Source of the DNA: Melastoma dodecandrum
Lineage: Eukaryota > Streptophyta > Magnoliopsida > Myrtales > Melastomataceae
NCBI GenBank assembly: GCA_029817715.1
Contig: JARUPY010000602.1
Span: forward strand, 17,501-81,500
Direction of reading: 5' to 3'
DNA: 64,000 bases
In this document: piece after piece, positions 1 to 64,000 of the stretch
Position numbering within the stretch: position 1 is the first letter of the stretch
Layout: each line of letters starts with the position of its first letter
Translations under genes and position numbers: made by a program
The notes under the pieces: generated by a model
What the model saw: only the letters and a program-made list of their open reading frames with translations
What the model was told of the DNA's origin: nothing
Databases searched by the model: none

Positions 1-80
1 CGTTACCCACTCCCTTGTTCTCCTTTGGAAGCAAATAATCTAATGGGAAATCAGGTCAATACCTGCATAGATGGTGGAGC

Positions 81-1839
81 TTACCACTCCATCAGTTGCT
101 TGCTACCATTTTGTCGTGGCAATGTACCTTTGCACACGGGTAAAAGATCCTCATCCCCACTTAGGTTCCTCCCACTGACAACATCTCTCAAAGATAGATC
201 CACCTCCCCGATCTCAACTGCTTCACAAACATGTCGGGTAAGGCTTAATCCAGAGTATAGATTATGTGCGGTTACCACCAAATGAAATAACTGCCCCGAT
301 GCTCACACTTCAATGTTGTCAACTTTCTGCCTGATTCAATCCCCGTCAGATCCCAAGAGGTCATCTCCCAAAATGTCTCCCACAATCGGGAGAGCTGAAA
401 CGGATGCCAAGAGAGGGGATATACATTACACTATCAAGAATAGATGCCTGTTTGAAGCCTGCTTACCATTCATAGATCATCGAAGAAGTAAAACAGATTG
501 TATTGTACACGTAAAATTCCCAAGAAGTGTGGGGGAAGCCAAAAGCTACATTTGCAAGCTGCAAGCCAGATTATTATTTTTTTAGGGTAAGCTTTTGATG
601 ATTAGATGGTTCATATGAAATAAGTGCTATCAATGAATTTTCTCTTGGTAGGATTGTAATATGGAACGTGTCTGAACGACAATACAAGCCAATCATATGA
701 TTTTCAAATTGTTGAAACGTGCAACATGTTCTGTCAATTTTCTAAAAGAATCTTGCCGATACTTTTAACTGTTTAACAAGTCAAGTTGCTAGGAAGGTAA
801 GAGAAAAATCATAATATCTATCCTGCTCAGCCGATTTTTCAAAAGTTATCTTGTTACTGCTGCTGAAGCTAACGAGATCAATGAGATGACTTTTCTGGTT
901 AAAACATCGCCCCTGGTTCAGAATCCAAGATCGAAACTAGGAAACTCGATGTGCATTTCTGGATCAGGTTTGACTGGTCCAAAAGTGCTCACTTCACCAG
1001 AATGGCTAAGATGATGACTTGGTGTTGATGCTCTGGGAACAGATTGGCTGCCTCGAGCATCGGATTCATTGATATAAAAATGCTGCAAAATAATTATTAT
1101 ATCCCTAGCATATGAAATTCAGGAAGAAAATTATATATGGCAGTCCTAATAGAGAAAATCAAAAAATCAAAAGGCAGATCTTATTAAAGAAAGGACCGGC
1201 CCAGATTACCGCCACCTGATTCCTTTTACACCCCACCCAAATGGGTCTAATTATTTATGCGTCTAGAAGTTTCAAGAGAGATGAGGACCCTTAGGTTATC
1301 TGAGATAGGATCATCATAGTGGCAACTTGCCAGAGAGGTGAATTTGAGATGCATTTCACTATTTACAGACCAGTTCAATGTTCTAGAGCAATCCTCTAAA
1401 CAAAACAATAGAAAAGATTGTCAAGGTTTTCAACCTGTAAGTTTGGTCGTAATTGACTTTCAGGGTATTCAACTGGTGCTACAATTAAAACAAAGATGAG
1501 GCTTATGTGAGCTTATATAATATCATGATTTGATCCATACGACGGGAAAATGTCTAGTGTTATAAACTAAAGAATAGCGTTGCAACAAATAGCGTTGAAT
1601 AAGCTCAGAGATTTTAAAGGCCGTACCAAATTCAGAAGTACAGAGGTCAACAATCTCTAAGGGATTGGCTTCGTTTGGGACTGTTTATGAGCCATTGTCT
1701 GAAGAATCTGTCATGGGATTTTCCAGATTATGTAGCTTGTTTACTGTAAAGGCAGTCATTCCTTTGCTTGCATCAGAAGATGGAGAGACACCATTCTCCT
1801 CAGAACATGGTTTGCGTAAAATGGATAAGATTTGATAGG
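81..1839 (-). pseudogene. Exon remnants of an unidentified spliced gene
   Basis: I do not recognise this gene. On the minus strand at least five open blocks follow plausible acceptor sites (pyrimidine tract plus AG): about 1839-1562, 1395-1247, 1082-918, 558-462 and 394-81. The last block is one reading frame ending in QNGSKQLMEW and a stop, but it contains two internal stops. The 1839-1562 block also has an internal stop, after DSSDNGS. The 1082-918 block contains the gene-like serine-rich stretch SQSVPRASTPSHH. The same stops occur in the right arm. Composition and exon-like spacing suggest a decayed nuclear gene; intron boundaries are inferred. Confidence 0.4.
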
Positions 1840-2498
1840 CTGAAAACAAAGGGCAATGCGGATTTTAGCATAACTTCAAGGGCTCTTTCAAAATAGATGA
1901 GAAAGTTTTTCAAGTATCACAATAAATCAAAAATAAAATCCAACAAACAGTTGAGCATTCATCAAGTATAATGGCAAGAAGATCTCAATAGCATGGCCTG
2001 AGATTGGCATATCATGACAAGGAGAAAATATTGTCATTGAATTTATGACCAGCAAATTTATTATATGCATTCAATGTCAACAACTGGAGCTTTGAAATAT
2101 AAGGAAAAAGTTACCCACTTGCAATACATCCACTGCAATATAAAGATTTCCTATAAATGAATTTTGCCAATAAGCGGTGTTTATTAAGACTTGATTGTCA
2201 TGCAAAAAATTAATCTGTCAAACTTGGACCTACCATCCCTCAAGTCTTCCGCATTGAGAATCTCGTGGTCTGCTCAGCTTCCATGACAATGGGTTTAGGG
2301 TAGAGTGCTTGAGCTATTTACTGCTCATTACATTTAGTTTACAATCCAAAATTACATTTTGCTAGCTTAAGTCATCGATGATACCCAACAAATAAAAATC
2401 CAGTCTTGTTCCTCAACAACTCAACCAACAATAACTTATTCACGAAGAAAAAACTGTAAAGGTGCCTTGCTTGGATCAGGGACGTCGCTGGGATTCAC
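1840..2498. other. AT-rich intergenic DNA
   Basis: This stretch separates the unidentified exons from the pectinesterase piece. I see no open frame longer than the local background, no structured RNA and no recognisable repeat. Confidence 0.5.
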
Positions 2499-3245
2499 TC
2501 ATGATATGACCTCTTCATCTCCCATACACTCATCAGCCATACACCTGTCTTTATGTAGATTATGTAGCGAGATGCACCGCTTTGATGTTGCAGTTATCGC
2601 CTCATTGATTGTCTTGTAATTTCCTGAGCCATCCTGTGCAACCACTATATTTTCTTGCGAAGCTGGCAATGAAGCCTGAAGGAGCTTCTGGTCGCCAGGC
2701 TTCAACCATGTTGGGAGCCTGCCAGAGTATTCAGCCGAGAGACTATACGGGGCATAGTTCAAAGCCAAAGTGTTGCTGATCAACTTCGAAACATTATTGG
2801 ACATCATGGGGAAAACATAGTCGGCCACACCGAGGTCCGCGAACCCCGCATGGCATGTCTCGAGGTTGGTTAGTGCAGTGCTGAGCCACGTCTGGGCGTC
2901 CATTTGTGTGCATTGGAGACCGACTGTATGGTTAAACCTCAGGATGGTTTCGTCGTAGAGCCTGAGGCAATCGTACCATGCGGCCTTCTCATTCTCGTCA
3001 CGGCACTAGGAGCCTAGGGAGTGGGTGTGATATCGAGCAAGACTGGCTCGGTCCAGGGCCAGGCGGATGGAGAGTGCGATGAAGTCAGGCTTTTGGGCAA
3101 TGGAAGCGTTGAGACTGAGGTGGCTAGACAGGTAATACAGGCAGGGTTGCGGGTAGGGAGTGTTGTCGCACCATGATTTGAGATCATGTTGTTGGGAGTA
3201 AGCCAGAATGGTGCGGATGAGAATAATACTACCAGTATGAATCAT
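2499..3245 (-). pseudogene. Pectin methylesterase, truncated (PMEI domain plus start of catalytic domain)
   Basis: Type-I pectin methylesterases are cell-wall enzymes that demethylate homogalacturonan; an N-terminal inhibitor-like (PMEI) domain precedes the catalytic domain. Translation from 3245 gives a short hydrophobic leader, then the PMEI hallmark WCDNTPYPQPC, the helical region with LETCHAGF, and the start of the catalytic domain (IVVAQDGSGNYKTINEAI). Lesions seen: an in-frame TAG after HSLGS, with the same frame continuing CRDENEKAAW; a frameshift just after the GNYKTI motif (RYIIYIKTGV reads in another frame); and no catalytic core. Both arms share these lesions, so the gene was dead before the arms separated. 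Family call firm; non-functional. Confidence 0.88.
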
Positions 3246-3333
3246 GATACGTTTGCAAAATAATTTTGATATGAAATGAAGTATTTCTGGAATGATGGGA
3301 TGAGTTGTGGATATGAGCAGGGGGGGTTATGGG

Positions 3334-3341
3334 TTTATATA
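3334..3341 (-). promoter_or_regulatory. Putative TATA box of the pectinesterase remnant
   Basis: TATATAAA on the minus strand lies about 90 bp upstream of the pectinesterase ATG at 3245, a usual plant promoter distance. It is probably the relic promoter of the dead gene. Confidence 0.5.
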
Positions 3342-3344
3342 ATA

Positions 3345-4893
3345 CGCGAGAATTGGGTGTAAGATAATCTGAGATGGGTAAGTTTTAGAATTGACAAATC
3401 CTATGGGTGCTATTACTGATAATAATGGGATGTTGTCTGCTAAACATGCAGCTGCCGTTGACTGGAAAGCCAAACCAATGGATAACACAAAAAGACTTTT
3501 AAAGAGAGAAGAAAACAAAACTATGTGCACTACGTCTAATGTTTGAAAAAGCGTTGTGCATGTAGTGTCCATGCAAGCATGCATGCAGGCATATTCCCTT
3601 GACCCACGTAACATAATGTTCATATAACACAAGGTGATTGAAACCCATCGTCCATTTTGCGACATTCGAAATTCAACATATGTACAGGGGAGGTACCAGT
3701 TCTTAGAGGAAATCGTTAAGAGGCTGGCTGATCTAAAACTAATAACTTGTCCAAGGGGAAATCGTGTTAGTAATAATCTTGTGGCCACCAACAACTCTCA
3801 GTGCACCACATTATTTATCTCATCTCAAAGAATAATATCAATCTCTCTGTTTTTTTTTACCCAGTGCATAGGGGAAGAAATATATTTCCGTCATCCCTAA
3901 CGATTCATATTAAAAATATACAAAGAATCTTATTCTAAAAATAAGATAAAAAAAACATTATAGGATGATGAGATTACACAATGGGATGAATAATTGACAC
4001 GGAATAGTGAAGAAGGTGATAGGGGCAAGTAATTGACAAAAATGTTTATCCTATTAAAACAAGACAGATAAAACTGTACCATAGATAGACCGTACATCAA
4101 ATTGATTTTTGACCAACTTCTATATATTCAATAACATTGATTGGACTCTCGGGGGTCAACAATTTAAAATATTTGTGTCATCAGGGAAAAATGGAGGGAG
4201 GATGAAGACATTCAAATATTAAGTGTGATCGTTTTGTGTTATGTGTCTCGTGGAGGAATGAAATTACTAAGTAAAATTCAAAAAGAGGATAAACATTGGT
4301 AAGGTCAGCCCCTTTTTTCAATAACTAAAAATGGATGGGATGAACTAAATAAAGGAAGTTAGAAAGCTTTTTTTTCTACGTTCTTCTTAGAAGTTAGAAA
4401 TTAGGTAAAACACTTTTCTACACACTTGACATTTCTTGAGTTGTTTCCTAATTCTTCAAGTGTTATGCTTTTTTCAACCTGCAAATGGTAAACAAAACAC
4501 TGCCACAAAATCAATCCAATCCACCCTAAAGTGTTACTAAGAAAACGCAAACAACATCTCCCCACGGCAAACTAACCTCCAAATGACTAATAACATTAGC
4601 ACTCCTCTTCTCACGTTTACGGATAGTAAACCATGCATTAGCAGTTAGTTTAGTTACTCATACGCATGATATGATCAATTACACTTCTTTGAAAATGTAA
4701 GCAATATCCCTCTCTCTTGATTATATTAAACAAAAAACGGAATTTAGCAATGAAGAATAGAATAATAAATAAATACTTACCAAGGGTATTCATTTATGTG
4801 TATTTACAATCACTAGTGTAAATACATTAACATTAACATTACATCAGTGTTAAAAGAAAAGGGTTAATGAGAAGTTTACCCTCACCCTCACCC
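3345..4893. other. AT-rich intergenic DNA
   Basis: A 1.5-kb stretch with short A/T runs and no supported gene. A 155-codon frame on the minus strand (3794-3327) has no recognisable domain and overlaps the pectinesterase promoter, so it is not called. Confidence 0.5.
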
Positions 4894-5614
4894 TTAGCAG
4901 TATCCACATGCCAATCCAGTTCTCGCAACATCAACCAATGAACTTATGATGTCCGCTGCGCATTGTCTCGCCCGGAATATACTTGCCACTGACATCTGTC
5001 TCACGAATCTAGTGAAACGCACCCAGTTCCCGTACTCAAAACATCCTCTTATCCATCCTCACAACATTGAAGGATGTTGAATGCTTCCCCAATCCATCCC
5101 AAGAGTAGTACTTCGACATCCTCACAATCCTCTCAAACGAAGCTTCTTGGAAATTTGTCACCGTGCTCTGACCCTCCACCAGTACATCACAGAGCCTAGC
5201 CGCAAAAAACAGCGGCTTGAAAATCGCTTCGGCCGCATGCATCTGTATGGTTTCTCTATCTAACAGCTCAATCCATGTGCAGCACAGCCCAAATCCATAC
5301 TGACCGAGCAATCGCGTGATCCACAGGAAATTAACCGTCAACAGCGTGTTAAGATAGCCTGAAGTCAATTCATGAGGAGAGTCATAGGAGTAAGGCAAGG
5401 CTTCCAACTTTGCTGACATGCAAACCTCTACTCCTCTAAATATTGTCTCGGCTTCCCTAAATATTCTCTCTCCATGGAAAATCAGGCTTCTGTAGTACCA
5501 GTCTAGGAAAAACTCCCTATACTGATCGTTCTAAGAGCCGACATCACTCTCGAAAAACTCAGCGCCCCCTGGTATCCCACGCTCTTGTGCACAAGTATTT
5601 AGTGTTGCCAGCAT
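4894..5614 (-). pseudogene. Beta-amylase-like (GH14) C-terminal fragment
   Basis: Beta-amylases release maltose from non-reducing ends of alpha-glucans. Translating minus from 5614 gives a frame starting MLATLNTCAQERGIPGGAEF, then FESDVGS, an in-frame TAG, then NDQYREFFLDWYYRSLIFHG, which resembles the GH14 segment FFLxWYSxxLIxHGDR. SYDSPHELTSGYLNT corresponds to the family's HxAELTAGYYN region. GLCCTWIELLDRE and VEGQSTVTNFQEASFERI follow, as at the C-terminal end of the barrel. After a stop at 5036 another frame continues YGNWVRFTRFVRQMS, a typical C-terminal motif, to a TAA at 4894. The N-terminal half with its catalytic Glu is absent. Both arms carry the same stops. It may derive from a catalytically inactive paralogue; not determined. 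Confidence 0.62.
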
Positions 5615-5883
5615 ATACCGAACAAAAGTTCAGTCACAGAAAAATTAATCCAATTTTAAAAGAACAACTGCCCAAGAAACGACAAAAATAACGGACTTAT
5701 CGTGGACTCTGTCATGACTGCTCTACCTTGTCATAGCAATGAAATTATACAGGTTCACTCGAAATCTGTGATTTCATCTGGGATGGGGACAAAGGTTATG
5801 TCAGTTCTCCCTCAGGGCCCATTCCAATTTGAATTCCCCGGAGAAACGGCAAGCATCAATCCAAAGGGGGAGTTAAGTTTCAA

Positions 5884-5957
5884 ACTAAACCCTAATCCCT
5901 AAAACCCTAAACCCTAAACCCTGAATCCTGAATCCTGAATCTTAAACCCTAAACAAA
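5884..5957 (+). repeat. Telomere-like array T1 (CCCTAAA variants)
   Basis: About ten CCCTAAA/CCCTGAATCC-type units on the plus strand. It ends directly at a LINE ORF2 fragment (5962), so the boundary is also a junction between unrelated sequences. Confidence 0.9.
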
Positions 5958-5961
5958 TAAG

Positions 5962-6276
5962 CTTGACGGGTTGTCAACGCGAGTTGGTGAGGCTAGGTCG
6001 CATCTTGAGGAGATCCAGTCTGAGCTGTTGGCCCAAGAATCGCATGGAGAAGTGTCGCTTGTAGAGAGTGCTGCCGCTGCCAGATTCAGTTACCTGGCCT
6101 GGCTGGAGGAAAGCATGCTGCGCCAGAAGACGCGTGTTACCTCGGGAATCGGAACACGGCCTATTTTTTTCACGATGAATCGTCGTCATAATAGGAATGT
6201 GGTTTTGCCGTTGACGAGGGATGATGGTGTAGTGTTGTCTGATCCGACGAAAGTGAGTGATGAGACGAATGGGTAG
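5962..6276 (+). mobile_element. LINE-A family ORF2 fragment (linker between endonuclease and RT)
   Basis: The translation (STRVGEARSHLEEIQSELLA, then LEESMLRQK and LTRDDGVVLSDPT) matches the LINE-A ORF2 segment encoded at about 23755-24050. It lacks the segment encoding RWLQLGDRN and carries a frame-preserving deletion there. It is truncated on both sides: telomere-like DNA lies upstream, a different 3' tail downstream. Non-coding relic. Confidence 0.88.
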
Positions 6277-6375
6277 AACAGCCTTGATAGTTTGATGACT
6301 GATTTAGGATGATGCTAAAGCCTTTATGTAACAGCTTGACTGTTCTTTTCTATTAATGAATTTTAACTACAAAAA
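6277..6375 (+). mobile_element. 3' tail of a 5'-truncated retroelement ending in poly-A
   Basis: The segment ends with TATTAATGAATTTTAACT followed by an A-run. Almost the same end (ATTAATGAAATTTAACT plus A-run) occurs at 9991-10015, so both are 3' ends of one retroelement family distinct from LINE-A, whose tail ends ATTACTTATC(A)n. Confidence 0.6.
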
Positions 6376-6409
6376 AATCATAAACCGTATAAAGAATTGG
6401 TTTAATTTG

Positions 6410-7230
6410 GCTTGGTAAGAGCCGTGGGCTCTTTTCAATTAAGGAAGCTTGGGATCTACTAGGGACAAAAAGGCTGAAGGTAGACTGGAGTGAGTGGGTT
6501 TGGAATAAAGAAATTCCTCCGAGGTATTCTTTCCTAGTCTAGCTGGCAGCTAAAGGGAAGCTACGTATGGCTCAATTCTGGTACCAGAAGGGTCTGTGGG
6601 CTTCTACAGCATGTGTATTTTTCCATCGTGCTGTAGAAACAAGGGATTATTTATTCTTCCATTGTGATTTCGTCAGGAAGATCTGGGATCACCTTGGTTG
6701 GATGCTGAGATATAATTTATTTTTTATAAGTAATACTCTATAACCCAAAAAAAAAGTTTGTATAAAGATCACGGGGACATACCCCTGGAAATCAAAACCG
6801 CAACACCATATCTACGTACACCAAAATATGTAACGAAATAAAGAAATCACACTACGTCCAAGGTAGCGAGGAAAGAATAAACGAAGCAAGTGTCCTAGGA
6901 GGTAGCAAACGCTCGCCAACCCTCCGCTTGTTCCGCTCCATCCAAAGGTAATAAACGCATCCTCCCAACATCTGGCCAAAAGATGACCGCCTCCGAAGTG
7001 TAACTCCAGCCGGCGAGAACAGAGTTACAATTTCTTTAGTACCACATGGGATGACCTAGTGCGGCTGCAATCTTCCATAATTGGAGTGAGAGGTGCAAGT
7101 AGGAACGCCAATGTGGTTGTAGTATTGCTCTATCATATATGGATAGAGCGATGTAAACGACGGGCAAGTGGTGCGATGTCTTCTGCAGGAAGTGTAGCAG
7201 TGCAAGCATTTAGGATGTTGTGATGGGTGA
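6410..7230 (+). mobile_element. LINE ORF2 C-terminal fragment (zf-RVT), interrupted by a nested LINE
   Basis: The frame beginning GRGLFSIKEAWDLLG, then VWNKEIPPRYSFLV and ETRDYLFFHCDFVRKIWDHL, is the zf-RVT domain found at the C-terminus of plant LINE ORF2. After an inserted opposite-strand element (about 6720-7030) the domain resumes at 7041 and ends with VVVVLLYHIWIERCKRRAS. This corresponds to the CVYYLWIERNKRR end of LINE-A, but the sequence is clearly another family. It carries an in-frame stop (SFLV*LAAKG). Confidence 0.8.
6720..7030 (-). mobile_element. Nested 5'-truncated LINE-A family copy (3' end)
   Basis: On the minus strand this aligns with the last 300 bp of LINE-A: the ORF2 end (YYLWMERNKRR), the stop, the GTACGTAGATATGGTGTTG segment, the hairpin GGGGTATGTCCCC, GTGATCTTTATACA, and the ATTACTTAT(A)n tail. 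It splits the zf-RVT fragment around it. A short AATTT motif on each side is a possible target-site duplication. Confidence 0.85.
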
Positions 7231-9344
7231 CTTGGTAAGTAATGTGAAGCAGGCCCAACAAGGTAAGAAACATGGGGTAGGCCACTAAGCCCAATGAAAA
7301 TCACCGGGGACATGTTTGTGCATGAAAGCATGATATGGGGCCATCTAAATTTGGGGAAGAGGAAGGCTCGCCTTGAGGCCATAAATCAAGAGGGGAGGAA
7401 GGGTTGCTCTAGCTAGGGTACAAGGTCACCCAAACAGATGCGGGGGGATCCAGGTCAGGGGTAGGGCTTTGAAGTTGGAGGGTCGTCACCAACCAGAAGG
7501 CAGCGCAATGCAAACGGAAACGAGGATGGTGATCACCAGGAGACAAGCACCGCGAAGATCGGGGGAGAACTGGCAAACTCAGCCGCCATCCCAAGCTGTC
7601 ATCCAGGTAATCTCGTGCGACTCAGAAAGTAGTAAAGAATTAAGGCCATATGGAATGTCGGCCGGGAAAGGGAAATGCCATGATCCTCGAGGGGATGGGT
7701 GGGGCTTTAAAATGTGACTCAAGACTTGGTTTTGATTCTGTAACCACGGAATATGATTCGGACTGCTTTGCGTGTTGGTTAATATCTATGGATGAAGACC
7801 CGAGGGGAGCTCAGAAAGCAGCAAAGGAGGACCCATATGTTTGTTACGGCTTTGGTGAAGGCGATTGTGAAAGTCTAGACATGGGTTTAGAGATGAATGG
7901 AGGTGGGGTGCTCTGTATAGGAGAGGAGGCGCTGATCGTGTACTAAATTGGAGGCAAGGGGCAGACCCAAAGGGCCGAATGAGTGGGATGAAACGAATAA
8001 TTACATCCGTTGGGATGATCTGGAGATGTAGGACGATGGAGAGGGCAAACTTTTGAAGATGATATTGCTACTTTATACGCGTATAGGGGAAACGGTGGCC
8101 AAAGGCAACATGAAAGAGTTTCGGAGCGTCAGGATGAGCCTAGGGAAACTGAATGAGTTATGGTGGCCATTAGCAAAGTTAAAATATGGGCCCCAGTTGG
8201 TCTTCCTCTATTCCTTCAACAGGGCTCCAGGCGAGGATAGGTTTAACTTGGAGGATGAACCCAAGGCATGGAAAGAATGGTGGGCTATATTGGAAGATTA
8301 ACGCCTGGGGCGGTACAATCTTAGACCTAAGCCGCTTGATAGGAAACAAGCAAGACTGAGACGTAGGCACCTTAGAAGGCTAGCTGCGGAGAACAAGGAA
8401 TTCCTCCAACCCAACACGTTGCAGGTGCGCTTCAACAGGGAGGACTCTCCGCCCCACTCACCCGAGGAATTCCTGCAGGTGCACCTTATTAGGGAGGATT
8501 CTCCACTCCACCTGCCTGAAAGCCCTGACAAACTCATCAATCAGCCCAAGGTGACAAAACCAGCACGGAGGGTGAGGTTCATGCTTGATCATGAACAACC
8601 CAGAAGATGTGTGGCCACTTTGACGGATCGTCTTCATCTTGCAGAGGAAGAGGCTTAAATCAAGCTATGGGAGCTTATACAGGAAATTCTGCAGTGCATT
8701 TGATAGTTCGGGTTGCCAAACCGGAGTGGAGGCTTTATCCCTAGGGTGGCTGCTACTTGCGGATAAGCTACAGCGATCCATGTATGAGAAGATGACGCGT
8801 ATAGCTTAAATGAAACAAATTTTGCTCGTAAGGATGGCTGATCAGCCTAGCAAGGAAAGGTCGTCCACACTACGGCAAGGAGGGGAGGCAAATGGGAAGA
8901 AGAACGTAGGGGGGAATGCAACGGAACGAAGGGAACAACCAAGGGGAAGTGGATGGAAAGAGCACTAGTGAGCAAAACCAGCGTACTACAGGGAGGTCTG
9001 ATGTAAGGGTAATGGCGCTATGGGCATGACTATTGAGGACTGGGAGGATCCGGCATTTTGGAATTTTACGAACACCTACCTGGTAGCAGAAGCAAGACGT
9101 TGGCTTCGGCGGGGGTGAGCTGCAATAACAATTCCCTGGAGTCAAGCCCTCAGGATGAGGATGCTACCGAAACAAACTCTGAGGAGTGGTCCCTGGAGAA
9201 AAACTCGGCTGATTATATAAGGATTGGAGCACCTTGTTGATGAGGTCCTTGGCGGAATCGAGCAGATCAGTAGGAAGATCGGCAAGGAAAGGCCCAGGAA
9301 GCCGATTTCACTGGTAATTTGTGTACATAATTAGCATGCCTGCA
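7231..9344 (+). other. Unresolved, probably degenerate retroelement DNA
   Basis: I recognise no domain. Short plus-strand frames occur at 7469-7717, 7650-7946, 8053-8301 and 8419-8658, in different phases as in a decayed coding sequence. They are acidic and Gly-rich in the middle and Pro/His/Ser-rich near 8420-8540. An imperfect repeat of about 60 bp (8396-8460 and 8461-8521) encodes two related EFLQ...REDSP peptides. Retroelement fragments on both sides, and a poly-A-tailed end downstream, make an old LINE ORF1 region the likeliest origin, but this is inference. Confidence 0.4.
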
Positions 9345-9621
9345 AACATTTGGGACTGGTTATTGGTTTTGTAGCCTTGTGATTTTTTACATGGGTTGTA
9401 ATTCTGGGCATAGGCTTAGGGGTGGCCCATTTAAAGGAATGGCTTAAGGCGTACTTAATAGCGGAGATGGGCCTGGATTAGCTCGGCCGACATTTCTTTT
9501 TAGACAGGTTCTAGGTTAGTGTTTTCATAGGCTAGCACTATCTCAAGGCTGCTTACGGAATGCCTAGAGAATTATGTAACTATTTTTGAGCTCTCAAATC
9601 AATTTACCTTAACAAAAAATC
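9345..9621 (+). mobile_element. Retroelement 3' tail with poly-A
   Basis: Non-coding sequence ending ATTTACCTTAAC plus an A-run. The same terminal motif precedes the A-run at 27905, so both are ends of one element family. The A-run passes directly into telomere-like repeats. Confidence 0.55.
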
Positions 9622-9674
9622 CCCATAAACCCTAAAACATAAGCCCTAAACCCTAAAAACCCTAAACCCTAAAT
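9622..9674 (+). repeat. Telomere-like array T2
   Basis: Six or so CCCTAAA-type units, three of them perfect, directly downstream of a retroelement poly-A tail and directly upstream of another retroelement fragment. Confidence 0.85.
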
Positions 9675-10016
9675 GCTCTGCTATTCCTGGCCAACCGAGA
9701 GATGATGCACGGCGAAGAGAGAGCTGGTGAGGACCCTAATGAGGTGCCCAGCTCGACCACCTACTCTCCTCAGGGCCCACAGGATCGACCTAGCTAGAGC
9801 GAATTCTAGTCTGCATTGGAATGCCTACCACCTGGGTCTTTATGGATTTCAGATGTTGTAGTATTTATTTTGGAACTCCTCTATGACTATGCTCATTTGT
9901 GTTAGGACTAAATGAGTAGGGTAGCTATGATGGTCTGACGAATACTGTTATATGACCTTTTAGGGCCATTTCTATAATAGTCCGACTTTTTTATTAATGA
10001 AATTTAACTAAAAAAA
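9675..10016 (+). mobile_element. Second retroelement 3' tail with poly-A
   Basis: Non-coding; ends ATTAATGAAATTTAACT plus A-run, the same terminus as at 6350-6375. It starts immediately at telomere-like array T2 and ends immediately at T3. Confidence 0.55.
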
Positions 10017-10106
10017 CCGCTAAATCCTAAATCTCAAACCCTTAAGCCGAATCCCGAAACCCTAAACCCGAACTCTGAAACCCCAAACCCCAAACTCTAA
10101 ACCGGA
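10017..10106 (+). repeat. Telomere-like array T3 (degenerate)
   Basis: About twelve 7-8-bp units with CCCTAAA, CCCGAAC and CCCCAAA variants. It lies between a poly-A tail and a LINE-A-like fragment. Confidence 0.8.
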
Positions 10107-10107
10107 A

Positions 10108-10450
10108 AATCAACGCTTTTTATCTATTAATTTCGCCTGCTGGAGCGACATTTCGTCAGAATCGACCTTTCATTTGGATGTTTGTTGGATGCGTCTATTA
10201 CCTGTGGACGAAGCGCAATAAGCGTCGACTTGGAGAGCGTTTGTTGCCTCCTAAGACATTGCCCACATTTGTTCTTGCATCATTACCATGGGCGTAGATT
10301 GATTTACTTTATTTTGATGGTAGTTACGTACATGTGGTATACGTTAACATTGTGTTAGTTAATTTCCAAGGGTAAGCCCATGTGATTTTTGTACAGACAT
10401 TTTATGGGTTATACATTATTGTGATAAGGTGTTATCCTAATTTAAACTCG
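10108..10450 (+). mobile_element. LINE-A-like 3' fragment F4
   Basis: Encodes the ORF2 C-terminal end (CVYYLWTKRNKRR, then RLLPPKTLPTF) and the non-coding 3' end with a shortened hairpin GGGTAAGCCC, then TGTGATTTTTGTACAGAC. It is more diverged from LINE-A than fragment F5 and 5'-truncated at the telomere-like array. Confidence 0.85.
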
Positions 10451-10504
10451 AAAGAGGAATTTTAGGGGAGAACAAAAACGGAATAGCCTTGTTTAATATC
10501 GTGG

Positions 10505-11537
10505 GTGCGAATTGTATGGGCTCGATGGGTGAGGACATATCTATTGAGGAGTGAATCATTCTGGCAGGCGAGACAGCCAGATAGATGTTTATGGATCTGG
10601 AGACGACTACTGACTTTGAGGTATTTTGTTCGTCGACTCATCTCGTGGCGCATGGGGATGGTAGCAGGATTTCCTTTTGGTTCAATACGTGGTCCCCATC
10701 GGATCCTTTGGTGGATGTCTTTGGTCGTGAGGAGATCGAGCGTTGCAAGATTCCTTATAAGGTCTCGGTGGCAGATTTCTTTGTTGATCCGAGTTGGCGG
10801 AGTTATATTAAGGGAGGTGATTTCCGGATTCATCGGCATAGGCTAGCGTGGTTTGATAGATTGCGCGAGCTTCTGCCAGTCAGTTGTTATTCGTTGTCAA
10901 GCACTTCTGATCAGGTTATCTGGTCTTTACGTCCTGATGGATATTTTACTGATGCCACTGCATGGAGACATATCCGTAACGATTACCAGGTTATTCATTT
11001 GGCTGGTTTTGTCTGATATAAGGGCATGCTGCCACGGTTCTCTTTCATCCTGTGGTTGGCCGTTCAAAGGAGGCTATACACTTCCGATATGCTATTCAGT
11101 CTCGGAGTTTCGTCATCATCTACTTGTGCACTTTGTGGTTCGAGGCGAGAGAGGTTAGACCACATTTTCTTCACATGTAGCTACTTAGCAGAGGTTTGGT
11201 CGTATAATGTTGGTCGAGATGTTGCGGCGAACTTTTTGCGGAAGGGGTCTGCTATTACCGAGTTGTTCTCGCCGGATGGAGTCACACTTCGGAGGTGTTT
11301 GTCTTTTGCCCAGCTGTTAGAAGGATGTGTTTATTACTTGTGGGTGGAGCGGAACAAACGCAGGGTTGGCGAGTATTTGTTGCCTCCTAGGACACTTGCC
11401 TCATTTATTCTTTCCTCGCTGCCTTGGACATAACATGATTTCAGTTACATATTGTTGGTGTACATAGTTATGGTGTAGCGTTTTTATTTCGGGGGGTTAC
11501 CCCCGTGATCTTTGTACAAACTATTTTTTGATTCTAC
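10505..11537 (+). mobile_element. LINE-A-like ORF2 C-terminal fragment F5 with 3' end
   Basis: It matches the last third of LINE-A ORF2: VWARWVRTYLLR, DGSRISFWFNTWSP, the zf-RVT segment WSLRPDGYF, CALCGSRRERLDH, and the end LPPRTLASFILSSLPW. Lesions: a frameshift near 10650 and an in-frame TGA at 11014-11016 where LINE-A has Trp. The 3' region has the hairpin CGGGGGGTTACCCCCG (11490-11505) and an A-run that merges into telomere-like sequence. Confidence 0.93.
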
Positions 11538-11562
11538 AAAAAAACCCTAAATCTTAAACTTA
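11538..11562 (+). repeat. Telomere-like patch T4 at an RFT1 breakpoint
   Basis: AAACCCTAAATC and degenerate continuation between the LINE poly-A tail and the point where RFT1 exon 6 homology stops (11563). Confidence 0.65.
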
Positions 11563-13244
11563 AATGATGAAAAATAAGGAAATACCCCCAGTAGCCTAAG
11601 AACAAGGAAGCACCGTATGCTGCTTGGGATAATGAGAAAATAATCCCTTTTTCCTGAAAAATTCAATAAAGATAAATGCAGCTGTGTAAGCCCAAAAAAC
11701 TTTCAAAACTTTCACAATGTCCGTGAAAAACTATAATTCATAACTGTTACCATTCTAGTTTCCTCAACGATGAGAATGTACAAAGTGATGCACCGGGAAA
11801 ATGTGGCCGCAGTCTCCACCACCATCCTTAATTTAAGTAAAAGCAGGTTTTGGGAGAGAATATAGAATGGCTCAGCCAAAAGCTCCAAGACACATGCATA
11901 TCCTGGACATAGACATGTGAACGCTATCAGGCAATATAATGCTTTTACGTAACTACAGATTCCAAATGAAACTGAGATATCACATGATGGAATAAGAATT
12001 CCAATGTCAACAGAGTGAAGTAAAGAACGGGTCAGGGGCAGTCAAAGGGTATCCCATGAACCAAACGTTTACTATATAAAATGAAATAGTTAATCAGATT
12101 CTGTTCAACAAAGCGGGTTACCATTAGTGACGATGGCCTGCCCAAAGGGATTTGAAAGACTCAGCTCCTGCCACCAAAAGATCGGCAAGCATGTTATTGC
12201 CGTGACAGCAAGACCAAGCGGTAGCGTCACCCAAGCAACTTTTAGTAGCCTTCCGGCATTTTCTCCTGCTGAAGCACCGTCGCTGGAGTATAAGAAACGA
12301 ATGATAAAGTCACACTCGAAGCATAAAAGAAAAACACGAAATCCTGAGAGTGATGCGGAGAAAAAAAGAATTAACAGGTGAATGTTGATGGAGAAGAGTA
12401 TTAAAGCCTAATCTTGCCACATGCAATTTATTAACTGTTTCTAGAGACTCATTCAAATGCCAAAATATTTCCGACACCGATCATAGAAAGTCCTTTTCCG
12501 ATCATCATCGAGTAGAAAAGAATAGAAATATTGACCATTGGATGTCTGCTCGCAAGCATGCTCGGCGAAACCCCTCCCGGCTAAGGAATAGGATGCAAGT
12601 GACGAGCAGATGGAATTTCACTGCATAAAGCTGAATAGAAAAGCTCCAGTCAGGGAAAGGGCGAATTGTCTTGGGGTAGGATAGATAAATCCTGCCGATC
12701 GGGTAAAGCCTCACATCTCACAAAAAATGCAGGAAACAAGCATGTCGGGAGGATCATGGGCGGTAATTAAGACGAGACCTTTTTAATTTTACCCATCTTT
12801 TTATGGCCAGAAAGCGCATAGTGAAAGAAGGAAGATAGCCGTTCGCCATTGATGGATATAACATAAAAGAGGATGCGACGAGGCAAAGGTAGAGAAGAAA
12901 GAGCTTTTTACCGCGTAGTCCTCAGCCGTGACATTCCGGACGACCCAAGTGTTAAACACAAAGGGTATTCCTCTTGACAGAAACTAGGTCGCTGAAACAC
13001 AACCCCAAGGGAAGCGGGTGTTCGGTTCAACGGGAGAAAGAAAGACAGGGAGAGAGACGGAAAAAATCAAAGGGTTGGATGGACTCACCCAATAAATACT
13101 TGAAGGTGTGGGAGAGAGTTGTCGGGGTCACATCCAACCCTAAAAACAAATCCAAAACAAACCAAGTAAACCTTAAAAAATGAACCAGGGATCCAACTGA
13201 TCAGCGAGATCTAGGGTTTTACCAAATTCGCGGTCCGATCCCAT
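11563..13244 (-). pseudogene. RFT1: RFT1, duplicated 5' half (exons 1-6 partial)
   Basis: This is a second copy of the first half of the RFT1 gene at 15575-19397. Exons: 2 at 12912-12991, 3 at 12536-12630 ([17 protein letters not shown]), 4 at 12122-12282, 5 at 11751-11902, and a truncated exon 6 at 11563-11653. Homology stops after [10 protein letters not shown], where telomere-like sequence and a LINE fragment begin. In this arm exon 2 reads T-stop-F because CAG became TAG; the right-arm copy still has CAG. A 15-C run lies at 13255-13269, just upstream of the ATG at 13244-13242. Without exons 7-12 it cannot encode the transporter. Confidence 0.92.
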
Positions 13245-14246
13245 GAAGGAAACTCCCCCCCCCCCCCCCAAATCCCGAAACGACCCACCGCCGGCAAGGG
13301 AGAAAAAACAGAGGAAGTCAATGAATCCAAAAACACGGAGACAACAACGACACGGATTACGGGGGAGGAGGCATCGGAACGGAAAAATCACATAAAAAAT
13401 AAAGGAAAAGCGGAGGTGGGATTTGGGATTGAAATTCTTCAACTCACAGAGTGAATGAATGAATGATTTTTCCAAGAAATTTTTAATCTTTTTGGTTTTC
13501 ACAGCTCTGTCCAGTTTTTGTCTCTTCTTTTCCTTCCCTCCATTTTTATCTTATTTTGTCACCGAGATGAAAATAAAATAAAATCTTGTTAATTGAAATA
13601 TCATCAAGATCTTAGCAAGAAGGTTATTATACTTTGCCTTATTACATCAAAATCAAATCCTTATTCTTACCATATATTATGCGACGCAAACAAACCAGTG
13701 TGTGTATTAATCGCCTTGGTATGAACGTGTAGTAATTTTTGTAAATAGGAATAAAAGTGAAAACACGTCATAGGAGCCAATAGTCGATTGACACGTCATC
13801 ACGAGAGCATAAGGACATTGACCCAGAAAAGGAAATGTCACAAATATATCATAAGTCACGTGTAGTTCGTTTTGATTGAATATCGCCATGATCTTCTGAT
13901 CAATTAATTGTTCATTACATTTGACTAACTTTTTTATTTTAGTTACATGTGCCATTCCTTATTATGATTTCATAAAACAGAGGAAAACACCTTACGTCGG
14001 AAGCGGCTACAGTTCCCTTTCCGTGTGCTATGAAATCGTATTTCATGGTATCGCAACTAGAGAGTGCGTTAGTATTTCGTAACATGGTATAGTATTTCGT
14101 AAAAGATTGATAAACTTTTTTTACGTAAAGTAATAACTGTCTTTCGTAAAATTATACGAATTTTTTATTCGTTAAGTATAAAGTAATTCATAATTTAAGA
14201 CATAGTTTTACAGATTTCTACAAGCAATTTCTTAGGGTACAAAGCT
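13245..14246 (-). promoter_or_regulatory. RFT1 upstream region, copy 1
   Basis: Nearly identical to 19398-20389, the region upstream of the fuller RFT1 copy. It contains an AT-rich block (14025-14200) with repeated TATTTCGTAA motifs about 20 bp apart and a near-perfect inverted repeat ATGAAATCGTATTTCAT at 14030-14046. Promoter status follows from position; no core element was assigned. Confidence 0.45.
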
Positions 14247-15026
14247 CATCGGCCCTTATGAAATAAATCGAACAGATTTACAAATCACATTCTTACAATT
14301 TTATGAAGACGAGTCTCATCGTCCTTTCTTCGGTATGGTTCTCGCTCCTAAATGTCTTATGTTGCGATGAAGAAAATTGAGGTATTAATAAGACATGTGA
14401 TGGTGTCGGTTACAAGCGATCAGCAGCGAAATGTTTGGATCTTTTGGTTTTCCTTCCTTCCTCGAACCAAGTAAAAAACAACAACAAAAGGAGAGGGAGG
14501 TTTTGGGCCTAAAAATAATCACAACTTCTCTTTTCTTACCATCTTCTCCTCACCTCAGACGACAAACTCAAACTCATATCCACAAAACCAAACACTCATC
14601 ATCATCTTCATCTTCCAATCAAATAAAATTGAATAATAAACAAACAATGCTTCTTGCTTTGGTGCTACTCCTCCCTTCTCTCTTTCCCTTTTGCTTCTGT
14701 CCAGCCTTCTTCCTAACACTCTTAGATTAAGCACTGGACGGACTGACTGACTGACTGCCTGTTCTCTTCTGTCTTTTTGACCAGACCAAACACCACCCAC
14801 GTCACGGAAATCACCACCAAACCTTTCTTTGCAAAGAAATGCCAACCTAAAACCCAACTCCAGTCACCAAATCCCTTAAACTAATTTTTTTCCCATAACA
14901 AGCAAAGTATTGATTTGCTGGTGAATGGATGTAGCAAGTTTTTTTTTACGGAAAAATGTAACCAAGACATTGATTGGTCGGTAGTAATTTACGAGAAAAA
15001 TAAGTTGTATGCTGAAAACATCTTCG
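14247..15026. other. Spacer between zinc-finger 3' end and RFT1 (segment C, copy 1)
   Basis: Ancestrally the intergenic DNA between the zinc-finger stop codon and RFT1. It is repeated at 26597-27382 at roughly 97% identity. It contains a short (GACT) microsatellite at 14739-14757 and purine/pyrimidine-biased stretches but no conserved frame. Confidence 0.7.
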
Positions 15027-15335
15027 TCAGCCAGCATTGAGAACAATGAAACTATTCCCGGAAGTAATCTTCCCCACGCCACTCGCACCTGAAGACGATG
15101 ACCTGCTGGAGCCCCACGCCGTATGGTGGGATCTCTTGTGTCCACCCAGTGCCTGCCCCGAACCGAATACCTTCTCGCAGAAGGGGCAATCGAAGATCCT
15201 ACTCCTCTCGTCCATGAAATGGCCGTTATGTTTGCGATCATGACTGTGGCTGCAGTCGCTTTGGAAGCTCCTTTGCTTGCTTTACGTGGCTTTCTTCCTG
15301 TGTATGATCCTGTGTCCGCCCAACGACTGCGAGGA
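15027..15335 (-). pseudogene. C2H2 QALGGH zinc-finger (ZAT-like) gene, 5'-truncated
   Basis: Plant Q-type C2H2 proteins of the ZAT group are nuclear transcription regulators. On the minus strand one frame carries the end of one finger (SSQSLGGHRIIHRKK), an in-frame TAA, then a complete finger with CPFCEKVFGSGQALGGHKRSH (C-x2-C-x12-H-x3-H), a Ser-rich linker and the end SFIVLNAG. The second copy at 27383-27459 ends YIDLNAG, closer to the DLN-type repressor motif usual in this group. The gene is cut inside its penultimate finger exactly where the telomere-like array begins. Both arms share the TAA and the truncation, so it is a pseudogene. Confidence 0.85.
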
Positions 15336-15575
15336 ACCCTGAACCCTGAACCCTAAACCCTACACCCTAAACCCTAAAACCCTAAACCCTAAACCCTAAA
15401 CCCTAAACCCCAAACCCTAAAACTCTAAAACCCTAGACCCCAAAGCCCAAAGCCCAAACTCCCAACCCGAAACCCCGAACCCGCAACCCCGAACCCCAAA
15501 CCCGCAACCCCGAACCTCGAACCCTCAACCCCCAACCCTGAGCCCCTAACCCCGAACCCCGAACCCCAAACCCTC
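15336..15575 (+). repeat. Telomere-like array T5, between zinc-finger and RFT1 breakpoints
   Basis: About 34 units. Those near the zinc-finger side (15340-15425) are mostly perfect CCCTAAA; those near the RFT1 side (15430-15575) are CCCGAAC, CCGCAA and CCCCAAAC variants. It abuts the truncated zinc finger on one side and the truncated last RFT1 exon on the other. The right-arm copy is 36 bp longer, in the canonical part. Confidence 0.95.
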
Positions 15576-18500
15576 TCGAAAATTAACGTGACAACACCTG
15601 AAAGCAACAACACTGATGAACCAGAAGGGATGCATCTCTGCATTAAAGAGAACGAAGAATCCCGTACAATAACAAAAGGTGCCACACATTTAAGACTGTC
15701 AATAAATTGGCATGGAGGGAAAATAGAAGTCACTGTATGATCCCACACACCTGGAAATAGCTTTTGATGAATGCCAGAGAGTAAGCTATCCTCAAAAGCA
15801 TGTCTAGAGCGGGTTAAGGAAATAAGCAATCTAAAGTAACTTCAAAGATAAGCCAGGCCACGGTCATTTTAAGATAACTATTTTTTACGGAAAGCCCACT
15901 GCCGAATACCCTCAAAGAGCTCCGGTCTTAATGCGCAAGAGAAAGTGAGCTTTTCTTAATTAGTTGAAAAATAATTGCGCTTCATGTCCATATAACTATC
16001 TCTCACAAGTCATTCCCATGGGAGAAAAATAGATGAAATCTCCAATAACAAAAGCACATGATGTTCAATATTTCACATAACAAATGCACATGTCACACCA
16101 GGCTTTACCACCAGTAGACAAACAAAATGAAGATCAATACATAGTTGCATATGGATGCTTAGGGAATTTGCAATAATTAATCCAACTGCACCAGCAAACC
16201 GGATTAATAACACATTCAGCACAATGTAAATTGATGAGAAAACAAGCAGCGAGTCATTCGACCGCCTATTCTGACTTTCATCTGCAACTTCATGTAAAAA
16301 TGCCTCCGATGTACCTATGACACAAATAAAGAAAAGATGAACCCCCATGGAAATATGAGTTGGACTAATGATTTATGTGTATTTCAGTCACTTACCATTC
16401 ACTGCTAAGAAAAGGATGTAAATACAGTAATATTGGAGGACATTTGGTGCTTCTCCATCACTCCATGTTCGTCCATATAACAATCTCAAGAGTGAGTACG
16501 CGTAACTTGGTCCAAAAGCAATAAATATAAGGCCTATAACAAAGGTATATGCATGAGCATATTATTATTTTTAGATTTTATAATATAAGGGGCATTTTGC
16601 AATATCAAATTAGATTCCATTTCTACTATAATAAGGAGGAGGACAATTGTTATTTTTAACATATTATCTGATTTTAAGAATTTCTTGAGGTAACCCAAGA
16701 ATTCTCTTATTGTTCCCTTCAACCCTATTCTTTTTCTCCTCTTTCTTTCTGTGATTTCTCATATTTCCACTACGCTGCTCCATCACAAGGCCATGGGAAA
16801 AAAACATATTCGAAGAACTGATATAGTTAATGCATAGTAGAAGCGACTTCAGTTACTCAAAAACATAATATATTTCCATGCTGTAGGCAAAGCTCATCCG
16901 CAATAAATGCGTTCTAAATTTGTCTCATGCCCATTACTTCAGAGCATGGCTTAAATAATCATACCGATGAGAGCAACAAGTTTGAGGACTTCTGTCAGAC
17001 ACACTCCTAACTTTCGTTTGTTTTCTGAGTTTTTCCCTGTAGAGAAATTCAAACTGAGGGTTGAAAAGACAAAAGTCATCTTTATGCTATTAACTTCAAA
17101 TTAATCGGCTTAACACCTAGTACACGTAATCATCCAAAGAAACAAATGGCCAGGCTAAAAATGAAAGCATGTGTGGAACGATATTAACCTGAAGCAACCT
17201 TTGCAAAAGTCGTGTAAGTACTTTCTTCAAAAGGCATGAAGACCATTCTCACCACCAGGCTTCCTGCCATTTACTGAATTAACAAACTCAAGACACAGGC
17301 TAACTTTAAGCAAAGAAACATTAAGTTACACGTTAAAAGGCTTCAATCGACGTTTTTGATAACATTACCCAGCTTGTCAACTAGTCCATACACAGCTTGA
17401 TTATACGGGGTATCCATCCAAACAAGAATTATCTTCTCTCCTTCTTGAAGGATCAACTTGCGGAAGGATTGAAATGTATACAGCATACACATGCTGGAAA
17501 GCTGCTTATCATAATTCATTAGACCTCCCACTCTGCAGACAGTCATATCAATATTCCTTATTTAGTATCGGCCATTAGTATGAAATCCGCTTATCTAATT
17601 GACATAAACAGTGGAGAGCCTAAATCTACTCCATGACTTATACGACATGATATATTTGACGTAAGATCTAAGAAGCAGTGACCGGTACCTGAAAGGAAAA
17701 AGCTCTGAACTTCTAAAAGGATGAAAAATAAGGAAATACCCCCAGTAGCCTAAGAACAAGGAAGCACCGTATGCTGCTTGGGATAATGAGAAAATAATCC
17801 CTTTTTCCTGAAAAATTCAATAAAGATAAATGCAGCTGTGTAAGCCCAAAAAACTTTCAAAACTTTCACAATGTCCGTGAAAAACTATAATTCATAACTG
17901 TTACCATTCTAGTTTCCTCAACGATGAGAATGTACAAAGTGATGCACCGGGAAAATGTGGCCGCAGTCTCCACCACCATCCTTAATTTAAGTAAAAGCAG
18001 GTTTTGGGAGAGAATATAGAATGGCTCAGCCAAAAGCTCCAAGACACATGCATATCCTGGACATAGACATGTGAACGCTATCAGGCAATATAATGCTTTT
18101 ACGTAACTACAGATTCCAAATGAAACTGAGATATCGCATGATGGAATAAGAATTCCAATGTCAACAGAGTGAAGTAAAGAACGGGTCAGGGGCAGTCAAA
18201 GGGTATCCCATGAACCAAACGTTTACTATATAAAATGAAATAGTTAATCAGATTCTGTTCAACAAAGCGGGTTACCATTAGTGACGATGGCCTGCCCAAA
18301 GGGATTTGAAAGACTCAGCTCCTGCCACCAAAAGATCGGCAAGCATGTTATTGCCGTGACAGCAAGACCAAGCGGTAGCGTCACCCAAGCAACTTTTAGT
18401 AGCCTTCCGGCATTTTCTCCTGCTGAAGCACTGTCGCTGGAATATAAGAAACGAATGATAAAGTCACACTCGAAGCATAAAAGAAAAACACGAAATCCTG

Positions 18501-19397
18501 AGAGTGATGCGAAGAAAAAAAGAATTAACAGGTGAATGTTGATGGAGAAGAGTATTAAAGCCTAATCTTGCCACATGCAATTTATTAACTGTTTCTAGAG
18601 ACTCATTCAAATGCCAAAATATTTCCGACACCGATCATAGAAAGTCCTTTTCCGATCATCATCGAGTAGAAAAGAATAGAAATATTGACCATTGGATGTC
18701 TGCTCGCAAGCATGCTCGGCGAAACCCCTCCCGGCTAAGGAATAGGATGCAAGTGACGAGCAGATGGAATTTCACTACATAAAGCTGAATAGAAAAGCTC
18801 CAGTCAAAGAAAGGGCGAATTGTCTTGGGGTAGGATAGATAAAACTGCCGATCGGGTAAAGCCTCACATCTCACAAAAAATACAGGAAACAAGCTTGTCG
18901 GGAGGATCATGGGCGGTAATTAAGACGAGACCTTTTTAATTTTACCCATCTTTCCATGGCCAGAAAGCGCATAGTGAAAGAAGGAAGATAGCCGTTCGCC
19001 ATTGATGGATATAACATAAAAGAGGAAGCGACAAGGCAAAGGTAGAGAAGAAAGAGCTTTTTACCGCGTAATCCTCAGCCGTGAGATTCCGGACGACCCA
19101 AGTATTAAACACAAAGGGTATTCCTCTTGACAGAAACTGGGTTGCTGAAACACAACCCCAAGGGACGCGGATGTTCGGTTCAACGCGAGAAATAAAGGCA
19201 GAGAGAGAGACGGAAGAAATCAAAGGGTTGGATGGACTCACCCAATAAATACTGGAAGGTGTGGGAGAGAGTTGCCGGGGTCACATCCAACCCTAAAAAC
19301 AAATCCAAAACAAACCAAGTGAACCCTAAAAAGCGAACTGGGGATCCAACCGATCAGCGAGATCTAGGGTTTTACCAAATTCGCGGTCCGATCCCAT
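15575..19397 (-). CDS. RFT1: RFT1-like ER membrane protein, the most complete copy; 3' end altered
   Basis: RFT1 is a multi-spanning ER membrane protein of the MOP/MATE-like fold needed for dolichol-linked oligosaccharide assembly in N-glycosylation; its proposed flippase role is debated. Exons on the minus strand: end of exon 1 about 19290-19242 (TFQYLLA), 2 at 19144-19065 ([15 protein letters not shown]), 3 at 18784-18690, 4 at 18436-18276, 5 at 18056-17905 ([20 protein letters not shown]), 6 at 17807-17689, 7 at 17532-17369 ([13 protein letters not shown]), 8 at 17263-17189, 9 at 17036-16965, 10 at 16533-16396, 11 at 16314-about 16159 and 12 at 15637-15575. Phases join cleanly. The start is uncertain: ATG 19397 needs an extra splice to reach the exon 1 frame. 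A usual exon between 11 and 12 is not recognisable, and the C-terminus runs into the telomere-like array. Identity firm, function doubtful. Confidence 0.9.
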
Positions 19398-20375
19398 GAA
19401 GGAAACTCCCTCCCCCTCCAAATCCCGAAACGACCCACCGCCGGCAAGGGAGAGAAAACTGAGGAAGTCAATGAATCCGAAAACACGGAGACAACAAGGA
19501 CACGGATTACGGGGAAGGAGGCATCGGAACGGAAAAATCACATAAAAAATAAAGGAAAAGCGGAGGTGGGATTTGGGATTGAAATTCTTCAACTCACAGA
19601 GTGAATGAATGAATGATTTTTCCAAGAAATTTTTAATCTTTTTGGTTTTCATAGCTGTGTCCTGTTTTTGTCTCTTCTTTTCCTTCCCTCCATTTTTATC
19701 TTATTTTGTCACCGAGATGAAAATAAAATAAAATCTTGTTAATTGAAATATCATCAAGATCTTAGCAAGAAGGTTATTATACTTTGCCTTATTACATCAA
19801 AATCAAATCCTTATTCTTACCATATATTATGCGACGCAAACAAACAAGTGTGTGTATTAATCGCCTTGGTATGAACGTGTAGTAATTTTTGTAAATAGGA
19901 ATAAAAGTGAAAACACGTCATAGAAGCCAATAGTCGATTGACACGTCATCACGAGAGCATAAGGACATTGACCAAGAAAAGGAAATGTCACAAATATATC
20001 ATAAGTCACGTGTAGTTCGTTTTGATTGAATATCGCCATGATCTTCTGATCAATTAATTGTTCATTACATTTGACTAACTTTTTTATTTTAGTTACATGT
20101 GCCATTCCTTATTATGATTTCATAAAACAGAGGAAAACACCTTACGTCGGAGGCGGCTACAGTTCCCTTTCCGTGAGCTATGAAATCGTATTTCATGGTA
20201 TCGCAACTAGATAGTGCGTTAGTATTTCGTAACATGATATAGTATTTCGTAAAAGATTGATAAACTTTTTTTACGTAAAGTAATAACTGTCTTTCGTAAA
20301 ATTATACGAATTTTTTATTCGTTAAGTATAAAGTAATTCATAATTTAAGACATAGTTTTACAGATTTCTACAAGC
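19398..20375 (-). promoter_or_regulatory. RFT1 upstream region, copy 2
   Basis: Presumed promoter of the fuller RFT1 copy, about 97-98% identical to 13245-14246. Near the start codon it keeps a mixed CT-tract (CTCCCTCCCCCTCC), where copy 1 has a pure C-run. LINE-A inserted at its distal end, separating it from the zinc-finger spacer. Confidence 0.45.
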
Positions 20376-20389
20376 AATTTCTTAGGGTA
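20376..20389 (+). repeat. Target-site duplication of LINE-A, 5' side
   Basis: AATTTCTTAGGGTA, repeated at 26583-26596 after the poly-A tail. The uninterrupted sequence is seen in copy 1 around 14235-14250, which confirms the insertion site. Confidence 0.95.
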
Positions 20390-20462
20390 AAACCCAAACC
20401 AAAACCCGTTTTCCCAGTTTCTCTCTCTAAGGGGGAGCATCTCTCTCTAAAGATCTGGGGAG

Positions 20463-20925
20463 TGGAATTTTGACCGGCTGCCACGGGGGCGTTCGGTCTC
20501 TATTTGGAGTGGGTCAGGTGTCATTGGATTCGTCTTTCCGAGAGCTTTCTAACGACATATTGTGCATTTGTATCGGAGCAACGGTTGGGGAGTTATCGGC
20601 GTTCAAAGTTTCGGTTGTCCCGGGAGGGGGGCCTCGGCCCGTCCGGCACTTTGACCGGAGTTTCTGAATTCATTCTGTCTCCAATTGGGGTGTATAATAT
20701 ATTGTTAGACTCGTCTTCTCAAGGCGGATCTACTGATATATTGTGGGTTCGGGGTGGAGCATTGCGCCGGAAGATATCAACGGTGAAAGTTGCGGGGGCT
20801 TCCCGATCTTCGCCCATATTTGACTGCAGATCCCGACTTCACAATACCTCCGTTTGAGGCGCCGTCTTCTTCATTGCATTCCTCGTGTCGAGAGCTTTCT
20901 TTTGATATATTGTGAGTCCGTTTTG
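20463..20925 (+). repeat. Degenerate leader monomers of LINE-A
   Basis: Three diverged units share a GAGAGCTTTCT-like block, a GATATATTGTG block and TTTGGAGCACCGG-like sequence: around 20541-20590, 20706-20770 and 20880-20935. They resemble the tandem 5'-UTR monomers with promoter function in some other L1 elements. Promoter activity here is inference. Confidence 0.55.
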
Positions 20926-20998
20926 GAGCACCGGAGTGGCGGCTAGAGGCGTCGGAAGTGGGGACGGCGGCGGAGGAAGGCGGCTAGGGTTCCAGGTG

Positions 20999-21115
20999 CC
21001 ACGTCAGCAGCCGCGTCAGCGGCCACGTCATCGGACACGTCATCAGCCACGTCAGCAGAGAGCACAGTCAGCAGCGCCAGGTCATCAGGTGACGTCATCG
21101 GATGACGTCAGCAGA
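20999..21115 (+). promoter_or_regulatory. Cluster of ACGTCA (bZIP/CRE-like) motifs in the LINE-A leader
   Basis: ACGTCA occurs at 21001, 21025, 21037, 21049, 21092 and 21105. The last two lie inside perfect TGACGTCA palindromes (21090-21097 and 21103-21110), 13 bp apart. TGACGTCA is the classical bZIP target. Binding is not shown by sequence alone. Confidence 0.55.
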
Positions 21116-21132
21116 TCGGGTCGGGCTTCAGA

Positions 21133-21233
21133 TGGGCCGGAATGTGGGCCCGGTTGGTGGGCCGGTTGTGGGCCCGGAGTGGGCCGGGTGAGTGGGCCCG
21201 GATTGGGCCCGGAAGGTGGGCCGGGAGTGGGCC
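21133..21233 (+). promoter_or_regulatory. Phased array of nine TGGGCC motifs in the LINE-A leader
   Basis: TGGGCC starts at 21133, 21145, 21158, 21169, 21180, 21193, 21204, 21217 and 21228, a spacing of 11-13 bp. TGGGCC/T is the plant site II element bound by TCP factors. Downstream, GGTCAAC (reverse complement GTTGACC, a W-box type core) recurs at 21245, 21264, 21278, 21381 and 21391. Confidence 0.55.
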
Positions 21234-21493
21234 AGCCGCTTGCCGGTCAACGGCGTCAACAGCCGGTCAACGCCGGCGGTCAACGGAATTCCGGCCAACC
21301 GGCCGGTTCAGGGTGACCGGTCCACCCAGACCGGTTCAGTCCGGTTCGGTCAGGCCGAGCCGGTCCGGTCCGGACAGACCGGTCAACGCCGGTCAACGGC
21401 CGACCGGCGACTTTGCCGGCGACTTTTCCGGCGACTTTTCAGCAGACTTCCTATGCTCCGGGGCCTTCTTCTTGGGTGTTTCCGGCGTCAGAT

Positions 21494-22891
21494 ATGGCTG
21501 GCTTTGACAGTGATTTGCCTTCTAAATCTTTTGTTGAGGCTGTTCGGTCTTCCCGCCCGGAAGTGAAGCGAGTTGAGGTTGCTTTCGGTTCTGATGGGAG
21601 CCTGATCATGCCGTCAGAGGTGGCGGAGGAGGGTAAGCGACTATGGAAGAATTATCTTATTGGATATATCATTGGTCGTCGTCTGCCTATTGAGGTTATT
21701 AGCAGGACGGCTCGCCTCCTTTGGAACAAACAGGGCCTTGTGGATGTATGCGGAGTAGGTCCTGGTATGTTTCTTATGCGGTTTGATTCTGACGAATTTT
21801 TTGATGCTATCTTGGAGCGAAGTGACTGGCACATTGTTGGTATTCCGATGGTGCTTCGGCGTTGGACTCCTGGCACTTCTATGGAGGCATTTGAGCCGAA
21901 GCTCCTTCCTTTATGGGTCAGATTGCAGAATATTCCTGTTGAGTTCTTTCATTGGTACGGAGTGCAGTATATCGCGAGTGGTTTGGGAGTTCCTCTGCGC
22001 ATTGATGCTAGGTCCTTTTCTCGAGGCAGTGTGGGCAGTGCTAGGGTGCAGATTGAGTTTGATGCCTCGTTGGAGCTGCGCCAGTCTCTGAGGATTACTG
22101 ATGTAGAGGGCCTGAGTCGGGAAATTCAGATTGCTTATGAATTTCGGCCGCCGCGCTGTCAGTCCTGCTGTGTATTTGGCCATGGTTTTGAGCGTTGTCC
22201 ACAGAATCCGGAGGCGGCTACTCGTACTGCCAAGCCAGTGGATAGGAGGTCTAGGAGGACTCGTGTACAGAGGCGGGCTGCTGTGGAGTCTCGAGATGGA
22301 TTCATGGATGCGGGTGCTCCGGGGACCCGTGTGCCCGGGCCGCAGCTTACTACACCTATTCCCAGGGTACCAGAGGTGATTGAACGCTCAGTAAATGCCT
22401 TTCAGGCATTACAGGATGCTGATGAGGAGGGAGAGATACGGCCTGATATCACGATTGGAGAGGAGGGTGTTGCTGGGGTAGAATTGGTACACGACCTTGG
22501 AGATATGGATGCATTGGGAGACCCCTCTCGTGCTATTGTTCTGTATGAGGGCCAGACAGATCTGACTGATGTTACTCCGTCGGAGGAGGAGCGACTAGAT
22601 GCTCTGGCACTCACTGTTGTTACTGAGCTTCCATCTGATAAGGGGAAGCAGCAGGTTGTACAGGCTGGGTCTTCTGAGTCCTTGGGTAGTTGTGCTCTGA
22701 ACAAGGAAAAATCCTTGAGTTCTGATTTCTATGCGGACATTCGTGCTTATGGAGATGATACTGCTGATGCTGATTCTCGTCCTTTGTCCAAGTTGACGAA
22801 GAAGGAGAAAAAAAAGGAAAAACAAGCTAAGCAGGTTCAGGAGGCGCCGCCACTGGTGCCTTCTGGGAGGCCCCGTGGGGCTTTTTGGTGA
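21494..22891 (+). CDS. LINE-A ORF1 protein (DUF4283-like plus CCHC knuckle)
   Basis: ORF1 proteins of plant LINEs bind element RNA and form the ribonucleoprotein with ORF2. The chosen start is the ATG giving MAGFDSDLPSKSFVEAV (465 residues). The frame is open further upstream but is low-complexity Arg/Gly/Pro there. The DUF4283-like domain spans residues about 15-180 (LWKNYLIGYIIGRRLP, MFLMRFDSDEFF, DWHIVGIPMVLRRW, GLGVPLRIDARSF). The zinc knuckle CQSCCVFGHGFERC (C-x2-C-x4-H-x4-C) follows near residue 225. The acidic then Lys-rich tail ends SGRPRGAFW. The stop is 11 bp before the ORF2 start. This arm keeps all four knuckle residues. Confidence 0.93.
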   Translation: MAGFDSDLPSKSFVEAVRSSRPEVKRVEVAFGSDGSLIMPSEVAEEGKRLWKNYLIGYIIGRRLPIEVISRTARLLWNKQGLVDVCGVGPGMFLMRFDSDEFFDAILERSDWHIVGIPMVLRRWTPGTSMEAFEPKLLPLWVRLQNIPVEFFHWYGVQYIASGLGVPLRIDARSFSRGSVGSARVQIEFDASLELRQSLRITDVEGLSREIQIAYEFRPPRCQSCCVFGHGFERCPQNPEAATRTAKPVDRRSRRTRVQRRAAVESRDGFMDAGAPGTRVPGPQLTTPIPRVPEVIERSVNAFQALQDADEEGEIRPDITIGEEGVAGVELVHDLGDMDALGDPSRAIVLYEGQTDLTDVTPSEEERLDALALTVVTELPSDKGKQQVVQAGSSESLGSCALNKEKSLSSDFYADIRAYGDDTADADSRPLSKLTKKEKKKEKQAKQVQEAPPLVPSGRPRGAFW

Positions 22892-22902
22892 TTTGTTGAT
22901 TT

Positions 22903-25900
22903 ATGATGATGCCTATGTTCGGAGCATGGAATGTGCGCGGCTTCAATGACCCCTTACATGTCAGCGAGGTTCGCGGGCTTCGGTTGAATCGCGGAGTCAG
23001 AGTGCGTTCTTATCTTCTTGGAGATATGTAGTTGCCCATGGTGCATCTGTGACTGGAAGGATTTGGGTTTGTTGGGATCCCTCTCGTGTACAAGTGGACG
23101 TGGCTGATATTAACCCTCAGTGGGTGCATGCCAGGGTTACTTTCATTGCGACAGGCGTATCTTTTCAGATTACGTTTGTGTATGGTCTGAATGATGCCAC
23201 CGGTCGACATTCTCTCTGGAGGTTCTTGCGTGAGGCTTCCACTCGATATGTTGGGGAGCCCTGGTGTGTTATTGGCGATATGAATGCTGTTCGGACACCG
23301 TATGAGCGGCAGGGTGGGGACTTGAGTTGGCATGGAGTGGATGAGGAGTTCGATGTTGCAGTCAGGGATGCGGAGTTAGAGGATCTTCGGTCTACCGGAG
23401 AGTTTTTCACATGGACGAATCGTAGGGATGATGCCATACTCCGGAAGTTGGATAGGGTGATGGTGAATATGCGATGGTTGAGCGACTTCTCAGATTCTTT
23501 GGCTCGGTTTTTGGCTCCTGGTTGCTCGGATCATTCTCCATGCTTAGTCTGGCTCATGCAGAGAACACAGGGGTGCCGTGTTCCGTTCAAGTTCTTTGAA
23601 TTCTGGACGGAGCACCCACATTATGAGGGATTGGTTCGGCAGGCGTGGTCAGAGAGGTATGATGGGCGGCCTATGTTCATGCTATACAGGAGGCTTGGTG
23701 CTCTTAAAGGGAAATTGAAAAGGCTGAATCGGGATGAGCTTGGTGGGTTATCGACGCGGGTTGGCGAGGCGCGATCACATCTTGAGGAGGTCCAGTCTGA
23801 GTTGTTAGCCGAGGGCTCGCATGGTGAGGTCTCGTTTGTTGAGCGGGTTGCCGCAACCAGATTTAATTATCTGGCTAGGCTGGAGGAAAGCATGTTGCGC
23901 CAGAAGGCTCGTGTCCGCTGGCTACAGCTCGGGGATCGGAACACAGTCTATTTTTTCAGCATGATGAAGCGTCGCCATAACAGGAACGCCATTTTGTCGT
24001 TGACGAGGGATGACGGTGTGGTGTTGTCTGATCCGACGGAGGTGAGGGATGAGACTATCCGGTATTTCAGCATGTTATTCACAGCGGTTCCGCGAACAGC
24101 ACCGATTGATAGGGATATGATACGGGAGGTTTTATCTGGGACTGTGTCGTCAGAGCAGTCTGTTGCCCTGGTGGCCCCTGTTTCTGGGGAGGAGGTGCGC
24201 AAGGCGATGTTTCAGCTTGGCCGTCACAAGGCACCTGGACCGGATGGATATACGGCAGAGTTCTTCAGGGGATCCTGGGAGGTTGTGGGAGCGCTGGTTA
24301 CTGAGGCAGTGCAGGATTTCTTTACTCGGGGTCGTCTTCTTCGTGAGGCGAATACCACTATTATTTCGCTTATTCCGAAGAAAGCGAATCCGACGGCATT
24401 GACGGATTTCAGGCCTATCTCGTGTTGTAACACGGTGTACAAGTGTATTACTCGTATACTGGCGACGCGAGTTAGGGAGGTGCTTCCTGGTATCATAGGT
24501 TCTGAGCAGTCGGCGTTTATACCTGGACGACGCATTGTGGATAACATTATGGTAGCACACGAGATCATTAGGGGTTATCATACGGAGAGGAGTCCCCCGC
24601 GGTGTGCATTGAAGATTGATATCCGTAAGGCATACGATTCGGTCGAGTGGGATTTCTTACGGGCGGTACTGGAGTGTTTCGGTTTTCCGAGTTCGTTCAT
24701 CTGGCTCATCATGGAGTGTGTAACTACGGCCAGATTCTCTATCAGCATTAACGGGGAGCTACAGGGTTTTTTCAGTAGTTCCAGGGGCCTTCGTCAGGGA
24801 TGCCCTTTGTCGCCGTATCTCTTTGTGATGGTCATGGAAGTATTATCTGGCATGTTGAGGAAGACTGCGGAGAGATCTGATTTTGGATTTCATTCTCGTT
24901 GTCGGAAGGTACGATTGTCTCACTTATGTTTTGCGGATGATCTTCTCATCTTCTCTTGTGGGAGACCATCGTCGGTGCGTTGTGTATTGGAGACATTATC
25001 TAGATTCGGGGATCAATCTGGATTGAGGATAAGCGCACAAAAGAGTGAGATCTTCTTTGGTGGAGTCTCGGGGGATGTGCAGGCGCAGATTCTGGCTGAT
25101 TCTGGTTTTACACGGGGGGAGTTACCGGTTAGGTATCTTGGAGTGCCCCTTATTACGAGGAGGCTAACCTCGGAGGATTGTTCGCCGTTAGTGGATGCTA
25201 TTGCTAGCAGGATTTGCCACTGGACGAGTAGACACTTATCGTATGCTGGGAGGCTACAGCTAGTGAGCTCGGTACTATTCGCGACTCAGACGTACTGGTC
25301 GTCTATATTTCCACTACCGATGTCGGTTTGCAAGCGGCTGGAGCAGCTCATGTCGCGATTTTTGTGGTCGGGTCCATCGATGGACCACCACAAGGCAAAG
25401 GTAGCTTGGCAAACAGTGTGTAGGCCAAAGGAGCAGGGAGGGCTTGGCCTTAAGCGGGTCACAGAGTGGAACCGAGCGGCGATGATGAAGCACATTTGGC
25501 ACCTCTTATCGGATCCAGAGGACTCAGTATGGGCTCGCTGGGCTAGGACGTATCTCTTGAGGGGAGAATCCTTTTGGCAGGCTCGGCAGCCGGATAGGTG
25601 CTCCTGGATCTGGAGACGACTACTGACACTGAGGCACCTTGTTCGACGACTCATTTCCTGGCGCATGGGGGATGGCAGCAGGATTTCTTTCTGGTTTGAT
25701 ACGTGGTCCCCATTGGGTCCTTTGGTGGATGTCTTCAGGCGTGAGGATATCGAGCGCTCCAGGATCCCTTCTAGGATCTCAGTGGCGGATTTCTTTGCTG
25801 ATTCGAGTTGGCGGAGCTACATTGAGGGAGGTGATGTGCGTATTCATCGGCACAGGCGTGCGTGCTTTGACAGATTGCGCGAGCTGCTACCTGCCGGTTG

Positions 25901-26450
25901 TTATCCATTATCAGGTACTTCTGATCGGGTTATCTGGTCTTTACGTCCTGATGGAGATTTTACTATCGCCTCTGCATGGAGATATATCCGTAAGGATCAC
26001 CAGGTTGTCCCATGGGCTAGTTTTATCTGGGCCAAGGGTATGTTGCCGCGGTTCTCGTTCATCCTCTGGTTGGCAGTTCAGGGGAGGTTATACACTTCCG
26101 ACATGCTATTCAGCCTAGGGGTTTCATCTTCATCTACATGTGCACTTTGTGGTTCGAGGCGAGAGAGGTTAGACCACCTTTTCTTTACATGCAGCTATTC
26201 AGCGGAGGTTTGGTTGTATACTGTTGGTCGGGATGTTGCGCCGAACTTTCCGCGAAGGTGGTCTGCTATAACTGAGTTATTGTTCTCGCCGGCTGGGGTC
26301 ACACTTCGAAGGCGTCTCTCTTTTGTTCGGATGTTGGGAGGATGCGTTTATTACCTATGGATAGAGCGGAACAAGCGCAGGGCTGGCGAGCGTCTGCTTC
26401 CTCCTAGGACACTTGCCTCACTTATCCTTTCCTCGCTACCTCGGTCGTAG
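22903..26450 (+). pseudogene. LINE-A ORF2 (endonuclease-RT-zf-RVT), broken by a 55-bp deletion
   Basis: Compared with the intact 1200-residue copy in the right arm (42157-38555), this copy lacks 55 bp after 22974. That deletes the endonuclease segment containing the catalytic Glu of the LLETR motif and shifts the frame; translation from ATG 22903 ends after about 40 residues. The rest is open for 1133 codons from about 23049: GDMNAVR and SDHSPCLVW (endonuclease), KAPGPDG, KIDIRKAYDS, the RT active site FADD at 24930-24941, YLGVPL, and zf-RVT with CALCGSRRERLDH. It also has a two-residue difference (SSSRGLRQG against SSAVGLRQG). It cannot make a complete ORF2 protein. Confidence 0.95.
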
Positions 26451-26511
26451 TGTGATACTTTATTTGGTTACGTATTTGGTATACGTAGATATGGTGTTGT
26501 GGTGTTGATTT

Positions 26512-26528
26512 CCGGGGGTATGCCCCTG
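26512..26528 (+). other. Conserved 3' hairpin of LINE-A
   Basis: A G-run/C-run stem (CCGGGGGTATGCCCCTG) lies about 45 bp before the poly-A tail, followed by TGTGATCTTTGTACA. The same architecture is kept in fragments F3, F4 and F5, so it is a family feature, plausibly the RNA structure the RT recognises. Confidence 0.65.
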
Positions 26529-26582
26529 TGATCTTTGTACAGATTTTTATTGGGTTATAAAGTATTACTTATCAAAAAAAAA

Positions 26583-26596
26583 AATTTCTTAGGGTA
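26583..26596 (+). repeat. Target-site duplication of LINE-A, 3' side
   Basis: AATTTCTTAGGGTA directly after the poly-A tail; identical to 20376-20389. Confidence 0.95.
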
Positions 26597-27382
26597 CAAA
26601 GCTCATCGGCCCTTATGAAATAAATCGAACAGATTTACAAATCACATTCTTACAATTTTATGAAGACGAGTCTCATCGTCATTTCTTCGGTATGGTTCTC
26701 GCTCCTAAATGTCTTATGCTGCGCTGAAGAAAATTGAGGTATTAATAAGACACGTGATGGTGTCGGTTACAAGCGATCAGCAGCGAAATGTTTGGATCTT
26801 TTGGTTTTCCTTCCTTCCTCGGACCAAGTAAAAAACAACAACAAAAAGAGAGGGAGGTTTTGGCCTAAAAATAATCACAACTTCTCTTTTCTTACCATCT
26901 CCTCCTCACCTCAGACGACAAACTCAAATTCATACCCACAAAACCAAACACTCATCATCATCTTCATCTTCCAATCAAATAAAATTGAATAATAAACAAA
27001 CAATGCTTCTTGCATTGGTGTTACCCCTCCCTTCTCTCTTTCCCTCTTGCTTCTGTCCAACCTTCTTCCTAACACTCTTAGATTAAGCACTGGACGGACT
27101 GACTGACTGACTGCCTGTTCTCTTCTGTCTTTCTGACCAGACCAAACACCACCCACGTCACGGAAATCACCACCAAACCTTTCTTTGCAAAGAAATGCCA
27201 ACCTAAAACCCAACTCCAGTCACCAAATCCCTTAAACTAATTTTTTTCCCATAACAAGCAAAGTATTGATTTGCTGGTGAATGGATGTAGGAAGTTTTTT
27301 TTTACGGAAAAATGTAACCAAGACATTGATCGGTCGGTAGTAATTTACGAGAAAAATAAGTTGTATGCTTAAAACATCTTCG
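26597..27382. other. Spacer between zinc-finger 3' end and RFT1 (segment C, copy 2)
   Basis: Second copy of 14247-15026. The alignment contains scattered substitutions and small indels, so it is clearly older than the divergence between palindrome arms. No conserved reading frame between the two copies. Confidence 0.7.
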
Positions 27383-27459
27383 TCAGCCAGCATTGAGATC
27401 AATGTAACTATTCCCGGAAGTAATCTTCCCCACGCCACTCGCACCTGAAGACGACGACC
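27383..27459 (-). pseudogene. ZAT-like zinc-finger gene, last 25 codons only
   Basis: Minus-strand translation SSSSGASGVGKITSGNSYID then LNAG and stop. It is the C-terminal tail of the same gene as at 15027-15335. Homology stops abruptly at 27459/27460. DLN near the C-terminus is the repressor-type motif of this family. Confidence 0.8.
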
Positions 27460-27911
27460 AATATCCACCGGCCGGCAGCCCGAAAACCAATATGTCCGGA
27501 CATGCCCTATATCGGTCGGAGGGACACGGACCCGCTCTTCCTCTGGTCGCTCTACAGGCATGGGAGGCGCGGATGGTGTGGGATACTACTGCTGCTGGAC
27601 TTGCGCTGCCGGAGCGGGTCTTCTGCTTGTCGTTTCTCGGGGAGGCATGCAGGTTAGGTTTAGGGTTAGGGTTTCATTAGGGTTACGTTGGATTAGGGTT
27701 AGGGTTTAACTCGGTTTTAGGGTTTGGTTATCGCCCTATGGTTAGGTTACCCCTGCGTGGGTATGATGATGGTAGCTACCCCTCTGTGGGTCTGAACTTG
27801 TAACCCTGTGTGGGTCGGGATTAGAGCTTAGGACGGGAGACCTAAACTCTAATCCCTAGCCGGTGTTCGGCCTTTTTTCTTTTCTATATAAACATTTACC
27901 TTAACAAAAAA
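27460..27911 (+). mobile_element. Probable 5'-truncated retroelement end with telomere-like insert T6 and poly-A
   Basis: No protein domain recognised. A GC-rich part (27460-27650) is followed by TTTAGGG-type repeats in the opposite orientation to the other left-arm arrays (27652-27728). A 3' tail ends ATTTACCTTAAC plus a long A-run, the same terminus as at 9605-9621. The last 100 bp before the A-run differ unusually strongly between the arms. Confidence 0.5.
27652..27728 (-). repeat. Telomere-like array T6 (TTTAGGG on the plus strand)
   Basis: Degenerate GGTTTAGGGTTAGGG-type units interleaved with GTTACGTTGG-like breaks; opposite orientation to T1-T5 and T7 in this arm. Confidence 0.8.
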
Positions 27912-27950
27912 AAAAAACCCTAAACCCTAAACCCTAAACCCTAAACCCTA
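27912..27950 (+). repeat. Telomere-like array T7 abutting LINE-B 5' end
   Basis: Five perfect AAACCCT units between a retroelement poly-A run and the first base of LINE-B (27951). Confidence 0.95.
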
Positions 27951-28069
27951 TCTGGGGGCCTCATTTCGGGTAGAAATTTTCTCTTTCTAAAATCCTCTTC
28001 CTTCTCTCTGAGTCCTCACGGGGCGGAGCCTGCGGGGCTCTTGCCTTGCTTCTCATCCCACTTCTTACA

Positions 28070-29550
28070 ATGGAAGGTACGACCGATGTCATGGATCTTG
28101 AGGCTACGTCCTTTCGTACTGTGGCAGCTGTTCAGAAGGGTTCCAACGATAACCAAGTGACGGACAACTTAGTAGCTCGGGGAGTCCCGTCGTTCAGAGA
28201 TGTTCTAAGGGATTCCAAAGTGAGGACTGACTCGGCTAGGCCAGGACCTTCTTCTCCCACCACTGCAGCCCATAAGGCTACCTTGGTGGACGATTGCCCT
28301 ATCTGCCCGGAATTTGGAAGGGGGGTAAACTACTCATTCCGTCGGCATTGGAGGATATTGGTGTGAGTAAATGGCAGCACACACTTGTGGGTTATTTTTT
28401 AGGGAAGCCTCCTCCCTATCCGGTTCTAAGGAAGATTTGTCTGCAATTATGGCAGAAGAAGGGACTGGTCGAAGTAGGTGCCATTAATAAAGGGGCGATC
28501 ATTTTAAGATTTGACAGTGAGCAATTTTTGGAGGAGATTGTGTGTAAGGCTGATTGGCACATCGCAGGCTGCCCGTTGTTATTGCGGAAATGGCAGGTTG
28601 GCGTGGCAATTAATGAGGAACCAACACACATGCCTTGCTGGCTGAGATTGCATGGTATTCCGCTGGAGTTATGGCACATGCGCGGAGTTCAATACCTGGC
28701 CAGCAGCGTTGGTCAGCTACTGAAAACTGATGCTCGTTCCTTCAATCCGGCGAACATGGGCACGGCCAAGCTGCAAGTTGAGTGTACGGCGGAGAATGGA
28801 TTAAACAAAGTCATTGAAGCTATAGATAGCAGGGGAAACCCTTTTAGCATCTCTGTTACTTATGAGACGAGAGCGATTTGTTGCAAGAGATGCAGAGTCT
28901 TTGGACATGATGAGGAAAGCTGTAGCAAGCGTACCGTGGAAGTCGGGAAGCTGATTATTGCTCAGATTGGTAATCCTGTACCTAAGCCCAATGGCAAATC
29001 CCAACTATTCAGGCCGCACTGGCGGAAGACGGACAAAATCGTTAACCACCATAGCAAGGGCGTCCAGCTAGAGCATCCCCCACGGGTAACTATGGCTAGT
29101 GAGAAGGAGGTCCAGGCTGTTGTGGCTACAAGCAACAATTGTGACAGGTGTCCTTATGAATCAGCGGTAGGTGATGGGAGAGAGATTTCGGATGAAGGGG
29201 AAGTCATACCTGATTCGTTAATCCCGCAACCTGCCGAAGAAGGGGTGGAGGAGGGCATGTGGGATTCGATTGGTGGCCAGCAGGAGCTGATTGGTATAGA
29301 TAAGCTCATTGAGAATCTCCGTGCGAATGGAAATAAATTTGATGAGGACGAGCGGGGATTTTCAGCTGCCGGGACTGTCTGTCCTGCCAAGTGGACTGGA
29401 GCGCATTTGGATGAGAGTGATAGTTCTGGTAGCACTAGAGCCATGATGGCAGGAGTGGGTAGGGGACGAAGGAGAAGGAAGGGAAAACGGGGGTCTGCCC
29501 CTCCAAATCCATCTAATGATACTCTCATGGAATGTGAGGGGTCTCAATGA
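28070..29550 (+). pseudogene. LINE-B ORF1 (DUF4283-like plus CCHC), one frameshift
   Basis: The start ATG at 28070 gives MEGTTDVMDLEATSFRTVAA. A frameshift near 28300-28330 switches to the frame with GGKLLIPSALEDIGVSKW. That frame carries the DUF4283-like domain (LVGYFLGKPPPYPVL, AIILRFDSEQFLEE, DWHIAGCPLLLRKW) and the knuckle CKRCRVFGHDEESC (all four ligands present). The Lys/Arg-rich tail ends TLMECEGSQ. The stop overlaps the ORF2 start by 35 bp. The frameshift is in both arms. Confidence 0.9.
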
Positions 29551-32490
29551 TCCCTTACATATCAAAGAGGTGGGTAGGTTAGTTAATTTATATAATATTT
29601 GTATTGTAGGACTCTACGAGACGAAATTGAGAAGGAGCATGGAGGATTCGAATCATGCACTTTTCCGACAACAGTGGAGCTATGTCACTGTCTCTGGTAG
29701 TAATGGAGTTGGTCGGATGAAGATCAGCTGGGATAGTAAAAAGTGTAAGGTCTGTGTCATCTCTCAAGGGAGTCAATGGGTGCATACCAGTGTGGAGCTG
29801 CTTGGTGAACCCAAGCACTTTTTTCTCACGTTTGTCTACGGGAGTAATGATTGTACCGAGAGGGTGGAACTATGGAATGCCCTCCTTGCCTTTGGCCAAT
29901 CTATGGCCCCATGGTGTGTCTTGGGTGATTTCAATGTTGTTCGCTTTCGAGATGAGAGAATGGGGGGTAGAGAGAAGTGGAGAGAGGTGGATAATGATCT
30001 AGATCGAGTACTCTGTAGACTGGGAATGGACGATCTGAGGGGTGTTGGCTGTCGTTTTACGTGGTTCAATAAAAGATTGCCTCCCATCTTGGCGAAGCTA
30101 GATCGAGTTGTAGTAAACGAGGATTGGATTGAGATGTTTAAGCTCTCGGAGGCCAACTATCTGCCGCCATCGACATCCGACCACCCACCTTGTTTACTGC
30201 GTTTGGGATGCTGCAGGAGGAAGGCGGGTCCTTTTAAGTTTTTTGACTTCTGGAGATTCCATCCTGAATATAAGGAAGCCCTTGCGGGGGGTTGGAGCAA
30301 GAAGTACCGTGGGTTGCATATGTTTCAATTATGCTGTAAGTTGAAAGATCTGAAGATTGAATTGAAGAAGCTTAACCGGGAGCACCTCTCGGGTCTATCC
30401 AGCCGGGTTGAGGAAGCCCGTGCGAAATTGCAACTATTGCAGCGGGCGAGTCTAAATGGCAGCCCCGACACGGAAGCGGAGAAGCTGGCCATGGATAAGT
30501 TTAACTGGGCTGCGAGAATGGAGGAGAGCTTCTTCAAACAGAAGGCCCGGGCTACTTGGCTGAAATTAGGGGATCGTAACACGTCGTATTTCCATGGGGA
30601 GGTCAACAGGCGAGCCAATAGAAATGCCATTACCTCACTGATGCTCGATAATGGGGAGAGAATTACTGAGCAGGAGCGAATTCAAGATGAGATAGTTAAG
30701 CATTTTGAAAGGGTCTTGACCAGCACTGTTGCGGAGTGCCTGGACAAGACACAAGCCTCCAACTTGTTGAGCAAACGTATTAAGTCAGACCACCAAGCCT
30801 TATTGATTCAGGATGTGTCTAGCCAGGAAATCAAAGAGGCACTCTTTAGTATGCCATGTGGGAAAGCTCCTAGGCCTGATGGTTTCACTGTTGAGTTTTA
30901 CAAATCAGCGTGGCCTACGGTGGGATCTGATGTCACCCAAGCGGTTAAAGAGTTCTTTCACAGGGGAAGACTGTTAAGGGAAATCAACTCAACGGTGATC
31001 ACATTGGTGCCTAAGAAGACAAATGCTGAGAGAATACAGGATTTTCGGCCAATCTCATGTTGTAATGTCATATACAAATGTATCTAAAAAATTATTGCGA
31101 ATCGCCTCCGGCAAGTCCTGCCTGAAATTATAAGCTTGGAGCAGGCTGCCTTTGTGCCGGGGAGGAAAATAGTGTACAATGTTTTGCTTGCACAGGAGCT
31201 CCTTGTGGGCTACAACACAAAGAAGGGACCAGATAGTTGTGCGATGAAGCTTGATATTGCTAAGGCGTTTGACTCGCTGAGCTGGAATTATCTATTAACG
31301 GTGCTGCGTGTCCTTGGAGTGCCGGATAAGATGGTACTTTGGATTCAAGAATGCATCACTACGCCCTCCTTCTCTTTGAACGTCAATGGACAATTGTGTG
31401 GTCACTTTCGGAGCACTTGTGGTCTACGACAAGGAGACCCTCTGTCCCCTTACCTCTTTATAATGGCAATGGAGGTGCTGTCGGGACTTCTAAAGGAGTG
31501 CACAAAGAATCCTGATTTCAAGTTCCACAGTAAGTGTAGTCGGTTGGGGATCTCTCATCTTATCTTTGCTGATGATGTCTTATTATTTCTGAAGGCAGAT
31601 ATCCAGGCTGTTGAGCTAATTAAGGAAGTTTTGCGAGAATTTTCCTCCTTTTCCGGCCTGTTGATAAGTAAGAACAAATGTGAGATTCTCTTTGGGAATG
31701 TTGATCCGCAACTGCAGCAGGTTATCCTAAACAGTACGGGTTTCCGAAAGGGGCAATTTCCTATGAGATATTTGGGGATTCCGCTTGTCTCAAAGCAACT
31801 ATCGTCCTCGGATTGTGCCTCTTTAGTGGGTGCTATCACAAATCGGATTTCCTGCTGGACTAGTAAGAAGCTCTCTTATGCAGCCAGACTCCAGCTGGTT
31901 CGGGCTGTCTTATTCTCGATTCAGTCGTATTGGGCTGGTATCGTCCCTCTACCGCTTGAGGTTTGCCGGAGGATAGACCGACTTATGGCAAGTTTTCTTT
32001 GGGGAGGTATGACCTCGGGACTAGGGAAAGCTAGAGTTAAATGGACAGAAGTGTGTTGTCCTTTTGAGGAGGGGGGTTTGAATATTAAACGTCCTGTGGA
32101 ATGGAACAGGGTGGCCCTTCTGAAACATATCTGGCATTTATTAGCTGAGCCGGAGGATTCCATCTGGGCAATGTGGGTGCATAAGGAACGGCTGAAAACC
32201 AGAAGTATCTGGGCTTTGAGGCCTAAAACCAACGACTCGTGGCTGTGGAAGCGGATCCTTAAACTTCGGGAGTTAATGGTAGATCTTGTGGCTTGGAGGG
32301 TGGGAGATGGGAGCCGGATTTCTTTCTGGCATGATAAGTGGGCTGCTGATGGCCGGCTTGATATGATTATCTCTCCTGAAAGAAGAATAAACTCCTGTAT
32401 CCCTAAGGATGCGACGGTTAAAGCGGTTTTCCAAGGTGCAGAATGGGGAAAATTTCTTGCTGGGTCGTTACCTGAGGGTGACAAGAAGGC
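29516..32490 (+). pseudogene. LINE-B ORF2 (endonuclease-RT), one stop codon, 3'-truncated
   Basis: Starts MILSWNVRGLND (endonuclease). It has LYETKL, GDFNVVR and SDHPPCLLR. In the RT the usual KAPGPDG reads KAPRPDG; next come LVPKKTNAERIQDFRPISCC and an in-frame TAA after VIYKCI (31085-31087), then the same frame continues KIIANRLRQVLPEI, KLDIAKAFDS, GLRQGDPLSPYLF and FADDVLLF, and YLGIPLVSK. The frame runs to the palindrome centre and reads into its own complement. Both arms share the TAA and the Gly-to-Arg change. Confidence 0.93.
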
Positions 32491-32519
32491 AAGAAATTTT
32501 CCAATGTGTTTTATAGAAT
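32491..32519. other. Palindrome centre: 29-bp spacer
   Basis: Perfect pairing of the arms stops at GACAAGAAGGC (32480-32490) and its complement (32520-32530). Read on the minus strand the spacer continues LINE-B ORF2 naturally (KAFYKTHW), so the right arm side is the original sequence. The spacer end also contains a 14-bp inverted match to 32448-32461 (GGAAAATTTCTTGC type). Confidence 0.93.
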
Positions 32520-35494
32520 GCCTTCTTGTCACCCTCAGGTAACGACCCAGCAAGAAATTTTCCCCATTCTGCACCTTGGAAAACCGCTTTAACCGTCGCA
32601 TCCTTAGGGATACAGGAGTTTATTCTTCTTTCAGGAGAGATAATCATATCAAGCCGGCCATCAGCAGCCCACTTATCATGCCAGAAAGAAATCCGGCTCC
32701 CATCTCCCACCCTCCAAGCCACAAGATCTACCATTAACTCCCGAAGTTTAAGGATCCGCTTCCACAGCCACGAGTCGTTGGTTTTAGGCCTCAAAGCCCA
32801 GATACTTCTGGTTTTCAGCCGTTCCTTATGCACCCACATTGCCCAGATGGAATCCTCCGGCTCAGCTAATAAATGCCAGATATGTTTCAGAAGGGCCACC
32901 CTGTTCCATTCCACAGGACGTTTAATATTCAAACCCCCCTCCTCAAAAGGACAACACACTTCTGTCCATTTAACTCTAGCTTTCCCTAGTCCCGAGGTCA
33001 TACCTCCCCAAAGAAAACTTGCCATAAGTCGGTCTATCCTCCGGCAAACCTCAAGCGGTAGAGGGACGATACCAGCCCAATACGACTGAATCGAGAATAA
33101 GACAGCCCGAACCAGCTGGAGTCTGGCTGCATAAGAGAGCTTCTTACTAGTCCAGCAGGAAATCCGATTTGTGATAGCACCCACTAAAGAGGCACAATCC
33201 GAGGACGATAGTTGCTTTGAGACAAGCGGAATCCCCAAATATCTCATAGGAAATTGCCCCTTTCGGAAACCCGTACTGTTTAGGATAACCTGCTGCAGTT
33301 GCGGATCAACATTCCCAAAGAGAATCTCACATTTGTTCTTACTTATCAACAGGCCGGAAAAGGAGGAAAATTCTCGCAAAACTTCCTTAATTAGCTCAAC
33401 AGCCTGGATATCTGCCTTCAGAAATAATAAGACATCATCAGCAAAGATAAGATGAGAGATCCCCAACCGACTACACTTACTGTGGAACTTGAAATCAGGA
33501 TTCTTTGTGCACTCCTTTAGAAGTCCCGACAGCACCTCCATTGCCATTATAAAGAGGTAAGGGGACAGAGGGTCTCCTTGTCGTAGACCACAAGTGCTCC
33601 GAAAGTGACCACACAATTGTCCATTGACGTTCAAAGAGAAGGAGGGCGTAGTGATGCATTCTTGAATCCAAAGTACCATCTTATCCGGCACTCCAAGGAC
33701 ACGCAGCACCGTTAATAGATAATTCCAGCTCAGCGAGTCAAACGCCTTAGCAATATCAAGCTTCATCGCACAACTATCTGGTCCCTTCTTTGTGTTGTAG
33801 CCCACAAGGAGCTCCTGTGCAAGCAAAACATTGTACACTATTTTCCTCCCCGGCACAAAGGCAGCCTGCTCCAAGCTTATAATTTCAGGCAGGACTTGCC
33901 GGAGGCGATTCGCAATAATTTTTTAGATACATTTGTATATGACATTACAACATGAGATTGGCCGAAAATCCTGTATTCTCTCAGCATTTGTCTTCTTAGG
34001 CACCAATGTGATCACTGTTGAGTTGATTTCCCTTAACAGTCTTCCCCTGTGAAAGAACTCTTTAACCGCTTGGGTGACATCAGATCCCACCGTAGGCCAC
34101 GCTGATTTGTAAAACTCAACAGTGAAACCATCAGGCCTAGGAGCTTTCCCACATGGCATACTAAAGAGTGCCTCTTTGATTTCCTGGCTAGACACATCCT
34201 GAATCAATAAGGCTTGGTGGTCTGACTTAATACGTTTGCTCAACAAGTTGGAGGCTTGTGTCTTGTCCAGGCACTCCGCAACAGTGCTGGTCAAGACCCT
34301 TTCAAAATGCTTAACTATCTCATCTTGAATTCGCTCCTGCTCAGTAATTCTCTCCCCATTATCGAGCATCAGTGAGGTAATGGCATTTCTATTGGCTCGC
34401 CTGTTGACCTCCCCATGGAAATACGACGTGTTACGATCCCCTAATTTCAGCCAAGTAGCCCGGGCCTTCTGTTTGAAGAAGCTCTCCTCCATTCTCGCAG
34501 CCCAGTTAAACTTATCCATGGCCAGCTTCTCCGCTTCCGTGTCGGGGCTGCCATTTAGACTCGCCCGCTGCAATAGTTGCAATTTCGCACGGGCTTCCTC
34601 AACCCGGCTGGATAGACCCGAGAGGTGCTCCCGGTTAAGCTTCTTCAATTCAATCTTCAGATCTTTCAACTTACAGCATAATTGAAACATATGCAACCCA
34701 CGGTACTTCTTGCTCCAACCCCCCGCAAGGGCTTCCTTATATTCAGGATGGAATCTCCAGAAGTCAAAAAACTTAAAAGGACCCGCCTTCCTCCTGCAGC
34801 ATCCCAAACGCAGTAAACAAGGTGGGTGGTCGGATGTCGATGGCGGCAGATAGTTGGCCTCCGAGAGCTTAAACATCTCAATCCAATCCTCGTTTACTAC
34901 AACTCGATCTAGCTTCGCCAAGATGGGAGGCAATCTTTTATTGAACCACGTAAAACGACAGCCAACACCCCTCAGATCGTCCATTCCCAGTCTACAGAGT
35001 ACTCGATCTAGATCATTATCCACCTCTCTCCACTTCTCTCTACCCCCCATTCTCTCATCTCGAAAGCGAACAACATTGAAATCACCCAAGACACACCATG
35101 GGGCCATAGATTGGCCAAAGGCAAGGAGGGCATTCCATAGTTCCACCCTCTCGGTACAATCATTACTCCCGTAGACAAACGTGAGAAAAAAGTGCTTGGG
35201 TTCACCAAGCAGCTCCACACTGATATGCACCCATTGACTCCCTTGAGAGATGACACAGACCTTACACTTTTTACTATCCCAGCTGATCTTCATCCGACCA
35301 ACTCCACTACTACCAGAGACAGTGACATAGCTCCACTGTTGTCGGAAAAGTGCATGATTCGAATCCTCCATGCTCCTTCTCAATTTCGTCTCGTAGAGTC
35401 CTACAATACAAATATTATATAAATTAACTAACCTACCCACCTCTTTGATATGTAAGGGATCATTGAGACCCCTCACATTCCATGAGAGTATCAT
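32520..35494 (-). pseudogene. LINE-B ORF2, right-arm copy
   Basis: Same structure as the left copy: endonuclease, RT with KAPRPDG, an in-frame stop (33923-33925) after VIYKCI, FADD, and truncation at the centre. Differences are single residues (SGSSGVG for SGSNGVG, WVHIS for WVHTS). Sharing of the stop shows that it was inactive before the inverted duplication. Confidence 0.93.
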
Positions 35495-36940
35495 TAGATG
35501 GATTTGGAGGGGCAGACCCCCGTTTTCCCTTCCTTCTCCTTCGTCCCCTACCCACTCCTGCCATCATGGCTCTAGTGCTACCAGAACTATCACTCTCATC
35601 CAAATGCGCTCCAGTCCACTTGGCAGGACAGACAGTCCCGGAAGCTGAAAATCCCCGCTCGTCCTCATCAAATTTATTTCCCTTCGCACGGAGATTCTCA
35701 ATGAGCTTATCTATACCAATCAGCTCCTGCTGGCCACCAATCGAATCCCACATGCCCTCCTCCACCCCTTCTTCGGCAGGTTGCGGGATTAACGAATCAG
35801 GTATGACTTTCCCTTCATCCGAAATCTCTCTCCCATCACCTACCGCTGATTCATAAGGACACCTGTCACAATTGTTGCTTGTAGCCACAACAGCCTGGAC
35901 CTCCTTCTCACTAGCCATAGTTACCCGTGGGGGATGCTCTAGCTGGACGCCCTTGCTATGGTGGTTAACGATTTTGTCCGTCTTCCCCCAGTGCGGCCTG
36001 AATAGTTGGGATTTGCCATTGGGCTTAGGTACAGGATTACCAATCTGAGCAATAATCAGCTTCCCGACTTCCACGGTACGCTTGCTACAGCTTTCCTCAT
36101 CATGTCCAAAGACTCTGCATCTCTTGCAACAAATCGCTCTCGTCTCATAAGTAACAGAGATGCTAAAAGGGTTTCCCCTGCTATCTATAGCTTCAATGAC
36201 TTTGTTTAATCCATTCTCCGCCGTACACTCAACTTGCAGCTTGGCCGTGCCCATGTTCGCCGGATTGAAGGAACGAGCATCAGTTTTCAGTAGCTGACCA
36301 ACGCTGCTGGCCAGGTATTGAACTCCGCGCATGTGCCATAACTCCAGCGGAATACCATGCAATCTCAGCCAGCAAGGCATGTGTGTTGGTTCCTCATTAA
36401 TTGCCACGCCAACCTGCCATTTCCGCAATAACAACGGGCAGCCTGCGATGTGCCAATCAGCCTTACACACAATCTCCTCCAAAAATTGCTCACTGTCAAA
36501 TCTTAAAATGATCGCCCCTTTATTAATGGCACCTACTTCGACCAGTCCCTTCTTCTGCCATAATTGCAGACAAATCTTCCTTAGAACCGGATAGGGAGGA
36601 GGCTTCCCTAAAAAATAACCCACAAGTGTGTGCTGCCATTTACTCACACCAATATCCTCCAATGCCGACGGAATGAGTAGTTTACCCCCCTTCCAAATTC
36701 CGGGCAGATAGGGCAATCGTCCACCAAGGTAGCCTTATGGGCTGCAGTGGTGGGAGAAGAAGGTCCTGGCCTAGCCGAGTTAGTCCTCACTTTGGAATCC
36801 CTTAGAACATCTCTGAACGACGGGACTCCCCGAGCTACTAAGTTGTCCGTCACTTGGTTATCGTTGGAACCCTTCTGAACAGCTGCCACAGTACGAAAGG
36901 ACGTAGCCTCAAGATCCATGACATCGGTCGTACCTTCCAT
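35460..36940 (-). pseudogene. LINE-B ORF1, right-arm copy
   Basis: Mirror of 28070-29550 with the same frameshift. It differs at about five residues (for example HWGKT for HWRKT and DEGKV for DEGEV). The zinc knuckle is intact. Confidence 0.9.
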
Positions 36941-37059
36941 TGTAAGAAGTGGGATGAGAAGCAAGGCAGGAGCCCCGCAGGCTCCGCCCCGTGAGGACTC
37001 AGAGAGAAGGAAGAGGATTTTAGAAAGAGAAAATTTCTACCCGAAATGAGGCCCCCAGA
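36941..37059 (-). promoter_or_regulatory. LINE-B leader, right-arm copy
   Basis: Short 5' leader of LINE-B between array T7 and the ORF1 ATG at 36940. It lacks the motif arrays seen in LINE-A. Confidence 0.6.
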
Positions 37060-37093
37060 TAGGGTTTAGGGTTTAGGGTTTAGGGTTTAGGGT
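37060..37093 (-). repeat. Telomere-like array T7, right-arm copy
   Basis: TTTAGGG units on the plus strand, five perfect; abuts the LINE-B 5' end. Confidence 0.95.
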
Positions 37094-37544
37094 TTTTTTT
37101 TGTTAAGGTAAATGTTTATTAAGAAAGAGAATGCCGAACATCGGCTAGGGTTTAGAGTTTAGGCCTCCCGTCCTATACCCTAACCCCGACCCACACAGGG
37201 TTACAAGTTCAGACCCACAGAGGGGTAGCTACCATCATCATACCCACGCAGGGGTAACCTAACCATAGGGCGATAACCAAACCCTAAAACCGAGTTAAAC
37301 CCTAACCCTAATCCAACGTAACCCTAATGAAACCCTAACCCTAAACCTAACCTGCATGCCTCCCCGAGAAAAGACAAGCAGAAGACCCGCTCCGGCAGCG
37401 CAAGTCCAGCAGCAGTAGTATCCCACACCATCCGCGCCTCCCATGCCTGTAGAGCGACCAGAGGAAGAGCGGGTCCGTGTCCCTCCGACCGATATAGGGC
37501 ATGTCCGGACATATCGGTTTTCGGGCTGCCGGCCGGTTGATATT
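37094..37544 (-). mobile_element. Retroelement end with telomere-like T6, right-arm copy
   Basis: Mirror of 27460-27911. The A-run is shorter, and 37107-37200 differs from the left arm far more than the surrounding DNA. T6 lies at about 37277-37349. Confidence 0.5.
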
Positions 37545-37621
37545 GGTCGTCGTCTTCAGGTGCGAGTGGCGTGGGGAAGATTACTTCCGGGAATAGTTAC
37601 ATTGATCTCAATGCTGGCTGA
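37545..37621 (+). pseudogene. ZAT-like zinc-finger C-terminal tail, right-arm copy
   Basis: Same 25-codon tail ending YIDLNAG and stop as 27383-27459. Confidence 0.8.
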
Positions 37622-38407
37622 CGAAGATGTTTTAAGCATACAACTTATTTTTCTCGTAAATTACTACCGACCGATCAATGTCTTGGTTACATTTTTCCGT
37701 AAAAAAAAACTTCCTACATCCATTCACCAGCAAATCAATACTTTGCTTGTTATGGGAAAAAAATTAGTTTAAGGGATTTGGTGACTGGAGTTGGGTTTTA
37801 GGTTGGCATTTCTTTGCAAAGAAAGGTTTGGTGGTGATTTCCGTGACGTGGGTGGTGTTTGGTCTGGTCAGAAAGACAGAAGAGAACAGGCAGTCAGTCA
37901 GTCAGTCCGTCCAGTGCTTAATCTAAGAGTGTTAGGAAGAAGGTTGGACAGAAGCAAAAGGGAAAGAGAGAAGGGAGGGGTAACACCAATGCAAGAAGCA
38001 TTGTTTGTTTATTATTCAATTTTATTTGATTGGAAGATGAAGATGATGATGAGTGTTTGGTTTTGTGGGTATGAATTTGAGTTTGTCGTCTGAGGTGAGG
38101 AGGAGATGGTAAGAAAAGAGAAGTTGTGATTATTTTTAGGCCAAAACCTCCCTCTCTTTTTGTTGTTGTTTTTTACTTGGTCCGAGGAAGGAAGGAAAAC
38201 CAAAAGATCCAAACATTTCGCTGCTGATCGCTTGTAACCGACACCATCACGTGTCTTATTAATACCTCAATTTTCTTCATCGCAACATAAGACATTTAGG
38301 AGCGAGAACCATACCGAAGAAAGGACGATGAGACTCGTCTTCATAAAATTGTAAGAATGTGATTTGTAAATCTGTTCGATTTATTTCATAAGGGCCGATG
38401 AGCTTTG
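37622..38407. other. Segment C spacer, copy 2, right arm
   Basis: Mirror of 26597-27382; no gene. It carries the (GACT)-type microsatellite and ends at the LINE-A target site. Confidence 0.7.
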
Positions 38408-38421
38408 TACCCTAAGAAATT
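38408..38421 (-). repeat. LINE-A target-site sequence, single copy left in right arm
   Basis: TACCCTAAGAAATT adjoins the LINE-A poly-A (poly-T on plus). The matching 5' duplicate is gone because the 5' flank was deleted at 44619-44622. Confidence 0.9.
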
Positions 38422-38554
38422 TTTTTTTTTGATAAGTAATACTTTATAACCCAATAAAAAATCTGTACAAAGATCACAGGGGCATACCCCCGGAAATCAA
38501 CACCACAACACCATATCTACGTATACCAAATACGTAACCAAATAAAGCATCACA

Positions 38555-41500
38555 CTACGACCGAGGTAGCGAGGAAAGAATAAGTGAGGCAAGTGTCCTA
38601 GGAGGAAGCAGACGCTCGCCAGCCCTGCGCTTGTTCCGCTCTATCCATAGGTAATAAACGCATCCTCCCAACATCCGAACAAAAGAGAGACGCCTTCGAA
38701 GTGTGACCCCAGCCGGCGAGAACAATAACTCAGTTATAGCGGACCACCTTCGCGGAAAGTTCGGCGCAACATCCCGACCAACAGTATACAACCAAACCTC
38801 CGCTGAATAGCTGCATGTAAAGAAAAGGTGGTCTAACCTCTCTCGCCTCGAACCACAAAGTGCACATGTAGATGAAGATGAAACCCCTAGGCTGAATAGC
38901 ATGTCGGAAGTGTATAGCCTCCCCTGAACTGCCAACCAGAGGATGAACGAGAACCGCGGCAACATACCCTTGGCCCAGATAAAACTAGCCCAAGGAACAA
39001 CCTGGTGATCCTTACGAATATATCTCCATGCAGAGGCGATAGTAAAATCTCCATCAGGACGTAAAGACCAGATAACCCGATCAGAAGTACCTGATAATGG
39101 ATAACAACCGGCAGGTAGCAGCTCGCGCAATCTGTCAAAGCACGCACGCCTGTGCCGATGAATACGCACATCACCTCCCTCAATGTAGCTCCGCCAACTC
39201 GAATCAGCAAAGAAATCCGCCACTGAGATCCTAGAAGGGATCCTGGAGCGCTCGATATCCTCACGCCTGAAGACATCCACCAAAGGACCCAATGGGGACC
39301 ACGTATCAAACCAGAAAGAAATCCTGCTGCCATCCCCCATGCGCCAGGAAATGAGTCGTCGAACAAGGTGCCTCAGTGTCAGTAGTCGTCTCCAGATCCA
39401 GGAGCACCTATCCGGCTGCCGAGCCTGCCAAAAGGATTCTCCCCTCAAGAGATACGTCCTAGCCCAGCGAGCCCATACTGAGTCCTCTGGATCCGATAAG
39501 AGGTGCCAAATGTGCTTCATCATCGCCGCTCGGTTCCACTCTGTGACCCGCTTAAGGCCAAGCCCTCCCTGCTCCTTTGGCCTGCACACTGTTTGCCAGG
39601 CTACCTTTGCCTTGTGGTGGTCCATCGATGGACCCGACCACAAAAATCGCGACATGAGCTGCTCCAGCCGCTTGCAAACCGACATCGGTAGTGGAAATAT
39701 AGACGACCAGTACGTCTGAGTCGCGAATAGTACCGAGCTCACTAGTTGTAGCCTCCCAGCATACGATAAGTGTCTACTCGTCCAGTGGCAGATCCTGCTA
39801 GCAATAGCATCCACTAACGGCGAACAATCCTCCGAGGTTAGCCTCCTCGTAATAAGGGGCACTCCAAGATACCTAACCGGTAACTCCCCCCGTGTAAAAC
39901 CAGAATCAGCCAGAATCTGCGCCTGCACATCCCCCGAGACTCCACCAAAGAAGATCTCACTCTTTTGTGCGCTTATCCTCAATCCAGATTGATCCCCGAA
40001 TCTAGATAATGTCTCCAATACACAACGCACCGACGATGGTCTCCCACAAGAGAAGATGAGAAGATCATCCGCAAAACATAAGTGAGACAATCGTACCTTC
40101 CGACAACGAGAATGAAATCCAAAATCAGATCTCTCCGCAGTCTTCCTCAACATGCCAGATAATACTTCCATGACCATCACAAAGAGATACGGCGACAAAG
40201 GGCATCCCTGACGAAGGCCCACGGCACTACTGAAAAAACCCTGTAGCTCCCCGTTAATGCTGATAGAGAATCTGGCCGTAGTTACACACTCCATGATGAG
40301 CCAGATGAACGAACTCGGAAAACCGAAACACTCCAGTACCGCCCGTAAGAAATCCAACTCGACCGAATCGTATGCCTTACGGATATCAATCTTCAATGCA
40401 CACCGCGGGGGACTCCTCTCCGTATGATAACCCCTAATGATCTCGTGTGCTACCATAATGTTATCCACAATGCGTCGTCCAGGTATAAACGCCGACTGCT
40501 CAGAACCTATGATACCAGGAAGCACCTCCCTAACTCGCGTCGCCAGTATACGAGTAATACACTTGTACACCGTGTTACAACACGAGATAGGCCTGAAATC
40601 CGTCAATGCCGTCGGATTCGCTTTCTTCGGAATAAGCGAAATAATAGTGGTATTCGCCTCACGAAGAAGACGACCCCGAGTAAAGAAATCCTGCACTGCC
40701 TCAGTAACCAGCGCTCCCACAACCTCCCAGGATCCCCTGAAGAACTCTGCCGTATATCCATCCGGTCCAGGTGCCTTGTGACGGCCAAGCTGAAACATCG
40801 CCTTGCGCACCTCCTCCCCAGAAACAGGGGCCACCAGGGCAACAGACTGCTCTGACGACACAGTCCCAGATAAAACCTCCCGTATCATATCCCTATCAAT
40901 CGGTGCTGTTCGCGGAACCGCTGTGAATAACATGCTGAAATACCGGATAGTCTCATCCCTCACCTCCGTCGGATCAGACAACACCACACCGTCATCCCTC
41001 GTCAACGACAAAATGGCGTTCCTGTTATGGCGACGCTTCATCATGCTGAAAAAATAGACTGTGTTCCGATCCCCGAGCTGTAGCCAGCGGACACGAGCCT
41101 TCTGGCGCAACATGCTTTCCTCCAGCCTAGCCAGATAATTAAATCTGGTTGCGGCAACCCGCTCAACAAACGAGACCTCACCATGCGAGCCCTCGGCCAA
41201 CAACTCAGACTGGACCTCCTCAAGAAGTGATCGCGCCTCGCCAACCCGCGTCGATAACCCACCAAGCTCATCCCGATTCAGCCTTTTCAATTTCCCTTTA
41301 AGAGCACCAAGCCTCCTGTATAGCATGAACATAGGCCGCCCATCATACCTCTCTGACCACGCCTGCCGAACCAATCCCTCATAATGTGGGTGCTCCGTCC
41401 AGAATTCAAAGAACTTGAACGGAACACGGCACCCCTGTGTTCTCTGCATGAGCCACACTAAGCATGGAGAATGATCCGAGCAACCAGGAGCCAAAAACCG

Positions 41501-42157
41501 AGCCAAAGAATCTGAGAAGTCGCTCAACCATCGCATATTCACCATCACCCTATCCAACTTCCGGAGTATGGCATCATCCCTACGATTCGTCCATGTGAAA
41601 AACTCTCCGGTAGACCGAAGATCCTCTAACTCCGCATCCCTGACTGCAACATCGAACTCCTCATCCACTCCATGCCAACTCAAGTCCCCACCCTGCCGCT
41701 CATACGGTGTCCGAACAGCATTCATATCACCAATAACACACCAGGGCTCCCCAACATATCGAGTGGAAGCCTGACGCAAGAACCTCCAGAGAGAACGTCG
41801 ACCGGTGGCATCATTCAGACCATACACAAACGTAATCTGAAAAGATACGCCTGTCGCAATGAAAGTAACCCTGGCATGCACCCACTGAGGGTTAATATCA
41901 GCCACGTCCACCTGTACACGAGAGGGATCCCAACAAACCCAAATCCTTCCAGTCACAGATGCACCATGGGCAACTACATATCTCCAAGAAGATAAGAACG
42001 CACTCTGACTCCGCGATTCAACCGAAGCCCGCACCCTAGTCTCAAGAAGAGCAAACAAAGATAACCTATGAATGGAAATGAGCCTGCGAACCTCGCTGAC
42101 ATGTAAGGGATCATTGAAGCCGCGCACATTCCATGCTCCGAACATAGGCATCATCAT
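38555..42157 (-). CDS. LINE-A ORF2 protein, intact frame (endonuclease-RT-zf-RVT, 1200 residues)
   Basis: ORF2 nicks target DNA and reverse-transcribes element RNA onto it. The start is the first of three ATGs (MMMPMFGAWNVRGFND). The endonuclease occupies residues 1-235, with E39 (LLETR), D144 and N146 (GDMNAVR), and D228/H229 (SDHS). The RT spans about 440-735: KAPGPDG at 461-467, LIPKKANP, KIDIRKAYDS near 590, RQGCPLSPYLF, FADD at 695-698, YLGVPL. The zf-RVT domain is at about 1030-1124, with C-x2-C (CALC) and H-x4-C (HLFFTC). The frame ends at LPRS. Length and motifs are as expected for an active enzyme; VELDFL and SSAVG differ from the left copy. Activity is not demonstrable from sequence. 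Confidence 0.95.
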   Translation of the reverse strand: MMMPMFGAWNVRGFNDPLHVSEVRRLISIHRLSLFALLETRVRASVESRSQSAFLSSWRYVVAHGASVTGRIWVCWDPSRVQVDVADINPQWVHARVTFIATGVSFQITFVYGLNDATGRRSLWRFLRQASTRYVGEPWCVIGDMNAVRTPYERQGGDLSWHGVDEEFDVAVRDAELEDLRSTGEFFTWTNRRDDAILRKLDRVMVNMRWLSDFSDSLARFLAPGCSDHSPCLVWLMQRTQGCRVPFKFFEFWTEHPHYEGLVRQAWSERYDGRPMFMLYRRLGALKGKLKRLNRDELGGLSTRVGEARSLLEEVQSELLAEGSHGEVSFVERVAATRFNYLARLEESMLRQKARVRWLQLGDRNTVYFFSMMKRRHNRNAILSLTRDDGVVLSDPTEVRDETIRYFSMLFTAVPRTAPIDRDMIREVLSGTVSSEQSVALVAPVSGEEVRKAMFQLGRHKAPGPDGYTAEFFRGSWEVVGALVTEAVQDFFTRGRLLREANTTIISLIPKKANPTALTDFRPISCCNTVYKCITRILATRVREVLPGIIGSEQSAFIPGRRIVDNIMVAHEIIRGYHTERSPPRCALKIDIRKAYDSVELDFLRAVLECFGFPSSFIWLIMECVTTARFSISINGELQGFFSSAVGLRQGCPLSPYLFVMVMEVLSGMLRKTAERSDFGFHSRCRKVRLSHLCFADDLLIFSCGRPSSVRCVLETLSRFGDQSGLRISAQKSEIFFGGVSGDVQAQILADSGFTRGELPVRYLGVPLITRRLTSEDCSPLVDAIASRICHWTSRHLSYAGRLQLVSSVLFATQTYWSSIFPLPMSVCKRLEQLMSRFLWSGPSMDHHKAKVAWQTVCRPKEQGGLGLKRVTEWNRAAMMKHIWHLLSDPEDSVWARWARTYLLRGESFWQARQPDRCSWIWRRLLTLRHLVRRLISWRMGDGSRISFWFDTWSPLGPLVDVFRREDIERSRIPSRISVADFFADSSWRSYIEGGDVRIHRHRRACFDRLRELLPAGCYPLSGTSDRVIWSLRPDGDFTIASAWRYIRKDHQVVPWASFIWAKGMLPRFSFILWLAVQGRLYTSDMLFSLGVSSSSTCALCGSRRERLDHLFFTCSYSAEVWLYTVGRDVAPNFPRRWSAITELLFSPAGVTLRRRLSFVRMLGGCVYYLWIERNKRRAGERLLPPRTLASLILSSLPRS

Positions 42158-42168
42158 AAATCAACAAA

Positions 42169-43566
42169 TCACCTAAAAGCCCCACGGGGCCTCCCAGAAG
42201 GCACCAGTGGCGGCGCCTCCTGAACCTTCTTAGCCTGCTTTTCCTTTTTCTTCTCTTTCTTCGTCAACTTGGACAAAGGACGAGAATCAGCATCAGCAGT
42301 ATCATCTCCATAAGCACGCATGTCCGCATAGAAATCAGAACTCAAGGATTTCTCCTTGTTCAGAGCACAACTACCCAAGGACTCAGAAGACCCAGCCTGT
42401 ACAACCTGCTGCTTCCCCTTATCAGATGGAAGCTCAGTAACAACAGTGAGTGCCAGAGCATCTAGTCGCTCCTCCTCCGACGGGGTAACATCAGTCAGAT
42501 CCGTCTGGCCCTCATACAGAACAATAGCACGAGAGGGGTCTCCCAATGCATCCATCTCTCCAAGGTCGTGTACCAATTCTACCCCAGCAACACCCTCCTC
42601 TCCAATCGTGATATCAGGCCGTATCTCTCCCTCCTCATCAGCATCCTGTAATGCCTGAAAGGCATTTACTGAGCGTTCAATCACCTCTGGTACCCTGGGA
42701 ATAGGTGTAGTAAGCTGCGGCCCGGGCACACGGGTCCCCGGAGCACCCGCATCCATGAATCCATCTCGAGACTCCACAGCAGCCCGCCTCTGTACACGAG
42801 TCCTCCTAGACTTCCTATCCATTGGCTTGGCAGTACGAGTAGCCGCCTCCGGATTCTGTGGACGACGCTCAAAACCATGGCCAAATACACAGCAGGACTG
42901 ACAGCGCGGCGGCCGAAATTCATAAGCAATCTGAATTTCCCGACTCAGGCCCTCTACATCAGTAATCCTCAGAGACTGGCGCAGCTCCAACGAGGCATCA
43001 AACTCAATCTGCACCCTAGCACTGCCCACACTGCCTCGAGAAAAGGACCTAGCATCAATGCGCAGAGGAACTCCCAAACCACTCGCGATATACTGCACTC
43101 CGTACCAATGAAAGAACTCAACAGGAATATTCTGCAATCTGACCCATAAAGGAAGGAGCTTCGGCTCAAATGCCTCCATAGAAGTGCCAGGAGTCCAACG
43201 CCGAAGCACCATCGGAATACCAACAATGTGCCAGTCACTTCGCTCCAAGATAGCATCAAAAAATTCGTCAGAATCAAACCGCATAAGAAACATACCAGGA
43301 CCTACTCCGCATACATCCACAAGGCCCTGTTTGTTCCAAAGGAGGCGAGCCGTCCTGCTAATAACCTCAATAGGCAGACGACGACCAATGATATATCCAA
43401 TAAGATAATTCTTCCATAGTCGCTTACCCTCCTCCGCCACCTCTGACGGCATGATCAGGCTCCCATCAGAACCGAAAGCAACCTCAACTCGCTTCACTTC
43501 CGGGCGGGAAGACCGAACAGCCTCAACAAAAGATTTAGAAGGCAAATCACTGTCAAAGCCAGCCAT
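42169..43566 (-). CDS. LINE-A ORF1 protein, right-arm copy; zinc knuckle damaged
   Basis: Same frame as 21494-22891; start MAGFDSDLPSKSF. The fourth ligand of the CCHC knuckle is changed: FGHGFERRP here against FGHGFERCP in the left arm, so Cys became Arg. Other changes are conservative (GEMDAL for GDMDAL, AKKV for AKQV). The frame is open upstream to 43938 owing to a 20-bp leader difference, but the added part is low complexity. RNA binding may be weakened. Confidence 0.9.
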   Translation of the reverse strand: MAGFDSDLPSKSFVEAVRSSRPEVKRVEVAFGSDGSLIMPSEVAEEGKRLWKNYLIGYIIGRRLPIEVISRTARLLWNKQGLVDVCGVGPGMFLMRFDSDEFFDAILERSDWHIVGIPMVLRRWTPGTSMEAFEPKLLPLWVRLQNIPVEFFHWYGVQYIASGLGVPLRIDARSFSRGSVGSARVQIEFDASLELRQSLRITDVEGLSREIQIAYEFRPPRCQSCCVFGHGFERRPQNPEAATRTAKPMDRKSRRTRVQRRAAVESRDGFMDAGAPGTRVPGPQLTTPIPRVPEVIERSVNAFQALQDADEEGEIRPDITIGEEGVAGVELVHDLGEMDALGDPSRAIVLYEGQTDLTDVTPSEEERLDALALTVVTELPSDKGKQQVVQAGSSESLGSCALNKEKSLSSDFYADMRAYGDDTADADSRPLSKLTKKEKKKEKQAKKVQEAPPLVPSGRPRGAFR

Positions 43567-43846
43567 ATCTGACGCCGGAAACACCCAAGAAGAAGGCCCC
43601 GGAGCATAGGAAGTCTGCTGAAAAGTCGCCGGAAAAGTCGCCGGCAAAGTCGCCGGTCGGCCGTTGACCGGCGTTGACCGGTCTGTCCGGACCGGACCGG
43701 CTCGGCCTGACCGAACCGGACTGAACCGGTCTGGGTGGACCGGACACCCTGAACCGGCCGGTTGGCCGGAATTCCGTTGACCGCCGGCGTTGACCGGCCG
43801 GCGGTGACGTTGACCGGCTGTTGACGCCGTTGACCGGCAGGCGGCT

Positions 43847-44082
43847 GGCCCACTCCCGACCCACCTTCCGGGCCCAATCCGGGCCCACTCACCCGGCCCA
43901 CTCCGGGCCCACAACCGGCCCACCAACCGGGCCCACATTCCGGCCCATCTGAAGCCCGACCCGATCTGCTGACGTCATCCGATGACGTCACCTGATGACG
44001 TGGCGCTGCTGACTGTGCTCTCTGCTGACGTGGCTGATGACGGGTCTGCTGACGTGGCCGCTGACGCGGCTGCTGACGTGGC
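43847..44082 (-). promoter_or_regulatory. LINE-A leader motif arrays, right-arm copy
   Basis: The TGGGCC array (43847-43947) and the ACGTCA/TGACGTCA cluster (43965-44081) are conserved. The adjacent GGTCAAC tract is 20 bp longer than in the left arm. Confidence 0.5.
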
Positions 44083-44619
44083 ACCTGGAACCCTAGCCGC
44101 CTTCCTCCGCCGCCGTCCCCACTTCCGACGCCTCTAGCCGCCACTCCGGTGCTCCAAAACGGACTCACAATATATCAAAAGAAAGCTCTCGACACGAGGA
44201 ATGCAATGAAGAAGACGGCGCCTCAAACGGAGGTATTGTGAAGTCGGGATCTGCAGTCAAATATGGGCGAAGATCGGGAAGCCCCCGCAACTTTCACCGT
44301 TGATATCTTCCGGCGCAATGCTCCACCCCGAACCCACAATATATCAGTAGATCCGCCTTGAGAAGACGAGTCTAACAATATATTATACACCCCAATTGGA
44401 GACAGAATGAATTCAGAAACTCCGGTCAAAGTGCCGGACGGGCCGAGGCCCCCCTCCCGGGACAACCGAAACTTTGAACGCCGATAACTCCCCAACCGTT
44501 GCTCCGATACAAATGCACAATATGTCGTTAGAAAGCTCTCGGAAAGACGAATCCAATGACACCTTACCCACTCCGAACAGAGACCGAACGCCCCCGTGGC
44601 GGCCGGTCAAAGTTCCGCT

Positions 44620-46731
44620 CCCGGTCACTGCTTCTTAGATCTTACGTCAAATATATCATGTCGTATAAGTCATGGAGTAGATTTAGGCTCTCCACTGTTT
44701 ATGTCAATTAGATAAGCGGATTTCATACTAATGGCCGATACTAAATAAGGAATATTGATATGACTGTCTGCAGAGTGGGAGGTCTAATGAATTATGATAA
44801 GCAGCTTTCCAGCATGTGTATGCTGTATACATTTCAATCCTTCCGCAAGTTGATCCTTCAAGAAGGAGAGAAGATAATTCTTGTTTGGATGGATACCCCG
44901 TATAATCAAGCTGTGTATGGACTAGTTGACAAGCTGGGTAATGTTATCAAAAACGTCGATTGAAGCCTTTTAACGTGTAACTTAATGTTTCTTTGCTTAA
45001 AGTTAGCCTGTGTCTTGAGTTTGTTAATTCAGTAAATGGCAGGAAGCCTGGTGGTGAGAATGGTCTTCATGCCTTTTGAAGAAAGTACTTACACGACTTT
45101 TGCAAAGGTTGCTTCAGGTTAATATCGTTCCACACATGCTTTCATTTTTAGCCTGGCCATTTGTTTCTTTGGATGATTACGTGTACTAGGTGTTAAGCCG
45201 ATTAATTTGAAGTTAATAGCATAAAGATGACTTTTGTCTTTTCAACCCTCAGTTTGAATTTCTCTACAGGGAAAAACTCAGAAAACAAACGAAAGTTAGG
45301 AGTGTGTCTGACAGAAGTCCTCAAACTTGTTGCTCTCATCGGTATGATTATTTAAGCCATGCTCTGAAGTAATGGGCATGAGACAAATTTAGAACGCATT
45401 TATTGCGGATGAGCTTTGCCTACAGCATGGAAATATATTATGTTTTTGAGTAACTGAAGTCGCTTCTACTATGCATTAACTATATCAGTTCTTCGAATAT
45501 GTTTTTTTCCCATGGCCTTGTGATGGAGTAGCGTAGTGGAAATATGAGAAATCACAGAAAGAAAGAGGAGAAAAAGAATAGGGTTGAAGGGAACAATAAG
45601 AGAATTCTTGGGTTACCTCAAGAAATTCTTAAAATCAGATAATATGTTAAAAATAACAATTGTCCTCCTCCTTATTATAGTAGAAATGGAATCTAATTTG
45701 ATATTGCAAAATGCCCCTTATATTATAAAATCTAAAAATAATAATATGCTCATGCATATACCTTTGTTATAGGCCTTATATTTATTGCTTTTGGACCAAG
45801 TTACGCGTACTCACTCTTGAGATTGTTATATGGACGAACATGGAGTGATGGAGAAGCACCAAATGTCCTCCAATATTACTGTATTTACATCCTTTTCTTA
45901 GCAGTGAATGGTAAGTGACTGAAATACACATAAATCATTAGTCCAACTCATATTTCCATGGGGGTTCATCTTTTCTTTATTTGTGTCATAGGTACATCGG
46001 AGGCATTTTTACATGAAGTTGCAGATGAAAGTCAGAATAGGCGGTCGAATGACTCGCTGCTTGTTTTCTCATCAATTTACATTGTGCTGAATGTGTTATT
46101 AATCCGGTTTGCTGGTGCAGTTGGATTAATTATTGCAAATTCCCTAAGCATCCATATGCAACTATGTATTGATCTTCATTTTGTTTGTCTACTGGTGGTA
46201 AAGCCTGGTGTGACATGTGCATTTGTTATGTGAAATATTGAACATCATGTGCTTTTGTTATTGGAGATTTCATCTATTTTTCTCCCATGGGAATGACTTG
46301 TGATAGATAGTTATATGGACATGAAGCGCAATTATTTTTCAACTAATTAAGAAAAGCTCACTTTCTCTTGCGCATTAAGACCGGAGCTCTTTGAGGGTAT
46401 TCGGCAGTGGGCTTTCCGTAAAAAATAGTTATCTTAAAATGACCGTGGCCTGGCTTATCTTTGAAGTTACTTTAGATTGCTTATTTCCTTAACCCGCTCT
46501 AGACATGCTTTTGAGGATAGCTTACTCTCTGGCATTCATCAAAAGCTATTTCCAGGTGTGTGGGATCATACAGTGACTTCTATTTTCCCTCCATGCCAAT
46601 TTATTGACAGTCTTAAATGTGTGGCACCTTTTGTTATTGTACGGGATTCTTCGTTCTCTTTAATGCAGAGATGCATCCCTTCTGGTTCATCAGTGTTGTT
46701 GCTTTCAGGTGTTGTCACGTTAATTTTCGAG
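44620..46731 (+). pseudogene. RFT1: RFT1 3' half (exons 7-12), 5' half deleted
   Basis: Exons on the plus strand: 7 at 44774-44937 ([33 protein letters not shown]), 8 at 45043-45117, 9 at 45270-45341, 10 at 45773-45910 ([20 protein letters not shown]), 11 at 45992-about 46147 ([10 protein letters not shown]) and 12 at 46669-46731. Exon 6 and everything upstream are absent: intron 6 sequence (CAGTGACCGG) joins directly to the LINE-A leader at 44619-44622. The last exon runs into the telomere-like array as in the left arm. It is non-functional for want of exons 1-6. Confidence 0.92.
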
Positions 46732-47006
46732 AGGGTTTGGGGTTCGGGGTTCGGGGTTAGGGGCTCAGGGTTGGGGGTTGAGGGTTCGAGGTTCGGGGTT
46801 GCGGGTTTGGGGTTCGGGGTTGCGGGTTCGGGGTTTCGGGTTGGGAGTTTGGGCTTTGGGCTTTGGGGTCTAGGGTTTTAGAGTTTTAGGGTTTGGGGTT
46901 TAGGGTTTAGGGTTTAGGGTTTAGGGTTTTAGGGTTTAGGGTTTAGGGTTTAGGGTTTAGGGTTTTAGGGTTTAGGGTGTAGGGTTTAGGGTTCAGGGTT
47001 CAGGGT
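46732..47006 (-). repeat. Telomere-like array T5, right-arm copy (36 bp longer)
   Basis: TTTAGGG/TTCGGGG units; degenerate beside RFT1, canonical beside the zinc finger. About five extra canonical units compared with the left arm. Confidence 0.95.
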
Positions 47007-47315
47007 TCCTCGCAGTCGTTGGGCGGACACAGGATCATACACAGGAAGAAAGCCACGTAAAGCAAGCAAAGGAGCTTCCAAAGCGACTGCAGCCACAGTC
47101 ATGATCGCAAACATAACGGCCATTTCATGGACGAGAGGAGTAGGATCTTCGATTGCCCCTTCTGCGAGAAGGTATTCGGTTCGGGGCAGGCACTGGGTGG
47201 ACACAAGAGATCCCACCATACGGCGTGGGGCTCCAGCAGGTCATCGTCTTCAGGTGCGAGTGGCGTGGGGAAGATTACTTCCGGGAATAGTTTCATTGTT
47301 CTCAATGCTGGCTGA
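47007..47315 (+). pseudogene. ZAT-like zinc-finger pseudogene, right-arm copy
   Basis: Same truncation at the array, same in-frame TAA between fingers, same complete QALGGH finger and end SFIVLNAG as 15027-15335. Confidence 0.85.
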
Positions 47316-48095
47316 CGAAGATGTTTTCAGCATACAACTTATTTTTCTCGTAAATTACTACCGACCAATCAATGTCTTGGTTACATTTTTCCGTAAAAAA
47401 AACTTCCTACATCCATTCACCAGCAAATCAATACTTTGCTTGTTATGGGAAAAAAATTAGTTTAAGGGATTTGGTGACTGGAGTTGGGTTTTAGGTTGGC
47501 ATTTCTTTGCAAAGAAAGGTTTGGTGGTGATTTCCGTGACGTGGGTGGTGTTTGGTCTGGTCAAAAAGACAGAAGAGAACAGGCAGTCAGTCAGTCAGTC
47601 CGTCCAGTGCTTAATCTAAGAGTGTTAGGAAGAAGGCTGGACAGAAGCAAAAGGGAAAGAGAGAAGGGAGGAGTAGCACCAAAGCAAGAAGCATTGTTTG
47701 TTTATTATTCAATTTTATTTGATTGGAAGATGAAGATGATGATGAGTGTTTGGTTTTGTGGATATGAGTTTGAGTTTGTCGTCTGAGGTGAGGAGAAGAT
47801 GGTAAGAAAAGAGAAGTTGTGATTATTTTTAGGCCCAAAACCTCCCTCTCCTTTTGTTGTTGTTTTTTACTTGGTTCGAGGAAGGAAGGAAAACCAAAAG
47901 ATCCAAACATTTCGCTGCTGATCGCTTGTAACCGACACCATCACATGTCTTATTAATACCTCAATTTTCTTCATCGCAACATAAGACATTTAGGAGCGAG
48001 AACCATACCGAAGAAAGGACGATGAGACTCGTCTTCATAAAATTGTAAGAATGTGATTTGTAAATCTGTTCGATTTATTTCATAAGGGCCGATGA
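47316..48095. other. Segment C spacer, copy 1, right arm
   Basis: Mirror of 14247-15026; no supported gene. It differs by a one-base change in the T-run near 47394-47402. Confidence 0.7.
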
Positions 48096-49097
48096 GCTTT
48101 GTACCCTAAGAAATTGCTTGTAGAAATCTGTAAAACTATGTCTTAAATTATGAATTACTTTATACTTAACGAATAAAAAATTCGTATAATTTTACGAAAG
48201 ACAGTTATTACTTTACGTAAAAAAAGTTTATCAATCTTTTACGAAATACTATACCATGTTACGAAATACTAACGCACTCTCTAGTTGCGATACCATGAAA
48301 TACGATTTCATAGCACACGGAAAGGGAACTGTAGCCGCTTCCGACGTAAGGTGTTTTCCTCTGTTTTATGAAATCATAATAAGGAATGGCACATGTAACT
48401 AAAATAAAAAAGTTAGTCAAATGTAATGAACAATTAATTGATCAGAAGATCATGGCGATATTCAATCAAAACGAACTACACGTGACTTATGATATATTTG
48501 TGACATTTCCTTTTCTGGGTCAATGTCCTTATGCTCTCGTGATGACGTGTCAATCGACTATTGGCTCCTATGACGTGTTTTCACTTTTATTCCTATTTAC
48601 AAAAATTACTACACGTTCATACCAAGGCGATTAATACACACACTGGTTTGTTTGCGTCGCATAATATATGGTAAGAATAAGGATTTGATTTTGATGTAAT
48701 AAGGCAAAGTATAATAACCTTCTTGCTAAGATCTTGATGATATTTCAATTAACAAGATTTTATTTTATTTTCATCTCGGTGACAAAATAAGATAAAAATG
48801 GAGGGAAGGAAAAGAAGAGACAAAAACTGGACAGAGCTGTGAAAACCAAAAAGATTAAAAATTTCTTGGAAAAATCATTCATTCATTCACTCTGTGAGTT
48901 GAAGAATTTCAATCCCAAATCCCACCTCCGCTTTTCCTTTATTTTTTATGTGATTTTTCCGTTCCGATGCCTCCTTCCCCGTAATCCGTGTCGTTGTTGT
49001 CTCCGTGTTTTCGGATTCATTGACTTCCTCTGTTTTTTCTCCCTTGCCGGCGGTGGGTCGTTTCGGGATTTGGAGGGGGGGGGGGGGGGTTTCCTTC
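48096..49097 (+). promoter_or_regulatory. RFT1 upstream region, copy 1, right arm
   Basis: Mirror of 13245-14246. A 15-G run at 49075-49089 lies next to the ATG. The bases flanking the run differ from the left arm, so the tract changed independently. Confidence 0.45.
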
Positions 49098-50779
49098 ATG
49101 GGATCGGACCGCGAATTTGGTAAAACCCTAGATCTCGCTGATCAGTTGGATCCCTGGTTCATTTTTTAAGGTTTACTTGGTTTGTTTTGGATTTGTTTTT
49201 AGGGTTGGATGTGACCCCGACAACTCTCTCCCACACCTTCAAGTATTTATTGGGTGAGTCCATCCAACCCTTTGATTTTTTCCGTCTCTCTCCCTGTCTT
49301 TCTTTCTCCCGTTGAACCGAACACCCGCTTCCCTTGGGGTTGTGTTTCAGCGACCCAGTTTCTGTCAAGAGGAATACCCTTTGTGTTTAACACTTGGGTC
49401 GTCCGGAATGTCACGGCTGAGGACTACGCGGTAAAAAGCTCTTTCTTCTCTACCTTTGCCTCGTCGCATCCTCTTTTATGTTATATCCATCAATGGCGAA
49501 CGGCTATCTTCCTTCTTTCACTATGCGCTTTCTGGCCATAAAAAGATGGGTAAAATTAAAAAGGTCTCGTCTTAATTACCGCCCATGATCCTCCCGACAT
49601 GCTTGTTTCCTGCATTTTTTGTGAGATGTGAGGCTTTACCCGATCGGCAGGATTTATCTATCCTACCCCAAGACAATTCGCCCTTTCCCTGACTGGAGCT
49701 TTTCTATTCAGCTTTATGCAGTGAAATTCCATCTGCTCGTCACTTGCATCCTATTCCTTAGCCGGGAGGGGTTTCGCCGAGCATGCTTGCGAGCAGACAT
49801 CCAATGGTCAATATTTCTATTCTTTTCTACTCGATGATGATCGGAAAAGGACTTTCTATGATCGGTGTCGGAAATATTTTGGCATTTGAATGAGTCTCTA
49901 GAAACAGTTAATAAATTGCATGTGGCAAGATTAGGCTTTAATACTCTTCTCCATCAACATTCACCTGTTAATTCTTTTTTTCTCCGCATCACTCTCAGGA
50001 TTTCGTGTTTTTCTTTTATGCTTCGAGTGTGACTTTATCATTCGTTTCTTATACTCCAGCGACGGTGCTTCAGCAGGAGAAAATGCCGGAAGGCTACTAA
50101 AAGTTGCTTGGGTGACGCTACCGCTTGGTCTTGCTGTCACGGCAATAACATGCTTGCCGATCTTTTGGTGGCAGGAGCTGAGTCTTTCAAATCCCTTTGG
50201 GCAGGCCATCGTCACTAATGGTAACCCGCTTTGTTGAACAGAATCTGATTAACTATTTCATTTTATATAGTAAACGTTTGGTTCATGGGATACCCTTTGA
50301 CTGCCCCTGACCCGTTCTTTACTTCACTCTGTTGACATTGGAATTCTTATTCCATCATGTGATATCTCAGTTTCATTTGGAATCTGTAGTTACGTAAAAG
50401 CATTATATTGCCTGATAGCGTTCACATGTCTATGTCCAGGATATGCATGTGTCTTGGAGCTTTTGGCTGAGCCATTCTATATTCTCTCCCAAAACCTGCT
50501 TTTACTTAAATTAAGGATGGTGGTGGAGACTGCGGCCACATTTTCCCGGTGCATCACTTTGTACATTCTCATCGTTGAGGAAACTAGAATGGTAACAGTT
50601 ATGAATTATAGTTTTTCACGGACATTGTGAAAGTTTTGAAAGTTTTTTGGGCTTACACAGCTGCATTTATCTTTATTGAATTTTTCAGGAAAAAGGGATT
50701 ATTTTCTCATTATCCCAAGCAGCATACGGTGCTTCCTTGTTCTTAGGCTACTGGGGGTATTTCCTTATTTTTCATCATT
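49098..50779 (+). pseudogene. RFT1: RFT1 duplicated 5' half, right-arm copy
   Basis: Exons 2 (49351-49430), 3 (49712-49806), 4 (50060-50220), 5 (50440-50591) and partial 6 (50689-50779). Exon 2 reads ATQFLSRG without the TAG found in the left arm. It is still truncated in exon 6 at telomere-like sequence. Confidence 0.92.
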
Positions 50780-50804
50780 TAAGTTTAAGATTTAGGGTTT
50801 TTTT
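50780..50804 (-). repeat. Telomere-like patch T4, right-arm copy
   Basis: GATTTAGGGTTT at the RFT1 exon 6 breakpoint. Confidence 0.65.
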
Positions 50805-51837
50805 GTAGAATCAAAAAATAGTTTGTACAAAGATCACGGGGGTAACCCCCCGAAATAAAAACGCTACACCATAACTATGTACACCAACAATATGTAACTG
50901 AAATCATGTTATGTCCAAGGCAGCGAGGAAAGAATAAATGAGGCAAGTGTCCTAGGAGGCAACAAATACTCGCCAACCCTGCGTTTGTTCCGCTCCACCC
51001 ACAAGTAATAAACACATCCTTCTAACAGCTGGGCAAAAGACAAACACCTCCGAAGTGTGACTCCATCCGGCGAGAACAACTCGGTAATAGCAGACCCCTT
51101 CCGCAAAAAGTTCGCCGCAACATCTCGACCAACATTATACGACCAAACCTCTGCTAAGTAGCTACATGTGAAGAAAATGTGGTCTAACCTCTCTCGCCTC
51201 GAACCACAAAGTGCACAAGTAGATGATGACGAAACTCCGAGACTGAATAGCATATCGGAAGTGTATAGCCTCCTTTGAACGGCCAACCACAGGATGAAAG
51301 AGAACCGTGGCAGCATGCCCTTATATCAGACAAAACCAGCCAAATGAATAACCTGGTAATCGTTACGGATATGTCTCCATGCAGTGGCATCAGTAAAATA
51401 TCCATCAGGACGTAAAGACCAGATAACCTGATCAGAAGTGCTTGACAACGAATAACAACTGACTGGCAGAAGCTCGCGCAATCTATCAAACCACGCTAGC
51501 CTATGCCGATGAATCCGGAAATCACCTCCCTTAATATAACTCCGCCAACTCGGATCAACAAAGAAATCTGCCACCGAGACCTTATAAGGAATCTTGCAAC
51601 GCTCGATCTCCTCACGACCAAAGACATCCACCAAAGGATCCGATGGGGACCACGTATTGAACCAAAAGGAAATCCTGCTACCATCCCCATGCGCCACGAG
51701 ATGAGTCGACGAACAAAATACCTCAAAGTCAGTAGTCGTCTCCAGATCCATAAACATCTATCTGGCTGTCTCGCCTGCCAGAATGATTCACTCCTCAATA
51801 GATATGTCCTCACCCATCGAGCCCATACAATTCGCAC
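50805..51837 (-). mobile_element. LINE-A-like fragment F5, right-arm copy
   Basis: Mirror of 10505-11537 with the same frameshift and TGA. Confidence 0.93.
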
Positions 51838-51891
51838 CCACGATATTAAACAAGGCTATTCCGTTTTTGTTCTCCCCTAAAATTCCTCTTT

Positions 51892-52234
51892 CGAGTTTAA
51901 ATTAGGATAACACCTTATCACAATAATGTATAACCCATAAAATGTCTGTACAAAAATCACATGGGCTTACCCTTGGAAATTAACTAACACAATGTTAACG
52001 TATACCACATGTACGTAACTACCATCAAAATAAAGTAAATCAATCTACGCCCATGGTAATGATGCAAGAACAAATGTGGGCAATGTCTTAGGAGGCAACA
52101 AACGCTCTCCAAGTCGACGCTTATTGCGCTTCGTCCACAGGTAATAGACGCATCCAACAAACATCCAAATGAAAGGTCGATTCTGACGAAATGTCGCTCC
52201 AGCAGGCGAAATTAATAGATAAAAAGCGTTGATT
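51892..52234 (-). mobile_element. LINE-A-like fragment F4, right-arm copy
   Basis: Mirror of 10108-10450, including the shortened hairpin. Confidence 0.85.
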
Positions 52235-52235
52235 T

Positions 52236-52325
52236 TCCGGTTTAGAGTTTGGGGTTTGGGGTTTCAGAGTTCGGGTTTAGGGTTTCGGGATTCGGCTTAA
52301 GGGTTTGAGATTTAGGATTTAGCGG
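52236..52325 (-). repeat. Telomere-like array T3, right-arm copy
   Basis: Degenerate TTTAGGG/TTCGGGT units, mirror of 10017-10106. Confidence 0.8.
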
Positions 52326-52667
52326 TTTTTTTAGTTAAATTTCATTAATAAAAAAGTCGGACTATTATAGAAATGGCCCTAAAAGGTCATATAACAGTAT
52401 TCGTCAGACCATCATAGCTACCCTACTCATTTAGTCCTAACACAAATGAGCATAGTCATAGAGGAGTTCCAAAATAAATACTACAACATCTGAAATCCAT
52501 AAAGACCCAGGTGGTAGGCATTCCAATGCAGACTAGAATTCGCTCTAGCTAGGTCGATCCTGTGGGCCCTGAGGAGAGTAGGTGGTCGAGCTGGGCACCT
52601 CATTAGGGTCCTCACCAGCTCTCTCTTCGCCGTGCATCATCTCTCGGTTGGCCAGGAATAGCAGAGC
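52326..52667 (-). mobile_element. Retroelement 3' tail, right-arm copy
   Basis: Mirror of 9675-10016. Confidence 0.55.
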
Positions 52668-52720
52668 ATTTAGGGTTTAGGGTTTTTAGGGTTTAGGGCT
52701 TATGTTTTAGGGTTTATGGG
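52668..52720 (-). repeat. Telomere-like array T2, right-arm copy
   Basis: Mirror of 9622-9674; runs directly from a poly-T (poly-A on minus) end. Confidence 0.85.
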
Positions 52721-52997
52721 GATTTTTTGTTAAGGTAAATTGATTTGAGAGCTCAAAAATAGTTACATAATTCTCTAGGCATTCCGTAAGCAGCCTTGAG
52801 ATAGTGCTAGCCTATGAAAACACTAACCTAGAACCTGTCTAAAAAGAAATGTCGGCCGAGCTAATCCAGGCCCATCTCCGCTATTAAGTACGCCTTAAGC
52901 CATTCCTTTAAATGGGCCACCCCTAAGCCTATGCCCAGAATTACAACCCATGTAAAAAATCACAAGGCTACAAAACCAATAACCAGTCCCAAATGTT
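52721..52997 (-). mobile_element. Retroelement 3' tail (TTACCTTAAC type), right-arm copy
   Basis: Mirror of 9345-9621. Confidence 0.55.
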
Positions 52998-55111
52998 TGC
53001 AGGCATGCTAATTATGTACACAAATTACCAGTGAAATCGGCTTCCTGGGCCTTTCCTTGCCGATCTTCCTACTGATCTGCTCGATTCCGCCAAGGACCTC
53101 ATCAACAAGGTGCTCCAATCCTTATATAATCAGCCGAGTTTTTCTCCAGGGACCACTCCTCAGAGTTTGTTTCGGTAGCATCCTCATCCTGAGGGCTTGA
53201 CTCCAGGGAATTGTTATTGCAGCTCACCCCCGCCGAAGCCAACGTCTTGCTTCTGCTACCAGGTAGGTGTTCGTAAAATTCCAAAATGCCGGATCCTCCC
53301 AGTCCTCAATAGTCATGCCCATAGCGCCATTACCCTTACATCAGACCTCCCTGTAGTACGCTGGTTTTGCTCACTAGTGCTCTTTCCATCCACTTCCCCT
53401 TGGTTGTTCCCTTCGTTCCGTTGCATTCCCCCCTACGTTCTTCTTCCCATTTGCCTCCCCTCCTTGCCGTAGTGTGGACGACCTTTCCTTGCTAGGCTGA
53501 TCAGCCATCCTTACGAGCAAAATTTGTTTCATTTAAGCTATACGCGTCATCTTCTCATACATGGATCGCTGTAGCTTATCCGCAAGTAGCAGCCACCCTA
53601 GGGATAAAGCCTCCACTCCGGTTTGGCAACCCGAACTATCAAATGCACTGCAGAATTTCCTGTATAAGCTCCCATAGCTTGATTTAAGCCTCTTCCTCTG
53701 CAAGATGAAGACGATCCGTCAAAGTGGCCACACATCTTCTGGGTTGTTCATGATCAAGCATGAACCTCACCCTCCGTGCTGGTTTTGTCACCTTGGGCTG
53801 ATTGATGAGTTTGTCAGGGCTTTCAGGCAGGTGGAGTGGAGAATCCTCCCTAATAAGGTGCACCTGCAGGAATTCCTCGGGTGAGTGGGGCGGAGAGTCC
53901 TCCCTGTTGAAGCGCACCTGCAACGTGTTGGGTTGGAGGAATTCCTTGTTCTCCGCAGCTAGCCTTCTAAGGTGCCTACGTCTCAGTCTTGCTTGTTTCC
54001 TATCAAGCGGCTTAGGTCTAAGATTGTACCGCCCCAGGCGTTAATCTTCCAATATAGCCCACCATTCTTTCCATGCCTTGGGTTCATCCTCCAAGTTAAA
54101 CCTATCCTCGCCTGGAGCCCTGTTGAAGGAATAGAGGAAGACCAACTGGGGCCCATATTTTAACTTTGCTAATGGCCACCATAACTCATTCAGTTTCCCT
54201 AGGCTCATCCTGACGCTCCGAAACTCTTTCATGTTGCCTTTGGCCACCGTTTCCCCTATACGCGTATAAAGTAGCAATATCATCTTCAAAAGTTTGCCCT
54301 CTCCATCGTCCTACATCTCCAGATCATCCCAACGGATGTAATTATTCGTTTCATCCCACTCATTCGGCCCTTTGGGTCTGCCCCTTGCCTCCAATTTAGT
54401 ACACGATCAGCGCCTCCTCTCCTATACAGAGCACCCCACCTCCATTCATCTCTAAACCCATGTCTAGACTTTCACAATCGCCTTCACCAAAGCCGTAACA
54501 AACATATGGGTCCTCCTTTGCTGCTTTCTGAGCTCCCCTCGGGTCTTCATCCATAGATATTAACCAACACGCAAAGCAGTCCGAATCATATTCCGTGGTT
54601 ACAGAATCAAAACCAAGTCTTGAGTCACATTTTAAAGCCCCACCCATCCCCTCGAGGATCATGGCATTTCCCTTTCCCGGCCGACATTCCATATGGCCTT
54701 AATTCTTTACTACTTTCTGAGTCGCACGAGATTACCTGGATGACAGCTTGGGATGGCGGCTGAGTTTGCCAGTTCTCCCCCGATCTTCGCGGTGCTTGTC
54801 TCCTGGTGATCACCATCCTCGTTTCCGTTTGCATTGCGCTGCCTTCTGGTTGGTGACGACCCTCCAACTTCAAAGCCCTACCCCTGACCTGGATCCCCCC
54901 GCATCTGTTTGGGTGACCTTGTACCCTAGCAAGAGCAACCCTTCCTCCCCTCTTGATTTATGGCCTCAAGGCGAGCCTTCCTCTTCCCCAAATTTAGATG
55001 GCCCCATATCATGCTTTCATGCACAAACATGTCCCCGGTGATTTTCATTGGGCTTAGTGGCCTACCCCATGTTTCTTACCTTGTTGGGCCTGCTTCACAT
55101 TACTTACCAAG
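52998..55111 (-). other. Unresolved, probably degenerate retroelement DNA, right-arm copy
   Basis: Mirror of 7231-9344; the short frames translate identically, so the arms are very close here. No domain recognised. Confidence 0.4.
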
Positions 55112-55932
55112 TCACCCATCACAACATCCTAAATGCTTGCACTGCTACACTTCCTGCAGAAGACATCGCACCACTTGCCCGTCGTTTACATCGCTCTATC
55201 CATATATGATAGAGCAATACTACAACCACATTGGCGTTCCTACTTGCACCTCTCACTCCAATTATGGAAGATTGCAGCCGCACTAGGTCATCCCATGTGG
55301 TACTAAAGAAATTGTAACTCTGTTCTCGCCGGCTGGAGTTACACTTCGGAGGCGGTCATCTTTTGGCCAGATGTTGGGAGGATGCGTTTATTACCTTTGG
55401 ATGGAGCGGAACAAGCGGAGGGTTGGCGAGCGTTTGCTACCTCCTAGGACACTTGCTTCGTTTATTCTTTCCTCGCTACCTTGGACGTAGTGTGATTTCT
55501 TTATTTCGTTACATATTTTGGTGTACGTAGATATGGTGTTGCGGTTTTGATTTCCAGGGGTATGTCCCCGTGATCTTTATACAAACTTTTTTTTTGGGTT
55601 ATAGAGTATTACTTATAAAAAATAAATTATATCTCAGCATCCAACCAAGGTGATCCCAGATCTTCCTGACGAAATCACAATGGAAGAATAAATAATCCCT
55701 TGTTTCTACAGCACGATGGAAAAATACACATGCTGTAGAAGCCCACAGACCCTTCTGGTACCAGAATTGAGCCATACGTAGCTTCCCTTTAGCTGCCAGC
55801 TAGACTAGGAAAGAATACCTCGGAGGAATTTCTTTATTCCAAACCCACTCACTCCAGTCTACCTTCAGCCTTTTTGTCCCTAGTAGATCCCAAGCTTCCT
55901 TAATTGAAAAGAGCCCACGGCTCTTACCAAGC
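55112..55932 (-). mobile_element. zf-RVT LINE fragment, right-arm copy, with nested element
   Basis: Mirror of 6410-7230, split by the opposite-strand LINE-A copy at 55312-55622. Confidence 0.8.
55312..55622 (+). mobile_element. Nested 5'-truncated LINE-A copy, right arm
   Basis: Plus-strand mirror of 6720-7030: starts near CTCTGTTCTCGCCGGCTGG, ends with the hairpin GGGGTATGTCCCC and a TTACTTAT(A)n tail. Confidence 0.85.
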
Positions 55933-55966
55933 CAAATTAAACCAATTCTTTATACGGTTTATGATT

Positions 55967-56065
55967 TTTTTGTAGTTAAAATTCATTAATAGAAAAGAAC
56001 AGTCAAGCTGTTACATAAAGGCTTTAGCATCATCCTAAATCAGTCATCAAACTATCAAGGCTGTT
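55967..56065 (-). mobile_element. Retroelement 3' tail with poly-A, right-arm copy
   Basis: Mirror of 6277-6375. Confidence 0.6.
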
Positions 56066-56380
56066 CTACCCATTCGTCTCATCACTCACTTTCGTCGGAT
56101 CAGACAACACTACACCATCATCCCTCGTCAACGGCAAAACCACATTCCTATTATGACGACGATTCATCGTGAAAAAAATAGGCCGTGTTCCGATTCCCGA
56201 GGTAACACGCGTCTTCTGGCGCAGCATGCTTTCCTCCAGCCAGGCCAGGTAACTGAATCTGGCAGCGGCAGCACTCTCTACAAGCGACACTTCTCCATGC
56301 GATTCTTGGGCCAACAGCTCAGACTGGATCTCCTCAAGATGCGACCTAGCCTCACCAACTCGCGTTGACAACCCGTCAAG
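56066..56380 (-). mobile_element. LINE-A ORF2 linker fragment, right-arm copy
   Basis: Mirror of 5962-6276; identical translation. Confidence 0.88.
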
Positions 56381-56384
56381 CTTA

Positions 56385-56458
56385 TTTGTTTAGGGTTTAA
56401 GATTCAGGATTCAGGATTCAGGGTTTAGGGTTTAGGGTTTTAGGGATTAGGGTTTAGT
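56385..56458 (-). repeat. Telomere-like array T1, right-arm copy
   Basis: Mirror of 5884-5957. Confidence 0.9.
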
Positions 56459-56727
56459 TTGAAACTTAACTCCCCCTTTGGATTGATGCTTGCCGTTTCT
56501 CCGGGGAATTCAAATTGGAATGGGCCCTGAGGGAGAACTGACATAACCTTTGTCCCCATCCCAGATGAAATCACAGATTTCGAGTGAACCTGTATAATTT
56601 CATTGCTATGACAAGGTAGAGCAGTCATGACAGAGTCCACGATAAGTCCGTTATTTTTGTCGTTTCTTGGGCAGTTGTTCTTTTAAAATTGGATTAATTT
56701 TTCTGTGACTGAACTTTTGTTCGGTAT

Positions 56728-57448
56728 ATGCTGGCAACACTAAATACTTGTGCACAAGAGCGTGGGATACCAGGGGGCGCTGAGTTTTTCGAGAGTGATG
56801 TCGGCTCTTAGAACGATCAGTATAGGGAGTTTTTCCTAGACTGGTACTACAGAAGCCTGATTTTCCATGGAGAGAGAATATTTAGGGAAGCCGAGACAAT
56901 ATTTAGAGGAGTAGAGGTTTGCATGTCAGCAAAGTTGGAAGCCTTGCCTTACTCCTATGACTCTCCTCATGAATTGACTTCAGGCTATCTTAACACGCTG
57001 TTGACGGTTAATTTCCTGTGGATCACGCGATTGCTCGGTCAGTATGGATTTGGGCTGTGCTGCACATGGATTGAGCTGTTAGATAGAGAAACCATACAGA
57101 TGCATGCGGCCGAAGCGATTTTCAAGCCGCTGTTTTTTGCGGCTAGGCTCTGTGATGTACTGGTGGAGGGTCAGAGCACGGTGACAAATTTCCAAGAAGC
57201 TTCGTTTGAGAGGATTGTGAGGATGTCGAAGTACTACTCTTGGGATGGATTGGGGAAGCATTCAACATCCTTCAATGTTGTGAGGATGGATAAGAGGATG
57301 TTTTGAGTACGGGAACTGGGTGCGTTTCACTAGATTCGTGAGACAGATGTCAGTGGCAAGTATATTCCGGGCGAGACAATGCGCAGCGGACATCATAAGT
57401 TCATTGGTTGATGTTGCGAGAACTGGATTGGCATGTGGATACTGCTAA
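56728..57448 (+). pseudogene. Beta-amylase-like C-terminal fragment, right-arm copy
   Basis: Plus-strand mirror of 4894-5614; same in-frame stop after FESDVGS and same frame break before YGNWVRFTRFVRQMS. Confidence 0.62.
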
Positions 57449-58997
57449 GGGTGAGGGTGAGGGTAAACTTCTCATTAACCCTTTTCTTTTAACACTGATG
57501 TAATGTTAATGTTAATGTATTTACACTAGTGATTGTAAATACACATAAATGAATACCCTTGGTAAGTATTTATTTATTATTCTATTCTTCATTGCTAAAT
57601 TCCGTTTTTTGTTTAATATAATCAAGAGAGAGGGATATTGCTTACATTTTCAAAGAAGTGTAATTGATCATATCATGCGTATGAGTAACTAAACTAACTG
57701 CTAATGCATGGTTTACTATCCGTAAACGTGAGAAGAGGAGTGCTAATGTTATTAGTCATTTGGAGGTTAGTTTGCCGTGGGGAGATGTTGTTTGCGTTTT
57801 CTTAGTAACACTTTAGGGTGGATTGGATTGATTTTGTGGCAGTGTTTTGTTTACCATTTGCAGGTTGAAAAAAGCATAACACTTGAAGAATTAGGAAACA
57901 ACTCAAGAAATGTCAAGTGTGTAGAAAAGTGTTTTACCTAATTTCTAACTTCTAAGAAGAACGTAGAAAAAAAAGCTTTCTAACTTCCTTTATTTAGTTC
58001 ATCCCATCCATTTTTAGTTATTGAAAAAAGGGGCTGACCTTACCAATGTTTATCCTCTTTTTGAATTTTACTTAGTAATTTCATTCCTCCACGAGACACA
58101 TAACACAAAACGATCACACTTAATATTTGAATGTCTTCATCCTCCCTCCATTTTTCCCTGATGACACAAATATTTTAAATTGTTGACCCCCGAGAGTCCA
58201 ATCAATGTTATTGAATATATAGAAGTTGGTCAAAAATCAATTTGATGTACGGTCTATCTATGGTACAGTTTTATCTGTCTTGTTTTAATAGGATAAACAT
58301 TTTTGTCAATTACTTGCCCCTATCACCTTCTTCACTATTCCGTGTCAATTATTCATCCCATTGTGTAATCTCATCATCCTATAATGTTTTTTTTATCTTA
58401 TTTTTAGAATAAGATTCTTTGTATATTTTTAATATGAATCGTTAGGGATGACGGAAATATATTTCTTCCCCTATGCACTGGGTAAAAAAAAACAGAGAGA
58501 TTGATATTATTCTTTGAGATGAGATAAATAATGTGGTGCACTGAGAGTTGTTGGTGGCCACAAGATTATTACTAACACGATTTCCCCTTGGACAAGTTAT
58601 TAGTTTTAGATCAGCCAGCCTCTTAACGATTTCCTCTAAGAACTGGTACCTCCCCTGTACATATGTTGAATTTCGAATGTCGCAAAATGGACGATGGGTT
58701 TCAATCACCTTGTGTTATATGAACATTATGTTACGTGGGTCAAGGGAATATGCCTGCATGCATGCTTGCATGGACACTACATGCACAACGCTTTTTCAAA
58801 CATTAGACGTAGTGCACATAGTTTTGTTTTCTTCTCTCTTTAAAAGTCTTTTTGTGTTATCCATTGGTTTGGCTTTCCAGTCAACGGCAGCTGCATGTTT
58901 AGCAGACAACATCCCATTATTATCAGTAATAGCACCCATAGGATTTGTCAATTCTAAAACTTACCCATCTCAGATTATCTTACACCCAATTCTCGCG
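57449..58997. other. AT-rich intergenic DNA, right arm
   Basis: Mirror of 3345-4893; no supported gene. Confidence 0.5.
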
Positions 58998-59000
58998 TAT

Positions 59001-59008
59001 TATATAAA
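59001..59008 (+). promoter_or_regulatory. Putative TATA box of the pectinesterase remnant, right arm
   Basis: TATATAAA about 90 bp before the ATG at 59097. Confidence 0.5.
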
Positions 59009-59096
59009 CCCATAACCCCCCCTGCTCATATCCACAACTCATCCCATCATTCCAGAAATACTTCATTTCATATCAAAATTATTTTGCAAACGTATC

Positions 59097-59843
59097 ATGA
59101 TTCATACTGGTAGTATTATTCTCATCCGCACCATTCTGGCTTACTCCCAACAACATGATCTCAAATCATGGTGCGACAACACTCCCTACCCGCAACCCTG
59201 CCTGTATTACCTGTCTAGCCACCTCAGTCTCAACGCTTCCATTGCCCAAAAGCCTGACTTCATCGCACTCTCCATCCGCCTGGCCCTGGACCGAGCCAGT
59301 CTTGCTCGATATCACACCCACTCCCTAGGCTCCTAGTGCCGTGACGAGAATGAGAAGGCCGCATGGTACGATTGCCTCAGGCTCTACGACGAAACCATCC
59401 TGAGGTTTAACCATACAGTCGGTCTCCAATGCACACAAATGGACGCCCAGACGTGGCTCAGCACTGCACTAACCAACCTCGAGACATGCCATGCGGGGTT
59501 CGCGGACCTCGGTGTGGCCGACTATGTTTTCCCCATGATGTCCAATAATGTTTCGAAGTTGATCAGCAACACTTTGGCTTTGAACTATGCCCCGTATAGT
59601 CTCTCGGCTGAATACTCTGGCAGGCTCCCAACATGGTTGAAGCCTGGCGACCAGAAGCTCCTTCAGGCTTCATTGCCAGCTTCGCAAGAAAATATAGTGG
59701 TTGCACAGGATGGCTCAGGAAATTACAAGACAATCAATGAGGCGATAACTGCAACATCAAAGCGGTGCATCTCGCTACATAATCTACATAAAGACAGGTG
59801 TATGGCTGATGAGTGTATGGGAGATGAAGAGGTCGTATCATGA
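59097..59843 (+). pseudogene. Pectin methylesterase remnant, right-arm copy
   Basis: Mirror of 2499-3245 with the same TAG and frameshift; one difference near the end (EEVVS for EEVIS). Confidence 0.88.
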
Positions 59844-60502
59844 GTGAATCCCAGCGACGTCCCTGATCCAAGCAAGGCACCTTTACAGTTTTTTCTTCGT
59901 GAATAAGTTATTGTTGGTTGAGTTGTTGAGGAACAAGACTGGATTTTTATTTGTTGGGTATCATCGATGACTTAAGCTAGCAAAATGTAATTTTGGATTG
60001 TAAACTAAATGTAATGAGCAGTAAATAGCTCAAGCACTCTACCCTAAACCCATTGTCATGGAAGCTGAGCAGACCACGAGATTCTCAATGCGGAAGACTT
60101 GAGGGATGGTAGGTCCAAGTTTGACAGATTAATTTTTTGCATGACAATCAAGTCTTAATAAACACCGCTTATTGGCAAAATTCATTTATAGGAAATCTTT
60201 ATATTGCAGTGGATGTATTGCAAGTGGGTAACTTTTTCCTTATATTTCAAAGCTCCAGTTGTTGACATTGAATGCATATAATAAATTTGCTGGTCATAAA
60301 TTCAATGACAATATTTTCTCCTTGTCATGATATGCCAATCTCAGGCCATGCTATTGAGATCTTCTTGCCATTATACTTGATGAATGCTCAACTGTTTGTT
60401 GGATTTTATTTTTGATTTATTGTGATACTTGAAAAACTTTCTCATCTATTTTGAAAGAGCCCTTGAAGTTATGCTAAAATCCGCATTGCCCTTTGTTTTC
60501 AG
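59844..60502. other. AT-rich intergenic DNA, right arm
   Basis: Mirror of 1840-2498; nothing recognised. Confidence 0.5.
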
Positions 60503-62261
60503 CCTATCAAATCTTATCCATTTTACGCAAACCATGTTCTGAGGAGAATGGTGTCTCTCCATCTTCTGATGCAAGCAAAGGAATGACTGCCTTTACAGTA
60601 AACAAGCTACATAATCTGGAAAATCCCATGACAGATTCTTCAGACAATGGCTCATAAACAGTCCCAAACGAAGCCAATCCCTTAGAGATTGTTGACCTCT
60701 GTACTTCTGAATTTGGTACGGCCTTTAAAATCTCTGAGCTTATTCAACGCTATTTGTTGCAACGCTATTCTTTAGTTTATAACACTAGACATTTTCCCGT
60801 CGTATGGATCAAATCATGATATTATATAAGCTCACATAAGCCTCATCTTTGTTTTAATTGTAGCACCAGTTGAATACCCTGAAAGTCAATTACGACCAAA
60901 CTTACAGGTTGAAAACCTTGACAATCTTTTCTATTGTTTTGTTTAGAGGATTGCTCTAGAACATTGAACTGGTCTGTAAATAGTGAAATGCATCTCAAAT
61001 TCACCTCTCTGGCAAGTTGCCACTATGATGATCCTATCTCAGATAACCTAAGGGTCCTCATCTCTCTTGAAACTTCTAGACGCATAAATAATTAGACCCA
61101 TTTGGGTGGGGTGTAAAAGGAATCAAGTGGCGGTAATCTGGGCCGGTCCTTTCTTTAATAAGATCTGCCTTTTGATTTTTTGATTTTCTCTATTAGGACT
61201 GCCATATATAATTTTCTTCCTGAATTTCATATGCTAGGGATATAATAATTATTTTGCAGCATTTTTATATCAATGAATCCGATGCTCGAGGCAGCCAATC
61301 TGTTCCCAGAGCATCAACACCAAGTCATCATCTTAGCCATTCTGGTGAAGTGAGCACCTTTGGACCAGTCAAACCTGATCCAGAAATGCACATCGAGTTT
61401 CCTAGTTTCGATCTTGGATTCTGAACCAGGGGCGATGTTTTAACCAGAAAAGTCATCTCATTGATCTCGTTAGCTTCAGCAGCAGTAACAAGATAACTTT
61501 TGAAAAATCGGCTGAGCAGGATAGATATTATGATTTTTCTCTTACCTTCCTAGCAACTTGACTTGTTAAACAGTTAAAAGTATCGGCAAGATTCTTTTAG
61601 AAAATTGACAGAACATGTTGCACGTTTCAACAATTTGAAAATCATATGATTGGCTTGTATTGTCGTTCAGACACGTTCCATATTACAATCCTACCAAGAG
61701 AAAATTCATTGATAGCACTTATTTCATATGAACCATCTAATCATCAAAAGCTTACCCTAAAAAAATAATAATCTGGCTTGCAGCTTGCAAATGTAGCTTT
61801 TGGCTTCCCCCACACTTCTTGGGAATTTTACGTGTACAATACAATCTGTTTTACTTCTTCGATGATCTATGAATGGTAAGCAGGCTTCAAACAGGCATCT
61901 ATTCTTGATAGTGTAATGTATATCCCCTCTCTTGGCATCCGTTTCAGCTCTCCCGATTGTGGGAGACATTTTGGGAGATGACCTCTTGGGATCTGACGGG
62001 GATTGAATCAGGCAGAAAGTTGACAACATTGAAGTGTGAGCATCGGGGCAGTTATTTCATTTGGTGGTAACCGCACATAATCTATACTCTGGATTAAGCC
62101 TTACCCGACATGTTTGTGAAGCAGTTGAGATCGGGGAGGTGGATCTATCTTTGAGAGATGTTGTCAGTGGGAGGAACCTAAGTGGGGATGAGGATCTTTT
62201 ACCCGTGTGCAAAGGTACATTGCCACGACAAAATGGTAGCAAGCAACTGATGGAGTGGTAA
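60503..62261 (+). pseudogene. Exon remnants of an unidentified spliced gene, right-arm copy
   Basis: Plus-strand mirror of 81-1839. Acceptors precede 60503, 60947, 61260, 61784 and 61948. The internal stops are the same as in the left arm. Further exons may lie beyond 62261: the frame at 62306-62400 (TREWVTRLVVKQRESG) is open but unconfirmed. Confidence 0.4.
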
Positions 62262-62341
62262 GCTCCACCATCTATGCAGGTATTGACCTGATTTCCCATT
62301 AGATTATTTGCTTCCAAAGGAGAACAAGGGAGTGGGTAACG

Positions 62342-63969
62342 AGGCTTGTCGTGAAACAGAGGGAGAGTGGCAGCTCCTGTTTCATGGTAATAGCCTTTTA
62401 CTAATAGGACTATCATACTTACACGAAGACAAAAATATAAGTCCCCGCAAGATTCGATCTCAGGAGAAAATACCCAACAACTGATTCCGAGATCTCTCCG
62501 CTTTCATCCCCCTCTACTTCTACAATTAAAATAAGTTTTCCTTCATGATTAGGCTTGATCGAGAGAATGTTAGTCTGCTTAGCAGATCCTATTCAATGCC
62601 TGGGATATGGGATGCCTTGCCTGATACTGCCTTCTCCGTTTGCATGATCTCGGCATGTTCGAATCCTCTGTGGTCACCATCCATATTTTAATGAAAAAAT
62701 GAAATCGTCAGGTTATGTGAGATCTGCCAAAATATTTTTGTTTTTTGTTTGCTATTCCATTCTACATCAATCTGGTTTAGGCTGGAAAGGCGAAGCCCCT
62801 TAGACGAGAGATCCTCTAACAAGAGCATCAACCTTATACACAAGGGAACTCGAGTATAAACCGTTAGTATAGTGAACACAAGGAGGGTGACAATTTTGTG
62901 TTTGCCTGTGAGGTAGTCTGTATCCTATCTTTAATGACTTTCTTTTAAAAGTTTTTGATATTCGGTTCTAATTTGTATAGTTGTAATTGGTTTCAGCCTT
63001 GTAGCTATGGTTCTATTTCTATTGCAATTGATATAAAACCTTTTTCTCGGGAGGGTTATGAGATTAATTCAGCCTTTATGAGAAATTTCTACCTTGGAAG
63101 CTCGGTATTGTTCTGGACTTTGTTTGTTTTCTTGTTTTGTTATTGGTTTATGAACTAACATTTTCTTTTACGGAGTATCAGTGCTGGTTGGTGTGAGTCG
63201 TGGAGATGTTGCGGGACGCTGAATGCCGAGTGGCATATGGGGGTATATCGTACCACTTGGTCTGGTCGTGCCGATTTAAAAGAGTGATGCGTCGGCAATG
63301 CCGTCACAGTATGTACGGATGCACCATGCTCTCCATATTGAGCATAGTGGCTTGAAGCAATCTGCCTTTGAGTACTCCTACACGAGGGATGGTTTTCCGC
63401 ATCTTGTGACCTCGATTCTGGTGAATTCTTCATCCTTTTTTACCAAATTGGATTATACGATGTTGCTAATGGATTCACGTTTTCTTTCTCTAGTGGGATA
63501 ATGGGGAGCATCGTAAGCTGCGGATTGGCTACTCTGTAAGGTTTAGCCTAAAGAAGTAAACGTTCGTGCATGGATGTTGTTGATATTAGAGAGCCTTCTT
63601 TAGCTTTGGAGTCCGTAATATTACGACTGCGGTTGCTGTGTGGATATTTTGAACTGCCGGCTGTGTGGACATTTTGAAAATTACAATCCGTTAACCATGG
63701 TAGGTTTTCTGATACAGGAGACAAAAACACGCCAGACGCACGCACGTGTCATACAAGGTATACGACGATTTAGGGCAATGGTTATTAGGTGTCGCAATAT
63801 AAATAAAGTCCGTGAACTGTCTGTAAACACACTGTAATCAAGTGTTTAATGTTCCAATAGCAGTAAGCATCCTATTCTTGCTGTAATCTTTTGTTAAGTT
63901 TTCCGGCACCCACAATTTATTTTCGTTACTGTATCATTCGCACGCGTTGGTTTCAATTCCTACGGTTTA
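62342..63969. other. Flank outside the visible palindrome; no confident gene
   Basis: Several short frames occur (for example 63298-63501, plus strand, with HSGLKQSAFEYSYTRDGF) but none matches a family I know. It may contain the continuation of the decayed gene upstream, or an old retroelement. Whether the left arm also extends this far cannot be seen. Confidence 0.4.
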
Positions 63970-64000
63970 TTTTAGGGTTTAGGGTCTAGGGTCAGGGGTC
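63970..64000 (-). repeat. Telomere-like array T8 at window end
   Basis: Four TTTAGGG/TCTAGGG/TCAGGGG units, continuing past the window edge. Confidence 0.75.

Follow-up and report, generated by a model that had tools for sequence, protein, structure and literature searches.

A long inverted duplication near a contig end of Melastoma dodecandrum and its possible origins

Features and geometry of the locus

The window, that is, the whole stretch of 64,000 nucleotides analysed here, corresponded to C134:17501-81500, near the start of C134, a 3.6-Mb contig of an assembly of 373 Mb in 607 contigs. Near the end of this contig, as assembled, more than 32,000 bases were found to be followed almost directly by their own inverted copy. 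In the self-comparison, window bases 1-32491 were found again, inverted, at 32519-62341, with inverted matches of 99.7% (1-17685 with 62341-44621) and 98.1% (20458-22979 with 44622-42081), followed by the match of 22973-42032 with itself inverted at 99.3%. The presence of the palindrome in the assembled sequence was confirmed, and a chance origin was excluded by its length alone. An earlier note on this DNA had claimed an inverted recurrence up to 62341, which was borne out, and a spacer of 29 bp, which was corrected by the exact geometry to 27 nt (32492-32518). The mirror match runs to the first base of the window and the left arm goes on beyond the window edge, so the length of 62 kb is a lower bound; a part of the noisy contig tip (C134:4845-5000) was also found to match C134:79842-79992, directly beyond the mirrored stretch. 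The features of the arms and the axis were as follows, where copy P denotes the third occurrence, at C134:172.8 kb, of the L1 element that the axis interrupts.

1..32491, plus strand: left arm, by self-comparison, continuing outside the window
32519..62341, minus strand: right arm, mirror of 32491-1
1..11558, no strand: S module, left, a segment common to contigs C233 and C561
50784..62341, no strand: S module, right, by self-comparison
2499..3326, minus strand: degraded pectinesterase fragment, left, best match Melastoma candidum (85% identity), pointing to Melastomataceae or a group close to it
59016..59843, plus strand: the same pectinesterase fragment, right, positioned by mirror
11559..15103, no strand: AB repeat copy 1, left, by self-comparison
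47239..50783, no strand: AB repeat copy 1, right, by self-comparison
17686..20457, no strand: 2.77-kb segment of the left arm, absent on the right at 44620/44621
20390..26582, plus strand: LINE2, plant L1 element, left, sitting in AB copy 2, target-site duplication AATTTCTTAGGGTA
38422..44620, minus strand: LINE2, right, its 1200-aa ORF2 containing RVT_1 and zf-RVT
26583..27459 (left) and 37545-38421 (right), no strand: B half of AB copy 2, by self-comparison
27951..32491, plus strand: LINE3, plant L1 element, left, cut by the axis shortly before the zf-RVT region
32511..37059, minus strand: LINE3, right, cut 8 bp further on than the left
32492..32510, plus strand: filler of 19 nt, its first 11 nt the reverse complement of 32447-32457
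32511..32518, minus strand: 8 nt of native LINE3 retained by the broken end of the right arm alone, copy P C134:172846-172853

The left-only 2.77 kb was found to contain the A half of AB copy 2, a target-site duplicate and the 5′ end of LINE2. Its interpretation as an insertion into the left arm was rejected, as comparison with the AB repeat and copy P revealed a deletion on the right instead. An uninterrupted LINE2 insertion site was found at copy P. The left copy of LINE2 contained a 55-bp deletion at 22975, which breaks its ORF2; long frames were found in both arms, as the earlier note had claimed, but not always with unchanged translation. No match was found in the plasmid comparison, nor in Rfam at the gathering score, and neither result bears on the palindrome question.

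Break site and filler at the axis

The spacer of 27 nt was found to contain the 19-nt filler followed by the 8 nt of native LINE3. When the broken ends were read against copy P, both arm ends were found to lie within 8 bp of one site, as in a breakage-fusion duplication arising from a single break. The end-joining scar of such a duplication was also present, in that 11 of the 19 filler nucleotides were templated. The template was located 34 nt away, and the longest match of 11 nt extends to 14 with 3 nt of flank. Random fillers matched equally well in 5 of 20000 cases within 60 bp, 2 of 20000 within 100 bp, 15 of 20000 within 200 bp and 11 of 3000 within 1000 bp. Fillers templated by the flank are a hallmark of polymerase-theta joining in plants, according to the available portion of PMC10923293, and snap-back is described as one mode of this joining in the accessible part of PMC4912351. 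Adapter remains are a less likely source of the filler, since the local template accounts better for 11 of the 19 nt. A pre-existing inverted repeat GGCA...TGCC was rejected as the cause of the turn, as TGCC is not native in copy P, of which 60 nt of native sequence, inspected by eye, contained no TGCC partner for the GGCA of the left end.

Copies of LINE3 with at least 99% identity were found at least three times (left, right and copy P), all on C134, among the 40 of 50 candidates that were scored. The LINE3 copies of the arms can be distinguished from copy P by differences in length of 10 bp at 32405-32414 and about 24 bp at 30184-30207. The LINE3 tail beyond the axis was found once, on copy P, the next best match having 71% (40 of 41 candidates scored), and this count is a lower bound, as the assembly may be incomplete. 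Because the tail was found only on copy P, the search yielded no contig on which either arm continues past the axis.

Divergence between the arms and the contig tip

The arms were found to differ by 90 substitutions plus indels, a count that leaves out 8 mismatches put at the axis by the aligner. The largest indels were a 2,774-bp segment missing from the right arm and a 55-bp segment missing from the left, and the divergence was uneven along the length (chi-square p 1e-31). In the S module, the outer 11.6 kb, only 4 of 11,560 sites differed (0.035%), whereas 116-125 differences were found between the arms and C233/C561, and 75 between C233 and C561. For the other copies, the divergence was 0.65-1.08%; that between C233 and C561, which may be alleles of each other, was 0.65%, and the arms were about 20 times below it. 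Three of the four S differences were left-derived, and the noisy contig tip was found to carry all three left bases, which indicates that the arms come from different molecules rather than from a single one read twice.

The LINE2 copies of the two arms differed by 0.8%, partly in runs, which for LINE2 alone were weakly clustered (1002 of 20000). The B half together with LINE3 contained 6 left-derived sites followed by 22 right-derived sites, in two runs, an arrangement reached by 0 of 20000 shuffles. The inner 1.5 kb of the arms was identical, with a chance of 0.05 at the local rate. Gene conversion in the arms is only suggested by these patterns. The earlier note had taken the indels for what two haplotypes would show; they are compatible with that, but they sit patchily, with the excess of SNPs, in multi-copy repeats, and ectopic conversion or polishing noise fits them equally well. 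Two haplotypes as the sole cause were rejected, as the S divergence is far below that of C233 and C561, although identity by descent is possible.

The first 5 kb of C134 were found to fold back onto the left arm in noisy form (92.7%); against the right arm, this tip showed 257 substitutions and, over the same 5 kb, 126 runs of inserted bases. The region C134:10001-12500 contained period-7 arrays, with TTTAAAG 89 times and no run of the canonical TTTAGGG. The contig runs into these arrays where the course of events described below would put a second break. On C233, no telomere was found after the S-satellite within the 1.5 kb examined, and the S-satellite as a canonical chromosome end there was rejected, as the last 1.5 kb were LINE sequence without telomere.

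Origin of the palindrome and comparison with known systems

The palindrome is somewhat more likely than not a real sister-chromatid (breakage-fusion) inverted duplication. Of the two causes offered in the earlier note, breakage-fusion-bridge joining and haplotype fold-back, the former is made the likelier by the break site, the filler, the LINE3 tail and the S divergence, whereas the noisy tip counts against it. A chromosome would have broken inside LINE3, with loss of the distal piece carrying the LINE3 tail. The sister ends, 8 bp apart in the sequence, would then have been united by a polymerase-theta type of alternative end joining, in which a 3′ end in GCA may have folded back to anneal to TGC 34 nt upstream, been extended by an 11-nt copy and been released, followed by the addition of 8 more nt and union with the sister, giving a palindrome with a 27-nt spacer. 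The dicentric might conceivably have broken again about 37-39 kb out, near the telomere-like satellite, and the end been capped. Each arm appears later to have gained its own deletions, and AB, LINE2 and LINE3 may have been overwritten patchwise with sequence of other copies; in the outer 11.6 kb the identity remained at 99.97%. A palindrome so formed would encode no function of its own, being a repair scar that doubles a repeat-rich segment. The fuller scenario of a natural scar, resolved to the base, at a plant chromosome end, in which the bridge broke and healed in the telomere-like satellite after polymerase-theta sister fusion inside a retrotransposon, and ectopic conversion from neighbouring arrays rewrote the arm repeats with the single-copy part left intact, is doubtful.

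A read or assembly fold-back is less probable than an even chance but is a serious alternative; a chimeric long read would have turned at LINE3, the assembler would have run the right arm into the left arm (haplotypes or paralogues) head to head, and the true chromosome would continue into the LINE3 tail. As the noisy tip of C134 shows, this contig did take up fold-back reads, which speaks against breakage-fusion, as does the position at a contig end, where such artefacts gather. Fold-back reads make up 0.55-0.6% of nanopore genomic reads and are warned to tangle assembly graphs (PMC12870357), and palindromic chimeras in amplified libraries reached 40-50% of reads in Arabidopsis samples, as far as the available text of PMC6218980 goes. 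PMC12870357 defines such an artefact by a second segment that maps to the opposite strand within 200 bp of the first, which is the case here. In somewhat less than half of such artefacts the unmatched sequence at the turn exceeds 11 bp (PMC12870357), so that a filler of 19 nt is no rarity in this class; adapter or hairpin remains, however, are not expected to give a locally templated filler. The tip C134:1-5000 was consistent with one molecule read twice, whereas the arms, with private deletions of 2,774 bp and 55 bp and 90 substitutions, differ like two molecules, as the joining of two arms by the assembler would allow. The identical inner 1.5 kb (chance 0.05) resembles the core of a chimeric read. 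A fold-back would nevertheless imply that the two native continuations are both absent or collapsed, as the LINE3 tail was found once only, and the S divergence of 0.035% is far below the 0.65% of C561 and C233, if those are alleles.

An old palindrome homogenised by gene conversion between its arms, in the manner of sex chromosomes, or one that arose as an inverted duplication through replication template switching (ODIRA, MMBIR), is improbable. Partial homogenisation would be expected to give the very low S divergence beside 0.8% in LINE2, and comparable palindromes are known in willow, as described in the accessible part of PMC7023750. However, the spacer of W.P1 in willow is of kilobase size, given as 2.6 kb in the text and as 3,586 bp in the table of PMC7023750, and kilobase spacers with long-term conversion would be expected of a palindrome of the sex-chromosome type, whereas the spacer here is 27 nt. 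ODIRA begins at pre-existing short inverted repeats, and long palindromes with very short spacers are considered unstable and rare in natural genomes (both from the available part of PMC10766186); no such short repeat was found by eye in the 60 nt of native copy P, where the left-end GGCA has no TGCC partner. For the breakage-fusion duplication itself, a 27-nt spacer with identical inner arms of 1.5 kb should be unstable, which fits badly with the 0.8% divergence of LINE2.

If the palindrome exists in the plant, both fusion breakpoints, the repair signature and the later decay are together in one locus, which allows asking how such a palindrome persists in plants. Were it an artefact, it would serve as a warning that fold-backs can unite two polished, differing arms, and that the joint can be read against a third copy of the repeat it interrupts.

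The palindrome resembles the products of chromatid-type breakage-fusion-bridge cycles, or a terminal inverted duplication with deletion, in containing two inverted arms, one break and an end-joining scar at the axis, as well as in the distal sequence that was not found and the location near a contig end, whereas its arms already contain private deletions and patches, and it is known from the assembly alone. Inverted T-DNA repeats occur in plants, whereas the ends joined here are native chromosome, with arms of tens of kb. The filler between the two ends, templated in the polymerase-theta style, is like the plant T-DNA fillers described in the available portion of PMC10923293. The long-read fold-back artefact (PMC12870357) is similar in the turn within 200 bp of one site, the contig end and the noisy fold-back in the same contig, and dissimilar in the private 2.77-kb and 55-bp deletions, the real SNPs and the locally templated filler found here. 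The willow palindromes W.P1 and W.P2, as far as the accessible part of PMC7023750 describes them, likewise contain arms more than 99% alike, broken by private indels and retrotransposons, whereas the palindrome described here contains a 27-nt spacer and no gene set.

Palindrome geometry and arm contents

In self-comparison, a near-perfect palindrome was found to span window base 1 to 62341, truncated at the window start. The 62-kb near-perfect palindrome of the earlier note was thus recovered, and its 29-bp spacer was revised to 27 nt between arm ends 32491 and 32519. The window was placed at C134:17501-81500 (C134 being the contig JARUPY010000602.1, 3,645,317 bp) in an assembly of 372,947,930 bases and 607 contigs, with the axis, the turn point between the arms, at ~C134:50,000, near the contig start.

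Features, in window positions, with arm contents on the left arm:
1-32491 (+), left arm
32519-62341 (-), right arm, mirror of the left
1-11558, module S, outermost part of the arm
11559-15103, first copy of the two-part AB repeat
from 17713, second AB copy, split by LINE2
20390-26582, LINE2, an L1 element inserted in the second AB copy, with target-site duplication AATTTCTTAGGGTA
27951 to the axis, LINE3, an L1 element, innermost part of the arm

The window's content is that of a plant genome. The L1-type elements were found by family search to contain DUF4283, endonuclease, RVT_1 and zf-RVT domains, one of the two Exo_endo_phos matches being slightly over and the other under the curated cut-off. 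Among the 107 proteins listed, many of them nameless, the named relatives were nearly all from flowering plants, along with one weak Naegleria match. A degraded pectinesterase fragment had its best match in Melastoma candidum (85% identity, with 66% of the query covered), followed by matches mainly to other Myrtales at 59-66%, among the best 120 of 667. The copies of the LINE2 target-site duplication lie at 20376-20389 and 26583-26596, and CCCTAAA-type repeats flank LINE3 on both sides (27915-27950; C134:169805), so that two L1 elements sit in telomere-like targets.

Module S adjoins, on three contigs, a satellite of telomere-like 7-mers in units of ~1.7-2.3 kb (C134:80354-87181; C561:50001-56200; C233 from ~7247391). 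C233:7232600-7247393 and C561:12523-29950 were colinear over 17.4 kb at 98.8% identity and may be two alleles or paralogous segments. C134:139000-200000 contained an array of AB-bearing units, often ~6 kb and 93-98% alike, and a MULE/FAR1-type transposase-like long frame and Ty3-type retrotransposon-like frames, named by eye, were present at C134:105533-106228 and 89878-93604, respectively.

Divergence between the arms

The aligned arms were found to differ by 90 substitutions, excluding 8 mismatches put at the axis by the aligner. A 2,774-bp stretch was present on the left arm only and stretches of 55 bp and 20 bp on the right arm only, along with a 36-bp difference within a TTTAGGG-type array and a few further indels of 1-3 bp. 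The differences were very uneven along the length (chi-square p 1e-31), and the innermost 1,497 bp were identical (chance 0.05 at the LINE3 rate).

Arm differences by part (part, length, differences):
Outer part, 12,985 bp, 4
Next part, 4,700 bp, 7
LINE2, 6,125 bp, 50
Between LINE2 and LINE3, 1,368 bp, 20
LINE3, 4,541 bp, 9

In module S the arms differed at 4 of 11,560 sites (three left-derived, one right-derived), each arm differed from the C233 and C561 copies at 116-125 sites, and 75 sites separated those two copies. No weight was given to a rough age estimate from S, because conversion would give a young appearance.

The AB-LINE3 segment occurs a third time at C134:172846-178732 (copy P), where LINE2 is absent and the empty LINE2 site is therefore seen. 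Polarised by P, the sites of B+LINE3 fell into 2 runs, the first of 6 left-derived and the second of 22 right-derived sites (0 of 20000 shuffles as low; 9 of 20000 when the dense cluster at 27820-27887 was removed). For LINE2, with one C561 copy as the outgroup, 19 left-derived and 20 right-derived sites formed 15 runs (1002 of 20000). The run counts omit 10 LINE2 sites where the outgroup has no base, gap columns, and one LINE2 and one LINE3 site with three different bases. From the sequence, we read the arms as a young pair whose repeats would have been rewritten patch by patch; a similar picture would arise from mosaic haplotypes or from polishing with misplaced reads.

Joint at the axis

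Across the axis position P reads ...GACAAGAAGGCA TTCTATAA CGAGCTGCAG...; the left arm matches it up to GGCA and the right arm through TTCTATAA, and the ends therefore lie 8 bp apart. Of the 19-nt filler between them, AGAAATTTTCCAATGTGTT, the first 11 nt match 32447-32457 in reverse complement, at a distance of 34 nt from the left end, and the match grows to 14 nt with the last three arm bases. Random 19-mers of filler-like composition matched 11 nt within 60, 100, 200 and 1000 bp of the ends in 5/20000, 2/20000, 15/20000 and 11/3000 draws, respectively. This pattern is the product expected of snap-back synthesis followed by end joining, both described for polymerase theta (PMC4912351; PMC10923293); that enzyme may have acted here.

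In P, LINE3 extends past the point where the arms turn, and its continuation reads as zf-RVT-like (domain named by eye). LINE3 copies at least 99% identical numbered three, all on C134, the next reaching 73% (40 of 50 candidates scored), and the 2.4-kb stretch of P that spans the axis position and runs past it had one full copy, the next reaching 71% (40 of 41 scored); these counts are lower bounds, and collapsed copies would escape detection. Because the P tail has a single full copy, no native continuation of either arm was found in the assembly contigs by the LINE3 and P-tail searches.

Origin of the palindrome

On balance, the palindrome is slightly more likely than not a real sister-chromatid breakage-fusion event, since one break with templated filler and no onward contig was found, since module S is nearly identical yet carries real private changes, and since the arms are two distinct molecules. 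An artefact, such as a fold-back read bridging two haplotypes at the axis, has a smaller, still considerable, chance of being the source: the palindrome lies at a contig end, a palindrome with a 27-nt spacer is expected to be unstable, fold-backs make up 0.55-0.6% of nanopore genomic reads (PMC12870357), and a noisy fold-back occurs within C134 as well. In the latter, C134:1-4844 repeats C134:17501-22162 in inverted orientation at 92.7%; the first 5 kb contained 257 substitutions, 126 insertion runs and 2 deletion runs against the right arm, with the left base at 3 of 3 arm-distinguishing sites. A single-molecule fold-back at the 50-kb axis was excluded because the arms carry real indel differences. 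Other origins are improbable.

C134:10001-12500 was found to be low-complexity with period 7, first G/T-rich and then TTTAAAG (89 occurrences), and contained no canonical TTTAGGG runs; a garbled switch between the arrays lies at ~C134:10960-11074, near the centre of a second fold-back. Within C134:1-17500, the bases read were 1-5000 and 10001-12500. The contig start may represent a telomere with garbled base calls and, after it, a fold-back read, since nanopore base calling is known to corrupt telomeric repeats in a strand-dependent way (PMC9414165, whose named human error motifs differ from these arrays). The last 1.5 kb of C233 as assembled contained LINE sequence without a telomere.

Among 15 of 52 titles on breakage-fusion in plants with long reads, no plant case was found, which is not evidence of absence. 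The willow W palindromes have kilobase-sized spacers (PMC7023750), in contrast to 27 nt here. The best comparison is a terminal inverted duplication from breakage-fusion cycles.
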